A stretch of DNA of 64,000 nucleotides. Origin: an uncultured Candidatus Thioglobus sp. (lineage in GTDB: Bacteria; Pseudomonadota; Gammaproteobacteria; PS1; Pseudothioglobaceae). The notes under the pieces are model-generated. The model saw only the letters and a list, made by a program, of their open reading frames with translations, was not told the DNA's origin and made no database searches. Positions 1 to 64,000 of this stretch are shown here, piece by piece. Every line of letters starts with the position of its first letter. Position 1 is the stretch's first letter. Where the stretch lies: the NCBI GenBank assembly GCA_905182815.1, contig CAJJCX010000004.1, forward strand, positions 558,001 through 622,000. Direction: 5' to 3'. The position numbers and the translations under genes were made by a program.

Positions 1-427
1 CTTTAAGTGCACTTCCCGAAGTGACAACCCAGTCAGCTCGAGCTTTAACCTCAGCTGAAGTGTTTGCATAAACAACAACAACATGATCAGGGTTCTGGTC
101 ACAAAATTCTGAAAATTCATTAATTGGGCACGATAAGTCAAGAGAGCATGTGGCTTGGTCATCTAGAACAAGCACTCTTTTTTCGGGAGATAATATTTTG
201 GCAGTTTCACCCATAAATTTAACACCAGCTACGATAATTGTCTCGGCATCACTATTTTGTCCAAATCTAGCCATTTCTAGAGAGTCTGAAACTATGCCGC
301 CCGATTCTTCAGCTAATATTTGTAAGTCTGAGCTGACATAATAATGAGCAACAAGAGTTGCATTATTTTGCTTTAAGGCTTCCTTAATTAAATTTTCTAT
401 CGGTCGATCAATTACTATATCTTGCAT
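1..427 (-). CDS. nadA: Quinolinate synthase NadA, N-terminal part (cut by window edge)
   Basis: NadA condenses iminoaspartate with dihydroxyacetone phosphate to give quinolinate in de novo NAD synthesis, using a [4Fe-4S] cluster in the cytosol. About 142 residues are visible from an ATG. They contain the family blocks [31 protein letters not shown] and [20 protein letters not shown]. The first cluster cysteine lies in [10 protein letters not shown]. The other two cluster cysteines lie beyond the window. The gene starts 2 bp after the aspS stop on the same strand, so the two may be cotranscribed. Confidence 0.95.
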
Positions 428-429
428 TT

Positions 430-2184
430 TTAAGACTTAGCTGGAAGGCTAACTTTAATATTTAATTCTTTAAGTTGAGATTTAGAAACACTTGAAGGGG
501 CATCAGTTAAAAGACATGCCGCAGTTTGAGTTTTAGGAAAAGCTATCACGTCTCTTATAGAGTCTGTCTTACTAAGAGTCATAACTAATCTGTCAAGACC
601 AAAAGCAATTCCGCCATGAGGAGGGCAGCCATAATCTAGTGCATCGAGTAGGAATCCAAACTTTTCTCTTGCTTCTTCATCTTCTATTCCAAGAAGTTTT
701 AAGACAGTTTTTTGCATCTCACTTTTATGAATTCGAATTGAGCCACCGCCTACTTCAGAGCCATTAATTACTAAATCATATGCACGTGAAAGTGACTTCT
801 CAGGGTTCTCTAAAAGTGTTTTGGTATCAACGCTAGGAGCTGTAAATGGATGATGAATTGCATTGAGTGATCCATCATCTGATACATCAAACATTGGAAA
901 GTCAATCACCCAGATTGGAGCCCACTCTTTATCGAAAAGATTTAAATCCTTTGCTAGCTTTTCTCTAAGGCTTCCAAGGGCTTCATTTACAATTTTGGAT
1001 TTATCTGCCCCAAAGAAGATAATGTCTCCTCTCTTAGCCTCTGTTAAATCAATAACTTGTTGCGTTACATCATCACCAAGAAATTTAATAATTGGCGAGG
1101 AAGGCCCATCATCATTTATCTTTATGTAAGCTAATCCTTTTGCGCCATAAATGCTGACAAATTTTGTATAGTCGTCAATTTGTTTGCGACTAATTGTTGC
1201 TCCTCCTGGAACTTTGAGGGCTGCTACTCTGCCTTTTTCACTATTAGCTGGACCAGAAAAGACTTTAAATTCAACATCTTTCATGATTTCATTAACATCA
1301 ACTAATTTTAGAGGGATCCTTAAGTCAGGTCTATCAACACCATAAAGACTAATAGCATCGTCATAAGTAATAGTTGGAAATTTTTTAGGTAAATCAATAC
1401 TCCCTACTTCTTTAAATAGGCCTCTTACCATTTCTTCCATTAGTGATGTTATTTCCTCTTCATTCATAAAAGAAGTTTCAACATCCAGCTGCGTAAATTC
1501 TGGCTGACGGTCGGCTCTTAAGTCTTCATCTCTGAAGCATTTAACTATTTGATAATACCTTTCAAAGCCTGACATCATTAGAAGCTGTTTAAAGAGCTGC
1601 GGGGATTGAGGTAATGCAAAAAAACTACCTTCATGAGTTCTTGATGGTACAAGGTAATCCCTAGCACCTTCTGGAGTTGCTTTTGTTAAAAAAGGGGTTT
1701 CAATGTCTAAGAAATCATTCTTATCCATAAAATCTCGCATGAAATGTGTGACCTTAGATCTTAGCCTTAATCTTTGCTGCATTTCATCTCTTCGAAGATC
1801 CAGATAGCGATATTTAAGTCTGACTTCTTCAGAGGTTTCCATCGAGTCGAGCTGAAATGGAATGGGCTTAGATGCATTTAAAATTTCAATTTTATCTGCA
1901 AGCACCTCAATTTCACCAGTTGGAATCTTTTTATTGATCATTTCGCTATCTCTTGCTAGAACCTTTCCAGTAACTTTAATAACAAATTCATTACGAATTG
2001 TTTCAGCTAGCTTAAATGTATCTGCAGTTTCAGGATTGATTACTATTTGTGCAAGGCCCTTCTTATCCCTTAAGTCTAAAAAAATAACGCCACCATGATC
2101 ACGCCTTCTATTGACCCAGCCGCAGAGAATAACCTCTTCATTGAGATTGGTTTTATTCAGTTCACCGCAGAAATTTGATCTCAT
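430..2184 (-). CDS. aspS: Aspartyl-tRNA synthetase
   Basis: Class II synthetase charging tRNA-Asp in the cytosol. The 584-residue product has the N-terminal OB-fold anticodon-binding domain ([12 protein letters not shown]), class II motif 2 ([18 protein letters not shown]), the GAD insertion domain in the middle and motif 3 near the C-terminus ([11 protein letters not shown]). Length is normal for the bacterial type. The ATG overlaps the TGA of the upstream DUF502 gene (ATGA), indicating translational coupling. Whether it is discriminating or also charges tRNA-Asn cannot be told from this window. Confidence 0.97.
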
Positions 2185-2798
2185 TTATTTTCCTTAATTT
2201 TTAAAGTTTCTGGCGTCACTACGCCAGCAGATATAACTAGTTTAAAAGCCTCTTCAACAGACATTTTTAATTCTATTGCATCTTTTTTTGGGATTATTAC
2301 AAAAAATCCTGAAGTAGGATTAGGGGTTGTCGGCACAAATAGATTAATAACATCCTCTCCAATAATTTCCTCAATCTCTCCTTTGTAATCTCCAGATTGA
2401 AATGCAACTACCCAAATGCCCTTACTGGGATATTGGATTAAAAACGCCTTTCTAAAGCTTTCACTTGATGTGTTTAGTACTGTTGAAGATATTTTTTTAA
2501 GCGCATTATAAATATTCCTAAAGCCTGGAATTTTGTTAAGAGCCCTTTCCCATAAGTCTAAAAGTTTCCGCCCTAAAATATTTGTTAGCAATGCTCCAGT
2601 TATAAGAAGAATTAGGACAACAAAAACAAAGCCTGAGCCAGGAATAGAGGTATTTAAGTTAAGAAGAGCCTCTGGTAAGAATCTTGCAGGGACGAGGTTA
2701 TTAACAACTTCTAAAAAGAATTTGATAACTAAAACAGTTAATGCTAGCGGTATCCAAAATAAAAGTCCGGATATTAGATAGTTTGTTAAGCGCTTCAC
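2181..2798 (-). CDS. DUF502 family inner-membrane protein
   Basis: The 205-residue protein has two N-terminal hydrophobic segments (about residues 8-30 and 55-80) and then a conserved soluble part with [12 protein letters not shown] and the block [15 protein letters not shown], which is typical of DUF502. The family function is unknown. It lies directly upstream of aspS with a 4-bp overlap, an arrangement I recall as common in Proteobacteria. No catalytic residues are evident. Confidence 0.85.
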
Positions 2799-2884
2799 AG
2801 GCCCAATAAGTAAGTCTAAAAAAAAGGATATTTTAACACAAGCTTAATTAGCAGTTTGAGCCTAGAAGTCTTAATCTAGTTAAG

Positions 2885-3664
2885 TTATGAATTTTCTTCT
2901 TCTTCTCGGAGCGTTAAAATCTCATGCCCATTTTCAGTAACTAATATTGTATGCTCCCATTGAGCGGAGAGAGAGCGATCTTTGGTTGTCACCGTCCATC
3001 CATCAAGTCTTGATGTAATAACTTCATAGCCACCCAGATTAATCATAGGCTCAATAGTAAAAGTCATCCCAGGCTCCAATATAGGGCTTCGATCAATTTT
3101 CCCATCATTGTAGTGAATAACCTGAGGGAGCTCATGAAATACTTCACCAATACCATGGCCACAGTAATCCTTAACAACAGAGCAGTTCTTACTGAGTGCA
3201 TAGGCCCCAATAACTCTTCCAATTTCGCCTAAATGAATTCCAGGCTTAACTTGTTCAATTCCAAGCATCATGCAATCTTGAGCTACTTGGCAAATCTTTG
3301 TTGCTTTTACGCTAGGCTTGCCAACAATAAACATTTTAGATGTGTCACCATGAAATCCATCCCTAATGACTGTCACATCAATATTGATTATGTCGCCTTT
3401 TTTTAGTTTCTTATTGCCCGGTATCCCGTGGCAAACAACACTGTTGACAGAAGTACAAATAGATTTAGGAAAGCCGTTATAGTTAAGTGGGGCTGGGATA
3501 CAGTCTAGGTCATTGACTATGAAGTTATGACAAATTTGATCAAGCTCTTCAGTAGTTACGCCAGCCTTTACATGCTCACCAATCATCTCTAATACACTGG
3601 ACGCAAGCTTCCCAGCAACGCGCATTTTATTAATTTGCTCAGGGCTTTTTATAGATATTGACAT
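2885..3664 (-). CDS. map: Methionine aminopeptidase, type I
   Basis: Removes the initiator methionine from nascent proteins. The 259-residue product is close to the usual bacterial type I length. Metal ligands are recognisable: Asp in NIDVTVIRDGFHGDTSKMF (two Asp), His in GHGIGEVFHELP, Glu in FTIEPMI and Glu in QWEHTILVT. There is no N-terminal zinc-finger extension. It lies 10 bp downstream of htpX on the same strand. Confidence 0.97.
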   Translation of the reverse strand: MSISIKSPEQINKMRVAGKLASSVLEMIGEHVKAGVTTEELDQICHNFIVNDLDCIPAPLNYNGFPKSICTSVNSVVCHGIPGNKKLKKGDIINIDVTVIRDGFHGDTSKMFIVGKPSVKATKICQVAQDCMMLGIEQVKPGIHLGEIGRVIGAYALSKNCSVVKDYCGHGIGEVFHELPQVIHYNDGKIDRSPILEPGMTFTIEPMINLGGYEVITSRLDGWTVTTKDRSLSAQWEHTILVTENGHEILTLREEEENS

Positions 3665-3674
3665 TTAAACCTTA

Positions 3675-4565
3675 TTAAGATGTTTTAGCTCTTTTTTCTA
3701 ACGCTTTTATTCTATCTTCTAAAGGGGGGTGAGAAGACCAAAGCTCGCGCCATCCAGTTTTAGGTTTTTCACCAATACCAAAAGCAGCCAGCTGCTCAGG
3801 AAGTGCTTCAGGTTCTTTTTGACCAAGACGCTTCAAGGCGTTTATCATATTTTGATGGCCCGCAAGATCAGCACCTCCTGTGTCAGCAACATACTCTCTT
3901 TTTCTAGAAAAATACATAACAATTACACTCGCTAAAATAGAGAGTACTATTTGCGCAAAAATTGTAGTAACAAAGTAACCAATACCATGGCCGCGCTGAT
4001 TTTTTAGAATAACTCTGTCTACAACATGACCAATGACCCTTGAAAAGAAAATAACAAACGTATTAACTACCCCTTGGATCAGCGTAAGGGTAACCATGTC
4101 ACCGTTAGCAACATGACTCATTTCATGACCAACAACAGCCTCAATTTCGCCTTGACTCATACTGTCAAGTAGTCCTTGAGATACTGCAACTAGGGCTTTA
4201 TTTTTACTTGCTCCCGTTGCAAATGCATTCATTTGAGGAGAAGGGAAGATGGCAACTTCAGGCATCTTAATACCAACAATTTTGGACTGTTTTTTTACTG
4301 TCTCTAAAAGCCACTTTTCAACATTATTAGAAGGGTTTTCAATAACTTTTGCACCAGTCATTCTTTTGGCCATCCACTTGGAAATTGCCAATGAAATAAA
4401 GGCACCTCCAAATCCAAAAATTCCAGAAAAAATAACTAAAGCATTTAAATTAAGATCACTTCCATTTTGAGCTAGAAGGCTTTCAACACCTAGAACTCTA
4501 AGAGTGACACTTAATATTACCATGATGGCAATATTCGTTAACAGAAAGAGAAATATTCTTTGCAT
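3675..4565 (-). CDS. htpX: Membrane zinc metalloprotease HtpX
   Basis: Inner-membrane M48 protease that degrades damaged membrane proteins and acts together with FtsH. The 296-residue protein shows four hydrophobic segments (about 4-25, 42-62, 155-180 and 195-220). The zinc motif HEMSH is at residues 147-151, followed by the third ligand in the REYVADTGGADLAG block. Length matches E. coli HtpX. The C-terminal SSHPPLEDRIKAL motif is also typical. Confidence 0.96.
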   Translation of the reverse strand: MQRIFLFLLTNIAIMVILSVTLRVLGVESLLAQNGSDLNLNALVIFSGIFGFGGAFISLAISKWMAKRMTGAKVIENPSNNVEKWLLETVKKQSKIVGIKMPEVAIFPSPQMNAFATGASKNKALVAVSQGLLDSMSQGEIEAVVGHEMSHVANGDMVTLTLIQGVVNTFVIFFSRVIGHVVDRVILKNQRGHGIGYFVTTIFAQIVLSILASVIVMYFSRKREYVADTGGADLAGHQNMINALKRLGQKEPEALPEQLAAFGIGEKPKTGWRELWSSHPPLEDRIKALEKRAKTS

Positions 4566-4612
4566 TGTTTAATCCTTAGATTATTAAGTTTTAAGGGTTA
4601 TATTATAGAAAG

Positions 4613-4648
4613 AAAACCTTAAGATTAATGAGATATTCTTAAGGTTTA
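4613..4648 (-). terminator. Rho-independent terminator for the secreted-protein gene
   Basis: An 11-bp inverted repeat (AAACCTTAAGA against TCTTAAGGTTT) with an ~11-nt loop. Read on the minus strand it runs into TTTTCTTTCT. It sits about 45 bp past the stop of the minus-strand gene at 4692 and upstream of htpX. Confidence 0.7.
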
Positions 4649-4691
4649 TTTTTACACCAAGAATTTTAAACTAAATTTGATAAAGAGAGGA

Positions 4692-5196
4692 TTATCTGCC
4701 TGGCCAGAGCATTCGAGTTTCTGTCATGGTGCAGCCAGTTTCACCTTGCGTAGTTAGAATTATTTGATAGGTATTATCTTTAGGAGTAATAATAGTGAAG
4801 TCACCATCAGCATAGCTAGAAGTCTGTAGGTCTGGATTTACCTCAAGTTTAAGCTGAGATATTTCACTACAAGTTTGATTATTTACAGATGTAACTACAA
4901 CTGTTGAAATATAGCAATATTCTTCATCAGGAGTAAGAGTTGCTGAAAAGGTTGAAGATCCATTATTATATTTTTGTGAAGATATATGAAGTGATGGAAG
5001 TAAAGCAGGACCCTCAGGGTGCGCAAATGTAATATTTAAACCATTTAAGTTATAAGATTTTTCAATCTGACCTAAGTATGTGGAGCAAGTTTCGCTAATC
5101 CCACGCTCAATTGCATCATCGGACAGACTTAATGCATAAACATTTGAGAGAGTAATAGAAATAAAGTTGCTATGATTTCTTAATATATTGTTTCAT
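4692..5196 (-). CDS. Putative secreted protein, start region frameshifted
   Basis: An open frame of 167 codons without internal stops ends at a TAA 45 bp before a terminator hairpin. In its own frame it has no ATG, GTG or TTG. An ATG in another frame begins MKQYIK, and removal of one base from the TTT run at 5176-5178 joins it to the main frame. That gives a short basic, then hydrophobic, signal-like start ending in SNVYA. The mature part has several cysteines (ETCSTYLG, EEYCYIST, NQTCSEIS, GCTMTE), as in a disulphide-bonded periplasmic protein. The protein is not recognised and no function is assigned. Confidence 0.5.
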
Positions 5197-5345
5197 AAGA
5201 TTCTTATTTATAGTTTTTAAATCAATATACCCTTTATAGGATAGATTGACATGATTTCTAAATTTATAAAAAACATAGAATTTGATTAAACAATTAATTT
5301 AAAGTACTTTATAATGAAATTTCAATTAATTTGGGAGTTCTAAAA

Positions 5346-5492
5346 ATGAAGTTAAGATTCTTATTTGTTGCTATGATGGCATTGTTAGTTAGTGGTTGTA
5401 TGGACACTATGATGGCCGTTCCAGCAGCAGCAGTTAGTGGTGTAGGTTCGGTTGTAGGTGGAATATGGAGTGCTGTAACAAGTATTTTTTAA
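5346..5492 (+). CDS. Small putative lipoprotein (48 aa)
   Basis: The product starts MKLRFLFVAMMALLVSGC, a lipoprotein signal peptide with lipobox LVSGC, so the mature peptide would begin at Cys18 and have only about 31 residues. These are Gly/Ala/Val rich (AAAVSGVGSVVGG) and may form a short membrane-interacting helix. A GGGAG lies just upstream and a terminator hairpin 25 bp downstream, so it is a self-contained transcription unit. The style resembles entericidin-like or other tiny outer-membrane lipoproteins, but no family is claimed. Confidence 0.6.
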   Translation: MKLRFLFVAMMALLVSGCMDTMMAVPAAAVSGVGSVVGGIWSAVTSIF

Positions 5493-5514
5493 AAAACCTG
5501 TACTAAACTAAAAT

Positions 5515-5558
5515 TTCCCACAAATGAGTATGCGCTGATTTAGTGGGATTTTTTTTGA
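5515..5558 (+). terminator. Rho-independent terminator after the small lipoprotein gene
   Basis: TCCCACAAAT and ATTTAGTGGGA form a stem with one bulge around a short loop, followed directly by eight T residues. Confidence 0.75.
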
Positions 5559-5619
5559 TTAAAGCTTAATCTCTATATTAAACTCATTTTTCAAGCATTG
5601 ATTTCATTTAACCTTATTC

Positions 5620-6006
5620 CTAGGTTTTTGAGCTAGATGCCAATGTTAGAGCCTCTTTTTTGTTATTAGCCTCAATTGAGCAATCAAAAATATAACCTTT
5701 TTTCTGTAAATTTGTTGCAGTCCACTCATTGCCTTTGAAGCCAGGAGAGGCAAATATAACAATTTGAATAATTAATAAGATCCATTGCAAGTTATTAGCA
5801 TTTGTAATATCAATAAAATCAACAAGTCCATATATCTGAGCATCAATACTAGCTAAAACAAGAATGAAAAATATATAAGTAATGAATAGTGCCCATAACC
5901 CTCTAAATAAAGGCCAAATAGGATTAAAAGGGGCAAGCCAAGCAAAGCCAGATTTAACAGCTTCAAAGCCTTTTTCAGGATGCTTAAATACTTTGTAAGA
6001 ACTCAT
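5620..6006 (-). CDS. DUF2628-like small membrane protein
   Basis: A 128-residue protein with the N-terminal pattern YKVFKHPEKG, followed by FAWLAPFNPIWPLFRGLW and two membrane segments (about residues 35-58 and 72-90). The hydrophilic tail is about 40 residues long. The Y-K-V-x-x-HP start and the aromatic 'W-P-L-x-R-G-L-W' block resemble DUF2628, whose role is unknown. Monocistronic. Confidence 0.6.
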   Translation of the reverse strand: MSSYKVFKHPEKGFEAVKSGFAWLAPFNPIWPLFRGLWALFITYIFFILVLASIDAQIYGLVDFIDITNANNLQWILLIIQIVIFASPGFKGNEWTATNLQKKGYIFDCSIEANNKKEALTLASSSKT

Positions 6007-6113
6007 AGCTAAATATTAATTTATATTATTTATAACTTAGTATACCCATTTGAAAAGTTGGATTAATGTCGGATGTTAAAATCTAACTAGTAAATATACG
6101 AACACATCAGTCA

Positions 6114-7058
6114 TTAAAATTTCGGCTCCTGGGCTTCATGATTTAGCTTAAGTGAGTTTGTAGCTTTTGCCTCTCGGCGGCTTATGTATATTGTTGATAT
6201 GAATATTATAGAGCCACCAATCCAAGTCCATGTACCAGGAATTTCTGAAAAAATCATCCACCCAAAAAGAGCCATAATTGGCAGTTTTATAAATTCAATT
6301 GACTCCAAGCTGGTAATTTCGGCCATTGTGTAGGATTTAGTCCATGAAAAATGCGCGAGCGTGCCTACAATTGCAATTCCCCAAAGGTAAAGCCAGGTTT
6401 CAAAACTTGGCCACTGCCAAACTGTAACGGCTGGAATAAAAGTAATTGGAATAAGGATTATTACCATCCACATAACAATTGCTTGAGGGCTGTCAGTAAG
6501 AGTAAGTTTTTTTACAATTAATGCATTAATTGAGTGAGCTAATGCCGCAATAATTGCAAGCATTATTCCAAATGAAAGACTATTGACACCAGGCTGAACA
6601 ATTATGAGCATTCCTATAATACCAATAATAATTGCAGCAATTCTTCGAGCCTTAATTATTTCACCTAAAAAAATAGTGGCGCCGATTGTTATAAATATTG
6701 GTTTTGAGAAGCTAATTGCTGTCGCTTGAGCAAGTGGGATGAGGGTTAAGCAGGTAAATCCAGCGAGCATTCCAATAGCACCAAAAAAACCTCTCATAAA
6801 AAATAACTTAGTATTATTCATTTTTATTGCAGCTAGGCCAGTAGATGTTAATAATGGCAGCATTACAATAAAAGCTAATAGGTTTCGGAAAAAAACAACT
6901 TCAAGAATATGTAAATTTTCTGATGCTTTTCTAATAAAAATAACCATTATTGAAAAAAACACTATAGATAAGATATTTAAAATTATTGCTTTAGTTTGAA
7001 AGCTTTGCGATTTAAAAAATCGAATTATCCAAAGGTCATTAAGTAGTTTTTTTATCAA
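6114..7058 (-). CDS. DMT-superfamily (EamA) transporter
   Basis: A 314-residue protein with about ten hydrophobic segments in two EamA repeats. A typical repeat start is seen in VFFRNLLAFIVMLPLL, and LAQATAISFSKPIFI is also present. Transporters of this family export or import amino acids, nucleobases or other metabolites, and the substrate cannot be read from sequence. An N-terminal cytosolic extension of about 20 residues precedes the first segment. It stands alone. Confidence 0.85.
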   Translation of the reverse strand: MIKKLLNDLWIIRFFKSQSFQTKAIILNILSIVFFSIMVIFIRKASENLHILEVVFFRNLLAFIVMLPLLTSTGLAAIKMNNTKLFFMRGFFGAIGMLAGFTCLTLIPLAQATAISFSKPIFITIGATIFLGEIIKARRIAAIIIGIIGMLIIVQPGVNSLSFGIMLAIIAALAHSINALIVKKLTLTDSPQAIVMWMVIILIPITFIPAVTVWQWPSFETWLYLWGIAIVGTLAHFSWTKSYTMAEITSLESIEFIKLPIMALFGWMIFSEIPGTWTWIGGSIIFISTIYISRREAKATNSLKLNHEAQEPKF

Positions 7059-7264
7059 TTTAATGTGATTCCTTATTTATTAAATATTATGCTAAAAACC
7101 TAATAAAAGAGGAGCAATATCCTTAGTTTTAATCTAGGTTGAAGTAATTAAAAACTTATTATAGTGTTTATACATTCAGTTAATTGTTATTCTTTACAGT
7201 TTACAATAGTGATCATAAATAGATTTATTACATGCTATTTTAGGCTTAATTAAAATGAATCCAA

Positions 7265-8351
7265 ATGAAGCATAAACTATACAATATCAAAGGTAAGAGG
7301 TGCGCTAAGTTAGGTGAATTAGAAACTGCAATTAGTTTCTATGAGAAAGCGATCTCTATTAAGTCAGAGTATGTTGATGCGCATTACAATCTTGGCTCTG
7401 CAAATCATAAACTTGGTCGGTTAGATGCAGCAGTAACGAGTTATAAAAAAGTTGTGGCTATAAGTCCTGACTATGCTGTAACACATAATAATAAAATTCT
7501 TTCTGTCATATATTTTTTTTCTAAGCAGCTTATTCCAGATGCAATTGATGTCCTTGAGGAGCTAATAAAAGACAGCCCTAATGATGCGTTATTGTTTAAT
7601 ATGACTGGAGGTTGTTATGCTAGTCAGGGAAAAACTGATCTAGCAATTAAGTTCTATGAAAAGGCGCTTGATTTAAAACCAGACTATGCTATTCCTCAAC
7701 ATATGCTTAATTCATTGCAAGGAAATACAAGTAAGAGGCCTCCAAAAGAATATGTTAAAAACTTATTTGATGATTATGCAGAAAGATTTGATGATCTTTA
7801 TTAAACCAACTTCAATATAAGCTGCCATTTCTTATTAAAGAAATAATCCTAAAGATTGATCCTGCAAGAACTAAATTTGATAAAGTAATTGATTTGGGAT
7901 GTGGAACGGGTTTATCAGGAGAAGATTTGCAAGGCATTAGCAATAATCTTACTGGAATTGATATCTCAGAAAATATGATATCCAAAGCAAAAAGCTAGAT
8001 ATTTATGATAGTTTAATTGCTGGAGACATTGTTGAAAACTTGACTTATCAAAAGAAAAATATGACTTATTTATTGCTCTTGATGTATTTATATATATTGG
8101 TGAGATAACATCAATTTTTAATGCAGTAAAAAAGTGCTGCTAATAAAAATTCTTTTTTTATCTTTTCAATTGAAACACATCAAGGTGAAGGCTATTCCCT
8201 TTTAAAAAGTTCACGTTATGCTCACTCAGATAGTTATATTTTAGAAGTTGCTTCTAATGGTTTTGAGCTAGTTGATTCTCAAAATGTGAAATTAAGGAAA
8301 GAGGGAAATAATTGGATTAATGGAAAAATTTATATTTTAAAAACCTTATAG
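7265..8351 (+). CDS. TPR-repeat / SAM-dependent methyltransferase fusion, four frameshifts
   Basis: The first 180 residues hold at least three TPR units (for example YVDAHYNLGSANHKLGRLD and DLAIKFYEKALDLKPDYA). They are followed by FDDYAERFDD and a class I methyltransferase core (VIDLGCGTGLSGEDL, LTGIDISENMI, YDLFIALDVFIYIGE, IFSIETHQGEGY). The reading frame is lost near 7796 (base missing), 7990 (one A missing in a run), 8040 (base missing) and 8135 (extra T). Correcting these four gives one continuous 362-residue frame ending at a TAG. The substrate is unknown. Intact codons between the shifts argue for sequence errors, although recent inactivation is possible. Confidence 0.7.
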
Positions 8352-8355
8352 AAGA

Positions 8356-8432
8356 TGGGGCGAGAAACGGGGCTCGAACCCGCGACAACCGGAATCACAA
8401 TCCGGGGCTCTACCAACTGAGCTATTCCCGCC
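8356..8432 (-). tRNA. tRNA-His (GTG)
   Basis: A 77-nt cloverleaf with encoded CCA. The acceptor stem has the histidine-specific extra G at -1 opposite C73. The D-arm is AGCTCAGTTGGTAGAGC, the anticodon loop ATTGTGA carries GTG, and the T-arm is CGGGTTCGAGCCCCG. It is last in a Pro-Arg-His cluster. Confidence 0.97.
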
Positions 8433-8447
8433 ATAATATTTAAAAAG

Positions 8448-8524
8448 TGGTGCGCCCAATACGATTCGAACGTATGACCTACGGCTTAGAAGGCCGTTGC
8501 TCTATCCAGCTGAGCTATGGGCGC
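8448..8524 (-). tRNA. tRNA-Arg (TCT)
   Basis: A 77-nt cloverleaf with encoded CCA. The acceptor stem starts GCGCCCA and the anticodon loop CTTCTAA lies between ACGGC and GCCGT. Middle gene of the three-tRNA cluster, 15 bp from tRNA-His. Confidence 0.97.
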
Positions 8525-8573
8525 AATAACTTTGCTTTAATAAAGTCTAGGCTTGCACTTTAATTATAAATTT

Positions 8574-8650
8574 TGGTCGGAGTGAGAGGATTCGAACCTC
8601 TGACCACCTGGTCCCAAACCAGATACGCTACCAGACTGCGCCACACTCCG
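8574..8650 (-). tRNA. tRNA-Pro (TGG)
   Basis: A 77-nt cloverleaf with encoded CCA. The acceptor stem starts CGGAGTG, the anticodon loop TTTGGGA carries TGG, and the T-arm is AGAGGTTCGAATCCTCT. First gene of the tRNA cluster in transcription order. Confidence 0.97.
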
Positions 8651-8737
8651 AAGGTGAGTAATTATACTGTGATAGGATTGTTAGTCAATGCCTATTTTGA
8701 GCCATATTTAATCTATTTTATTTGCACTATTTACTTG

Positions 8738-9410
8738 CTATTTAAAGTAGTTATCGTGAAGGTCAGTTTCCTTTTTATTTGCATAGATAACTTTGATATT
8801 GTCTTTATTGGCAATATTATTTTTGATAATTGCTGGATCACTTATCTGGGATTCAATGTTTGAGCTTTCTTGAAACAATATTGATTGCCCTCCAGTCATT
8901 GCAAGATAGACTTGAGCGAGAATCTGTGCATCTAGTAAAGCTCCATGCCTTGTTCTAGCACTTGTATCAACTCCGAAACGTCTACATAATGCATCTAGAT
9001 TGTGCATAGTGCCTGGACGCTGCTCTTTAGATAGTTCTAGGGTATCTATGATTTGACAAATATCTTCTATCTTTTTGTCAATACCATTTATTTTTAATTC
9101 ATTATTCAAAAATCCTAGATCAAATGGCGCGTTATGAATGATTAAAGTTGCCCCTTTAATAAAAGATAGTAAGTCATTAGAAATTTTATCAAATTGCGGT
9201 TTATTTATTAAGAATTTATCTGTAATGCCATGGATATTGACTGAGTCTCCAACTGGCTTGATTAGGTTGAACATATTTGTGAAATTCAGTGTTTGTTATT
9301 TCTCTATTTAATATTTGTACTGCTCCAACTTCAATGATGCGATGCCCCTCTTCTGGTCGAATTCCAGTTGTCTCAGTATCAAGTACAATAAGTCTTTCCA
9401 TGTTAGGCAT
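8738..9410 (-). CDS. dnaQ: DNA polymerase III epsilon subunit (3'-5' exonuclease), one frameshift
   Basis: Proofreading exonuclease of the replicative polymerase. Exo I (VLDTETTG) is in the first part. Exo II (IHNAPFDLGFLNNEL) and Exo III (RHGALLDAQILAQVY) are in the second. The frames change inside the sequence after HKYVQPNQ, where one base too many near 9255-9260 separates it from VGDSVNIHGITDKFL. Removing it gives a 223-residue protein, slightly shorter than E. coli DnaQ at the C-terminus. A proofreading subunit is unlikely to be truncated here, so a sequence error is the likely cause. Confidence 0.93.
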
Positions 9411-9465
9411 ATTAAAGTAAAATTGCTTTATTTTATCATCTGATCAAAATAGGTTAACTAAGATT

Positions 9466-9810
9466 ATGGCAAGAGTAACAGTAGAGGAATGTTTAGATAA
9501 GGTAGAGAATAGATTTGAATTAGTTTTAGTTGCTGCAAAGCGAGCGCACCAGTTAAATTCTGGTGGGTTTAGATCAACTTTAGATGTTGGTAAAGATAAG
9601 CCTACAGTAGTAGCTCTTAGAGAAATTGAAGCTGGTTTGATTGATGCCTCAATTTTGACTGAAGAGTATGCAATGGAAGAAGAGCTTAATGCTCATGATA
9701 GACTTGCTCAAGAAGCCAAGGCAAATGAAGTTGCAGCAGAGCTTTCAGATGTAAAGTTAGATTCAGAAGCTGAATCTGATGATTTAGCAGTTAAAGAGGT
9801 TGATGAATAA
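9466..9810 (+). CDS. rpoZ: RNA polymerase omega subunit
   Basis: Assembly subunit of RNA polymerase and part of one ppGpp site. The 114-residue protein has the family core [26 protein letters not shown] and [14 protein letters not shown]. The acidic tail after about residue 75 is longer than in E. coli (91 residues). It is divergent from dnaQ and followed by a strong terminator. spoT does not follow it, unlike in E. coli. Confidence 0.96.
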
Positions 9811-9831
9811 ATAAGACTTCTAAGAGTTAAT

Positions 9832-9860
9832 AAAAAATGACGCACTGCGTCATTTTTTTT
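9832..9860 (+). terminator. Rho-independent terminator after rpoZ
   Basis: A perfect stem AATGACGCA / TGCGTCATT around a single C, preceded by A residues and followed by a run of T. It would work in both directions. Confidence 0.9.
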
Positions 9861-9947
9861 TGCCCAATTCAATATATTTAACTATTTTTATAATCATTGA
9901 CTTTGGTAACATGGTTTTTTTAACAAATTGAACATTGGGGAAATTAA

Positions 9948-11861
9948 ATGCAATATCCTATTATGCAAAGCAATAGAAAGCCATTAATCAATGCTGAGAG
10001 TTATCAGTCTATGTATGATTATTCTATTTCAAACCCAGATGAGTTTTGGGCTGAACAGGCTGACAAATTTATTGACTGGGAAAAGAAATGGGATAGAGTT
10101 TCAGATGTTGATTTTTCTAAAGGAAAAATTGCTTGGTTTGAGGGCGCAACTTTGAATGTTTCATATAACTGTTTAGATCGTCATCTGCCCGAACGTGCTG
10201 ACCAGGTTGCAATTATTTGGGAGGGAGATGATCCTAATTCAAGTGAATCAATAACCTATAAAGATCTACATGAAAAAGTTTGTAAATTTGCCAATGGAAT
10301 GAAGGATTTAGGTGTTGTAAAAGGCGATCGTATTTGTTTGTATATGCCTATGATCGTTGAAGCCACAGTTGCCATGCTTGCATGCGCAAGGCTTGGCGCG
10401 ATTCATTCAGTAGTTTTTGGAGGATTTTCACCAGATGCTTTGAGAGATCGAATTCTTGATAGTGAGTGCAAGCTAGTAATTACTTCTGATGAGGGAGTTC
10501 GTGGAGGCAAATCAATTCCTTTAAAAGCCAATGTGGATATTGCAACGAAAGAGTGTGACTGTGTTGAACATATTGTTGTTGTAAAGAGAACAGATGGAGA
10601 AGTTACTTGGGGTGATAGAGATGTTTGGTATCACGAGCTAGTCGAAAATGCTTCACCAGAATTTCCTTGCGAGATGTTTGACGCTGAAACCCCTTTATTT
10701 ATTCTTTATACTTCTGGCTCAACTGGAAAACCAAAGGGCGTTCTTCATACCTCTGGAGGGTATTTGTTATACGCTGCAATGACTCATAAATATACTTTTG
10801 ATTATCAAGAGGGAGATATTTACTGGTGCACTGCTGATGTTGGGTGGGTTACTGGTCACTCATATATAGTCTATGGGCCGCTAGCTAATGGAGCAACTAC
10901 TTTGATGTTTGAGGGCGTTCCTAATTACCCAGATGCCTCAAGATTTTGGCAGGTGATTGATAAACATAAAGTAAATATTTTTTACACAGCGCCAACTGCT
11001 ATTAGGGCTTTGATGGGTGCTGGAAATGAGCATGTTCAAAAAACCTCTAGGGCTAGTTTAAAAATTTTAGGAACTGTTGGGGAGCCAATTAATCCTGAAG
11101 CTTGGGAGTGGTATTACAGTATTGTTGGCGAGGAGAGATGTCCAGTTGTGGATACCTGGTGGCAGACAGAAACAGGTGGCCATATGATTACACCAATGCC
11201 CTTTGCAACAGCTCTAAAGCCAGGCTCTGCAACTATGCCGTTTTTTGGTGTAGAGCCACAAGTTCTTAGTGAGAGTGGAGAGCTTTTAGAGGGTGAGGCT
11301 TCAGGTGTTCTTGTTATAGCAAGATCTTGGCCAGGTCAAATGAGGACTTTATATAACAACCATGAGCGATTTATGGAGGCTTACTTTACGACTTACCCAG
11401 GTAAATATTTTGCAGGAGATGGAGTAAAGCGAGACGCTGATGGTTATTATTGGATTACTGGAAGAGTTGATGATGTTTTAAATATATCTGGGCACCGACT
11501 AGGTACAGCTGAAATTGAATCTGCCTTAGTTCTTCATAGCGATGTAAGTGAGTCTGCAGTAGTTGGTATGCCCCATGATATAAAAGGCCAAGGCATTTAT
11601 GCTTATGTCTCTTTAATGACAGGTGTTATAGGTACTGAGGAGCTTAAAAAAGATCTAGTAGCTTTAGTTAGAAAAGAAATAGGCCCAATCGCAACGGTAG
11701 ATAAAATTCAATTTGCACAGGGCCTTCCAAAGACAAGGTCAGGAAAAATTATGAGACGTATCCTGAGGAAAATTGCAGAAGATGACTATGCAGAGCTCGG
11801 AGATACATCAACATTATCTGAACCTGGCGTTGTCGATGATTTGATTAAAAATAGAGTCTAA
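9948..11861 (+). CDS. acs: Acetyl-CoA synthetase (AMP-forming)
   Basis: Converts acetate, ATP and CoA to acetyl-CoA. The 637-residue protein has the adenylation P-loop [12 protein letters not shown], the A5 block [12 protein letters not shown], the hinge block [20 protein letters not shown] and the C-terminal lysine motif [17 protein letters not shown], the usual site of regulatory acetylation. The Trp in DTWWQTE favours acetate over propionate. It starts after GGGGAAATTAA. Nothing next to it suggests an operon. Confidence 0.95.
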
Positions 11862-11896
11862 TAGTCTTTTCATACCTAGCTATAAATCGATAAAAC

Positions 11897-12781
11897 ATGA
11901 ATGCATTCCTATACATTATTGTTCTCCTTGCATGGGGCTCATCCTGGTTTGCTATAAGTTTTCAGTTGGGTGATGTGGCTCCACAGGTTTCAATAGTATG
12001 GCGTTTTTTGCTTGCATCCCTTTTGCTATTTATTTGGTGCTTTGCTCGAGGTCTAAAGCTTTCTTATCCTTGGCGAGAACATGTAAATTGGCTTTTATTA
12101 GGATTTTTTCTATTTTGTATTAATTATATTTGTGCCTACTTTGGCACCTCCTATTTAACAACTGGAGTGGTTTGCCTTATTTTTTCAACGCTTACTTTAT
12201 TTACTGTTTTTAATGGTTTTATTTTTTTTAAAAAACCCATTAGATTGCCCATATTATTTGGAGCAATAGTTGGTATTGCAGGGTTATCAATTATATTTTC
12301 AAATGAGATAAGTAGCACTGAGTGGTCATTAGATTCAGGAATTGTAAAGGGTTTTCTTTGGATGCTGCTGGCAACTTTTTTTGCATCAATAGGTATGCTT
12401 CTTTCTGGGCAAATGCAAGCCAGAAAAATCCCCCTAATTCAAAGTAATGCTTTCAGTATGCTATATGGATCACTTATCCTTGTTACTTATATATCTTTTA
12501 GTGATATTAGTTTCAGCTTTGATACCAGCTATAGTTATGTCACATCTCTCATTTATTTATCTGTAGTGGCCTCAGCAATTGGGTTTGGTGTCTATCTTAA
12601 ACTTGTAGGAAATATTGGTGCTGATAAAGCTTCATATGTCAATATTTTTACTCCAACGATTGCTTTGCTTCTGTCAACTTTATTTGAAGATTATGTTTGG
12701 AGCTGGACAGGATTAATTGGCGTTATATTAATAATATTTGGAAATATAATAGTTCTTTATGCCAAGCCTAGAAGTATTTAG
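11897..12781 (+). CDS. DMT-superfamily (EamA) transporter
   Basis: A 294-residue membrane protein with about ten hydrophobic segments and the EamA start pattern LLAWGSSWFAISFQLG. It lies 35 bp after acs on the same strand. The substrate is unknown. Confidence 0.85.
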   Translation: MNAFLYIIVLLAWGSSWFAISFQLGDVAPQVSIVWRFLLASLLLFIWCFARGLKLSYPWREHVNWLLLGFFLFCINYICAYFGTSYLTTGVVCLIFSTLTLFTVFNGFIFFKKPIRLPILFGAIVGIAGLSIIFSNEISSTEWSLDSGIVKGFLWMLLATFFASIGMLLSGQMQARKIPLIQSNAFSMLYGSLILVTYISFSDISFSFDTSYSYVTSLIYLSVVASAIGFGVYLKLVGNIGADKASYVNIFTPTIALLLSTLFEDYVWSWTGLIGVILIIFGNIIVLYAKPRSI

Positions 12782-12839
12782 GGCAAATTTATTTAAATTT
12801 TTGGATTTGATAATTATATCTCACATAATGGAGTGACTG

Positions 12840-13505
12840 ATGGATGTAAAAACCGCTTTAGCTGAAAGAAAATCAACAAGAGCATTTTTAGATAAAGATG
12901 TTTCTATTAGTGTTATTAATGAAATTATTAATCAAGCAAAAACAGCTCCTTCTGGAGTAAATACCCAGCCATGGCAGGTCGCTGTTGTAACTGGAGAAAG
13001 TAAGGATGGCTTATGTAGTAAGCTTGAAAAAGCCTTTCGAGATGGTAAGAAAGGGGCTATGGATTATAAGTACTATCCTGTTGAATGGTTGGGTGAGTTC
13101 AAGCAAAGAAGAAAAGAGTGCGGTTTATTAATGTATTCAACATTAGATATTAAGAGAGAAGATAAGCAAAGACAGCTTGATCAATGGGCGTTAAATTATC
13201 AGGCATTCAACGCGCCTGTTATCCTACTTTTTTTTATTGATAAGTCGATGGAGAAGGGCTCTTATATGGATTATGGTATGTTTATCCAGTCTATTATGCT
13301 TTCAGCGGTCGAGCATGGATTAGCAACTTGTCCGCAAGCAGCTCTTGGCGAGTATCCTGAGATTGTTAGAGAGGAATTTCCACACTATAAAGATAAAATT
13401 GTTCTTTGCGGAATGGCGATTGGCTATGAAGATAAAACTGAAGTAATTAACAGCTATAGAACTCCTCGTGAAGATCTATCTCAAATAGCTAAATATTATT
13501 CTTAA
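12840..13505 (+). CDS. Nitroreductase family flavoprotein
   Basis: FMN-dependent NAD(P)H oxidoreductase fold, 221 residues. The FMN phosphate-binding start RKSTRAF and the block APSGVNTQPWQ are clear, as is the C-terminal CGMAIGYED. The physiological substrate (nitroaromatic, quinone or other) cannot be assigned. Confidence 0.88.
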   Translation: MDVKTALAERKSTRAFLDKDVSISVINEIINQAKTAPSGVNTQPWQVAVVTGESKDGLCSKLEKAFRDGKKGAMDYKYYPVEWLGEFKQRRKECGLLMYSTLDIKREDKQRQLDQWALNYQAFNAPVILLFFIDKSMEKGSYMDYGMFIQSIMLSAVEHGLATCPQAALGEYPEIVREEFPHYKDKIVLCGMAIGYEDKTEVINSYRTPREDLSQIAKYYS

Positions 13506-13522
13506 AAATATAAATTAATTTC

Positions 13523-13978
13523 TTAGTTAGCTCGAAGATTGGCTTCCGCAATTTCAAGATCAAATTTAATTAGTTCAATATCCAGCTCGGCATCTGATAA
13601 TGCTTTTTCTAACTCTTTTAAAGTTTTCTCATTTTCTAAAAGCTTAGCGTTACTCTTTTTAAGTGATGAGTCACTTAGATTGAATGCATTTTGAATTTTA
13701 CTTAACTCTTCTTCAAGAACCTGAATTTTACTGGCAGAAAGGTTGAGTTTTTGAGAGGTGGATTTGAGTTCGTCAAGTGCAAGTATAAGTTGATTATTAA
13801 GTTCTTCTAGTTGCTGCTGAAGTCTTAATTTATCTGATTTATATTCTTCAATCTCGTCATTATTATTGATAGTAATAATTTCAGGCTTTACTGGCTCTAT
13901 ATTGAACTGTGAATAGTTATAACCAATAAAAAATATTGCAATGATTGAAAGCAAGTAAAAGGCTATTTTTTGGTTCAT
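13523..13978 (-). CDS. Membrane-anchored coiled-coil protein
   Basis: A 151-residue protein with one N-terminal transmembrane segment (about residues 5-22) followed by a long, almost unbroken coiled coil from about residue 40 to the end, rich in Leu, Glu, Lys and Ser. No family recognised. It might be a small envelope scaffold, but there is no evidence beyond its shape. Confidence 0.6.
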   Translation of the reverse strand: MNQKIAFYLLSIIAIFFIGYNYSQFNIEPVKPEIITINNNDEIEEYKSDKLRLQQQLEELNNQLILALDELKSTSQKLNLSASKIQVLEEELSKIQNAFNLSDSSLKKSNAKLLENEKTLKELEKALSDAELDIELIKFDLEIAEANLRAN

Positions 13979-14039
13979 TTGTATCTTCTATTTCATTAAG
14001 CTTGAGAATCTATAAAGTTTTTATAATAAATATTGATTA

Positions 14040-15038
<999 letters not shown>

Positions 15039-15067
15039 TCAAGTTACATTAACTAAATTATACAATA

Positions 15068-16937
<1,870 letters not shown>

Positions 16938-16946
16938 GAGTCTTCT

Positions 16947-18206
16947 TTAAGTATCTTTAATATACGGTGCGATTGCTTTAAATATTTTAGTCGTTGCGCC
17001 GCGATTATTTTCAAAAGTAGTTTTAGCACTTTCTCCAATTAGTCTTCTCTTTTCATCATCTAAAAGCAGTTCAGAAATAGTTTTCATTAACTCTTCAGCG
17101 TTACTTACTTGTATAGCAGATCCATCATCTAAAAGCCTCTTCGAGATTTCTTCAAAGTTAAATACGCTTGGACCAAAAATAATAGGTTTTGAAAGTGATG
17201 CAGCTTCAAGCATATTTTGACCACCATTATTTGTCAGGCTTCCACCAATAAATGCTATGTCACTTATGTTTAAATAAGACATCATTTCACCCATACTATC
17301 TCCAATTAGTATGTCTGTATCTTGCTCACAATGACCAGCTAATGATCTTCTTTTAACATTAAGACCAGTTTCATTAACCATATTAAAAACTTCATTAAAT
17401 CTTTCTGGGTGCCTTGGTACCATTAAAAGAAGTGCATTGAATTTGCTTTTAAGGGCGAGATAGCTTTTGATTATTTGTAACTCTTCACCTTTTCTTGTGC
17501 TGGCAAAAACAACAATTCTTCGATCTCCAGTTATATTTTTTAATGTTTGAATAGTTTTTGAATTACTAGGTTCATTGGAATCAAACTTTAAGCTTCCGGT
17601 AGTAATAATATTATTATTAGCACCAAGTGAGATGAAGCGTTTTGATGAGCTTTCATTCTGAGAACATATTATGCTCAAGCTATTTAGAGTCGAACTAACT
17701 AACTTAGGGGAGAATTTGTTATATTTTTTAAAAGACTTTTTTGATAATCTTGCATTAACAAGCATTACTGGAATATTTTTATGTTTAAGTTTAGTAATTA
17801 AATTTGGCCATATTTCTGTTTCTAAAAGAATACAAGCAACAGGCTTGATTTTTTTTAGGAATGAACTAACTATAAAAGGGATATCAAAAGGAAAAAAACA
17901 ATGAATGACTTGGCTTTTATAGTGCTTTTCAACAGCCTCAGATCCTGTAATGGTTGTGGTTGAGATAACAATTTTATGAAGAGGAAATTTAATAAATATC
18001 TTGTCGATTAGAGGTTTGGCTGCATTAAACTCTCCAACAGATACGCAATGTAACCATATAACCTTGCCTGAAATTTTAGGCACAAAACCTAATTGATTTT
18101 TTAGTTTACGGATCCAATTAGAGTTTTTAGCATCTCTTAATAGGATCCTTAAAAGAGCAAATGGCAAACTTAGAATAATTAAAACTGTATATATAAATCT
18201 ATTCAT
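16947..18206 (-). CDS. waaA: Kdo transferase (3-deoxy-D-manno-octulosonate transferase)
   Basis: Adds Kdo from CMP-Kdo to lipid A precursor at the inner membrane. The 419-residue protein has an N-terminal membrane anchor (about 3-22), the family block WLHCVSVGEFNAAKPLI with the catalytic Glu, and the GT-B C-terminal half with FIGGSLTNNGGQNMLEAAS. Convergent with thiC. Its presence indicates an LPS outer membrane. Confidence 0.93.
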   Translation of the reverse strand: MNRFIYTVLIILSLPFALLRILLRDAKNSNWIRKLKNQLGFVPKISGKVIWLHCVSVGEFNAAKPLIDKIFIKFPLHKIVISTTTITGSEAVEKHYKSQVIHCFFPFDIPFIVSSFLKKIKPVACILLETEIWPNLITKLKHKNIPVMLVNARLSKKSFKKYNKFSPKLVSSTLNSLSIICSQNESSSKRFISLGANNNIITTGSLKFDSNEPSNSKTIQTLKNITGDRRIVVFASTRKGEELQIIKSYLALKSKFNALLLMVPRHPERFNEVFNMVNETGLNVKRRSLAGHCEQDTDILIGDSMGEMMSYLNISDIAFIGGSLTNNGGQNMLEAASLSKPIIFGPSVFNFEEISKRLLDDGSAIQVSNAEELMKTISELLLDDEKRRLIGESAKTTFENNRGATTKIFKAIAPYIKDT

Positions 18207-18454
18207 TTGACTATTTCGTTATATTTTTTTAATTGAGCTTTTATTTTCATAAATAACACTAAGCCAAAGTCTATGATTAAATAATTCAAATGGAATACTT
18301 TTGCTTATCTTGAAGAGGGCTTTAGATAAGAAAAAAGGTATAATAATTGACTGATATTATAGCTTTATCACTTAACTTCTATTGCATCTATTTTGTTTTA
18401 GATTGATTCATATTTCGGTGCAAGCTATTAATTAAATTATTAATCGTATAAATT

Positions 18455-19471
18455 ATGAGATTTGTTGACTCTGCAAGTGTGATGGTTGAAGCTGGTAAAG
18501 GTGGTAGAGGTTGCCTCAGCTTTCGCCGTGAAAAATATATTCCAGATGGCGGTCCAGATGGCGGTGATGGCGGTGATGGTGGTAGTATTTTTTTCCGTGG
18601 TCAAGAGGGACTTAATACATTAAGCGAATTTCGTTATAACCGTTTATATAGAGCTAAAAATGGCCTACCTGGAGAAGGAAGTGATCGAAGAGGGAAGTCA
18701 GCTATTGATATGTATGTCGAAGTCCCACTTGGAACTAAAATAATTGACCTCTCAACGGATGAAGTAATCGGCGAAATTACACTTCATAAGCAAGATCTTT
18801 TGGTTGCAAAAGGAGGCTTTCATGGGCTAGGTAATGCTCGTTTTAAATCTTCAATTAATCGTGCACCAAGGCAAACTTCACCAGGAACGCCTGGAGAGGT
18901 TAGAGAGATTGGATTAGAACTTAATGTAATGGCAGATGTTGGACTTTTGGGTATGCCAAATGCTGGAAAATCGAGCTTAATCAGGCAAATTTCTGGGGCA
19001 CGACCAAAGGTAGCTGATTATCCTTTTACAACCCTCCACCCAAATCTTGGAGTTGTAAAGGCTGGCAATAATCACTTTGTTATGGCTGATATACCTGGCT
19101 TACTTGAAAAAGCAAGCGAAGGTGTTGGTCTTGGGTTTGAATTTCTTAAACATCTTTCAAGAGCAAAAGCGCTTCTTCACGTGATTGATATCTTGCCAGC
19201 GGATGGCTCGGATCCTGCCAGTAACTATTTAACTATTGAGGCTGAGTTAAAAAAATTCGATGACGAGCTTTTTGAAAAACCGAGATTATTAGCTATTAAT
19301 AAAATTGACCTTATTCAAGAAGATAAAAGAGATAAGATAATTAAAGATTTTCTTAAAAAAGTCAAATATAAAGGTAATGCGTTTAACATATCTGCTTTAA
19401 ATGGTATGGGCTGCAAGTCCTTAGTTTTTGGTTTGTATGACCTTATTGAAGAGAAAGATGAAGAAGAATAA
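18455..19471 (+). CDS. obgE: GTPase ObgE/CgtA
   Basis: Ribosome-associated GTPase in 50S maturation and stress control. The glycine-rich Obg domain is residues 1-155 (GGDGGDGGSIFF). The G domain then has G1 GMPNAGKSSLI, G3 DIPGLLE and G4 NKID. At 338 residues it lacks a long acidic tail. The usual rplU-rpmA genes are not upstream. A 248-bp spacer precedes it. The gene overlaps proB by 14 bp. Confidence 0.95.
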   Translation: MRFVDSASVMVEAGKGGRGCLSFRREKYIPDGGPDGGDGGDGGSIFFRGQEGLNTLSEFRYNRLYRAKNGLPGEGSDRRGKSAIDMYVEVPLGTKIIDLSTDEVIGEITLHKQDLLVAKGGFHGLGNARFKSSINRAPRQTSPGTPGEVREIGLELNVMADVGLLGMPNAGKSSLIRQISGARPKVADYPFTTLHPNLGVVKAGNNHFVMADIPGLLEKASEGVGLGFEFLKHLSRAKALLHVIDILPADGSDPASNYLTIEAELKKFDDELFEKPRLLAINKIDLIQEDKRDKIIKDFLKKVKYKGNAFNISALNGMGCKSLVFGLYDLIEEKDEEE

Positions 19472-20230
19472 ATGCTGGGTCGTAAAGATTGGATCTGCCC
19501 TCTTAACTAATAATGGAAAAGGGATTGATAAAGACTTAATCTCTGAATGGGTTGAGCAAATTGTTGAACTGCAATCTCATAACATTGATGTTGTTTTGGT
19601 TTCTAGTGGCTCAATTGTTGAAGGCATGAAACGACTTGGCTGGAAAGACAAACCAACTGATATTCATAAACTTCAGGCAGCTGCGCTGTTGGTCAAATGG
19701 GGTTAGTCCAGGCTTATGAATATCTATTTGCAAAACATAAAGTCCAGACAGCTCAGGTGCTCTTGACTCAAGATAACCTAATTAATACCAAACATTTCGA
19801 AAATATCTCTGCAACTCTAGAGAATTTGCTTGAGTTTGGCGCAGTGCCAGTAATCAATGAAAACGATACAGTTGCAACCGAAGAAATAAAATTTGGTGAT
19901 AATGATACGTTGGCGGCCCTTGTAGCAAATCTTTTGAATGCCGAAAGATTAATTATATTGACAGATCAGCATGGTGTTTTCGATGACGATCCTCGAGTAA
20001 ATAAGAATGCCAGCTTAATAAAAGAAATTCATTTTGATGATGAAAAATTAGAGCGAGTTGCTGGAAAAACTGGGGGTATTTTAGGTTCTGGAGGAATGTA
20101 TTCAAAAGTTATGGCTGCAAAGCAAGCCGCAAAATCTAAAACATTTTCTAATATAGCTTGGGGAAGAGAAGAGAGCGTTTTAACAAGAATATACCAAGGA
20201 GAAAATATAGGGACACTAATTCATTGTTAG
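19458..20230 (+). CDS. proB: Glutamate 5-kinase, short form without PUA domain, one frameshift
   Basis: First step of proline synthesis (glutamate to glutamyl phosphate). The kinase domain shows VVKIGSALLTNNGKGID, VVLVSSGSI, PVINENDTVA and FGDNDTLAALVA. After LQAAA the frame breaks. One missing base near 19686 (GCGCTG for GCGGCTG) separates it from VGQMGLVQAYEYLF. Restored, the protein has 257 residues, so the C-terminal PUA domain of E. coli ProB (367 residues) is absent. The ATG chosen lies inside the end of obgE. Confidence 0.92.
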
Positions 20231-20667
20231 CTTATATCGGCTTAGGTTCAAATTTAAAGGATCCAAAAGTTCAAATAAAAAGAGCCCTTGATTCTCTGAA
20301 TGATAATAATGAGACTGAACTTATTAATGCATCAAGTTTTTATGAGTCCAAGCCTCTTTTAGATATTCCTGGTCCAAACTATATCAATGCAGTATGTAAG
20401 ATTGAAACTAAACTGAGTGCTATTAATTTATTAAATCTTTGCCAAGAAATTGAAGATAATCAGCAAAGAGTAAGAGAGTTAAAATGGGGATCAAGAACGA
20501 TTGATTTAGATATACTTCTTTATGGAGAGCAGGTTATTTCAAACAAAAGGTTGTCTATACCCCATCCAGAAGCAATACATAGGGCCTTTGTTTTAGTGCC
20601 TTTATTTGAAATAGAGCCTAAAATTAAAAGTTCCTTTATTAGGGCCAATAATAAGTCTACTCGATAG
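20224..20667 (+). CDS. folK: HPPK, 6-hydroxymethyl-dihydropterin pyrophosphokinase
   Basis: Folate pathway pyrophosphoryl transfer from ATP. Motifs AYIGLGSNL, the block RELKWGSRTIDLDILLYG with two catalytic Asp, and IPHPEAIHRAFVLVPL are present. The start is taken as TTG overlapping the proB stop, because the fold begins directly after it (LLAYIGLGSN) and any earlier in-frame start would run through proB. About 147 residues. Confidence 0.9.
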   Translation: MLAYIGLGSNLKDPKVQIKRALDSLNDNNETELINASSFYESKPLLDIPGPNYINAVCKIETKLSAINLLNLCQEIEDNQQRVRELKWGSRTIDLDILLYGEQVISNKRLSIPHPEAIHRAFVLVPLFEIEPKIKSSFIRANNKSTR

Positions 20668-20694
20668 AATTAATAAGTTAGATGTGAAAAAACT

Positions 20695-21477
20695 ATGAAA
20701 CATTCTGAGTTAAGTGTATTCAAAGACAATGGTCAAAAAATTACATGCCTAACAGCATATGATGCTTCCATGGCTAAGCTTATTGATAGTGCAGGCGTTG
20801 ATATTATTTTAATTGGCGACTCTCTTGGAATGGTTATTCAGGGCTCTGAAAATACGCGCTCAGTTTCTATGAATGACATGCTTTACCATTCTGCAATTGT
20901 TGCAAAAGCTTGTAATCAATCTTTAGTCATCGCAGATATGCCTTTTCATAGTTATGATAATCCGAAAACTGCCTTAGTCAACGCAAAAGAATTGATTGAT
21001 AATGGTGCACATATGGTCAAATTAGAGGGTGGAGTTGAAAATACAGATGTCATTAATGCCTTAGTTTCCAATAATATTAGAGTCTGTGGCCATCTCGGCC
21101 TTCAGCCACAATTAGTTGTTGATTCAAGTGGGTATAAAGTTCAAGGTCGAGATGAGGCTGATGCTAAATCAATTCTAGATAATGCAAAGTTGCTCGAATC
21201 TATAGGCATAAGTATTTTAGTGCTTGAGTGCATTCCAAGTAATTTAGCAAAGTTGATAACTAAAAAGCTAAAAATACCTACAATTGGAATTGGAGCTGGA
21301 AAGGATTGCGATGGCCAGGTTTTGGTTAGTTATGATATGTTAGGCATAACACTTGGTAGGCAGCCAAGATTTGTTCGTAATTTTTTAAGCTCAGAAAGCA
21401 GTATCTCTTCAGCGATTAAAGCCTTTGTTTCGGAGGTAAAAGAAGGAAGTTTTCCTAATAAAAGTGAGAGTTATTAA
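20695..21477 (+). CDS. panB: 3-methyl-2-oxobutanoate hydroxymethyltransferase
   Basis: Makes ketopantoate from 2-oxoisovalerate and methylene-THF for pantothenate and CoA. The 260-residue protein has LTAYDASMAKLIDSAG, ILIGDSLGMVIQG, the metal-binding Asp and Glu in MVKLEGG, and TIGIGAGKDCDGQVLVSYD. Its stop overlaps the panC start (TAATG). Confidence 0.97.
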   Translation: MKHSELSVFKDNGQKITCLTAYDASMAKLIDSAGVDIILIGDSLGMVIQGSENTRSVSMNDMLYHSAIVAKACNQSLVIADMPFHSYDNPKTALVNAKELIDNGAHMVKLEGGVENTDVINALVSNNIRVCGHLGLQPQLVVDSSGYKVQGRDEADAKSILDNAKLLESIGISILVLECIPSNLAKLITKKLKIPTIGIGAGKDCDGQVLVSYDMLGITLGRQPRFVRNFLSSESSISSAIKAFVSEVKEGSFPNKSESY

Positions 21478-22322
21478 TGAAAATTTTTGAAAGGTCAGGT
21501 GATCTTCAGGTTTTTTTAGATACCCACAGAAGTAGTAATAAAAAAGTTGCCCTAGTCCCAACCATGGGAGGTCTTCATGATGGACACTTGAGGCTAGTAG
21601 AAAAAGCCCAATCTTTGGCAGATGTTGTTGTTGTAAGTGTTTTTGTCAATCCTACTCAGTTTGCTAAAGATGAAGATTTTGACTCATATCCCAAGACTTT
21701 TTCTGATGACAAGCTTCTTTTAGAGGGTCAGAGTGTAGACGCCTTATTTATTCCCTCAAAAAAAGAAATATATCCAAATGGAGCCTTGTCAAATTATGAT
21801 GTGGGTGAAATGGGAGGACTGCTCTGCGGCGCTTCTAGACCAGCACATTTCAATGGAGTGGCGCAAGTCGTAAATCGCTTATTTGATATTGTAAATCCTA
21901 ATTATTCGGTTTTTGGCGAAAAAGATTATCAACAGCTCTTAATTATTAAATCTCTTGTTGAAAATAATAATTTAAATGTGTTGATAGAGTCAGTTTCTAC
22001 TCAAAGAGAGATTGATGGCCTGGCAATGAGCACAAGAAATAAATATCTGGGTAATAAGGACCGACAGAAGGCGCCCCTTTTTTATCAGCAACTTAGTAAT
22101 GCAAAAACGGCTATAGAGCAGGGAGATTCTGTTGAATTCGTTATGGAAAAAACTCTATCTGAGTTAAGAGTTAACTTTGAAGTAGAATATCTTGAAATTC
22201 TAAATGCGAATAACCTTACACAAATCGCGACTAACACTTCAGAAATTATTATAATATCCGCTATAAGGTTAGGCGAAACTCGACTAATCGATAATATTGT
22301 CTTTAGGAGGCCAAATGTTTAG
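21477..22322 (+). CDS. panC: Pantothenate synthetase
   Basis: ATP-dependent condensation of pantoate with beta-alanine in the cytosol. The 281-residue protein has VPTMGGLHDGHLRLV (HIGH-like), FVNPTQF, NYSVFGEKDYQQL and the KMSKS-like MSTRNKYL. beta-Alanine is also an intermediate of the pyrimidine catabolic island at 33-51 kb, which could supply it. No panD was seen in this window. Confidence 0.97.
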   Translation: MKIFERSGDLQVFLDTHRSSNKKVALVPTMGGLHDGHLRLVEKAQSLADVVVVSVFVNPTQFAKDEDFDSYPKTFSDDKLLLEGQSVDALFIPSKKEIYPNGALSNYDVGEMGGLLCGASRPAHFNGVAQVVNRLFDIVNPNYSVFGEKDYQQLLIIKSLVENNNLNVLIESVSTQREIDGLAMSTRNKYLGNKDRQKAPLFYQQLSNAKTAIEQGDSVEFVMEKTLSELRVNFEVEYLEILNANNLTQIATNTSEIIIISAIRLGETRLIDNIVFRRPNV

Positions 22323-22894
22323 TATTACTGAAGAAGCAGAAATTTATGTTGCAGACCTTTTTGAGCAGCAAGATGAAAAAGATCTTGGCTTAAAAGTTGA
22401 CGTTGAAAAAGCCGGCACTCCCGGTTGCAACGGTAACATTTAACTTCTGTATCAAGAGCGATCTCCCTGATACTTATAATGAATTTCCTTTTGTGGGTTT
22501 TAGTGCTTTTATTGATGAATCTAATAATCAATTTTTAAGTGACTCTCATGTTGCGTTGAAGTTAGATGGCACTAATAAAAAACTTACTATCACTGCTCCT
22601 AATGCCAAAGGTGAAGCGCCTAAAGATGATGCTCCTCTTGAGGAAAAGGTTCTATTTACTATCGTGACTGAAGTAAATCCAAGCTTAGCATCACATGGAG
22701 GCTTTGTTGACCTTGTTGAAATCACTAAGAAAAAAGAAGTGATTTTGAATTTTGGAGGGGGCTGTCAAGGATGTAGTTCAGTAAACATGACTCTTAAAGA
22801 TGGGGTTGAAAAACAACTTAAGGGCTTATATCCAGAAATATCTGCTGTTCTTGATGCAACGGATCACTCCCATAAAGAAAATGCATATATGTAA
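22315..22894 (+). CDS. nfuA: Fe-S biogenesis protein NfuA, one frameshift
   Basis: Carrier for [4Fe-4S] clusters under stress. The N-terminal degenerate A-type domain starts FSITEEAEIYVADLF. The C-terminal Nfu domain has FGGGCQGCSSVNMTLKDGVE with the CxxC cluster ligands. After VEKAGTP the frame breaks at a CCC run (22417-22419). Removing one C leads into VATVTFNFCIKSDLP and gives 192 residues, against 191 in E. coli. The start overlaps the end of panC by 8 bp. Confidence 0.92.
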
Positions 22895-22901
22895 TTCTTG
22901 A

Positions 22902-23840
22902 ATGGAAGATATAACTGTTTTCTCGCATTTAGACTGTATAGCAAAAGATAATGGTGAAAACCATCCTGAGAGAAAAGAACGCTTAGAAGTAATACTTGAT
23001 TCAATTAAAGGTATTAGTCAACTTAATATATCTTTTAAAGACTCGCCATTGGCAGACTTTAAAACTATAAATCTTGTTCACCCCCAATCTTATATTGACG
23101 ACTTGCTTTCAATGATTCCAATCTCTGGGCTTGTTGGTGTAGAAAAAGAGCCTTATGCTGATACTATTCTTTGTCCTCAAAGTAAAGAGGCAATATTAAG
23201 AGCTTGTGGAGCAGGCATTGAGTCAGCTAATGAATTGATGAGTGGATTAACAAAAAGACTCTTTTGTGCAGTTCGTCCGCCTGGTCATCACGCAGAAACA
23301 TCAAGAGCAAACGGATTCTGCTTTATAAACAACGCTGCTGTTACTGCTAGGTATTTACAGAGTAAATTTAATATCAATAAAATAGCGATTATTGATTTTG
23401 ATGTGCACCATGGCAACGGCACACAGGAAATTTTTTATAATGATAAAAGTGTTTTTTATGGCTCAATTCATCAGCATCCTTTATTTCCTGGAACAGGGGT
23501 AGAGGCTGAGACTGGAGTAGGTAATATATTTAATGCGCCAATATCTTCAGATACTACTAGAGATAAGTTTATGGAAATATTTGAAACGAAAATTTTAAAA
23601 AATGTTGACTTATTTGAGCCAGAAGTAATACTCATTTCTGCTGGCTTTGATGCCCACAAAAGAGATCCTTTAGCGAGCATCAATCTAGAGTCTGAAGATT
23701 ATTACACTTTGACGCAAAATATTGTAGAAATTGCCAAACGACATAGTAATGGAAGAGTCATTTCTTTTCTTGAAGGTGGTTATGATCTTCAGGCGCTTTC
23801 AGAATGCATTGAAGCCCACTTAGAGGCTCTAAGTAATTAA
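22902..23840 (+). CDS. Histone-deacetylase-fold amidohydrolase (AcuC/acetylpolyamine type)
   Basis: Zinc hydrolase of the class II HDAC-like family, 312 residues. The catalytic His pair is in RPPGHHAE, and the zinc ligands are in DFDVHHGNGTQE and ISAGFDAHKRDPLA. FLEGGYD is near the end. In bacteria such proteins deacetylate acetyl-lysine (for example on Acs) or acetylpolyamines, and the target is unknown here. Confidence 0.9.
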   Translation: MEDITVFSHLDCIAKDNGENHPERKERLEVILDSIKGISQLNISFKDSPLADFKTINLVHPQSYIDDLLSMIPISGLVGVEKEPYADTILCPQSKEAILRACGAGIESANELMSGLTKRLFCAVRPPGHHAETSRANGFCFINNAAVTARYLQSKFNINKIAIIDFDVHHGNGTQEIFYNDKSVFYGSIHQHPLFPGTGVEAETGVGNIFNAPISSDTTRDKFMEIFETKILKNVDLFEPEVILISAGFDAHKRDPLASINLESEDYYTLTQNIVEIAKRHSNGRVISFLEGGYDLQALSECIEAHLEALSN

Positions 23841-23844
23841 AGAT

Positions 23845-24774
23845 ATGAATGAGTTTGAATTAATACAAAATTACTTTAATTGGCCATTATCTGACTCTAC
23901 TATTGAATTAGGCATTGGTGATGATGCTGCTATTTTTGATCTTGATTCAGGCTATCAATTAGTTACCTCAACAGATACACTTTCAGAAGGTGTGCACTTT
24001 TTTAAAGACACATCTCCTGAAGACATAGCTTATAAATCGTTAGCAGTTAATTTAAGTGATATTGCAGCAATGGGCGCGACAGCAAAATACTTCACACTTG
24101 CAATAACTCTTCCTAAATTAGATGAGACTTGGTTGGAGCATTTTTCTAAGTCTCTCAAAGAGGCATCTAAAAAATATAATGTGAGCTTAATTGGAGGTGA
24201 TACTACTAGAGGTGCTCTTAATATAACTATTACTATGATGGGGGTTGTTGAAAAATCAAAAGCGATTAAGAGATCAGGTGCTATGAGTGGTGACAACATA
24301 TATCTCTCAGGTGAGATTGGTGATGCTGCGCTCTGTCTAAAAAAAATTAATGAGGGTGAAAAGCCCCATAAAGCAGAAATGATAAGGCTTAATAAACCAA
24401 TGCCAAGACTTGAACTTGGTATCGCTATAAAGGGAATAGCAAGCTCATGTGTCGATATATCTGATGGGCTTGAGCAAGATTTATCTCATATCATAAAAGC
24501 CTCAAGAGTTGGGGCAATGATTGATGTTCAAAAACTCCCCTTAAGCCAATCAATGGCTAATTATATCGCAGATAATGATGATTGGTCATTAGCAGTTTGT
24601 GGAGGTGATGACTATGAATTATGCTTTACAGCGCCAGAAAGTTTAAATTCAGAAATAATGAAAATAGCTGAAATTTGTAAAATAAGAGTTACAAAGATAG
24701 GGGTTATTAATGACTCAAAGAAACTAAAAATTAAAGGCTATGATGGCCAGGGCAAATCATATCAGCACTTCTAA
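23845..24774 (+). CDS. thiL: Thiamine-monophosphate kinase
   Basis: ATP-dependent phosphorylation of TMP to TPP, the last step of thiamine synthesis. The 309-residue protein shows the PurM-like fold motifs GIGDDAAIFD, TDTLSEGVHF, AVNLSDIAAMGA, GGDTTRG and VDISDGLEQDL, plus the C-terminal CGGDDYELCFTAP. It starts 4 bp after the deacetylase-like gene. Confidence 0.95.
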   Translation: MNEFELIQNYFNWPLSDSTIELGIGDDAAIFDLDSGYQLVTSTDTLSEGVHFFKDTSPEDIAYKSLAVNLSDIAAMGATAKYFTLAITLPKLDETWLEHFSKSLKEASKKYNVSLIGGDTTRGALNITITMMGVVEKSKAIKRSGAMSGDNIYLSGEIGDAALCLKKINEGEKPHKAEMIRLNKPMPRLELGIAIKGIASSCVDISDGLEQDLSHIIKASRVGAMIDVQKLPLSQSMANYIADNDDWSLAVCGGDDYELCFTAPESLNSEIMKIAEICKIRVTKIGVINDSKKLKIKGYDGQGKSYQHF

Positions 24775-24781
24775 AGATTTA

Positions 24782-25195
24782 CTAAATTTCTTTTCTTTCT
24801 TCTACCGTCTTACAGTCAATACATTGATCAGCAGTTGGGCGAGCCTCTAAGCGATTGAGGGCAATTTCGATACCACAAGTTTTGCAATATCCATAGTCAC
24901 CAGTATCTATCAAATGAAGTGTCTTATCAATTTTATTGATAAGTTTTCTTTCACGATCCCTAGTTCTTAACTCAAGCGCAAACTCTTCTTCAATAGTAGC
25001 TCTGTCATTAATATCAGCAACTGGAGTGGAGTCTTCTTGGATGTGATTAATAGTCGTTTCAGCCTCGAAAACTAATTGCTCTCTCCAGACATTAAGCTTA
25101 TGGATAAAGTGCTTAAGCTGACCGGCTGACATAAAGTCTTCACTCTTTTTTGGAATGTAAGCTGGGATTTCATCAAAGTTTGGTTCAGAAGTCAT
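24782..25195 (-). CDS. dksA: RNA polymerase-binding factor DksA
   Basis: Cofactor of ppGpp in transcription control. The 137-residue protein has the long coiled coil with the tip motif region VADINDRATIEEEFALELR (two acidic tip residues) and the C-terminal C4 zinc finger CKTCGIEIALNR...CIDCK. Convergent with thiL. Confidence 0.95.
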   Translation of the reverse strand: MTSEPNFDEIPAYIPKKSEDFMSAGQLKHFIHKLNVWREQLVFEAETTINHIQEDSTPVADINDRATIEEEFALELRTRDRERKLINKIDKTLHLIDTGDYGYCKTCGIEIALNRLEARPTADQCIDCKTVEERKEI

Positions 25196-25290
25196 TTGAG
25201 TTAGTTGTGTAAAAAAAGGTAGTTTTTACCAAAAATTGCTTAAAATAGCAATGATTTTTTTTCAAATTGGCCTATTTAATTATATTTATT

Positions 25291-26052
25291 ATGACACTTA
25301 AAGCAATAATATTTGATGTGGATGGAACGATTGCTAATACAGAGCATGATGGTCACCTTAAAGCGTTTAATGAGGCTTTTGATTTTTATGAGCTAGATTG
25401 GTATTGGGATAGCGCTTTATACGGGACACTGTTATCAGTAAGTGGAGGTAAAGAAAGATTGTCTTTCTATATTAATAACTATAATCCAAAACTAAAATGG
25501 CCATTAAGCGAGAGTGATATCGTTAATATCCATAATAAAAAAACTGAGATTTTTATTAACAAAATATCTGCAGGTTTTATTTCACTGCGTATTGGCGTTG
25601 AAAGGCTTATTAACGATGCTCTTAACCATAACTTGAAGTTAGCAATAGCAACTACAACCTCATTTAATAATGTTAAGGCGATTCTTGAGTCAACTCTTGG
25701 AAAGGGTGCGTTAGAAAATTTTGAAGTTGTAGCAGCTGGCGATATTGTTGATAAAAAAAAGCCAGCTTCTGATATTTATGATTATGTTCTTGATAAAATG
25801 AATTTAGAATGCAGCGAATGTGTTGTTATTGAGGACTCAGAAATTGGTTTTCAGTCAGCAACTTCTGCAGGTCTAAAGACAGTAATTACTCTTAGCGAGT
25901 ATACTAATACGAAAAACTTTAAGGGTGCTTTAGTTGTTCTTGACCATTTAGGTGAAGACGATCAACCTTTTCAGATAGTAAATGGAACGCCAACCACTCA
26001 TACATTGGTAAGCGTAGATTATATAAAGGAGCTCTATGAGTGCAATCGTTAA
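25291..26052 (+). CDS. HAD-family phosphatase, CbbY-like
   Basis: A haloacid-dehalogenase phosphatase of the CbbY/CbbZ/GpH group. Motif I is IIFDVDGTIANTEHDGH, motif II is in AIATTTS and motif IV is VVIEDSEIGFQSA. The start MTLKAIIFDVDGT was chosen because the upstream in-frame codons encode only a hydrophobic lead without family similarity. 253 residues. The cbbY type often acts on phosphoglycolate or xylulose bisphosphate, but the substrate is not established. It overlaps ilvA by 17 bp. Confidence 0.85.
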   Translation: MTLKAIIFDVDGTIANTEHDGHLKAFNEAFDFYELDWYWDSALYGTLLSVSGGKERLSFYINNYNPKLKWPLSESDIVNIHNKKTEIFINKISAGFISLRIGVERLINDALNHNLKLAIATTTSFNNVKAILESTLGKGALENFEVVAAGDIVDKKKPASDIYDYVLDKMNLECSECVVIEDSEIGFQSATSAGLKTVITLSEYTNTKNFKGALVVLDHLGEDDQPFQIVNGTPTTHTLVSVDYIKELYECNR

Positions 26053-27529
26053 GTTGGCTGACAACAGTTCTGTATATGAAGTTGCCAAAGTGTCGCCTCT
26101 ATCAATTGCAACGCAATTGAGTAAAAAATTTGCTAACCAAGTTTACTTAAAACGCGAAGATGACCAGATTATTCACTCATTTAAACTTCGTGGCGCTTAT
26201 CAAAAAATGAGCTCAATGAGCGATGAGCAGAAAGCCAAAGGCGTAATCGCCTCATCTGCTGGAAATCATGCGCAAGGGGTTGCTCTTGGTGCGAGCAAAT
26301 TAAGCATAAAGGCAACAATCGTTATGCCTACTAGCACACCACAGATTAAAGTTCGAGCAGTTCAAGAATTAGGAGCAGAAGTTATTCTTTTTGGAGATGT
26401 CTATGATGATGCATTTGTCCATGCTAAAAAGCTAGTATCTGAGAAAGATTTATGTTTTATAAGTCCTTATGATGATTTTGAGGTTATTGCAGGACAGGCA
26501 ACTGTTGCAAAAGAAATCTTAGCTCAGCTTGATCAAATAGACTATGTCTTCTCTCCTGTTGGTGGTGGTGGACTTATCTCGGGAATGGCAAGCTATATTA
26601 AGCATTATGCTCCACACATTAAAGTAATCGGAGTTGAGCCTGTTGACTCACCAACCCTTTTTAAAGCATTAGAGGCTAATGAAAGAGTTGTGCTTGACGA
26701 TGTTGGGCGTTTTGCTGATGGCGTTGCTGTCAAACAAATTGGTGAACTTCCATTTGAGATTGCAAAAGAATGCGTTGATGATGTCATTTTGGTTAGCAAC
26801 GATGAAATGTGCGCCGCTATTAAAGATATCTATGAGGACGTTCGTTCAATCTCAGAGCCCGCAGGAGCTCTTGCAACAGCAGGCGTTAAAAAATATATCC
26901 TAGAGCATGGCCTTAAAAATAAAAATATTGTTTCAATTGTATCTGGCTCTAATGTCAACTTTGATAGACTTAGGTATATTGCCGAAAGAGCTGACTTAGG
27001 TGAAGTTAATGAGGCTATAGTTGCTGTTACTATTCCCGAAGAACCAGGTAGTTTTTTAAGGTTTTGTGAGTTATTAGATAACAATGCAGTTACTGAGTTT
27101 AATTATCGATATTCTGCAAAGAAAGATGCGCATATTTTTGTAGGCGTCAAGCTAACTAAAGGTGAATCTGAAAAACAAGCACTTATTGCAAGACTAAGTA
27201 ACTCTTTTGAAGTATTTGATATGAGTGATAACTCAATGGCAATAACTCACATTAGATATATGGTTGGTGGTCATGCTAATGCAGAAAATGAGGTTATCTA
27301 CAGATTTGAATTTCCAGAGCGACCAGGTGCACTTTTAAGTTTTCTTAAAAAAGTTAAGACAGAATGGAATATCTCTCTTTTTCATTATCGCAATCATGGC
27401 GCGGACTATGGAAGGGTTTTAATTGGACTTCAGGTCGAGGATATCAAAGAGCTAGAGTCAAAGTTTGATGAGCTTGGGTATTACTATAAAAACGAAACCG
27501 ATAATAAAGCCTATCAGTATTTCCTTTAA
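26036..27529 (+). CDS. ilvA: Threonine ammonia-lyase (biosynthetic)
   Basis: PLP enzyme making 2-oxobutanoate for isoleucine. The 497-residue protein has the PLP lysine region HSFKLRGAYQKM, SSAGNHAQGVALGA, the phosphate loop VGGGGLISGMA, and two C-terminal ACT-like regulatory repeats (about 330-410 and 420-497), so feedback by isoleucine is expected. The RBS AAAGGAGCTCT lies inside the preceding gene. Confidence 0.95.
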   Translation: MSAIVKLADNSSVYEVAKVSPLSIATQLSKKFANQVYLKREDDQIIHSFKLRGAYQKMSSMSDEQKAKGVIASSAGNHAQGVALGASKLSIKATIVMPTSTPQIKVRAVQELGAEVILFGDVYDDAFVHAKKLVSEKDLCFISPYDDFEVIAGQATVAKEILAQLDQIDYVFSPVGGGGLISGMASYIKHYAPHIKVIGVEPVDSPTLFKALEANERVVLDDVGRFADGVAVKQIGELPFEIAKECVDDVILVSNDEMCAAIKDIYEDVRSISEPAGALATAGVKKYILEHGLKNKNIVSIVSGSNVNFDRLRYIAERADLGEVNEAIVAVTIPEEPGSFLRFCELLDNNAVTEFNYRYSAKKDAHIFVGVKLTKGESEKQALIARLSNSFEVFDMSDNSMAITHIRYMVGGHANAENEVIYRFEFPERPGALLSFLKKVKTEWNISLFHYRNHGADYGRVLIGLQVEDIKELESKFDELGYYYKNETDNKAYQYFL

Positions 27530-27971
27530 CAGACTTAGTCGTGATGATATCGACTCTATAGTATTAATAGAGCAACAAAATTCTCATAATCCTTGGTCTA
27601 AAAATCAGCTTATTGAGAGTATTCTAAATCCAGCCAATTTATGCTACTCAATTAGTATTAAAAATCAAATTATTGGTTTTTTGATGGCTATGCCCGCACT
27701 CGATACTGCTGATATCTTAAATATTAGTATCAATAAAGCTTGTCAAGGAAAAGGCTATGGTAATAAACTACTTCATTATCTTATTAAAGAGCTTAAAGAT
27801 AGAATGATTAGTCAGATTATGTTAGAGGTAAGAGTGAGTAATCAGACCGCCATCGCTTTTTACTTGAAACATGGATTTGAGGAGATTTCACTAAGAAAAA
27901 ATTACTATATGAATAACTCAAAACACCCAAATCAGAAAGAAGACGGTATAATAATGCGTCTTAAATTCTAA
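27465..27971 (+). CDS. rimI: Ribosomal-protein-S18-alanine N-acetyltransferase
   Basis: GNAT acetyltransferase for S18. The acetyl-CoA loop [27 protein letters not shown] and [11 protein letters not shown] are typical of RimI. The only ATG starts lie within the end of ilvA (overlap up to 65 bp). The fold itself begins near [12 protein letters not shown], so a non-canonical start nearer the ilvA stop is possible. Confidence 0.88.
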
Positions 27972-27985
27972 ACAAAAAAATCTTA

Positions 27986-29236
27986 ATGACCTATAAAAAT
28001 ATCACAGTTCCAACTACTGGAGAGGCAATCTCAATAAAGGATAACGTGCTCGTTGTTCCTAATAAACCAATCGTTACCTATATAGAGGGTGATGGAATTG
28101 GTGTTGATATTACTCCTGTAATGCTCGATGTTGTTAATGCTGTTGTCAAAAAAGCATATAACGGCGAAAGAGAGATTCAGTGGATGGAGATTTTTGCAGG
28201 TGAAAAAGCAGACAGCATCTATGGTGAGTACTTGCCAGAGGAGACAGTGGATGCAATCAAAGAATTTGTAGTTAATATAAAAGGGCCATTAACGACACCA
28301 GTTGGCGGCGGCATGAGGTCACTTAATGTTGCGATAAGGCAGATTTTAGATCTCTATATTTGTCTTCGCCCTGTCCAGTATTTTGATGGAACTCCATCAC
28401 CAGTTAAGGCGCCTGAAAAGATTGATATGGTAATCTTTAGAGAGAACTCTGAGGATATCTATGCGGGCATTGAATTTCCGCAAGGTTCAAAGGAAGTAAA
28501 GAAAGTAATTGAGTTTCTTCAAAAAGAGATGGGTGCAACTAAAATTCGTTTTCCTGAAACATCTGGTATCGGTATCAAGCCTGTATCAATAGAGGGAACT
28601 TCAAGGCTCGTAAGAGCTGCTATTCAGTACGCGATTGATAATGATAAGCCATCTGTGACAATTGTCCATAAAGGCAATATTATGAAGTTTACAGAGGGGT
28701 TATTTAGAGATTGTGCTTATCAGCTTGCTAAAGATGAGTTTGGTGCAAAAGAAATTGATGGTGGCCCTTGGTGTAGCTTTACTAATCCAAATACGGGTAA
28801 AGAAATTATTATTAAAGACTCAATTGCTGATGCGTTTCTACAGCAAATACTTTTAAGACCTGATGAGTATTCAGTTATCGCAACTTTAAATCTTAATGGT
28901 GACTATATATCTGATGCTTTAGCAGCCCAGGTAGGTGGTATTGGTATTGCTCCTGGAGCGAACCTTTCTGATGATATTTCAGTGTTTGAGGCTACTCATG
29001 GTACTGCTCCTAAATACGCGGGTCAAAACAAGGTGAATCCTGGGTCTATGATTTTATCTGCAGAGATGATGCTTAGACATATGGGGTGGACAGAGGCTGC
29101 TGATTTGATACTTCATGCAATGGCTAAAACAATTCAAAAAAGAACGGTTACATATGACTTAGAGAGGCTTATAGATGGAGCTACTTTACTATCTTGTTCT
29201 GAGTTTGGAGAGGCTCTAAAGGATTCAATAAAATAA
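27986..29236 (+). CDS. icd: Isocitrate dehydrogenase (NADP type)
   Basis: TCA-cycle enzyme converting isocitrate to 2-oxoglutarate. The length, 416 residues, equals E. coli Icd. The substrate loop [15 protein letters not shown] holds the Ser that AceK phosphorylates in E. coli, and [13 protein letters not shown] and [13 protein letters not shown] are present. It follows rimI by 14 bp. Confidence 0.95.
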
Positions 29237-29322
29237 GTTCAAAAATAAATCGCCAAGTTGAGGCTATAAAAGCAAAGATTTGATTGACTCAAAATTCATA
29301 GCTCGTTATAATCTCACGCTAT

Positions 29323-29398
29323 TCCCTGATAGCTCAGTTGGTAGAGCAACGGACTGTTAATCCGTGTGTCCCTGGTTCGAGCCCAGGTCGGGGAGCCA
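29323..29398 (+). tRNA. tRNA-Asn (GTT)
   Basis: A 76-nt cloverleaf with encoded CCA. The acceptor TCCCTGA pairs with TCGGGGA (one T-G wobble), the anticodon loop CTGTTAA carries GTT, and the T-arm is CCTGGTTCGAGCCCAGG. A terminator follows 12 bp later. Confidence 0.97.
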
Positions 29399-29410
29399 AT
29401 TTATATAACT

Positions 29411-29434
29411 AAGGCATCTTCGGATGTCTTTTTG
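29411..29434 (+). terminator. Terminator after tRNA-Asn
   Basis: AAGGCATC-TTCG-GATGTCTT forms an 8-bp stem closed by a TTCG tetraloop and is followed by TTTG and TTTTT. Confidence 0.85.
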
Positions 29435-29452
29435 TTTTTATAACTTAATAGA

Positions 29453-29989
29453 ATGATTACGTATAAAAAAATTGCAGAACTAGCCGCAAGATTTATTAGT
29501 AAGCCAAAAGTATTGAAACTTGGGTTTAATTTATCTCCAATGTATAGAAGAACCTCTGCAAAGGTTATATATATTTCTGAAGACTTTCTTAAAATACAAA
29601 TCAAACTTCCTTTTAGCTATAAAAATGCAAACTATGTAAATACTATTTTTGGTGGGAGCATGTTTTCCGCTGTTGATCCATTTCCAATGACTCAGTTAAT
29701 GAATCTTATTGGAGATGATTATGTGGTTTGGGATAAGGCTGCTGAAATTTTCTTTAGAAGGCCTGCAAAAGAGGATCTTTATGCTGACTTTATTTATAGC
29801 TTAGAGGAACTTGAAGAAATTAAGAAAAAAGCGAAAGAGCTAAATGAATTTGAAATAGTTAAAATAACAAAATTAACAAACAAGGATAAGTCCATTGTTT
29901 ACTGTGAAGTTCATAAAAAGGTGTACATTGCAAATAAAGCCTTTTTTAAAGAAAAACAGAAAGCAAGAATAAATAAAAAAGCAAAGTAG
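29453..29989 (+). CDS. DUF4442 hotdog-fold thioesterase-like protein
   Basis: A 178-residue protein with the pattern NANYVNTIFGGSMFSAVDPFPM, in which an N-x-x-GT/I-x-FGGS block and a following Asp mark the PaaI-like hotdog group DUF4442. The C-terminus is Lys-rich. An acyl-CoA thioesterase role is inferred only from the fold. It lies 57 bp before the thiolase gene. Confidence 0.75.
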   Translation: MITYKKIAELAARFISKPKVLKLGFNLSPMYRRTSAKVIYISEDFLKIQIKLPFSYKNANYVNTIFGGSMFSAVDPFPMTQLMNLIGDDYVVWDKAAEIFFRRPAKEDLYADFIYSLEELEEIKKKAKELNEFEIVKITKLTNKDKSIVYCEVHKKVYIANKAFFKEKQKARINKKAK

Positions 29990-30045
29990 TTAATTTTTAT
30001 TAAGCTTTATAATTATTAGAAGTTTTTTTAGGAAAGGTAATTAAT

Positions 30046-31233
30046 ATGAATCATGAAATTGTTATCGTTGCAGCTACAAGAACTGCTCTAGGATCATTTG
30101 GTGGCTCTCTTTCTTCAATTCCAGCACATAAGTTAGGCGCTGAAGTGATAGCTTCAATATTAAAAAAAACTGGTGTAAACAAAGATCAAATTGATGAAGT
30201 TATTTTGGGACAAGTTCTGACAGCTGGAAGTGGCCAAAATCCAGCCAGACAGGCTGCAATAGAGGCAGGACTTCCTTATCAAACTCCCTCTATGACAATT
30301 AACAAAGTTTGTGGTAGTGGATTAAAAGCAGTACAGTTAGCATTTCAAGCAATTGCTTGCGGTGATGCTGAAATAGTTATTGCTGGCGGTCAAGAAAGTA
30401 TGAGTCTTTCAAGTCATGTTCTTCCAAAATCAAGAGAAGGTAAAAAAATGGGCCCGTGGGCGATGGTTGACACTATGGTTGTAGACGGTTTATGGTGTGC
30501 ATTTAATGATTGCCATATGGGCGTTACTGCAGAAAATATTGCAACCAAGTTTGACTATTCAAGACAATCTCAAGATGAGTTTGCTCTAGAGTCACAACAA
30601 AAAACAGAAGCTGCTCAAAAATCTGACTTGTTTCGAGATGAGATAACCCCAATATCTATTCCACAGCGAAGAGGTGACGACATTATTTTTGATAGTGATG
30701 AATTTCCAAGACATACTACAAGTATGGATTCTTTAGCTAATCTCCGTCCAGCATTTGCAAAAGATGGGACTGTAACAGCAGGGAATGCATCAGGTATTAA
30801 TGATGGCGCAGCAGCAGTTATGGTCATGAGTGCATCTAAGGCGCAAGAGCTGAAACTAAAGCCTATGGCAAGAATTGTTTCATACTCTAGCGCTGGGGTT
30901 GACCCATCTATCATGGGAACGGGTCCAATTCCGGCAAGCACTAAATGTCTTGAAAAAGCTGGATGGAAAGCTTCTGAGCTTGATCGAATTGAGGCTAATG
31001 AGGCGTTTGCAGCACAAGCAATGTCTGTAAATGACTCACTAGGTTGGGATAAGTCTAAAGTGAATGTAACGGGCGGGTCAATTTCTTTAGGTCATCCAAT
31101 TGGCGCATCTGGCGCTAGAATTTTGGTGACTTTGCTTCATGGCATGGAGCGTGATAAAGTAAATAAAGGCCTTGCTACTATGTGCATTGGTGGTGGTATG
31201 GGTGTTGCAATTGCAGTTGAAAGGGTACATTAG
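30046..31233 (+). CDS. Acetyl-CoA C-acetyltransferase (thiolase)
   Basis: Thiolase of the AtoB/PhaA type, 395 residues. The nucleophilic Cys is in NKVCGSGLKAVQ, His in SLGHPIGASGARI and the second Cys in TMCIGGGMGVA. It makes or cleaves acetoacetyl-CoA. No phaB/phaC or hydroxyacyl-CoA dehydrogenase is nearby, so the direction is open. Confidence 0.94.
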   Translation: MNHEIVIVAATRTALGSFGGSLSSIPAHKLGAEVIASILKKTGVNKDQIDEVILGQVLTAGSGQNPARQAAIEAGLPYQTPSMTINKVCGSGLKAVQLAFQAIACGDAEIVIAGGQESMSLSSHVLPKSREGKKMGPWAMVDTMVVDGLWCAFNDCHMGVTAENIATKFDYSRQSQDEFALESQQKTEAAQKSDLFRDEITPISIPQRRGDDIIFDSDEFPRHTTSMDSLANLRPAFAKDGTVTAGNASGINDGAAAVMVMSASKAQELKLKPMARIVSYSSAGVDPSIMGTGPIPASTKCLEKAGWKASELDRIEANEAFAAQAMSVNDSLGWDKSKVNVTGGSISLGHPIGASGARILVTLLHGMERDKVNKGLATMCIGGGMGVAIAVERVH

Positions 31234-31263
31234 TATTATTAATTTCTTGAACTAGGTGTATTA

Positions 31264-31581
31264 ATGAAAAAATTTCTAGTTATCTTGACGCTTGTATTTG
31301 GGAATTTTTTAATTGTAGGCACAAGTTATTCATACTCAGCAGTTGGCTATATGAAGTGCGAAACTGTAAATAAGCTGGTCAAAGAAGAAAATGCTGACGT
31401 TAAAAACATGATTATGTTTTGGTTTAGTGGCTACTATACTGGAAGAAATTATGAAACGTCGAGCTATCCTGGGATACCTGACCCTCAGCTAATATATTTA
31501 GCAACCATAAACTACTGCACTAAAAATCCACTAAAAGATACTGTTGATTTGGCTGATTACCTCTACTCTAGTTTGCTTTAG
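31264..31581 (+). CDS. Small periplasmic protein, HdeA-like
   Basis: A 105-residue protein with a signal peptide (about 1-25, ending TSYSYS). Two cysteines remain in the mature part (MKCETV and INYCTKNP), with the central motif FWFSGYYTG between them. This layout resembles the HdeA/HdeB acid-chaperone fold, where the two Cys form one disulphide. Similarity is weak, so the family call is tentative. Confidence 0.5.
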   Translation: MKKFLVILTLVFGNFLIVGTSYSYSAVGYMKCETVNKLVKEENADVKNMIMFWFSGYYTGRNYETSSYPGIPDPQLIYLATINYCTKNPLKDTVDLADYLYSSLL

Positions 31582-31588
31582 GTTTTAG

Positions 31589-32591
31589 TTATGCTAACTT
31601 TTTAATAGTATTTATTAGCTCTAAATTGACTGCTCTTGGGCCAATATTTTTTCTATTTTCATGTCTTCTCAATCCAGGCAAGCGAGTCCCATCGATATCA
31701 TTATATTTTTTTAAAAACTCCTCGGTCTGTGCTGAAGTATCTTTGCCAGATATAATTTCTGGTGACATAGCAAGAATAAACTGACCTCCTTGGGCTGGAC
31801 CTCCATCCCCATTATCACGCTCCTTGGTTTCATAAGAGAAGGTTTCTCCAACTAATGGACCAGATAAGAGTTCAACCATAAGGGCAATGACCGAACCTTT
31901 ATGACCGCCAAATGGAAGTAAAACACCTTTATCAATTTCTGAAGCATCAGTTGTTAATTCTCCTGATGAAGACAGGCCAGTACCAAGGGGCACAGAGTGA
32001 CCGTCCCTTGCAGCAATTTGAATTTCTCCTTTTGCCATAGATGCAGTTGCCATATCAAAAACAATTGGATTTTTACCAGGGCGCGGCCATGAAAATGCAA
32101 TTGGGTTAGTGCCAAATAATGCTGTAGCTCCTCCAGAAGGAGCAACACCTGGCATATATGAAACAGACGTCAATCCAACAAGTCCGTGCTCACTGATTGC
32201 CTCAACTTCGGGCCAAAGGGCTGCAAAGTGATGGCAGCGTTGAATTGATAATCCCGCAATTCCAAATTTTTGAGCAGCTTCGATAAGTTTTTTGATACCA
32301 TATTGATGCGCCAATGGAGCAAATCCATTCTTTGCATCACACTTTAAAATTACTGGCGTAACTTCAGTTATTTCTGGCTTCGCAGAGCCATCTACTTTTT
32401 TACTTTGAAGGGCCTTGATATACCCAGGAATACGAAATAGACCATGAGAAATTGAACCATCACGCTCAGCATTAGTTACTGTATTTGCAACTGCATTCTG
32501 CATTTTCTTCGTTAGCTCCATGATTAATAAGTGCCGCCTTAGCTAAACTAAAAATTTCATCAAGGCCTATATCGATTGTTTTAGAAGTCAT
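31589..32591 (-). pseudogene. Ldh2-family (malate/L-lactate/ureidoglycolate) dehydrogenase, frame broken by 7-bp duplication
   Basis: NAD(P)-dependent dehydrogenase of the Ldh2/YlbC/AllD family. The main frame holds SHGLFRIPGYIKAL, the catalytic His in IQRCHHFAALWPEV, GTNPIAFSWPRPG and LLPFGGHKGSVIALM. The true N-terminus MTSKTIDIGLDEIFSLAKAA is in another frame. Between NHGANEENA and VANTVTNAERDG the 7-bp unit AATGCAG is present twice. Removing one copy gives 331 residues, a normal length. An internal ATG near 32521 could give a shorter protein lacking about 30 residues. Confidence 0.8.
32491..32504. repeat. 7-bp tandem duplication inside the Ldh2 gene
   Basis: CTGCATT occurs twice in direct succession on the plus strand. 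The duplication is exactly what shifts the frame of the dehydrogenase gene. Confidence 0.9.
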
Positions 32592-32843
32592 AGAATTTTA
32601 TCCTTAAATTTGTAAGAATTGGATTGCCTTTTCAGTTCAACGAGCTCAAAAGTAAATCAAAAAAAATGATAACATATTAGTAACTTAATATTTCTTAACC
32701 TAATGAAAAGTTGTAAATTCATTCATATAGTTTCTCTTTCTATAAAAATCAATAGGTTAAAGGTTAATATTTCAATTTGAACTTAGCTAAAGTTCAAACT
32801 TGTTTAATAGAGCTTTGAAGTTAATTTTAAGTTAGTCTGTTTA

Positions 32844-32897
32844 TTATAGTTGACAACTATATAAAAATTATATAGCCTGTCTATTCAGTCAAGAAGT
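32844..32897 (+). promoter_or_regulatory. 54-bp promoter/operator element, copy A
   Basis: This stretch is 49/54 identical, without gaps, to one at 42081. It begins TTATAGTTGACAACTAT, where TTGACA matches a -35 box and ATAGTTG-A-CAACTAT is a perfect 15-bp palindrome. An AT-rich palindrome CTATATAA-AAA-TTATATAG overlaps it. The conserved end is TAGCCTGTCTATT, one variable base, then AGTCAAGAAGT. It precedes the first half of the pyrimidine island at about 360 bp from the first large gene. Confidence 0.75.
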
Positions 32898-33213
32898 ATT
32901 TAGTTATTTTATTAATTAAATTAGTATGAAGTTAATGAATAAATAAATTGAAGTGTGCTTTAAACCAAATAAGGAGTAGAGGTTTTGTCCAATTTTAGGT
33001 TTGATCTCAATAGCTCCAATGGTATTTGGGAGGTAGACCTGAGAACTGGAAAAAATTTCATGCTAAGCATCTAACTTGAACTAAACATCCAAATTTTCCA
33101 ATGCAAGCTTAACTAGAAAAAGCCTTGGAAGCAAGAAATTATTGAGCCCTTGATTCATATTATTTGGCTCAATAAGTGGAGTAATGCTATGACATTGATC
33201 GGAGATTAAAATT
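32898..33213 (+). other. Gene-poor leader, possible remnant of a lost gene
   Basis: No intact gene is seen here. AAGGAG followed by a TTG at 32985 opens a 27-codon frame (SNFRFDLNSSNGIWEVDL) that stops at TAA. The spacing from the 54-bp element is larger than at copy B, but the local order (element, ACCAAAT, AAGGAG, start) is the same. Beyond the stop there are only short frames separated by stops. It may be a decayed first gene of the operon or a translated leader peptide. The product is not recognised. Confidence 0.35.
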
Positions 33214-33230
33214 AATGTAAGCGTTACATT
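33214..33230 (+). promoter_or_regulatory. 17-bp palindrome upstream of the BMP transporter
   Basis: AATGTAA-GCG-TTACATT is a perfect inverted repeat 24 bp before the BMP start, just ahead of its RBS (AAAGGAG). The GCG centre and TGTAA/TTACA arms resemble LacI-family operators. Alternatively it is a short RNA hairpin. The binding protein is unknown. Confidence 0.5.
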
Positions 33231-33254
33231 TTATAAAAAATAAAGGAGTAATTT

Positions 33255-34259
33255 ATGAAAATAGGAAGATTTAGTAATCTTTTGATTATTACATTATGTA
33301 GCTTTCTTTTGTCTGGACAAGTGCTGGCAGCTAAAATAAAAGTAGCGGGAATATATACTCAACCACTACAACAAAAATGGGATGCCAGATTGCATTTAGC
33401 TTTGCAAGCCCAAGCGGATGCAGGTGAAATTGATTATGTGTATTCTGAAAAAGTTTCTAATACAGATTATGTTCGAGTTTTACGTGAATATTCTGAAAGT
33501 GGAGTGCATCTTATTGTAGGTGAGGCTTTTGGTATTAGTGCCGAGGCTAGAAAAGTATCAGATGATTATCCAGAAATAGCATATCTAATGGGTGATCCTG
33601 GAAGTGGTATGGCGGCGAATATGGCAATAATTTTTCAGTTTTTGATAATTATATTCATGAGCCTTGCTATTTGATGGGTGTTATTGCTGGTGGTATGACT
33701 AAGTCTAATAAGATTGGTATGGTTGGTGGTTACCCAATTGGCGAAGTAAACCGTCTTGTTCCATGCCTTTATGGCTGGCGCAAGGTCAGTTAACCCTGAT
33801 GTTGAGTTCAAAGTTACTTTTCTTGGCTCATGGTATGATCCTCCGAAGGCAAAAGAAGCTGCATTTGCTCAAATTGAAGCAGGTGTAGATGTCTTATATG
33901 CAGAGCGAGCTGGTGTAGTGGATGCTGCAAGAGAAAGAAATATTATTGCATTTGGTAATGTTAATGATATGAATAAAGAGGAAAACGGCACAGGTGTTGT
34001 AGTCACATCTGCTTTATGGCATATGGAGAATGCAATTAATCATGCAATCTCTGGTGTTAAAGCTGGTACATTCGTAGCAGAGGATTATAAAGAATGGACT
34101 ATGATGCAAAAAGGTGGAGCTTCTTTAGCACCTTATTATGAGTTTGATGATCAGATTGCAGCTGATGTTAAAGCTAAAGTTGCAGCAATTTCTTCGGATA
34201 TCATGAGTGGTAACTTTACAGTTGTAGTTAATGACGATGAGCCAAAATCAACTTACTAA
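33255..34259 (+). CDS. BMP-family ABC transporter substrate-binding protein, two compensating frameshifts
   Basis: Periplasmic receptor of the basic-membrane-protein (Med/PnrA) family, which binds nucleosides or related bases. The signal peptide is at about 1-26, ending QVLAA. The frame is lost after GDPGSGMAAN near 33620 (one base missing) and regained near 33758 (one extra base). The middle segment reads FSVFDNYIHEP, CYLMGVIAGG and KIGMVGGYPIGEVNRL without stops. The corrected protein has 334 residues. It heads a transporter operon with the next three genes. Given its context, it probably imports a pyrimidine base or nucleoside. Confidence 0.88.
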
Positions 34260-34268
34260 GATTATCAG

Positions 34269-35789
34269 ATGAAGAAACTACAATTTTCCAAAATTTGTAA
34301 AAATTTTGGTGCTGTTGTAGCTAACGACAATATTTCACTCTCACTAGGTGAGGGTGAAATATTATCTTTGTTAGGTGAAAATGGTGCAGGAAAGACAACA
34401 TTAATGAATATACTTTTTGGGCACTATATTAGTGACAAAGGGTTTATTGAAGTTGAGGGTAAAAGATTAACACCAGGCTCAACAAAAGCTTCATTAGATG
34501 CTGGAATTGGAATGGTTCATCAGCATTTTACTTTAGCGGAAAATCTTACAGTATTAGAAAATATTATTCTTGGCACAGAGCCTTTAAGTAGACTTTGGAG
34601 TAAAAAAAAACTAGCGTATAAAAAACTTGAAGCATTATCAAAGCGCTTCGGCTTATTAATTAATCCAGATGCTAAAGTGGCTGATTTAACGGTTGGAGAA
34701 AAACAGCGAGTTGAAATAATAAAAGCACTTTATCGTGATGCAAGTATTTTAATATTAGATGAGCCAACTGCAGTTCTTACTCCACAAGAAACTATTCAGC
34801 TTTTCAAAGTACTTAAGGAAATGGTAAATGCAGGTTTATCAATAATGTTTATATCGCATAAATTAAATGAAATTTTAGAAATTAGTGATCGTATTGTGGT
34901 TCTTCGTCATGGCAAATTAGTGGGAGAAGTAGCTACTAAAAAGGCAAATAAGGAGTTGCTTGCAGAAATGATGGTTGGCCACAAAGTTACTCGACCAGCT
35001 TATGAAAAATTGGAAATTGGTAAAGCAGTTGTAGAGCTAAATAATGTCTGTCTTAATGCGAGTGATGGCACGGTTGGACTTAGCAATATAAATCTCAAGA
35101 TACATGAAAAAGAAATTATTGGTCTGGCAGGAGTTTCAGGTAATGGTCAATTTGGAGTAGCTTCAATTCTTCAGGGATTAACTCATCCAAGCTCAGGCGA
35201 ATTTAAGCTATTTGGACAGAGTTTAATTAAATATGATCCTCGTTATCTTACAAAATCTGGCGTAGCACGGATTCCAGAGGACCGCTCAAAAGAGGGTGTT
35301 ATTGGGGAAATGGCGCTATGGGAAAATTTCCTTGGAGAGGAGTTACGCTCTAAAGCTAAATCAGGTTTTATTATTGACAAAAAGAAGGCAGTTAATAATG
35401 CTGAAAAATTAATACAAGAATATGATATTCGTTGCGAAGGAGCTTTTGCATCTACAAGATTATTATCTGGTGGTAATATTCAGAAGTTAATCCTTGCAAG
35501 AAGTTTATCGAACAACCCTCGTTTTATAATAGCAAATAAACCAGCAAGAGGCTTAGATGAAGGTGCTATTAGTTTTGTTCAACATCAAATAATAAATGCT
35601 AAAACAAAAGGTGCTGGAGTATTGCTGATTAGTGAAGATTTAGATGAAATTTTTGAACTATCTGACCGTATTGCAGTTATATTTGATGGGAAATTACAAG
35701 GACCTTTTGATGCTAGTTCACTGACTATAAATCAAGTCGGCCTTATGATGAGTGGTGAAATGAAAGAGGGTAGTTTTAATGAGGCTTAA
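34269..35789 (+). CDS. ABC transporter ATPase, double-domain (BMP/nucleoside type)
   Basis: A 506-residue ATPase with two NBDs. NBD1 has Walker A GENGAGKTT, signature LTVGEKQRVEI and Walker B ILILDEPTAVL. NBD2 begins about residue 255 with GVSGNGQFG in place of a full Walker A, signature LLSGGNIQKLILA and a degenerate Walker B (IIANKPARGLD). The NBD2 asymmetry is usual for this transporter class. It overlaps the next gene by 11 bp. Confidence 0.93.
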   Translation: MKKLQFSKICKNFGAVVANDNISLSLGEGEILSLLGENGAGKTTLMNILFGHYISDKGFIEVEGKRLTPGSTKASLDAGIGMVHQHFTLAENLTVLENIILGTEPLSRLWSKKKLAYKKLEALSKRFGLLINPDAKVADLTVGEKQRVEIIKALYRDASILILDEPTAVLTPQETIQLFKVLKEMVNAGLSIMFISHKLNEILEISDRIVVLRHGKLVGEVATKKANKELLAEMMVGHKVTRPAYEKLEIGKAVVELNNVCLNASDGTVGLSNINLKIHEKEIIGLAGVSGNGQFGVASILQGLTHPSSGEFKLFGQSLIKYDPRYLTKSGVARIPEDRSKEGVIGEMALWENFLGEELRSKAKSGFIIDKKKAVNNAEKLIQEYDIRCEGAFASTRLLSGGNIQKLILARSLSNNPRFIIANKPARGLDEGAISFVQHQIINAKTKGAGVLLISEDLDEIFELSDRIAVIFDGKLQGPFDASSLTINQVGLMMSGEMKEGSFNEA

Positions 35790-36831
35790 AACAAGAAGAA
35801 ATACTCCTGTATGGTTAATTGCAGTATTACCCATTCTTTCTATTTTAGTTGCTTTTATTTTTGGCGCTTTTTTTATAATTTGGGCGGGCGAATCTCCAAT
35901 CACTGCTTATATTGCTTTAATTAATGGAGCTTTAGGTTCAAGTTTTGCAATTACTGAATCCCTAACAAGGGCAATCCCATTAATTTTTACAGGTCTAGCA
36001 GCAGCTGTTGCATTTCGAGCAAAATTTTGGAATATTGGTGCAGAGGGGCAATTATATTGTGGTGCTATGGCGGCAACATTAGTTGGGACAGGAATGATTG
36101 ATCTACCCTCTATAATAATGATTCCAGTGTTGTTTATTGCAGGTGCTTTAGCGGGCTGTTTAATTTTGTTGTTACCAGTCTTTCTTAAAACCCATATGAA
36201 GGTGGATGAAGTAGTAACAACTCTGTTGCTGAATTTTATAATTTTACTTTTTGTGAATATGTTGCTTGAAGGGCCTTGGAAAGACCCTATGGCTATGGGA
36301 TGGCCTCAGGCTGCAAGAATTATTGATAATGGAGTTCTGCCTACTATAGTTGCTAAGAGTAGATTGCATTTTGGAATAATTATTGCACTAGTGATGTCAA
36401 TTATAATGTGGGCTATACTTCGTTTTACAGTTTGGGGGTATGAAATACGAGCGGTTGGGTACAACCAGCAAGCCTCAACTTTTTATGGAATATCGATCAA
36501 TAAATCAGTGCTAATGGTTGCTCTTTTTAGTGGTGGATTAGCAGGTATGGCTGGAGTTAGTGAGGTTACTGGTCTGAAAGGCTACTTAACTTTAACTTTA
36601 TCACCTGGCTTTGGTTATACGGGAATAGCAGTTGCAATGCTTGCACAGCTTCATCCTATTGGGGTAATTGTTTCAGCTATATTTCTAGCGTCAATTTATG
36701 TGGGTGCTGATGCGATGAGTCGAACAGTAGATATACCTAATTATATTGCAGATATTTTAGTTGCTATATCTTTATTATCGGTTTTAGTTGGATCAATGCT
36801 GGCACGATTCCGAATTGTTTGGGGTAAATAA
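35779..36831 (+). CDS. ABC transporter permease 1 (BMP/nucleoside type)
   Basis: A 350-residue inner-membrane permease of the BPD_transp_2 (RbsC/YufP) family, with about eight hydrophobic segments and the motifs FWNIGAEGQLYCGAMAAT and VDEVVTTLLLNF. It pairs with the next gene to form a heterodimeric channel. Confidence 0.92.
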   Translation: MRLKTRRNTPVWLIAVLPILSILVAFIFGAFFIIWAGESPITAYIALINGALGSSFAITESLTRAIPLIFTGLAAAVAFRAKFWNIGAEGQLYCGAMAATLVGTGMIDLPSIIMIPVLFIAGALAGCLILLLPVFLKTHMKVDEVVTTLLLNFIILLFVNMLLEGPWKDPMAMGWPQAARIIDNGVLPTIVAKSRLHFGIIIALVMSIIMWAILRFTVWGYEIRAVGYNQQASTFYGISINKSVLMVALFSGGLAGMAGVSEVTGLKGYLTLTLSPGFGYTGIAVAMLAQLHPIGVIVSAIFLASIYVGADAMSRTVDIPNYIADILVAISLLSVLVGSMLARFRIVWGK

Positions 36832-36833
36832 TT

Positions 36834-37781
36834 ATGTTGGAATTACTTGAATTAATATTAACAACGAGTTTATGGGCAGCTGTAGTAAGAATTGCAACCC
36901 CATTAATTTTTGCTACATTGGGTGAATTAATTTGTGAGCGAGCAGGAGTATTAAATCTCGGAATTGAAGGCATAATGACAATTGGCGCAATGGCAGGTTG
37001 GTTATGGGTTTATCAAGGTGGAGACCTCTGGGGTGGAGTAGTATTTGCTGCTATAGTGGGCATGCTATTTGGTTTTCTGCATAGCATATTGGTTGTCTAT
37101 CTTGGTTTGTCACAACATGTTAGTGGAATTGGAATCACTATGCTTGCCTCATCTATTAGTTATTATGCATATACAATGATAATACCATTTAGCACTACTC
37201 CACCCAAAATTGTAGCATTCAGTGCATTTGAAGTGCCATTACTATCATCAATTCCAATTATTGGAGGAGCTTTTTTTAACCAAACTGCATTAACATATTT
37301 AGCATATATATTAGTAATAGTGACTTTCTACGTACTTTATAAAATGCCACTTGGTTTAACAATTAGAATGGCAGGAGAAAATCCAGTTGCTAATGAGGCC
37401 CAAGGTATTAATGTATTATTAATTCGTACTGGGGCAGTAATGGTAGGAAGTGCTTTGATGGCAATTGGAGGCGCATTTTTAACTATGTCTGCATTTGATG
37501 CATTTTATTTTGGTATGATTAATGGTAGAGGGTGGATCTGTGTTGCGCTGGTTATTTTTGCCTCTTGGAAGCCGGGCAAAGCCTTTTTAGGGGCAATTTT
37601 ATTTGCATTATTTGAAGCATTACAGGTTAGGGCGCAATTAATAGGTGCAGATGTTATTCCATATCAAATTTTTTCTATGATGCCATACTTTCTCAGCATA
37701 GTTGCGATGATGCTTGTTGCACGAAGAGCAGCCTATCCTAAGGCATTATTAGTACCATTTAGACAAGGAGATCGTATCTAA
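36834..37781 (+). CDS. ABC transporter permease 2 (BMP/nucleoside type)
   Basis: A 315-residue permease of the YufQ type with LICERAGVLNLGIEGIM and GLTIRMAGENPVANEAQGI. Its TAA overlaps the ATG of the deaminase gene (TAATG), tying uptake to deamination. Confidence 0.92.
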   Translation: MLELLELILTTSLWAAVVRIATPLIFATLGELICERAGVLNLGIEGIMTIGAMAGWLWVYQGGDLWGGVVFAAIVGMLFGFLHSILVVYLGLSQHVSGIGITMLASSISYYAYTMIIPFSTTPPKIVAFSAFEVPLLSSIPIIGGAFFNQTALTYLAYILVIVTFYVLYKMPLGLTIRMAGENPVANEAQGINVLLIRTGAVMVGSALMAIGGAFLTMSAFDAFYFGMINGRGWICVALVIFASWKPGKAFLGAILFALFEALQVRAQLIGADVIPYQIFSMMPYFLSIVAMMLVARRAAYPKALLVPFRQGDRI

Positions 37782-39058
37782 TGTTCGACATACTTATTAA
37801 ACACGCTAACCTTCCAGATGACCGTAAGAATTTTGATATTGCTATTCAAAACAAAAAAATAGTAGCTATTGATAGAAATATTATTGGCGAAGCAGTTAAT
37901 ACTATTGATGCGACTGATAAATTAGTTTCTCCAAGCCACGTCGATAGCCATTTTCACTTAGACGCTACTTTAACTCTTGGTCAGCCACGCTTTAATGAGA
38001 GTGGTACTTTACTTGAAGGTATTCAGCTATGGGATGAGCTAAAACCCCATTTAACTATTGAGCTTATAAAAAAACGTGCTCGAAAATTATGTCATTGGGC
38101 AATAGCAAATGGATGTTTGGCAATTCGGAGCCATGTAGATATAAGTGATGATCGATTGCTGGCAGTTGAGGCGTTATTAGAGTTGCGAAAAGAAATGCGG
38201 GATTGGATCGACATCCAGCTAGTTGCATTTCCGCAAAATGGATATTTACGCTATAAAAACTCTATTAAAAATCTTGATAGAGCATTAAAAAAAGGTGTGG
38301 ATGTTATAGGCGGTATTCCGCACTTTGAACGCACTATGAATGAAGGCTCTTTATCTATTAAATTGTTATGTGAACTAGCCGCAGAAAAAGATTTACTAGT
38401 AGATATGCATTGCGATGAATCGGATGATCCAATGTCTAGACACGTTGAAACACTTGCTTTTGAAGCTCATCGTTTGGGTCTTGAGGGAAGAGTAACGGGT
38501 TCTCACTTAACATCAATGCATTCAATGGATAATTATTACGTAAGTAAATTAATACCATTGTTACAAGAGGCTGAATTACAAGTAGTTGCTAATCCATTAA
38601 TAAATATTACCCTTCAAGGTCGCCATGATCTCTATCCTAAACGCAGAGGAATGACGCGTGTTAAAGAGCTGTTAAATAGTAATATTAACGTTGCTTTTGG
38701 CCATGACTGTGTAATGGATCCATGGTATAGCCTAGGCAAACATGATATGTTAGAAGTTGCTAATATGGGATTACATGTTGGACAAATGACAGGTGTTAAA
38801 GAAATGCATCAAATATTTCAAGCTATTACAAATAATGGAGCCAGAGTAATGCAACTAGATAATTATGGCATTGAGGTTGGTTGCAATGCTAATTTGGTGA
38901 TTCATCAGGCTAATAATCCAATTGAAGCGATACGCTTATGCAATGCGCGTTTATTTGTAATTCGTAATGGCCAGATTATTGCAAAGGCTAATCCAACAGA
39001 AAGCCAACTATTATTAAATGGAGAGAAAGATAAGAGAGTTATAGATTGGACCCTCTAA
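37781..39058 (+). CDS. codA: CodA-like cytosine / 5-methylcytosine deaminase
   Basis: Amidohydrolase of the cytosine deaminase family, 425 residues. The metal ligands are His57 and His59 (VDSHFHLD), His in DMHCDESDD and Asp309 (FGHDCVMDPWYSLG). The proton-shuttle region TGSHLTSMHS and the base-binding VAFPQNG match E. coli CodA. The residue after the metal Asp is Cys310, where E. coli has Asp314. Loss of that Asp was reported to mark deaminases that accept 5-methylcytosine and make thymine. The family call is firm. The 5-methylcytosine specificity is inference. Confidence 0.9.
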   Translation: MFDILIKHANLPDDRKNFDIAIQNKKIVAIDRNIIGEAVNTIDATDKLVSPSHVDSHFHLDATLTLGQPRFNESGTLLEGIQLWDELKPHLTIELIKKRARKLCHWAIANGCLAIRSHVDISDDRLLAVEALLELRKEMRDWIDIQLVAFPQNGYLRYKNSIKNLDRALKKGVDVIGGIPHFERTMNEGSLSIKLLCELAAEKDLLVDMHCDESDDPMSRHVETLAFEAHRLGLEGRVTGSHLTSMHSMDNYYVSKLIPLLQEAELQVVANPLINITLQGRHDLYPKRRGMTRVKELLNSNINVAFGHDCVMDPWYSLGKHDMLEVANMGLHVGQMTGVKEMHQIFQAITNNGARVMQLDNYGIEVGCNANLVIHQANNPIEAIRLCNARLFVIRNGQIIAKANPTESQLLLNGEKDKRVIDWTL

Positions 39059-39149
39059 GAATAATAATAAAAAGAAATGCTGCTTAAGGTAAAAAGATAA
39101 TTATTTTTAAGGGTTAAGTCAAATACCTTAGATGATAGGAGAATAAAAA

Positions 39150-40469
39150 ATGTTAAAAAATAATCCTAAATATTATGATGCTCACTGGATGCCTTATAGT
39201 GGGAATAGAGAGTTTAAAGCAAATCCACGTATAATGGTTTCTGCTAAAGACAGTTATTACATAGACGATAAAGGCAGGAAAATATTTGATGGCCTTTCAG
39301 GTCTTTGGACTTGTGGAGCAGGTCACTCTCGCCCTGAAATTATTGAAGCAGTCTCTAAACAAATTGAGACTTTGGATTATTCTCCTGCATTTCAATTTGG
39401 ACACGAAAAATCGTTTGAGTTGGCAAATAGAATTATTGAATTTACTCCAAAAGATCTGGATCGTGTCTTTTTTACTTGTTCTGGTTCAGAGGCAGTAGAT
39501 AGTTCTCTAAAAATTGCTCGAGCTTATTGGAGACTTAAGGGAAAGGTCGGTAAGACTCGTTTGATTGGAAGGATAAAAGGCTATCATGGAGTTAATTTTG
39601 GAGGGATTAGTGTTGGTGGTATTGGTCCTAATAGAGAAATGTTTGGACAAGGAATTGAAGCAGATCATTTATCGTCTACCCTTCTCCCAGAAAATATATT
39701 TAGCAAAGGGCAGCCCCAGGTTGGAGATCATTTAGCAGATGACTTATTAAATAAAATATTATTGCATGGCGCCTCTAATATTGCAGCAGTAATTGTAGAG
39801 CCAATGGCGGGTTCCGCTGGCGTATTTCCACCCCCCATAGGATATCTAAAAAGGCTACGTAAAATCTGTGACTCTAATGATATTTTATTAATCTTTGATG
39901 AAGTGATAACCGCTTTTGGCCGTATGGGCGCAAAAACAGGTGGCGAAGCTTTTGGCGTTACTCCAGATATAATGACTTTTGCAAAACAGGTTAGTAATGG
40001 CAGCCAACCACTGGGTGGTGTAGTAGTTAAAAAAAATATTTATGAAACTTTTATGGATACAAAAGCACCAAATTATTTAGTTGAATTATTCCATGGTTAT
40101 ACATATTCAGCTCATCCTGTGGGATGCGCTGCATCAATTGCAAGTTTAGATATATTACAGAATGATAATTTGATAGAGCGAGTTAAAAAAATGAGCCCAA
40201 TATTTGAAAAAGAACTTCATAGTCTTAAAGGTTTGCAATATGTTTCAGATATTCGTAATTATGGACTGGCTGGTGGAATTACTATTGAGTCTGCTAAAAA
40301 TGAACCTGCATTAAGACCCTATCAAATTGCAATGAAGTGCTGGAATAAAGGCTTTTATGTTCGATATGGTGGTGATACTATTCAATTAGGTTTGCCATTT
40401 ATCGTATCTGAACAAGAAATAAAGGATGTTGTTGGAGCAATATCTGACTCAATTAAAGAATTACAATAA
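39150..40469 (+). CDS. Omega-amino acid (beta-alanine / beta-aminoisobutyrate) aminotransferase
   Basis: Class III PLP aminotransferase, 439 residues. It has FTCSGSEAVDSSLKIAR, LLIFDEVITAFGRMGA and the PLP Lys in TFAKQVSNGSQPLGG. The start NPKYYDAHWMPYSGNREFK matches omega-amino acid:pyruvate aminotransferases. In this island it would turn beta-alanine into malonate semialdehyde and beta-aminoisobutyrate into methylmalonate semialdehyde. RBS GATAGGAG. It is followed 14 bp later by the matching dehydrogenase. Confidence 0.9.
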   Translation: MLKNNPKYYDAHWMPYSGNREFKANPRIMVSAKDSYYIDDKGRKIFDGLSGLWTCGAGHSRPEIIEAVSKQIETLDYSPAFQFGHEKSFELANRIIEFTPKDLDRVFFTCSGSEAVDSSLKIARAYWRLKGKVGKTRLIGRIKGYHGVNFGGISVGGIGPNREMFGQGIEADHLSSTLLPENIFSKGQPQVGDHLADDLLNKILLHGASNIAAVIVEPMAGSAGVFPPPIGYLKRLRKICDSNDILLIFDEVITAFGRMGAKTGGEAFGVTPDIMTFAKQVSNGSQPLGGVVVKKNIYETFMDTKAPNYLVELFHGYTYSAHPVGCAASIASLDILQNDNLIERVKKMSPIFEKELHSLKGLQYVSDIRNYGLAGGITIESAKNEPALRPYQIAMKCWNKGFYVRYGGDTIQLGLPFIVSEQEIKDVVGAISDSIKELQ

Positions 40470-40483
40470 AGGAGTAAGAAGAG

Positions 40484-41974
40484 ATGAAATTAGTAGAACA
40501 CCTTATTAATGGTGAGCTTGTATCAATGGGTGACCCTACTCAAGATGTATTTAATCCATCGACAGGAGAGGTTGGGAAGCAAGTAGAAATTGCTTCAAAA
40601 AATACTGTTGAAAAAGCTATAAATGCGGCTCACGAAGCTTTTCCAGCATGGCGAGCAACGCCACCACTTAAACGAGCTAGAATTATGTTTCGTTTTAAAG
40701 AATTATTAGAAAAAAATATTAATAAAATAGCGCAATTAATTGGAGAGGAGCATGGAAAAATCGCACATGATGCGCTTGGTGAAATTACTCGAGGTATAGA
40801 GAATGTTGAATATGCTTGCTATGCACCGCAACTTCTAAAAGGAGAGCATAGTAAAAATATTTCAACCAATATTGATTCATGGAGTGAGTTTCAACCCTTA
40901 GGAGTTGTTACAGGAATCACCCCTTTTAATTTTCCTGCTATGGTTCCATTATGGATGTATCCCATGGCAATAGTTTGTGGTAATTGTTTTGTATTAAAGC
41001 CCTCAGAAAGAGATCCTTCGTCAGCATTATTTATTGCTCAATTATTAAATGAAGCAGGCTTACCAAAAGGGGTTTTAAATGTAGTTAATGGAGGTAAGGA
41101 GGCAGTAGATACTTTGCTCAAAGATGAAAGAGTGCAAGCTGTAAGTTTTGTTGGATCAACTCCTATTGCAAAATATATTTATAGAACTGCTTCTGAAAAT
41201 GATAAGAGGTGCCAAGCTCTTGGAGGCGCTAAAAACCATGCTATTGTTATGCAAGATGCAGAAATGGAGAATACAGTGAATGCTCTTATAGGTGCTGCAT
41301 TTGGCTCAAGTGGTGAAAGGTGTATGGCAATTTCCGTAGCAGTAGCAGTCGGCTCAGTCACAGCAGATAATTTAATAGCTGGCTTGAAATCTAAGATGCA
41401 TGACCTTAAGGTGGGTAATTTTGATAATAGTAAAAATGATTTTGGACCACTTATAACTAAAGATCATATGGAAAAAGTTAAAGAATATATCACCAGTGCA
41501 GAAGATCAAGGCGCCGACATTGTTGTTGATGGACGGAGTGTTGAGGTAAAAGGTTGTGAAAATGGCTTTTATGTTGGTGGAACGCTTATTGATAGCGTGC
41601 AATCTTCAATGAAGTCTTATAAGGAAGAAATATTTGGACCAGTATTGCAGGTAGTGAGAGTAGAAACTATGCAACAAGCAATTGACTTAATAGATGAGCA
41701 TGAATATGGAAATGGCACGTGTATTTTCACCCGAGATGGTGAAGCAGCAAGATATTTTAGTGATCAAATAAAAGTTGGTATGGTTGGTATCAATGTACCA
41801 TTGCCCGTCCCTGCTGCTCAGCATAGTTTTGGTGGTTGGAAGCAATCAATGTTTGGTGATTTGGCTGCATATGGGCCAGATAGCGTAAGATTTTATACAC
41901 GTAGAAAAACCATAACTCAGCGCTGGCCATCATCCAGTGTAAGGGAAGGCGTAAACTTTTCTTTCCCTTCATAA
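40484..41974 (+). CDS. mmsA: CoA-acylating (methyl)malonate-semialdehyde dehydrogenase
   Basis: Converts methylmalonate semialdehyde to propionyl-CoA, or malonate semialdehyde to acetyl-CoA, with NAD, CoA and loss of CO2. The 496-residue protein has GITPFNFPAMVPLWMYPMA, FVGSTPIAKYIY, the catalytic Cys in SSGERCMAISVAV, and the MmsA-specific VPAAQHSFGGWKQS. A terminator closes the operon after it. Confidence 0.93.
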   Translation: MKLVEHLINGELVSMGDPTQDVFNPSTGEVGKQVEIASKNTVEKAINAAHEAFPAWRATPPLKRARIMFRFKELLEKNINKIAQLIGEEHGKIAHDALGEITRGIENVEYACYAPQLLKGEHSKNISTNIDSWSEFQPLGVVTGITPFNFPAMVPLWMYPMAIVCGNCFVLKPSERDPSSALFIAQLLNEAGLPKGVLNVVNGGKEAVDTLLKDERVQAVSFVGSTPIAKYIYRTASENDKRCQALGGAKNHAIVMQDAEMENTVNALIGAAFGSSGERCMAISVAVAVGSVTADNLIAGLKSKMHDLKVGNFDNSKNDFGPLITKDHMEKVKEYITSAEDQGADIVVDGRSVEVKGCENGFYVGGTLIDSVQSSMKSYKEEIFGPVLQVVRVETMQQAIDLIDEHEYGNGTCIFTRDGEAARYFSDQIKVGMVGINVPLPVPAAQHSFGGWKQSMFGDLAAYGPDSVRFYTRRKTITQRWPSSSVREGVNFSFPS

Positions 41975-41992
41975 CTGGTTTTTATGTTTTTT

Positions 41993-42024
41993 TAAATGAC
42001 CTCCTTTAGGAGGTCATTTTTTTT
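41993..42024 (+). terminator. Terminator at the end of the first half-island
   Basis: AATGACCTCC-TTTA-GGAGGTCATT is a perfect 10-bp stem with a 4-nt loop and is followed by eight T in total. Confidence 0.95.
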
Positions 42025-42080
42025 GTCCCCTAGATTATATTTAATGCCACTTTGAGAACTATTTAAAGTCAACCAATTAA

Positions 42081-42134
42081 TTATAGTTGACAAGTATAAA
42101 AAAAATATGTAGCCTGTCTATTTAGTCAAGAAGT
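42081..42134 (+). promoter_or_regulatory. 54-bp promoter/operator element, copy B
   Basis: Second copy of the element found at 32844 (49/54 identical). It has TTGACA as a -35 candidate, 17 bp before the conserved TAGCCT. The 15-bp palindrome has one mismatched position here (ATAGTTG-A-CAAGTAT). It lies only 42 bp before the beta-ureidopropionase start, so it is very likely that operon's promoter. Confidence 0.8.
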
Positions 42135-42176
42135 GTAAAGTTTTTTTATTTACCAAATCGGAAAAGGAGGAATTGA

Positions 42177-43049
42177 ATGAGTAAATTAAAGTGTGGTCTG
42201 ATCCAAATGGGATTGAAAGGCGATGGCACGATGTCGCCAGAAAAAATACGTGATTTAATGATTGAGGCTCATATCCCTATGATAGAGGATGCTGCAAAAC
42301 AAGGGGTAAAAGTGCTTTGTTTTCAAGAAGTATTTACTCAGCCATACTTTTGTCCAAGCCAGGATAAAAAATGGTATGCAGCAGCTGAATCAATTCCTGA
42401 TGGACCAACAGTTAAGCTAATGCAAGAATATGCTAAAAAATACCAAATGGTAATTGTTGTTCCTATCTATGAAGAAGAAATGCCAGGTATTTATTACAAT
42501 ACTGCAGCAGTAATTGACGCTGATGGAAGCTTTCTAGGGAAATATCGTAAAACTCATATTCCTCAAGTTGCCCCTGGTTTTTATGAAAAATTTTTCTTTA
42601 AACCCGGTAATCTTGGTTATCCAGTATTTGAAACTGCATATGTTAAGTTGGGAGTATATATTTGTTACGACAGACACTTCCCTGAGGGTTGGCGTGCATT
42701 AGCCTTAAATGGAGCTGAATATATTGTTAATCCTTCAGCTACAGTGGCAGGATTAAGTAAATATTTATGGGAATTAGAGCAACCTGCTTCGGCTGCTGCA
42801 AATGGAGTTTTTATTGGTGCGATAAATCGAGTTGGAAGAGAGGAGCCATGGGCAGAGCAAATGGGAGAATTCTATGGATCAAGTTATATTGTAAATCCTC
42901 GTGGTCAAATTGAAGCACAAGCAAGTTATGGTGATGATGAGTTGCTGGTTCATGAAATTGATTTAGATATGGTTCGAGAAGTGCGAGATACTTGGCAATT
43001 TTTTAGAGACAGGCGCAGTGACCTTTATGGAGGGCTAACTGAAAAATAG
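42177..43049 (+). CDS. Beta-ureidopropionase (N-carbamoyl-beta-alanine amidohydrolase)
   Basis: Third step of reductive pyrimidine breakdown, releasing CO2 and ammonia to give beta-alanine or beta-aminoisobutyrate. The nitrilase-superfamily triad is Glu51 (CFQEVFTQPYFCPSQ), Lys125 (YRKTHIPQ) and Cys163 (YICYDRHFPEGWRALALNG). 290 residues, close to other bacterial enzymes of this type. RBS AAAGGAGGAATTGA. First gene of the second half-island. Confidence 0.93.
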   Translation: MSKLKCGLIQMGLKGDGTMSPEKIRDLMIEAHIPMIEDAAKQGVKVLCFQEVFTQPYFCPSQDKKWYAAAESIPDGPTVKLMQEYAKKYQMVIVVPIYEEEMPGIYYNTAAVIDADGSFLGKYRKTHIPQVAPGFYEKFFFKPGNLGYPVFETAYVKLGVYICYDRHFPEGWRALALNGAEYIVNPSATVAGLSKYLWELEQPASAAANGVFIGAINRVGREEPWAEQMGEFYGSSYIVNPRGQIEAQASYGDDELLVHEIDLDMVREVRDTWQFFRDRRSDLYGGLTEK

Positions 43050-43053
43050 CATC

Positions 43054-43863
43054 ATGAATGAGTCTTCATCTATAAAGTCTGCTGAGTCTTCAATCATAGA
43101 TATTAGTAATTTGTGTCTTACCTTTGAAACACAGACAGAGCCAGTGCATGCACTTTCTGATATTAATATGAAAGTTAATTCAGGTGATTTTGTTTCACTA
43201 ATTGGCCCAAGTGGGTGTGGTAAAACTACTTTATTGAGGGTAATAGCTGATCTAGAAAAACCAACAAGTGGCACAATCAATGTAGAAGGTAAATCGCCAA
43301 ATCAAGCACGCTTAGATCGTGCTTATGGGTATGTTTTTCAAACTCCAGCTCTTTTGCCTTGGCGCAATATAGAAGCAAATATCCACTTACCATTAGAGAT
43401 ATCAGGTTATTCAAAAGATGAGCAAAAAAGTCTTTCAAATCAATATTTGTCTTTAGTAGGCTTGTCAGGATTTGAAAAAAAATATCCATGGCAATTGTCC
43501 GGTGGTATGCAGCAGCGTGTCTCGATTGCGAGAGCCTTGAGTTTTGATCCTGATATGTTACTGATGGATGAGCCGTTTGGAGCGCTAGATGAAATTACTC
43601 GAGATCGTTTAAATGAGGAGTTATTGCGTTTATGGGAAAAAACTCAGAAAACAGTTGTATTTGTTACCCACTCAATACCTGAGGCAGTATTCTTATCTAA
43701 TAAGATTGTTGTAATGTCAGCTCGTCCAGGAAAAATTATTGATGTAATTGATACCAATTTTCCAAAAGATAGAAATCTTGATATTCGTGAATCAAAAGAG
43801 TTCTTAAAGGTTTCGCAACTTGTGAGAGAGGGGCTTAAAGAGGGGCATAGTGATGGAAGCTAA
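43054..43863 (+). CDS. ABC transporter ATPase (nitrate/taurine/THI5 type)
   Basis: A 269-residue single NBD with Walker A GPSGCGKTT, Q-loop VFQTPALLPW, signature LSGGMQQRVSIARAL and Walker B LLMDEPFGALDE, plus the H-loop VTHSIPEA. The LPWRN block is typical for the TauB/SsuB/ThiZ group. It overlaps the first permease gene by 14 bp. Confidence 0.93.
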   Translation: MNESSSIKSAESSIIDISNLCLTFETQTEPVHALSDINMKVNSGDFVSLIGPSGCGKTTLLRVIADLEKPTSGTINVEGKSPNQARLDRAYGYVFQTPALLPWRNIEANIHLPLEISGYSKDEQKSLSNQYLSLVGLSGFEKKYPWQLSGGMQQRVSIARALSFDPDMLLMDEPFGALDEITRDRLNEELLRLWEKTQKTVVFVTHSIPEAVFLSNKIVVMSARPGKIIDVIDTNFPKDRNLDIRESKEFLKVSQLVREGLKEGHSDGS

Positions 43864-44749
43864 TAGGCTTTTCAGTATGATTATAGGAGGAAGTATTGGT
43901 CCTGTCGTGATTCTGGTAACGGCTATTATTATGATATGGTATGCGGGAGCAGTTTATTTAAATAGCTCCTTTTTAATTGACAGATATGAAAAAAATAATA
44001 TTGAGTGGTCTTTTTCACAACTAGCCTCAGACTCTTGGTCTATGGAGCGACCTGTTTTGCCATCTCCCCATCAAATTGCAAAGGAGTTAAAGAAAACAAT
44101 TTGGGATCAGAAGATAACTTCACCACGGAGTTTGGTTTTCCACTCTAGAGTGACTTTATCTTCTGCAATGGTTGGCTTTATAATGGGCACCTTTCTTGGT
44201 ATTGTCTTGTCAGTGGGTATTGTTTATGTGCCAGCACTGGATCGAACCTTAATGCCTTGGATAATTACATCTCAAACTATTCCAATTCTGGCAATTGCTC
44301 CGATGATTGTCGTTGTGTTAGGTTCAATGGGTATTATTGGCTTAGTTCCAAAAGCAATGATCTCAACCTATCTTTGTTTTTTTCCTGTTGTTGTTGGGAT
44401 GGTTAAAGGTTTAAGGTCACCAAGTATTCTCTTGGTAGACCTAATGAATAGTTATTCAGCATCAAAGGTTGAGGTTTTTTGGAAATTACGTCTTCCAGCG
44501 TCTCTTCCTTATTTATTTGCCAGTTTAAAAGTAGCCATTGCTCTGAGCGTAGTTGGGGCAATTGTAGCAGAGCTTCCTGCTGGTGCTCAAGGTGGCCTTG
44601 GTGCACGCCTATTATCTGGCTCATATTACGGACAAACCAGTCTTATTTGGGCTGCCCTGATAACTGCTTCAGTGATTTCTGCAACCCTAGTTACCATAGT
44701 TGGAAGAATGGAGCGCGCAGTTAATAATCGTATGGGGCTGCAAATATGA
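43850..44749 (+). CDS. ABC transporter permease (TauC/SsuC-like) 1
   Basis: A 299-residue inner-membrane protein with an N-terminal segment, a periplasmic insert (about 35-85), and the BPD_transp_1 core. The EAA-like loop DLMNSYSASKVEVFWKLRLP is clear. Its end overlaps the second permease. Confidence 0.9.
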   Translation: MMEANRLFSMIIGGSIGPVVILVTAIIMIWYAGAVYLNSSFLIDRYEKNNIEWSFSQLASDSWSMERPVLPSPHQIAKELKKTIWDQKITSPRSLVFHSRVTLSSAMVGFIMGTFLGIVLSVGIVYVPALDRTLMPWIITSQTIPILAIAPMIVVVLGSMGIIGLVPKAMISTYLCFFPVVVGMVKGLRSPSILLVDLMNSYSASKVEVFWKLRLPASLPYLFASLKVAIALSVVGAIVAELPAGAQGGLGARLLSGSYYGQTSLIWAALITASVISATLVTIVGRMERAVNNRMGLQI

Positions 44750-45879
44750 ATTTCCTGGCAATAATAAGGTCGTACCCCTTAAGAGGATTGCTATGTCTTA
44801 TTTTTTCAATCGCCTCTTTTATTTCGTTACAGCTTAACGTAATTAATGATTATGCACTTAATCCTTTTATTGTGATCATTATTGCCATTGTCAGTTTGAT
44901 ATTTTTTGTTATTCGTCAACAGGGATTATTTCTTTTATCTATTTGTTTTGTAGCTTTATTCTCTGGAGCTTGGTCTGTATTAAATTTAATACATTCATTC
45001 GATAAAGGGGTGGTTATGGGTTTAGATGCCTGGTTCTTGGTAAGTGCATTGTGGTTTCTAACATGGAATAACTTAGTTCAACTATCAGCTTTGAAAACAA
45101 AGAATAAATTAATAGAATTATCTCTAACTATAATCATTCCAGTTTTATTTGGTGCGTGGATATTTTTTCTATGGGAGGTTATTACTATAGGTATGTCCGT
45201 TCCGCAGGTTTTGTTACCTGCACCAAGTCTTATTTGGCAAGTATTTGATGGGTTTGGTGCTACTTTATTTGCAGATTTCTATCAAACTTTTGTCCGATCA
45301 GCAATTCCTGGCTTTATTATGGGAAGTGGTACAGGATTTCTCGTTGCAATTGCAGCTGATAAAATACCATTTTTAAGGCGTGGATTAATTCCAATTGGAA
45401 ACTTCTTTAGCGCAATACCAATTATTGGTATGGCGCCAATTATGATAATGTGGTTTGGATTTGATTGGCAGTCCAAAGCAGCTGTTGTTGCCATAATGAC
45501 TTTTTTTCCAATGATGGTAAATACCTTAAGTGGTCTTAATGAGACTGATAGGATTGATCGGGATTTATTACACACTTATGCTTCAAGTTACTGGCGAGAA
45601 CTTTTTAGTTTGCGTCTACCAAATGCAATGCCATTTATTCTTAATGCATTGAAAATTAACTCAACTTTTGCTATGATTGGAGCTATAGTTGCAGAATTTT
45701 TTGGAACACCCATTGTTGGAATGGGATTTAGAATTTCGGCGGAGGTTGGCCGAATGAATATCGATATTGTATGGGCAACAATTGCGGTTGCTGCTGTTAC
45801 AGGTTCGATGTTTTATGGAGTATTTGCTCTTTTAGAAAGAAAATTAACTTTCTGGCATCCATCGATGCGAAAAAGCTAG
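44746..45879 (+). CDS. ABC transporter permease (TauC/SsuC-like) 2
   Basis: A 377-residue permease whose core is the C-terminal ~240 residues (EAA loop LLHTYASSYWRELFSLRLP). The N-terminal ~130 residues add about four more hydrophobic segments, longer than the usual family member. It overlaps the previous gene by 4 bp. With the other permease it would form a heterodimeric channel. Confidence 0.9.
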   Translation: MNFLAIIRSYPLRGLLCLIFSIASFISLQLNVINDYALNPFIVIIIAIVSLIFFVIRQQGLFLLSICFVALFSGAWSVLNLIHSFDKGVVMGLDAWFLVSALWFLTWNNLVQLSALKTKNKLIELSLTIIIPVLFGAWIFFLWEVITIGMSVPQVLLPAPSLIWQVFDGFGATLFADFYQTFVRSAIPGFIMGSGTGFLVAIAADKIPFLRRGLIPIGNFFSAIPIIGMAPIMIMWFGFDWQSKAAVVAIMTFFPMMVNTLSGLNETDRIDRDLLHTYASSYWRELFSLRLPNAMPFILNALKINSTFAMIGAIVAEFFGTPIVGMGFRISAEVGRMNIDIVWATIAVAAVTGSMFYGVFALLERKLTFWHPSMRKS

Positions 45880-45920
45880 TTCTGGGTAAGTACTATTTTT
45901 TTAAAATAAAGGGAGAAATG

Positions 45921-46925
45921 ATGAAAATATTTAAAAGTAAAACGATATTAGCTGCAATTTGCTCTACTATGCTTATAGCTTTGAGCTTTAATACTCAAGC
46001 AGGTGATAAATTTACCCTTCAGACGAAGTGGGTAACTCAGGCTCAATTTGCAGGCTATTATGTTGCACTAGAAAATGGTTACTACGATGATGAGGGTTTA
46101 GATGTAACAATTAAGTCAGGTGGTCCAGATATTGCACCTCCACAAGTTATGGCAGGCGGTGGTGCTGATATTCTAATTGAGTGGATGCCAGCAGCATTAG
46201 CATCTAGAGAAAAAGGGCTTAACCTTGTCAACATAGCACAGCCATTTAAAAGCACTGGAATGATGCTTACATGCCGTAAAGATTCGGGCATAAGTTCGCC
46301 TTCTGACTTCGCAGATAAGACTCTAGGAGTTTGGTTCTACGGTAATGAGTATCCATTCCTGAGCTGGATGAGTAAGCTTAATATGGCAACTGATGGAAGC
46401 GCTGGTGGAGTGACAGTATTGAAGCAAGGCTGGGGGATAGAGCCTATTCTTCAAAAGCAAGCAGATTGCGTGTCAACGATGACTTACAATGAATACTGGC
46501 AAGTTATTGATGGTGGACTTTCAGCCGATGAGCTAGTAGTTTTCCCATATGATGAGCAAGGTGTTTCAACACTTGAAGATGGATTGTATGTCTTGGAAGA
46601 AAACCTAAGTGATCCTGCTTTTGTTGATAAAGCTGCGCGTTTCCTTCGTGCTAGCATGAAAGGTTGGGAGTGGGCTTCAAATAATTCCGATGCTGCTGCC
46701 GATATCGTGCTTGAAAATGACATGAGTGGTGCTCAAACTGAAAAGCATCAGCGTCGTATGATGGGTGAGGTTAATAAACTTACTGCAAATGGCGGTAAAT
46801 TAAATGTTGACGATTACCAGCGTACTGTTGATACTTTACTTGGTAGTGATTCTGATCCAGTAATTAATGCCGAGCCAGTCGGTGCTTGGACTCATAAAGT
46901 CTGGGATGCTGCATTTGGATCATAA
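45921..46925 (+). CDS. THI5/NMT1-type substrate-binding protein
   Basis: Periplasmic receptor, 334 residues. The signal peptide is about 1-26, ending NTQAGD. The domain starts LQTKWVTQAQFAGYYVALE, characteristic of the NMT1/THI5 fold, with GGGADILIEWMPAAL following. The second ATG was chosen because GGGAG lies 5 bp before it. The ligand is probably a pyrimidine or ureido intermediate (base, dihydropyrimidine or N-carbamoyl amino acid), because the gene sits between beta-ureidopropionase and dihydropyrimidinase. Confidence 0.88.
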   Translation: MKIFKSKTILAAICSTMLIALSFNTQAGDKFTLQTKWVTQAQFAGYYVALENGYYDDEGLDVTIKSGGPDIAPPQVMAGGGADILIEWMPAALASREKGLNLVNIAQPFKSTGMMLTCRKDSGISSPSDFADKTLGVWFYGNEYPFLSWMSKLNMATDGSAGGVTVLKQGWGIEPILQKQADCVSTMTYNEYWQVIDGGLSADELVVFPYDEQGVSTLEDGLYVLEENLSDPAFVDKAARFLRASMKGWEWASNNSDAAADIVLENDMSGAQTEKHQRRMMGEVNKLTANGGKLNVDDYQRTVDTLLGSDSDPVINAEPVGAWTHKVWDAAFGS

Positions 46926-46947
46926 TATAAAATCTAATTTCTTGTAG

Positions 46948-48396
<1,449 letters not shown>

Positions 48397-48437
48397 AAAG
48401 GAAATTTATTTTGTATTGAGGTTCTGTTAATATAACC

Positions 48438-48451
48438 TGACCAAATGGTCA
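48438..48451 (+). promoter_or_regulatory. RutR-type operator upstream of preT
   Basis: TGACCA-AA-TGGTCA is a perfect 14-bp palindrome equal to the core of the E. coli RutR consensus (TGACCA, two free bases, TGGTCA). It lies 24 bp upstream of the preT start codon. The regulator gene three genes downstream is a TetR-family protein of RutR type. Repression relieved by uracil or thymine is the expected logic. Confidence 0.85.
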
Positions 48452-48474
48452 AATATTTTTTTTCGGAGGAAAAT

Positions 48475-49842
48475 ATGAGTGACAATAATTTAACAAATAA
48501 GGTAATGAACATTAAATCACATCGCCTTAGTAAAAAAGAGATTGATGATAATTTTTCAGACCTCCATGCACCATTGTCTGCAATAGAGGCATTAATTGAG
48601 GCTGATCGATGTTATTTTTGTTATGACGCTCCTTGCACAAAGGCCTGTCCATCAGATATTGATGTCCCAGGCTTTATTCAAAGTATTAGGAGTGATAATT
48701 TAACAGGTGCTGCAGAGAAAATTTTAAGTGAAAATATTTTTGGAGGTATGTGTGCCCGTGACTGCCCAACTGAGGAGTTGTGCCAACTGGCATGTGTTCG
48801 AAATGATCATGAACAAAAACCTGTCGAAATTGGATTACTACAACGTTATGCAACTGACTCAGTATTAAACAATGGAGTGCAATTATTTTCTAGGCAAGAA
48901 AATACAGGAAAGTCTATTGCAGTAGTTGGGGCTGGGCCAGCTGGAATATCATGCGCACATCGTTTAGCGGTTTTGGGGCACAAAATAACAGTTTATGATG
49001 CCAAAGATAAGCTAGGAGGTTTAAATGAGTATGGCATTGCAGCTTATAAAACTCCTAATGATTTTGCACAGCAAGAACTTGATTACATTCTAGATATTGG
49101 TGGCATTACTATCGAAACAGGAATGCAGCTTGGTAAACAAATTAATCTTGAAGGTCTTCAGGAGAAATATGACGCAGTATTTTTAGGGTGTGGTCTTGGT
49201 TCAGTAAATAAACTTAATCTTGATAATGAAGACATTTCTGGTGTTATTGATGCCGTTGAATATATTGCAAATTTACGTCAAACCAATAATAAAGATGAAC
49301 TAATGGTTGGAAAAAATATTGTTGTGATTGGTGGTGGTATGACAGCAATAGATATTGCTGTTCAAAGCAAATTGTTAGGTGCAGAGCAAGTAACGATTGC
49401 TTACAGACGTAGTAAAAAAATAATGGCTGCTAGTGAATATGAGCAGGCTCTGGCAAAAAAGCATGACGTACAAATTCAATATAACATGTCACCAAAACGT
49501 CTGATAGCTGATGATAGTCATGTCACTGCAATGGAGTTTGATGTTATGAAGTCACAAAACGATGGAAGCCTCAAGGCAAGTGGGGAAAATATTACATTAA
49601 AAGCTGATGTTGTTTTCAAAGCTATTGGGCAAAAATTAGTGACTGAAGGCTTGACAGATAATAACAGTTTGGAAATAGAAAAAGGAAGGATTGTTGTAGA
49701 TGAACAACGTAAAACTTCATTGTCTAAAGTATGGGCAGGAGGAGACTGTGTTCTTGATGGTGACAATTTAACAGTGTCAGCAGTACAAGATGGCAAACTT
49801 GCTGCAATTTCAATAAACGAAACACTAACACAAGGAGCATAG
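48475..49842 (+). CDS. preT: Dihydropyrimidine dehydrogenase, NAD(P)H/FAD subunit
   Basis: Partner of PreA in NAD-linked reduction of uracil and thymine. The 455-residue GltD-like protein has N-terminal cluster cysteines (CYFCYDAPCTKACPSD and CARDCPTEELCQLAC), the FAD loop AVVGAGPAGISCAHRLA, and the NAD loop VVIGGGMTAIDIA. The ATG with GGAGGAAAAT before it was chosen. An upstream in-frame ATG lies inside the RutR palindrome and has no RBS. Confidence 0.95.
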   Translation: MSDNNLTNKVMNIKSHRLSKKEIDDNFSDLHAPLSAIEALIEADRCYFCYDAPCTKACPSDIDVPGFIQSIRSDNLTGAAEKILSENIFGGMCARDCPTEELCQLACVRNDHEQKPVEIGLLQRYATDSVLNNGVQLFSRQENTGKSIAVVGAGPAGISCAHRLAVLGHKITVYDAKDKLGGLNEYGIAAYKTPNDFAQQELDYILDIGGITIETGMQLGKQINLEGLQEKYDAVFLGCGLGSVNKLNLDNEDISGVIDAVEYIANLRQTNNKDELMVGKNIVVIGGGMTAIDIAVQSKLLGAEQVTIAYRRSKKIMAASEYEQALAKKHDVQIQYNMSPKRLIADDSHVTAMEFDVMKSQNDGSLKASGENITLKADVVFKAIGQKLVTEGLTDNNSLEIEKGRIVVDEQRKTSLSKVWAGGDCVLDGDNLTVSAVQDGKLAAISINETLTQGA

Positions 49843-49843
49843 T

Positions 49844-51145
49844 ATGGCAGATTTAACTAGTAATTTTTTAGGAATTAAGTCACCTAATCCTTTTTGGTTA
49901 GCCTCGGCACCACCGACAGATAAGGCTTATAACGTAAATCGTGCCTTTGAAGCTGGCTGGGGTGGGGTTTCATGGAAAACTCTGGGTGAGGATCCTCATA
50001 TTGTGAATGTTAATGGCCCAAGGTACACAACAATGATGAGTAATGACCGACGAGTTATTGGTTTCAATAATATCGAATTAATAACTGATCGTCCATTTCA
50101 AGTTAATCTTAAGGAAATGCGTCAAGTAAAGAGAGACTGGCCAGATAGGGCTGTGATTGCATCTGTAATGTTTCCAATGAGTGAGGCATCTTGGGCAAAG
50201 CATATCCCTATTATTGAAGATACAGGTATAGATGGTTTTGAGCTTAATTTTGGTTGTCCTCATGGTATGTCAGAGCGAGGAATGGGTGCTGCAGTTGGGC
50301 AAGTTCCAGAATATATAAAACAAGCAACTGAGTGGTGCAAAAAGTATGCCACAGTCCCTGTAATTGTCAAGCTTACGCCAAATATAACTGATGTAATTTA
50401 TCCAGCTGAAGCAGTCCTTGAGGGTGGTGGTGATGCAGTGTCATTAATTAATACCATAAACTCAATTATGAGAGTTGATTATGACAGTTTGACTATGTTT
50501 CCAACTACGGGTGGTATGGGAACTCATGGGGGTTATTGTGGTGAGGCGGTAAAACCAATTGCTTTGAATATGGTGGCAGAGATAGCGCGTAATGAAAAAA
50601 CTAGAAACTTACCAATTTCAGGTATTGGGGGAGTATCGACTTGGAAAGATGCAGTAGACTTTATTGCATTAGGTGCCAGTAATGTTCAGGTTTGTACAGC
50701 CGCAATGGTCTATGGTTTTAAAATTGTTGAAGACATGAAAACTGGATTGAGTAACTTTTTAGATGAAAAAGGTATGAATTCAGTAGATGAGCTAATTGGC
50801 AAAGCAGTTCCATCAGTTACTGATTGGAAGTTCTTGAACTTAAACCACGTTGATAAAGCTGTCATTGACCAAGATAAGTGTATAAAGTGTGGTCGTTGTC
50901 ACATTGTATGTGAAGATACTTCACATCAAGCAATTGAATATTCAACTGATAGTGGTGATAGAGTATTTACAGTTAAGGATGATGAATGTGTTGGATGTAA
51001 TCTTTGTGTAAGCGTTTGCCCTGTAATAGATTGTATCTCAATGGTCGCTATGACATCAGGAACTGACCCTAGAACTGGAAAGGCAATTTCACCACAAGCA
51101 TCTGATTGGACAACTCACCCAAATAATCCATTAAAGGTTTCATGA
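49844..51145 (+). CDS. preA: Dihydropyrimidine dehydrogenase, catalytic subunit
   Basis: FMN subunit that reduces the pyrimidine ring. The TIM barrel carries the active-site Cys in NFGCPHGMSERGMGAAVGQ. The C-terminus carries two [4Fe-4S] sites, CIKCGRCHIVCED and CVGCNLCVSVCP. 433 residues. It starts one base after preT and is surely cotranslated. Confidence 0.96.
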   Translation: MADLTSNFLGIKSPNPFWLASAPPTDKAYNVNRAFEAGWGGVSWKTLGEDPHIVNVNGPRYTTMMSNDRRVIGFNNIELITDRPFQVNLKEMRQVKRDWPDRAVIASVMFPMSEASWAKHIPIIEDTGIDGFELNFGCPHGMSERGMGAAVGQVPEYIKQATEWCKKYATVPVIVKLTPNITDVIYPAEAVLEGGGDAVSLINTINSIMRVDYDSLTMFPTTGGMGTHGGYCGEAVKPIALNMVAEIARNEKTRNLPISGIGGVSTWKDAVDFIALGASNVQVCTAAMVYGFKIVEDMKTGLSNFLDEKGMNSVDELIGKAVPSVTDWKFLNLNHVDKAVIDQDKCIKCGRCHIVCEDTSHQAIEYSTDSGDRVFTVKDDECVGCNLCVSVCPVIDCISMVAMTSGTDPRTGKAISPQASDWTTHPNNPLKVS

Positions 51146-51164
51146 AAAAATAATGGAGAATTGA

Positions 51165-51824
51165 ATGGGTAATAAAAAAGTTCTAGTACAAGCCAGAGGT
51201 ATTACTCGTAGTAAAGAGAGAATTCGTGAAGAAAATGAACTTATTATTTTAATTGCTGCAGAAAAAGTATTTGCAAAGCATGGTCTTAAAGGCTCTACTA
51301 CAAAACAAATTGCAGATATGGCTAAACTTCCAAAATCCAATATTCATTATTATTTTCATACTAAATTAAATTTGTATAGATGTGTCTTAGAAAGCATACT
51401 AGTTGATTGGATGAGGGCTGCTGATACATTTAATAAATTTGATGAACCTCGAGAAGCCTTGAAATATTATGTTGGCGCAAAAATGAATTTGTCACGCACT
51501 AGACCATTCGGCTCAAAAGTGTGGGCAAATGAAATTATTAGTGGTGCCCCTGAAATGGAAGAAGTATTATCATCGAGGTTAAAACAATGGGTTGATACTT
51601 GTGTTAGTTCGATAAATAGGTGGGTTGAACTAAAAAAAATTGTTAATGTGGGTGATGCTCATACCTTGTTATATATGATTTGGGCTACCACTCAACATTA
51701 TGCTGATTTTGATTATCAAGTGATGATTTTAAATAATGGAAAGAAACTTACAGATAGTGAATTTGAAGAAAAAAAACAACAAGTTATTGATTTAGTTTTA
51801 AGAAGCGTTGGTTTAAATCCTTAG
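51165..51824 (+). CDS. rutR: TetR/AcrR-family regulator, RutR-like
   Basis: A 219-residue repressor with the N-terminal HTH at about 25-70 (EKVFAKHGLKGSTTKQIA, LPKSNIHYYFHTK) and a RutR-like ligand domain (FGSKVWANEIISGAPEM). A perfect RutR-type site lies before preT, so it likely senses uracil or thymine and controls the catabolic genes. Last gene of the second half-island. Confidence 0.88.
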   Translation: MGNKKVLVQARGITRSKERIREENELIILIAAEKVFAKHGLKGSTTKQIADMAKLPKSNIHYYFHTKLNLYRCVLESILVDWMRAADTFNKFDEPREALKYYVGAKMNLSRTRPFGSKVWANEIISGAPEMEEVLSSRLKQWVDTCVSSINRWVELKKIVNVGDAHTLLYMIWATTQHYADFDYQVMILNNGKKLTDSEFEEKKQQVIDLVLRSVGLNP

Positions 51825-51987
51825 TCAATATGAGATTAAAAAAGTTTACAAAATAATTCTTAACATCAAGATAAATACCAGATGACATTTACCTAAAATA
51901 GAGAATTTATAGAAAATATATGCATAATAGTTTTTACTAAAGATAGTTATTATGTAGTTGATTTAGGTTAGACAAGGAGTATTCAAA

Positions 51988-52866
51988 TTGGACAGCAGTG
52001 GAAAGAAATTTAGAAAGTTAGTTAATGAAAATAAGCCACTTCAAATTGTAGGCGCTGTTAACGCCTATAGCGCTCTTATGGCTGAGAAAGTTGGGCATCA
52101 ATCAATCTACTTGTCAGGTGGTGGAGTTGCAGCTTCTTCTCTTGGAGTTCCTGATCTTGGTATTACTTCCCTAGCAGATGTTCTCGAAGATGCTAAAAGA
52201 ATTACTCAAGTAACTTCCCTACCATTATTAGTAGATGCAGATACTGGCTGGGGTGGGGCACTTAACATTGCTCGTTGCGTTCGAGAAATGATAAATAGTG
52301 GCGTAGCTGCTATCCACATTGAAGATCAAGTTTCTCAAAAACGTTGCGGACATAGACCAAATAAGGCCATAGTTAGTACAAATGAAATGGTTGACAGAAT
52401 TAAAGCTGCAGTTGACGCCAAAACCGATCCTAACTTTGTAATTATGGCAAGAACAGACTCATTGGCCATAGAGGGTATGCAGTCTGCTATTGATAAAGCG
52501 ACAGCTTTTGTAGAAGCTGGTGCTGATATGATATTTCCTGAGGCGCTCAATACCATTGAGCAATATAGAGAGTTTTCTGATTCAATTAATGTCCCTATTC
52601 TAGCAAATATAACTGAATTTGGTCAAACACCATTATTTACCAAAGAGGAGCTTTCTGAGGCTGGTGTGGATATGATTCTTTATCCACTAAGTGCCTTTAG
52701 GGCTATGAGTAAAGCAGCTCTTAATGTCTATCAACATATCTTGCAAGATGGTCATCAAAATAATGTGATAGACAGTATGCAAACAAGAGAAGAGTTATAT
52801 GATTTTTTAAATTATCATCAATATGAAAAGCAATTAGATGATGTAATGAATAAGGAGAGTAAGTAG
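51988..52866 (+). CDS. prpB: 2-methylisocitrate lyase
   Basis: Splits 2-methylisocitrate to pyruvate and succinate. The 292-residue protein of the ICL/PEPM family has [31 protein letters not shown] with the catalytic Cys, and [11 protein letters not shown]. It starts with TTG, placed 9 bp after AAGGAG. First of three tightly packed methylcitrate genes. Confidence 0.94.
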
Positions 52867-53993
52867 TGAGTGGAAAAAAAATAGGTGGAGCTGGTCTTAG
52901 AGGTCAGAGTGCAGGTGAGACATCAATATGTACAGTTGGAGTTAGCGGTTCTGGCCTCACATATCGTGGCTTTGATATCGTAGATTTAGCAGAAAATACA
53001 ACTTTCGAAGAGGTTGCCTATCTTTTATTGAAGGGAAAACTACCTAACTCACAGGAATTAAAAGCATATATAGAAAAACTCAAAACATTAAGAGGACTTC
53101 AACCTGAACTAAGAAGTACTTTGGAGGGTATCCCTAAAACTGCTCATCCTATGGACGTTTTAAGGACAGGCTGTTCGGTTCTTGGTAATTTAGAGCAAGA
53201 GGAAGGCTTTATAAACCAAACTGACCATGCAGATCGTATGCTGAGTGCATTTCCATCGATACTTAGCTACTGGTATCAGTATTCCCACTATGGAAAAAGA
53301 ATTGATACGGAGACAAGTGATGATACTATTGGTGGTCATTTTTTACATCTCTTGCATGGTAAAAAACCTAGCCAACTGCATGATCAAGTAATGAGTATTT
53401 CTTTGATTTTGTATGCTGAACATGAATTTAATGCCTCCACTTTTGCTGCAAGAGTTTGTGCCTCAACGCTTTCAGATATTCATTCTGCTGTTACAAGTGC
53501 TATTGGGACATTACGCGGACCATTACATGGAGGCGCAAATGAAGCCGCTAGTGCTATGCTATCCCAATGGAATGACCCTGATGTTGCAGAGGCTGAATTA
53601 CTTAAAATGCTTGCACAAAAGCAACTTGTGATGGGTTTTGGACACGCAGTTTATACTCAATCTGACCCTCGTAATGAGGTTATCAAGCAATGGTCAAAAA
53701 AATTATCTATGGAGGTTAACGATAAGCATCTATATGATGTATCAGAAAGAGTTGAAATGGTTATGAGAAGAGAGAAAAATCTATTCGCAAATGCTGACTT
53801 TTATCATGCTTCTACCTATGAATTTATGGGAATACCAACTAAACTATTTACCCCAATATTTGTTCTTTCAAGAGTAACTGGATGGTGTGCTCACATTTTT
53901 GAACAGAGACAAAATAATCGAATCATTAGACCCAATGCAGATTATATAGGTCCAGGTCCACAAAAAGTCAGCCCCATAGAAACAAGGAGTTAG
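52866..53993 (+). CDS. prpC: 2-methylcitrate synthase
   Basis: Condenses propionyl-CoA with oxaloacetate. The 375-residue citrate-synthase-fold protein has the catalytic His regions in GPLHGGANEAA and MGFGHAVYTQSDPRNEV, and Asp in ADFYHASTYEFMGIP. Short length and synteny with prpB and prpD identify the methylcitrate type. It starts with GTG overlapping the prpB stop (TAGTG). Confidence 0.94.
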   Translation: MSGKKIGGAGLRGQSAGETSICTVGVSGSGLTYRGFDIVDLAENTTFEEVAYLLLKGKLPNSQELKAYIEKLKTLRGLQPELRSTLEGIPKTAHPMDVLRTGCSVLGNLEQEEGFINQTDHADRMLSAFPSILSYWYQYSHYGKRIDTETSDDTIGGHFLHLLHGKKPSQLHDQVMSISLILYAEHEFNASTFAARVCASTLSDIHSAVTSAIGTLRGPLHGGANEAASAMLSQWNDPDVAEAELLKMLAQKQLVMGFGHAVYTQSDPRNEVIKQWSKKLSMEVNDKHLYDVSERVEMVMRREKNLFANADFYHASTYEFMGIPTKLFTPIFVLSRVTGWCAHIFEQRQNNRIIRPNADYIGPGPQKVSPIETRS

Positions 53994-53997
53994 TATA

Positions 53998-55437
53998 GTG
54001 AAAGCAGATAGAATGTCAGCAGATCAAGCTCTGCAAGATATCGCTGATTATGTGATTGATTTTAAAGTAGAGTCTGAGGAGGCCTTAAATACTGCTAGAA
54101 ATTGTTTAATAGATACTATCGGCTGTGGTCTTTTGGCTTTGAAATATCCAAATTGTACTAGACATTTAGGCCCATTGGTGCCTGGGACCACAGTAGAAAA
54201 TGGTGCTAGGGTTTTTGGAAAGTCATTTGAGCTTGACCCAGTAAAAGCAGCTTGGGATATTGGCGCCTTAGTTCGATGGTTAGATTTTAATGACACTTGG
54301 TTAGCTGAAGAGTGGGGGCATCCTTCTGATAATTTAGGCGCAATTATGGCTCTTAGTGATTATATTTCAAGAGTAAATATTGCGAATCATAAATCACCAT
54401 TAAGTATAAGAGATGTGCTCGAGTACATGATAAAAGCTCATGAAATACAAGGTATTCTTGCACTTGAAAATAGTTTTAATAAAGTAGGCCTAGACCATGT
54501 TTTACTCGTAAGAGTTGCAAGCACAGCTGTTGCTACGCATATGCTAGGAGGGACAAGAGAACAAATTATTGATGCTTTATCACAAGCTTGGGCTGATGGT
54601 TCTTCTCTTCGAGCCTATAGGCATGCACCTAACGCTGGCTCAAGAAAATCATGGGCTGCTGGCGATGCAACATCTCGCGCAGTTCGCCTGGCAATGATAA
54701 CTATGGCTGGTGAGATGGGTATGCCTTCCATTTTGAGTTCACCAGAGTGGGGCTTTTATGATGTAAGTTTTAAGGGAAGAGAGTTTAGCTTCTCTAAGAG
54801 CTATGGAACTTATGTTATGGAGAATATTCTTTTTAAGATATCTTTCCCAGCTGAATTTCATGCTCAAACTGCAGTAGAATGCGCAGTATTGCTTTATCCA
54901 GAGATTAAAGAAAAGTTAAATGAAATTGAAAGGATTGAAGTTACAACTCATGAGTCAGCACTTAGAATTATTGATAAAACAGGCGCCCTAGATAATCCAG
55001 CTGATCGAGATCATTGTATGCAATATATGCTTGCAGTTGCAATGATTAAAGGTGATTTGGTGGCTGAGTTTTATGAAGATTCCTTTCATCAACAAAACTC
55101 ATTAATTGATAAGCTTCGAAATAAAATGATTTTAAAGGAAGATAAAAGATACTCAAAAGACTACCTAGCAGATGACAAGAGATCTATTGCCAATGCGTTA
55201 CAGATTTTCTTTAAGGATGGGAGTCAAACTGATAAAGTGGAAGTTGAATATCCAATAGGACACCGTAATCGTCGCCAGGAAGGTATTCCATTACTTGAGA
55301 GAAAATTTTTTAATAGTCTCAAAAGTATTTATTCTAAAGAGCACAGTGACAGGATCTACTCATTGTGTCTTGATAAAGAGAAAACTGAACAAACACCTGT
55401 CAACGAGTTTATGGACATGTTTGTTCTTAAAGATTAA
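53998..55437 (+). CDS. prpD: 2-methylcitrate dehydratase
   Basis: Dehydrates 2-methylcitrate to 2-methylaconitate. The 479-residue MmgE/PrpD-family protein has LIDTIGCGLLAL, WLDFNDTWLAEEWGHPSDN and AWADGSSLRAYRHAPNAGS. PrpD itself being present means no AcnD/PrpF pair is needed. It starts with GTG 4 bp after prpC. No prpE or prpR accompanies the trio. Confidence 0.95.
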   Translation: MKADRMSADQALQDIADYVIDFKVESEEALNTARNCLIDTIGCGLLALKYPNCTRHLGPLVPGTTVENGARVFGKSFELDPVKAAWDIGALVRWLDFNDTWLAEEWGHPSDNLGAIMALSDYISRVNIANHKSPLSIRDVLEYMIKAHEIQGILALENSFNKVGLDHVLLVRVASTAVATHMLGGTREQIIDALSQAWADGSSLRAYRHAPNAGSRKSWAAGDATSRAVRLAMITMAGEMGMPSILSSPEWGFYDVSFKGREFSFSKSYGTYVMENILFKISFPAEFHAQTAVECAVLLYPEIKEKLNEIERIEVTTHESALRIIDKTGALDNPADRDHCMQYMLAVAMIKGDLVAEFYEDSFHQQNSLIDKLRNKMILKEDKRYSKDYLADDKRSIANALQIFFKDGSQTDKVEVEYPIGHRNRRQEGIPLLERKFFNSLKSIYSKEHSDRIYSLCLDKEKTEQTPVNEFMDMFVLKD

Positions 55438-55496
55438 GGAGCTATTAAAGTTTTTTAGTTTTCATCTATTTAATTAGAAATAAAGAAGGAGTTGTA

Positions 55497-56651
55497 ATGT
55501 CAAAAATTCATTGGTTAGGTGCTGGTTTGTCAGCAATACCAGGGCTAAAAATGCTTATTGAAAATGACCATTCAGTTATTGTTTATAATCGAACAGTCAA
55601 AAAAGCAAGTGATGCTTTATTAGGTGTTAAGGGTAATTATCAGATTGTAGAATTTTCTCTTGAGGCCATTAAGAAAAATGCTACAGCTGGAGACGTTATA
55701 GTTTCAATGCTTCCTGGTAATTTCCATGTTCCTGTTGCAGAACTGAGTCTATCACTTGGAGCTCATTTTGTCTCAAGCTCCTATATTTCAGATGAGATGA
55801 GGATGCTTCATGAAGAATCGCTAAAAAAGAATTTATGCCTTGTTAATGAGGTTGGTCTTGATCCAGGAATAGACCATAGTATGTCTCATGCACTCGTTGA
55901 AGATTATAAAAATTCAAAGGTTTTTTCTGCTGAAAATAATCATTCTTTTTTGAGTTATTGTGGTGGCTTAAGTGACGTTCCTAATGATTTTTGTTACAAA
56001 TTTAGTTGGTCTCCACTGGGAGTTTTAAAGGCCTTAATGTCAACTTCAGTTAGCATTCGTGATAGCCAAGTTTATACAGTTCATAAGCCATGGGAGGCTG
56101 TTGAGCTTTACCCTCTTCCGATGCCTTGGGGTGAGGATGAGTTTGAGGTTTATCCTAATCGCGATTCCATTCCATTTATTGAGCAGTATCAAATGAACGA
56201 GGGATTGAAGATAGATCAGTTTGTTCGAGGAACTCTAAGGTATAGAGGCTGGAAAGATGCTTGGTCTGATATTTTTTCTGAGGTAGATACGCTTGACCCT
56301 GAAATTGCAGAGGATCGTCTAAAGGCTATCAGTGATGATTTATGGAATAAATACTCCTATAGAAATGAAGAAGTTGATCGTGTGATTTTAACTGTTGAAT
56401 TAAAGGTTAAAAATGACTCAGAGGTTGTTTGGCATAAGCAGTTTTTACTTGATACGCTTGGAAATAACAAAGGAAGCGCAATGGCCCAATTAGTCTCTTG
56501 CTCAGTTGCTTTGGCTGTTGAAGCCGTTCTTAATAAAGAGATACCCTCAGGCGTAACAGCGGCTCCTCACCAAAGTAATTTAGTAAAAAGGTGGCTAAAT
56601 CAAGCTTCTGAAATAAGTGATCACTTTATTTTAATTGATCATTTAAGTTAG
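55497..56651 (+). CDS. Saccharopine-dehydrogenase-like oxidoreductase
   Basis: The 384-residue protein begins with a Rossmann fold (HWLGAGLSAIPGLKML) and has a C-terminal Sacchrp_dh_C-like domain with NEVGLDPGIDHSMSHALVED and FSYCGGLSD-like FLSYCGGLSDVPNDFCYKF. The NEVGLDPGIDH motif is typical of saccharopine dehydrogenase (LYS9) homologues. In bacteria the substrate can be saccharopine or other amino-acid adducts. It sits 59 bp after prpD but is followed by amine-oxidase-like genes. Confidence 0.82.
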   Translation: MSKIHWLGAGLSAIPGLKMLIENDHSVIVYNRTVKKASDALLGVKGNYQIVEFSLEAIKKNATAGDVIVSMLPGNFHVPVAELSLSLGAHFVSSSYISDEMRMLHEESLKKNLCLVNEVGLDPGIDHSMSHALVEDYKNSKVFSAENNHSFLSYCGGLSDVPNDFCYKFSWSPLGVLKALMSTSVSIRDSQVYTVHKPWEAVELYPLPMPWGEDEFEVYPNRDSIPFIEQYQMNEGLKIDQFVRGTLRYRGWKDAWSDIFSEVDTLDPEIAEDRLKAISDDLWNKYSYRNEEVDRVILTVELKVKNDSEVVWHKQFLLDTLGNNKGSAMAQLVSCSVALAVEAVLNKEIPSGVTAAPHQSNLVKRWLNQASEISDHFILIDHLS

Positions 56652-56672
56652 TAGTAAAGTTAGATTATTTCT

Positions 56673-57986
56673 ATGGCTCAAGCTAATCCTATTTTTGATA
56701 ATGAAACAAAAGGTTGGGTAGATTTAGTTCCTGCTAGGCAATCTCAGCCTAAATTAACTTCTAACCTTGAAGCTAAATGGCTTGTCATAGGTGCCGGCTT
56801 TACAGGTCTTTCTTGTGCAAGAAGGCTAGCAGAGATTAACCCTAAAGATCAAATTATCTTGCTTGATGCAAGAGAGCTGGGCCAGAATGCTTCTGGTAGA
56901 AATTCTGGTTATGCTGTTGCGCATAGCCATTTTTCAGGCCCCTATCAAGAATCACAACTTGAAAAATACCAAAGAGTAGATCGAATTAATCAAGTAGGCC
57001 TTAATTCTCTTCGTACATTAGTAAAAGATAACAGCATCAATTGTGACTGGATAGAATCAGGTATTTATCATACTGCAGCAGATAACAACTCTGAAATTGA
57101 GTGTGATCATTTTATTAATTATCTTAAAAAACGTGACATTACACATACTCCTCTCTCTAAACAGGAAATTCATAATCATCTAGGAACGAGTTGGTATAAG
57201 AAGGGCGTTAAAGTTGAAAATGGTGCATTAATGCAGCCCGCTAAATTAGTTTTTGGATTGGCTAAAAATCTTCCAAGTAATGTTGAGCTTTATGAAAATA
57301 CACCAGTATTAAGGATGACATTGGGTAAGGCTGTTAAGGTCATGGTTCCAGATGCAATAATTACCGCTGAACAAGTCATAATGGCTTGTAATTATGAAAC
57401 CTTTGAGGGTGCAAAGCCTAAACAAAGGGCAGTTGGAGTAACGCTTTCTGGAAGTATTACTCGTGCCTTAACCAAGGATGAGATTAATACCCTGGGAAGT
57501 GAATCATCATGGGGAATACTGTCGCTTCATAGTGGCGGGGCTACTATCAGATTAACGGATGATGGCCGAATTGCAATAAGAAACACAGCTGAATATAACA
57601 ATCACCACCTATTAACTGATAAGCAATTAATTAACCGACAACAGATTCATCGACAAGCATTTAATAATAGGTTTCCACAGTTAAGTCATGTTCCATTTGA
57701 GTTCTTATATTCAGGCGTTGAAGGTGTGAGCGCTAATAAAACTAATATCTTTGAGAGATTTTCAGATAACCTCTATTATGCAGGCTGTTTCAATGGTTCT
57801 GGAATTACTAAAGGAACTGCATTTGGTATTGGAATAGCTGAGTATGCATGCGGAAAAAAATCTGCTATTGTTAATGATTGTCTTGCTCTTGAGAAAGCTA
57901 AATGGCTTCCACCAAAACCATTTTTAGATCTTGGCGCATGGTTTACAACTAAGCAGCGCTTTAAAGGGGTTGGAAGAGATAGATAG
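56673..57986 (+). CDS. FAD-dependent oxidoreductase, DAO family (PuuB-like)
   Basis: A 437-residue flavoprotein with FAD loop VIGAGFTGLSCARRLAE, GQNASGRNSGYAVAHSHFS and C-terminal GCFNGSGITKGTAFGIGIAE. This layout fits the amino-acid/amine oxidase group that includes gamma-glutamylputrescine oxidase. The substrate is unknown. It lies 21 bp after the saccharopine-dehydrogenase-like gene. Confidence 0.85.
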   Translation: MAQANPIFDNETKGWVDLVPARQSQPKLTSNLEAKWLVIGAGFTGLSCARRLAEINPKDQIILLDARELGQNASGRNSGYAVAHSHFSGPYQESQLEKYQRVDRINQVGLNSLRTLVKDNSINCDWIESGIYHTAADNNSEIECDHFINYLKKRDITHTPLSKQEIHNHLGTSWYKKGVKVENGALMQPAKLVFGLAKNLPSNVELYENTPVLRMTLGKAVKVMVPDAIITAEQVIMACNYETFEGAKPKQRAVGVTLSGSITRALTKDEINTLGSESSWGILSLHSGGATIRLTDDGRIAIRNTAEYNNHHLLTDKQLINRQQIHRQAFNNRFPQLSHVPFEFLYSGVEGVSANKTNIFERFSDNLYYAGCFNGSGITKGTAFGIGIAEYACGKKSAIVNDCLALEKAKWLPPKPFLDLGAWFTTKQRFKGVGRDR

Positions 57987-58005
57987 AAGATAATCTAAAT
58001 GCTAA

Positions 58006-59259
58006 TCAAAGTAAATGACTTGCAGTAGCGCCAAATTCAATAAAGCCTGCCTTGATTTTAGAAAAAGGTTCTTGATAATAATCCAAAGGATCAACTGGCA
58101 AAGAGGTTTCATCACCACTAATAAGGCATTCACTTACTGCCTTACCAAAATAAGTTCCAGGTCCAATTCCTCTGCCTGAATAGCCAAAAACTGAGTAAGC
58201 ATTACTACCTAGCCTTAGAATTTTAGGAATATGATCACCTGTCATGGCAATGCGTCCATGCCAGCAAAATTCAATATCAATATTTTTAAGATGTGGAAAG
58301 AGACTCTCAATTTTTCTCCTTGCCCAATTAGTGTGAATCTTGGAGGCGCTATGACCAAGGTTTCCGATCCCACCAATAATAAGTCTATTGTCAGCATCGA
58401 GTCGAAAAGAAGACATTACACTAGCAGTATCCCAGCAACCTTCACCATTGGGTAAAACTGACTTTACTAGATCTGAAGGTAGAGATTTAGTTGCGACTTG
58501 AAAATACTGTACAGAAGTGTATTTGGATGGATTTAGGCCTTCAATTGGTTTTTGATAGGCATTTGTAGCAATTAAAAGCATTTTTGCCTTAATGGTGCCC
58601 TCAGCTGTCTTGATTAGCCAATCATTATTGATTGATTGAATGTTAGTTGCTATAGTTGACTCATAGATATTTACGCCATAAGATTTAGCAGCTCTTGCCA
58701 GGCCAAGACAATAATCTAGAGGGTTAATAATTCCAGCTTTTTTATTAAAAAGAGAGCCAAAAAACTTTGAAGAGCCTATTCTTTGCTGAGTCTGCTGTCT
58801 ATCAAAAAGCTCTAACTCAGCACCACGTTCAGATAGCTGTTTAAATCTCAGTTGAATATCTTTTAATCCTTTTTTAGAGTGAGCACAGTGAAGCGTTCCT
58901 GAGCGATTAGCGCTGCAATTAATTTCATAGTTATCAATAAGACTAAATACTAAATCAGGTGCTGTTGCTAAAGCCTTATTAAGCTTAACTCCTGCTTCTA
59001 ATCCAAGGATACTTTCGACCTTTTCAGGAGGCATCCATAAGCCTGCATTAACTAAGCCAACATTCCTTCCCGAGCCGCCATAGCCAATCTTTTGATCAAT
59101 AAGGGTAACTGATAGCCCATTCTTTGCTGCAGATAGGGCCGCTGAACAGCCAGTAAAGCCGCCACCAATAATCACTAAATCCGTTGTAATTGATTTTTTA
59201 AGATTACTGAAAGTAATTTTTTCTTTAGAATTGTCTTGCCAAAGATTTTTTTGATGCAT
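58006..59259 (-). CDS. FAD-dependent oxidoreductase, DAO family (second copy)
   Basis: A 417-residue paralogue-like flavoprotein with IIGGGFTGCSAALSAAKNG, GGSGRNVGLVNAGLWMPPE and C-terminal FGYSGRGIGPGTYFGKAVSE. It is convergent with the previous gene, only 19 bp apart. Sequence blocks differ enough that a recent tandem duplication is unlikely. Confidence 0.85.
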   Translation of the reverse strand: MHQKNLWQDNSKEKITFSNLKKSITTDLVIIGGGFTGCSAALSAAKNGLSVTLIDQKIGYGGSGRNVGLVNAGLWMPPEKVESILGLEAGVKLNKALATAPDLVFSLIDNYEINCSANRSGTLHCAHSKKGLKDIQLRFKQLSERGAELELFDRQQTQQRIGSSKFFGSLFNKKAGIINPLDYCLGLARAAKSYGVNIYESTIATNIQSINNDWLIKTAEGTIKAKMLLIATNAYQKPIEGLNPSKYTSVQYFQVATKSLPSDLVKSVLPNGEGCWDTASVMSSFRLDADNRLIIGGIGNLGHSASKIHTNWARRKIESLFPHLKNIDIEFCWHGRIAMTGDHIPKILRLGSNAYSVFGYSGRGIGPGTYFGKAVSECLISGDETSLPVDPLDYYQEPFSKIKAGFIEFGATASHLL

Positions 59260-59303
59260 TTTTAAAATAATTCTTAACTATTGAGCAACATATTAAACAA
59301 AAA

Positions 59304-59321
59304 AGACGCCCAAAGGCGCCT
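59304..59321 (-). terminator. Terminator for the NTF2-like gene
   Basis: Read on the minus strand, AGGCGCC-TTTG-GGCGTCT forms a 7-bp stem (one G-T pair) followed by TTTTT. It lies just past the stop at 59343 and could also insulate the oxidoreductase gene downstream. Confidence 0.75.
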
Positions 59322-59342
59322 TTAATTTGAGATTAATGATGC

Positions 59343-59672
59343 TTATGGAAGAAGTGTTGCACCAGTTTCCATACGTATGACTTGACCATCCTTTATTTGC
59401 ATAAAGGCTAGAACTGATTCTTTAGTTCCGTCAGGGAAGCTCATTACGCCATGGGTAACCATAGCCTCATCATTTTCATAAAGGCAGCGTGAGTCATGAG
59501 TTACAAAATCATCACTATTCATCATAAATGTAAACATTTCCATGGTTTTTTCTTTATCCATAGTTGAGTTGTCTAGGTGCATGATAAATTGAAAATCTTC
59601 ATGCATAGTTGCTGCATAAGCCTCCATATCTTTTGCTTCTTGTGCAGCTTCTTGTGTTTTAAATATTGACAT
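59343..59672 (-). CDS. NTF2/SnoaL-like small protein
   Basis: A 109-residue protein with the pattern KDMEAYAATMHEDFQFIMHL, then HGVMSFPDGTKESVLAFMQI and DGQVIRMETG, which fits the NTF2-like alpha+beta cone fold. Such proteins bind small hydrophobic ligands or act as isomerases, and no active site is clear. A Fur-box-like sequence is about 40 bp upstream. Confidence 0.6.
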   Translation of the reverse strand: MSIFKTQEAAQEAKDMEAYAATMHEDFQFIMHLDNSTMDKEKTMEMFTFMMNSDDFVTHDSRCLYENDEAMVTHGVMSFPDGTKESVLAFMQIKDGQVIRMETGATLLP

Positions 59673-59709
59673 ATTGCCTCCTAAATTTAAATTATTTCTT
59701 ATTATAAAT

Positions 59710-59728
59710 AATAATCATTATCATTATC
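59710..59728 (-). promoter_or_regulatory. Fur-box-like site
   Basis: AATAATCATTATCATTATC matches GATAATGATTATCATTATC, the reverse complement of the classical Fur consensus, at 17 of 19 positions. A further ATTATC follows, giving four hexamers in a row. It is placed for the NTF2-like gene on the minus strand. Confidence 0.55.
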
Positions 59729-59770
59729 ATTATCGTATGTTACCTGCTTTATTTAATAAGCAACTATTTT

Positions 59771-60157
59771 TTATACCCAGAAGTAAATAATGATTACTAT
59801 TAAAGGAATTAAAGGCCTAATAGCATTCTTAATATGATGATCAGCACCATCAAACGTTGGCCAAACTTTTAAAAATAGACCCATATTCCAAATAAATGCA
59901 AAGGTACAGAAAAACCCCATTGCAACTAATAATGTTGGTGTATCAGTTCTTTCAAAAATACCAATTTGGAAAAACGTTACAATAAGCATTGCAACCGTTC
60001 CACCCATTAGAAATCCTGCTGGCTTAAGCGCATACGGTACTTGTGGCGAGTCCAGACGAAGATCTATTGCAAACTTTTTTGAGTTAAAAGTTAGTTGAAA
60101 GGCAAAAAAACCACCAAACAATATTAAAAAAATGTGACAAATAGTTTGAATATCCAT
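59771..60157 (-). CDS. Small integral membrane protein, unknown
   Basis: A 128-residue protein with four predicted membrane helices (about 5-22, 48-68, 75-95, 112-127) and short loops. RBS AAGGGGAATTA. No family recognised. Confidence 0.55.
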   Translation of the reverse strand: MDIQTICHIFLILFGGFFAFQLTFNSKKFAIDLRLDSPQVPYALKPAGFLMGGTVAMLIVTFFQIGIFERTDTPTLLVAMGFFCTFAFIWNMGLFLKVWPTFDGADHHIKNAIRPLIPLIVIIIYFWV

Positions 60158-60263
60158 ATTAATTCCCCTTAAAGTTAATTGAACGCTTGAGTAATTTCAA
60201 GCCTCATAATAAGTATACTTATTTTTTTTATTATTTTAATTACTAATCAATCGAGTGAAAAAT

Positions 60264-60614
60264 ATGGATATATCTAAAATACAAAACCAGCTTAAAAAAT
60301 TTGCAATTGAAAGGGATTGGGAGCAGTTTCATACCCCCAAAAATTTATCTATGGCTCTTAGTGTTGAGGCTTCAGAGCTTGTTGAGATTTTTCAATGGCT
60401 AAAGCCAGAAGAATCTAATTCTCCTAATCAAAAGCAGATTCAAGAAATTAATAGTGAGGTGGCAGATATTGCGATGTATCTTCTGCGTTTTTGCAGTATC
60501 TTAGAAATTGATATTGAAGAAGCAATTAAGAATAAATTAGAGAAAAATGCTGAAAAATATCCAGTTAATTTATCAAAGGGCAATGCTCAGAAATACAATC
60601 AACGAGAAGATTAG
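60264..60614 (+). CDS. MazG-like nucleotide pyrophosphohydrolase
   Basis: A 116-residue all-alpha NTP pyrophosphohydrolase of the dCTPase/MazG-like group. The magnesium motif is EASELVEIFQWLKPEE (E-x2-E), with ..EVADIAMYLLRFC (E-x2-D) further on. It probably hydrolyses dCTP or modified dNTPs to the monophosphate. The ATG was chosen over an upstream GTG because the family starts at this point. Confidence 0.85.
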   Translation: MDISKIQNQLKKFAIERDWEQFHTPKNLSMALSVEASELVEIFQWLKPEESNSPNQKQIQEINSEVADIAMYLLRFCSILEIDIEEAIKNKLEKNAEKYPVNLSKGNAQKYNQRED

Positions 60615-61082
60615 TTATATTTCAACCTTATAACATTCGTATGGCTTGCCAGTTGAAGGCTGAAGATTAATATAATCATTAGACAGGACAATAATCTCTT
60701 CAGATCTTTTATCGTTAAGAGTAAATTGTTCTTCCATATTAAAATACTCATCAAGCCATGGATGGTTCCTATTAACAACTTTAATAGAATCAATCATACT
60801 GACTAAGCTTTGATCATTAATTTCCCATACTCCAGTTCCAAGGGCACTATAATTCACTTTAACTGTATTCTCTTCGATTGGAAAGTCAACAATTAGTTGA
60901 CCAAAACTATTCCAGGTACCATCTTTCTTGTATCTTATAAATTCTAAAGCGGTATACCCAGGCCAAGTATCTTTACAAATCCAGTTACCAAGAATTTCAG
61001 TTTCATAAAAACGAGGAGACATTGCTGCTGAAGCAGAGGTGTTTAAAACTAGAGCTGCAAGAATGGTCAGTAAGTATTTCAT
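60615..61082 (-). CDS. Secreted protein, unknown
   Basis: A 155-residue protein with a clean signal peptide (residues 1-19, ending SASAA). The mature part has ILGNWICKDTWPGY and GVWEINDQSLVSMID, a lipocalin-like short beta-strand pattern, and one Cys at each end. No family recognised. Convergent with the MazG-like gene, whose stop it abuts. Confidence 0.55.
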   Translation of the reverse strand: MKYLLTILAALVLNTSASAAMSPRFYETEILGNWICKDTWPGYTALEFIRYKKDGTWNSFGQLIVDFPIEENTVKVNYSALGTGVWEINDQSLVSMIDSIKVVNRNHPWLDEYFNMEEQFTLNDKRSEEIIVLSNDYINLQPSTGKPYECYKVEI

Positions 61083-61122
61083 AATGCGCAGTTTAGATTA
61101 GTTTTTGACAAGCCTATGTGAA

Positions 61123-61347
61123 TTATTGATGAATTTTAGAAGAATTTATCATTTTATTTTTATGTTCATCAGCCATCTTTACAATTTTATTGCTAACAGT
61201 TTCTTGAAAAATAAATGGCAAAATAGAGTGAATGAGCGCAATAATTAAAAGCCCTAAAAGTGTAAGGCAATATTTCCATGCCCCCCAGAGATGTTGAAAG
61301 TAGTTATATCCAAACTCATTGGGGTGTTTAGTAAAAATATTATTCAT
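61123..61347 (-). CDS. Small membrane protein, unknown
   Basis: A 74-residue protein with an N-terminal amphipathic part (FGYNYFQHLWGAWKYC), one membrane helix at about 31-52 and a charged tail. The N-terminal block resembles small DUF6356-like proteins found with similar lengths, but this is a loose impression. Confidence 0.45.
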   Translation of the reverse strand: MNNIFTKHPNEFGYNYFQHLWGAWKYCLTLLGLLIIALIHSILPFIFQETVSNKIVKMADEHKNKMINSSKIHQ

Positions 61348-61477
61348 ATAAGTATTATCGAAGTTTATTTAATTTATTAAGTATAAAGAATTGGAGTAAC
61401 AAGGTTAAATTTTTTAAATATTTGTAATAAAATAAAATTTTTTGAATAAATTACTATCCACATATAGGATAAGAATA

Positions 61478-62311
61478 ATGCCTAAAGTTTTAACAAAAAA
61501 ACAGATTGAGCAGTATCATGATGAAGGTTTTATATCTCCAATAAGAGTTATTTCTGAAAAAGATGCCTTATCTATTAAAATTCAACTTGAAGAAGTAGAG
61601 GCGCAATACCCTGAAGAAATTAATTCAGAGAGTCGCAATAATTTACATCTCTCATTTGCTTTTTTAGATGCGCTCGCCCATAACACAACCATAGTAGACG
61701 CAATAGAAGATCTTATTGGCCCTGATATTGCTCTTTGGGCGTCGGTTATGTTTATTAAAGAGCCCTCCTCTAAACAGTATGTTAGTTGGCATCAAGATGC
61801 AACTTATATGGGCCTTGATAGCTTTGATTTTCCAACACCATGGATTGCGCTAAGTCCTAGCAACCTAGAGACAGGCTGTATGTCGATGATCTCAGGTAGC
61901 CATAAATCAGCAATACAAAAACATGAGGATACTTATGCAGATAACAATATCCTAACAAGGGGCCAAGCTATTAAAAATGTGGATCAAAGTAAGACCGTTG
62001 ATCTAATATTGAAGCCTGGTGAAATGTCGATTCACCATGGAGCTATCATCCATGGATCACAGCCTAATAATAGCAATCAAAGAAGGATTGGTTTTTCACT
62101 TCAATCGTATGTACCGCCATCAATAAAGCAGGTAGTTGGAAGGAATATATGGACTCATATTAGAGGACGAAAGAGGCAAGATATGAATAGTATTGAGCTA
62201 GATCGCCCAAGATACAATATGGATCCTTTAACAGTCAATCAGCGAAGAGTTGCTGAAGAAAACTTATCTGAAATACTTTATAAGGGCGCGAAGATTAAGC
62301 GTAACTACTAA
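61478..62311 (+). CDS. Phytanoyl-CoA dioxygenase (PhyH) family protein
   Basis: Fe(II)/2-oxoglutarate oxygenase, 277 residues from the chosen ATG. Iron ligands are His/Asp in SWHQDATYMGL and the distal His in MSIHHGAIIHGSQPN, with the 2-oxoglutarate Arg in NQRRIGFSLQ. It starts KVLTKKQIEQYHDEGF, the usual family opening, so the upstream TTG frame was not used. The substrate is unknown. Its end overlaps the hydrolase by 4 bp. Confidence 0.85.
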   Translation: MPKVLTKKQIEQYHDEGFISPIRVISEKDALSIKIQLEEVEAQYPEEINSESRNNLHLSFAFLDALAHNTTIVDAIEDLIGPDIALWASVMFIKEPSSKQYVSWHQDATYMGLDSFDFPTPWIALSPSNLETGCMSMISGSHKSAIQKHEDTYADNNILTRGQAIKNVDQSKTVDLILKPGEMSIHHGAIIHGSQPNNSNQRRIGFSLQSYVPPSIKQVVGRNIWTHIRGRKRQDMNSIELDRPRYNMDPLTVNQRRVAEENLSEILYKGAKIKRNY

Positions 62312-63165
62312 ATATAGTTTTCTAGCCAGCTAAGAATTTTTTTAACTCCACTATTCGTCTGAGACGAGCTCAAAATATCTCCAAGAACGCCATGCTGTGA
62401 GGAGTCATCAGTATTTGTAAGTATTGGATTGTGAATAGAGACATTATTACCCATTTTAGAAATTATTTTACGTGTGGCTTTTGCTGATACGACCTGATCA
62501 TCATCTGAAAAATAAAATAATACTGGTTGTTTAATCTTAATATGCTTAACTTTATAGGCTGCAACAACTGAGTCCTTTACTGCAAATAATGCTTTTATAG
62601 GATAGCTTGTCGTCCAACATCTTGCATGATCTGCATTTCTTGGGACGAAGGAGTATTCTTTTCCAAAAATGAAGGGGATAAACCACTTAGCTCCAGGAAT
62701 TCTAAGAAGTTGTCCAAAAAAAGATTTTGGTCCAAAATTAGGGGATACATAAATAATTGCTAAAGCATTTTCTGTATATTGAAGATTGGCATGGATTAAT
62801 GAACAGCCTGTAGAACAACCAATTAAGATAAGGCTATCCCCAATTGCATTACCAATATCAATAGCTTCTTTTGTATCTATCATCCAATCATCAAAGGTAG
62901 CCTCAGCTAAGGCTTCACCATCTAGACCATGCCCTCTAAGCCTTGTAAAAAAAATATTCGCATTGAGCTCTTTGCCAAGCATTTCAATAACTGGATCAAG
63001 CTCTGCTCTGGTTGCTGAAAAGCCATGAATAAATATAAGACTAATTTTTGTCTTCACTTTATTTTGATTTGCCCAAATAATCTTTTTTTCAGTATCTGGA
63101 CGGATATTTAGAATCTCATTTTCACTATCTTCGATGAGCTTATCTAAAGAATTAATATTGATCAT
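62308..63165 (-). CDS. Alpha/beta hydrolase
   Basis: A 285-residue hydrolase with oxyanion HGFSATRAEL, nucleophile elbow LIGCSTGCSLI (G-x-S-x-G) and a likely acid in YFSDDDQVVSA, with the catalytic His in SSQHGVLGD. It resembles monoglyceride-lipase or esterase types. The substrate is unknown. Confidence 0.82.
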   Translation of the reverse strand: MININSLDKLIEDSENEILNIRPDTEKKIIWANQNKVKTKISLIFIHGFSATRAELDPVIEMLGKELNANIFFTRLRGHGLDGEALAEATFDDWMIDTKEAIDIGNAIGDSLILIGCSTGCSLIHANLQYTENALAIIYVSPNFGPKSFFGQLLRIPGAKWFIPFIFGKEYSFVPRNADHARCWTTSYPIKALFAVKDSVVAAYKVKHIKIKQPVLFYFSDDDQVVSAKATRKIISKMGNNVSIHNPILTNTDDSSQHGVLGDILSSSQTNSGVKKILSWLENYI

Positions 63166-63234
63166 TTACTTAACTTACTTTTTTAGATGGATGAATTATA
63201 TCTCGAAATATATAAAAATCTTGCAATTAATTTT

Positions 63235-63289
63235 GTATACATAAAGATTACTTTTATTAATACATAAAGTATACAAAAAGTGTATACTT
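63235..63289 (+). promoter_or_regulatory. Triple GTATAC operator region
   Basis: GTATAC occurs at 63235, 63269 and 63282. The last two belong to a perfect inverted repeat AAGTATAC/GTATACTT with a 7-bp spacer. The 10-mer ATACATAAAG is also repeated directly, 23 bp apart. The block is 32 bp before the start of a small protein gene and would be suited to autoregulation. Confidence 0.6.
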
Positions 63290-63320
63290 CATATTAGTTA
63301 GTAAATTAATAAATCTTTAG

Positions 63321-63623
63321 ATGGGTAAATACGTAACAAAAAATCAAAAAGAGGATGAAAAGAGAGTGGTTAGCGTAAGAATTCGCAGACCTATTTTTGA
63401 GGCGTTTAAAGGAGCTGCAACTGCTGCAGAACAGTTTGGATATAGCATGACTCTTTCAGGCGTATTTGAAACAGCTATGGAAGATGCAATTTCTGAGTTT
63501 AAAGATATTAGTGGTGTTGATTATCAAGATCTCACTTCATCAAAGCTAAGTAAGAAATGGGATAGCAAGTTCAAGGCTTCCTTAAAAAATTCTAAAGGAA
63601 AGCTCAAAAAGCGCGATAAGTAA
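63321..63623 (+). CDS. Small basic protein, possibly ribbon-helix-helix DNA-binding
   Basis: A 100-residue, strongly basic protein. KRVVSVRIRRPIFEAFKGAA could be an RHH beta-strand followed by helix A, and MTLSGVFETAMEDAI could be helix B. The tail after residue 70 is Lys-rich. An operator-like inverted repeat is directly upstream. The fold assignment is from pattern only. Confidence 0.5.
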   Translation: MGKYVTKNQKEDEKRVVSVRIRRPIFEAFKGAATAAEQFGYSMTLSGVFETAMEDAISEFKDISGVDYQDLTSSKLSKKWDSKFKASLKNSKGKLKKRDK

Positions 63624-63650
63624 ATTAACTTTAATAAGGAGTGATAGTCA

Positions 63651-63875
63651 ATGTCAAAAAATAGTGTGATTGATAAATTAAAAGATTTAAGAAAAGATTT
63701 AGATAAAGAATCTAAATTTCTTCAAGAACAAATGGAGCTTCCATTAAATGGAGATGAGGTGAAAAATTCTCGGTCAGATAATAATTCTATGCAGCTTAAT
63801 AAGGGAATTATGTTCTCTAAATGGGTCAGAAAATTAACGACACAATTTGAGTCGGTTGATCCATTTTATAAATAA
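63651..63875 (+). CDS. Small hypothetical protein
   Basis: A 74-residue protein, highly charged, with a likely N-terminal helix (VIDKLKDLRKDLDKESKFLQ) and an aromatic C-terminus. RBS AATAAGGAGTGATAGTC. It is 27 bp after the RHH-like gene and probably forms a two-gene unit with it. Function unknown. Confidence 0.5.
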   Translation: MSKNSVIDKLKDLRKDLDKESKFLQEQMELPLNGDEVKNSRSDNNSMQLNKGIMFSKWVRKLTTQFESVDPFYK

Positions 63876-63882
63876 ATTATAG

Positions 63883-64000
63883 TTACAAGTTAATTTGTTT
63901 CCTTGGCCAGTTCCAACTAATAAGTGTGCTGGCAACCCCAGACATGATTAACAAACCTCCCAATATCATTGAGGAAGTTAATTTTTCATCAAGAAGAACT
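63883..64000 (-). CDS. DMT/EamA transporter, C-terminal end (cut by window edge)
   Basis: About 39 C-terminal residues are visible. LLDEKLTSSMILGGLLIMSG is the usual end of the last EamA repeat (an acidic residue followed by a G-x-x-L-I-x-x-G helix). The rest lies beyond the window. Confidence 0.7.
   Translation of the reverse strand, partial: VLLDEKLTSSMILGGLLIMSGVASTLISWNWPRKQINL

Follow-up and report, generated by a model that had tools for sequence, protein, structure and literature searches.

Genes for the reductive breakdown of pyrimidines and genes of the methylcitrate cycle lie next to each other in the genome of an uncultured Candidatus Thioglobus sp., and this locus raises the question of whether the two sets act as one unit through which thymine could be oxidised. 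Propionyl-CoA is expected from thymine and not from uracil. The locus was analysed within a 64,000-nt stretch of DNA, hereafter the window, to which all coordinates refer; its genome (G000) is 77% complete and has Candidatus Pseudothioglobus as nearest named relative. For comparison, we used a genus sample of 29 genomes (10 with preA and 19 without) and a family sample of 83 genomes. Eight preA loci (L004 to L011) stem from the same genomes as G005, G029, G021, G006, G012, G032, G018 and G027, and were counted once.

Gene content of the island

Open reading frames and profile matches placed all named genes on the + strand, as the initial annotation had proposed for an importer, deaminase, Pyd enzymes, preT-preA and prpBCD. 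Scores are in bits, followed by the cut-off where one applies.

33255..34259, +, BMP/PnrA-like substrate-binding protein (PF02608 in both pieces, 33255-33674 and 33756-34259)
34269..37781, +, ABC importer ATPase (34269-35789) and permeases (35779-36831 and 36834-37781) (PF00005, PF02653)
37781..39058, +, cytosine deaminase, codA-like (NF005748, 721 vs 438)
39150..40469, +, AptA omega-amino acid aminotransferase (NF052567, 676 vs 500)
40484..41974, +, CoA-acylating methylmalonate/malonate-semialdehyde dehydrogenase, MMSDH (TIGR01722, 659 vs 448.5)
42177..43049, +, beta-ureidopropionase-like carbon-nitrogen hydrolase, pydC (PF00795)
43054..46925, +, NMT1/THI5-type ABC importer, the second of two, with ATPase, two permeases and a binding protein (PF00005, PF00528 twice, PF09084)
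46957..48396, +, dihydropyrimidinase, pydB (TIGR02033, 599 vs 393)
48475..49842, +, preT, dihydropyrimidine dehydrogenase NAD(P)H/FAD subunit (PF14691, PF07992)
49844..51145, +, preA, dihydropyrimidine dehydrogenase FMN/Fe-S subunit (NF006183, 679 vs 335)
51165..51824, +, RutR/PydR-like TetR-family regulator (PF08362, 162)
51988..52866, +, prpB, 2-methylisocitrate lyase (NF008455, 523 vs 353; TIGR02317 also above cut-off)
52866..53993, +, prpC, 2-methylcitrate synthase (NF009006, 619 vs 550)
53998..55437, +, prpD, 2-methylcitrate dehydratase (TIGR02330, 810 vs 458; NF006943 also above cut-off)

Where a single importer had been described, there are two, one of BMP type (33255-37781) and one of NMT1/THI5 type (43054-46925); the closest NCBIfam model to the first is a "putative B6 ABC transporter", every score being below cut-off, and the second is missing between pydC and pydB in G021. 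The BMP-type binding-protein gene is split over two frames in the window, its halves sharing one frame in L077, L082, L091 and L126. Because this genome's rpoB is likewise broken into three frames, we judged the split to be a likely assembly indel and not a real pseudogene.

The identities of several enzymes were corroborated by solved structures or short motifs: MMSDH scored 849 bits against 4zz7_A and PrpD 704 bits against 6s62_A, PreA has a CPHGM stretch in common with dihydropyrimidine dehydrogenase 1gt8, and PrpB shares KRCGH with 1mum. The top solved relatives of the aminotransferase are omega-amino acid--pyruvate and beta-alanine--pyruvate transaminases; its assigned substrate is beta-alanine, with beta-aminoisobutyrate as a presumed further one. 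The earlier naming of a beta-ureidopropionase agrees with the top PDB matches of the amidase (phmmer), which include the beta-ureidopropionases 8pt4 and 6ftq; the best NCBIfam model, TIGR03381, reached 245 of 410 bits and none exceeded its cut-off, so that the name, taken from the nearest solved relatives, is kept as "beta-ureidopropionase-like". For PreT, likewise, no NCBIfam model exceeded its cut-off (best NF009410, 337 vs 516), and the name derives from the Pfam domains PF14691 and PF07992 and the position before preA; its start is most likely 48475, which replaces 48445, since a Shine-Dalgarno-like GGAGG precedes 48475. The regulator had been called RutR-like, and "RutR/PydR-like" is as far as we go, because the RutR equivalog TIGR03613 gave only 154 bits against a cut-off of 368.

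Linkage of prp to preA in relatives and elsewhere

The proposal of the initial annotation would have been refuted had related genomes kept prpBCD solely at a distance from the pyrimidine genes. This was not the case: prpB stands directly 3' of rutR in 8/10 genus genomes with preA (G000, G005, G006, G008, G012, G021, G027 and G032). As rutR-prpB-prpC recurs in these eight, the order is more than chance, and a quirk of one genome or assembly is ruled out, the single-contig G008 being among them. The distance between the rutR and prpB match ends is 34-43 bp in G006, G008, G012, G021 and G032, 163 bp in G000 and 166 bp in G027. In G018 and G029, the preA genomes in which the two sets are not linked, prpBCD lies at another place. 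Over the 8 linked genomes the protein distances of prp and pre correlate at 0.93 (28 non-independent pairs).

Overall, prp genes are present in 10/10 preA genomes (PrpD above cut-off in nine; G032, at a contig end, scored by prpB and prpC) versus 1/19 genus genomes without preA. With kinship ignored, Fisher's test gives p = 5e-7 (9.5e-6 if G032 is scored negative), and p = 0.005 for the 14 genomes at least 89% complete (7/7 vs 1/7). One preA-negative genome, G016, carries the front part of the island at the shared site, on a contig that ends before preA; leaving it out, the contrast is 10/10 vs 1/18. Weak PrpD matches occur in two further genus genomes without preA, G015 (49 bits) and G028 (41 bits). 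Nor does prp merely track MMSDH, which is above cut-off in 22 of the 29 genus genomes, prp being present in 11. The genome of the window has a second MMSDH gene; it stands close to one for a rhizopine-type ABC binding protein (278 vs cut-off 420), and we read it as a possible inositol-type copy.

Physical linkage by itself can make prp accompany preA, and only G018 and G029 show co-occurrence without it. The pre and prp genes might thus have been gained as one fragment and kept by descent or co-transfer without joint function, and with 8 of the 10 preA genomes linked, presence is not independent; the prp and pre trees also appear to group the genomes broadly alike. We nevertheless regard such hitch-hiking as very improbable: the unlinked G018 and G029 still have prp elsewhere, and the rutR-prp order persists through protein differences of up to 14% (prp) and 11% (pre) even though preA genomes are scattered on the rpoB tree, whose 22 rows show 8 label changes, at least 6 of them forced by well-supported branches. 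This tree covers the 22 of 29 genomes with an rpoB match (G021 is one of the seven without), and its label-change count may be inflated by genes missing from incomplete genomes.

The site itself was read in both states. The whole island lies at the same site in G000 and G008, and the flanking genes are contiguous without it in five genomes (G007, G011, G019, G024 and G031), in all of which PrpD above cut-off is absent. No integrase was found among the proteins scanned in 27986-60157; the nearest tRNA gene, tRNA-Asn (29323-29398), is 3.4 kb from the island, and none lies at its boundary. We put forward tentatively, as a plausible but less than likely extension, that the island is a mobile, self-sufficient DNA-base unit (for thymine and, via deamination, cytosine and perhaps 5-methylcytosine) that brings its own B12-independent propionyl-CoA sink under a pyrimidine repressor and moves among Pseudothioglobus genomes, losing the prp part in recipients that possess a prp operon of their own (G029, and G018 with its prp apart).

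Elsewhere, the pair was not encountered: (i) prpB, prpC and prpD had no match within 10 kb on each side in 72/72 other preA loci (L012 to L083, from the best 80 of 213 matches; 8 shortened by contig ends), (ii) the pair occurred in 0/10 other preA gammaproteobacteria among 369 genomes, five of which have PrpD above cut-off (in two, at distances of about 0.9 and 1.1 Mb on one contig; in three, on other contigs, where draft breaks could hide linkage), and (iii) it occurred in 0/50 preA plasmid records, three of which contain both genes, preA and prpD, separated by hundreds of kb. For these samples, the counts rule out that the linkage is common wherever preA occurs. Among the matches listed from titles and abstract openings of the open-licence literature, none linked preTA to prp.

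Propionyl-CoA disposal and candidate regulatory signals

Because methylmalonyl-CoA mutase was found in 0/83 family genomes (0/49 of the near-complete ones; control positive in 8/14), the methylcitrate cycle is the only standard propionyl-CoA route seen. The initial annotation had called the island complete, which has to be qualified: an aconitase, needed to hydrate 2-methyl-cis-aconitate, is not part of the interval and went unrecognised in the 77%-complete draft, whose one aconitase-family match is LeuC-sized and, by our reading of its size, presumably LeuC. AcnB-sized matches are present in nine other preA genomes (partial in G027).

A different use of prpBCD has to be weighed here, namely general disposal of propionyl-CoA from odd-chain, amino-acid, 2-oxobutyrate or propionate carbon, the genes merely lying behind a pyrimidine operon that supplies nitrogen from uracil and cytosine. 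The window encodes a threonine dehydratase (26036-27529) and, at about 9999-11843, a PrpE-related ligase below cut-off (516 bits), both of which are possible sources of propionyl-CoA besides thymine. Moreover, in G018 prp of the same type lies on a separate contig with a PrpE-like gene behind it (698 vs the PrpE cut-off of 827), and PrpD above cut-off without PreA in four family genomes (G030 of the genus; G047, G048 and G082 of other genera) indicates that prp also serves other ends. Housekeeping sources of propionyl-CoA should be shared, yet only 1/19 genus genomes without preA and none of the five empty-site genomes have PrpD above cut-off, against prp in all ten with preA. The island also lacks prpE, and no AMP-binding protein was found among the proteins scanned in the interval; PrpE exceeded its cut-off in 0/29 genus genomes. 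G015, G018 and G030 have PrpE-like proteins scoring about 700 bits and G026 has a 579-bit piece, and in none of these four does prp lie beside preA. We therefore hold general disposal to be unlikely.

Candidate control elements on the + strand are as follows.

32803..32921, +, upstream region 1, one of two copies of a 119-bp direct repeat, with TTGACA and the element TAGCCTGTCTATTCAGTCAAGAA (32873-32895), read as promoter/operator
41994..42019, +, terminator-like hairpin between two gene groups, 11-pair stem and T run
42040..42158, +, upstream region 2, the other copy of this 119-bp repeat, with the element TAGCCTGTCTATTTAGTCAAGAA (42110-42132)
48437..48452, +, RutR-type palindrome CTGACCAAATGGTCAA before preT

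PydR of P. putida is reportedly a RutR-like repressor. Scored against an E. coli RutR consensus, a palindrome with at most two mismatches precedes preT in 10/10 preA genomes (junction read in nine; by position in L004); in the window by itself the match is not significant, as 26/100 shuffles gave one within the same mismatch limit. The literature search did not return the consensus sequence; a published extract describes the RutR operator as an approximately 16-bp palindrome. The region is also flagged as a short terminator-like hairpin (48438-48451). Judging from these motifs, the regulator would bind at the preT palindrome; no RutR-type operator was seen before prpB.

The two repeat copies are 76% identical over 119 bp, and their shared element, found before bmp and pydC, gave two matches in the window and none in 100 shuffles. 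Before pydC it also occurs in G005, G008, G016, G027 and G029, with a variant in G021; the bmp genes of G008 and G016 lack the upstream element that their window counterpart has, and the window has no repeat of it before prpB. The hairpin has the longest stem of nine matches in 39000-58900, a count not above that of shuffles (mean 11.5). Promoter-like sites in this interval occur at background rate (65 found vs 64.9 expected), and none of the 60 of these 65 that were listed is a + strand promoter at 42087; a promoter in the repeat region there is our own reading. Weak matches at 51830 and 51899 lie in the rutR-prpB gap of the window, and this gap could hold a promoter in G000 and G027.

Proposed pathway and known systems

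Gene identities, conserved linkage, the lack of a mutase match, presence and absence at a shared site, and shared upstream elements form the basis on which we consider it probable that the island is one pyrimidine-controlled unit turning thymine into pyruvate and succinate, and uracil into acetyl-CoA. From these observations we infer thymine as substrate, co-transcription, pairing of regulator and operator, and flux. In this catabolic island of two gene groups, the importers would bring in nucleobases, cytosine would be deaminated to uracil, and PreTA would reduce uracil or thymine; dihydropyrimidinase and beta-ureidopropionase would then open the ring, freeing ammonia and CO2. The beta-alanine or beta-aminoisobutyrate so formed would be transaminated by the omega-aminotransferase, the amidase and the aminotransferase presumably accepting the methyl-branched intermediates, and the CoA-acylating dehydrogenase would yield acetyl-CoA from uracil or propionyl-CoA from thymine. 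With no methylmalonyl-CoA mutase found in the lineage, propionyl-CoA would be sent through 2-methylcitrate to pyruvate and succinate by the products of prpBCD together with a housekeeping aconitase; prpBCD would be transcribed downstream of preTA-rutR and obey the RutR-like regulator encoded there.

The gene set thus suggests, without proving it, that some Thioglobus-group marine bacteria turn thymine into central metabolites. If so, another marine group could draw carbon, energy and nitrogen from thymine, and bacteria without methylmalonyl-CoA mutase would handle propionyl-CoA by coupling the methylcitrate cycle to the route that produces it; preA-rutR-prpB would offer a simple genomic marker for candidate thymine oxidisers. 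Prochlorococcus releases thymidine, and its use by SAR86 has been read from a transporter and a kinase (PMC11698098); the words Thioglob, SUP05 and propionyl are absent from that paper.

The legend of a reductive pyrimidine cluster lists dihydropyrimidine dehydrogenase, dihydropyrimidinase, ureidopropionase, beta-alanine aminotransferase and malonic semialdehyde dehydrogenase (PMC7332683). Like such Pyd/PreTA clusters, the island has PreT and PreA, dihydropyrimidinase, aminotransferase and semialdehyde dehydrogenase, and its ureidopropionase-like amidase may correspond to their ureidopropionase; unlike them, it has prpBCD right behind preTA-rutR, a cytosine deaminase and a BMP-type importer, and its host is a marine Thioglobus-group bacterium. 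It shares a RutR-type regulator and palindrome with the oxidative Rut uracil pathway of E. coli, but none of the rutA-G enzymes is among the family matches listed for the interval proteins. As in prpBCDE operons, PrpB, PrpC and PrpD stand in the usual order, all above curated cut-offs, whereas prpE is lacking and a pyrimidine-type regulator adjoins; the same-family prpBCD of G018, G030 and G082 is followed, unlike here, by an AMP-binding protein. The other preTA loci, mostly of Rhodobacterales, resemble the island in having preT-preA (72/72) and, for the most part, a RutR-like gene, dihydropyrimidinase and an NMT1-type importer, L077 and L082 sharing the BMP importer and codA as well, but differ from it in having no prp match. 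Reductive pyrimidine clusters and prp operons are known; prpBCD directly behind preTA-rutR in Thioglobus-group genomes would be a new arrangement of them.

Composition of the island

The gene listing of the window contains a run of genes at 33255-55437, all on the + strand, which falls into two groups. As recognised by family profile matches, these are, in gene order:

First part, + strand: BMP-type ABC importer (bmp genes), cytosine deaminase, omega-aminotransferase AptA, CoA-acylating methylmalonate-semialdehyde dehydrogenase
Second part, + strand: carbon-nitrogen hydrolase (amidase gene pydC), NMT1/THI5-type ABC importer, dihydropyrimidinase (pydB), PreT, PreA, RutR-like regulator, PrpB, PrpC, PrpD

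The genes named in the initial annotation, which had proposed from their adjacency that they work as one thymine-oxidising unit, were thereby recovered, with the reservation that the hydrolase, PreT and the regulator all score below every NCBIfam cut-off shown. Beta-ureidopropionases are among the best-matching solved relatives of the hydrolase, while the nearest ones are methylmalonate-semialdehyde dehydrogenases for the dehydrogenase, omega-amino acid and beta-alanine--pyruvate transaminases for the aminotransferase, and PrpD 6s62 for PrpD. PrpB shares a KRCGH stretch with its nearest solved relative, 2-methylisocitrate lyase 1mum, and PreA shares with dihydropyrimidine dehydrogenase 1gt8 a CPHGM stretch, whose Cys we take to be catalytic. 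In genome G021 (loci L132 and L006), no NMT1-type importer separates the amidase gene from the dihydropyrimidinase gene, so this importer may be dispensable. Upstream of the island, a histone-deacetylase-domain protein is encoded (22902-23840, PF00850). Because rpoB of the window's genome lies in three frames (G000:C4:424370-428418, outside the window) and the gene for the island's binding protein is split over two (33255-34259), the assembly probably carries indels, and short or overlapping genes in it therefore call for caution.

Linkage of rutR and prpB within and outside the genus

The 80 best of 213 PreA loci confirmed in genome_contigs were compared. Eight of them, at 92-99% identity, all come from the window's genus, and prpB directly follows rutR in six (L004, L006, L007, L008, L009 and L011) and not in L005 and L010. 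PreA exceeded the cut-off in 10 of the 83 family genomes, every one in this genus, namely the genomes of these eight loci, that of the window and G008. The synteny search proposed in the initial annotation thus did find preTA beside prpBCD in relatives, rutR and prpB being linked in 8 of the 10. Both unlinked genomes have prpBCD elsewhere: the G018 copy is 87-91% identical to that of the window and is followed by a PrpE-like gene, and the G029 copy is of a distant type (55-62%), resembling that of G030 and G048. This second type was seen in G029, G030, G048 and G047 (L086, L088, L092, L095; in G047 prpD only, on a short contig), and three copies are preceded by regulators, which are Lrp-, GbdR- and GntR-like; the Lrp- and GbdR-like ones score below cut-off.

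PrpD over the cut-off was found in 13 of the 83 family genomes, ten within the genus and three outside it (G047, G048, G082). Among the 19 genus genomes without PreA over the cut-off, only G030 had such a PrpD, with weak matches in the preA-less G015 (49 bits) and G028 (41 bits); G016 was scored preA-negative only since its contig stops inside the island. In genomes at least 89% complete (n = 14), prp was present in 7/7 with preA versus 1/7 without.

None of the 72 other PreA loci among the 80 best of 213 showed a prp match within the locus, contig ends truncating 8 of these loci. Of 369 genomes sampled from the class, 10 besides the window's genome had PreA over the cut-off; PrpD exceeded its cut-off in five of these, of which two carry both genes on one contig, about 0.9 and 1.1 Mb apart, and three have them on different contigs. 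Among 72,556 plasmid records (E 1e-100), PreA occurred in 50 and PrpD in 30, with three records holding both, hundreds of kilobases apart.

Putative regulatory elements and proposed propionyl-CoA disposal

A RutR-type palindrome (at most 2 mismatches; at 48437 in the window) precedes preT in every one of the 10 preA genomes. Among the 72 other PreA loci, 65 have one somewhere, as a raw count. The palindrome by itself is not significant in the window on shuffle comparison; its weight comes from its conservation. A 119-bp repeat (76%) has one copy before the bmp genes and one before the amidase gene, and both copies share a 23-bp element (at 32873 and 42110; no matches in 100 shuffles), which looks like a drifted form of the RutR-type palindrome. 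This element also lies upstream of pydC in G005, G008, G016, G027 and G029, and as a variant in G021; in G008 and G016 it is absent before the bmp genes.

A scan of 39000-58900 for terminator-like sites gave 9 versus 11.5 expected, the preT palindrome itself scoring as a short one; the longest-stem site (41994-42019) separates the two gene groups, and the rutR-prpB gap has no listed site. Between match ends, this gap measures 34-43 bp in G006, G008, G012, G021 and G032, 163 bp in the window's genome and 166 bp in G027. On these observations, prpBCD would most simply be the tail of the preT operon.

Breakdown of uracil yields acetyl-CoA, and that of thymine propionyl-CoA. As methylmalonyl-CoA mutase (PF01642) had no match in any of the 83 genomes of the family, of which 49 are near-complete (control search positive in 8/14), the methylcitrate cycle is the only standard propionyl-CoA sink found. 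PrpE exceeded the cut-off in none of the 29 genus genomes, which fits an intracellular origin of propionyl-CoA; most genus genomes have a ligase scoring about 515 bits that could still activate propionate. For the one remaining step, aconitase, the search of the window's genome (77% complete) gave no recognisable enzyme, the single hit being of LeuC size, but AcnB-sized matches were present in all nine other preA genomes, that of G027 being partial.

Site and possible spread of the island, and known systems

The whole island occupies a shared site in the window and G008, and the thiolase, Ldh_2-type and saccharopine-dehydrogenase-like genes that flank it in the window stand together, with no island genes between, in G007, G011, G019, G024 and G031, none of which has PrpD over the cut-off. 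In G005, the thiolase, semialdehyde dehydrogenase, preA and prpD genes are all on one contig. The site is not universal, different genes lying behind rutR in G029. Because the island follows the Ldh_2-type gene in the window (31589-32521) and precedes it in G021 (L132), G012 and G018 (L094, L085), this may be a hotspot for insertions, despite no integrase having been seen. Some genomes, unlike the window, have an ORF of about 350 aa that separates the Ldh_2-type gene from the saccharopine-dehydrogenase-like one:

L122, 7233-8297: ~350-aa ORF
L124, 4338-5417: ~350-aa ORF
L125, 15632-16669: ~350-aa ORF
L132, 12796-13836: ~350-aa ORF

The interval downstream of the island (55497-59259) encodes the saccharopine-dehydrogenase-like protein together with two FAD oxidoreductases, of which one has L-pipecolate oxidase as its closest match, below cut-off; these are found in genomes with and without the island.

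On an rpoB tree covering 22 of the 29 genus genomes, preA presence required 8 changes, at least 6 of them forced by well-supported branches, and preA labels were no more clustered than shuffled ones; absences in incomplete genomes may raise this count, the empty site being nonetheless read in the five genomes named. For G029 and G006, the distance is small in the preTA tree (about 0.03 changes per site) but large in rpoB (about 0.2), a discrepancy suggestive of island transfer between genus members; in the preTA tree the pair itself is weakly supported and its clade with G018 fully. Distances of prpBCD and of pydB-preT-preA-rutR correlate at 0.93 (8 linked genomes; 28 pairs, not independent).

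Published work reports that RutR motifs differ between proteobacterial taxa (PMC5343134) and that Prochlorococcus exudes thymidine, whose use is credited to other heterotrophs (PMC11698098); the references of PMC7332683 include a title on PydR, a RutR-like repressor of the reductive pyrimidine pathway. No preTA-prp join is described among the literature matches listed (titles and abstract starts of open-licence papers). Like the known reductive pyrimidine clusters of PMC7332683, the island combines an aminotransferase with a semialdehyde dehydrogenase (malonic in those clusters); it differs from them in having prp joined to preTA.
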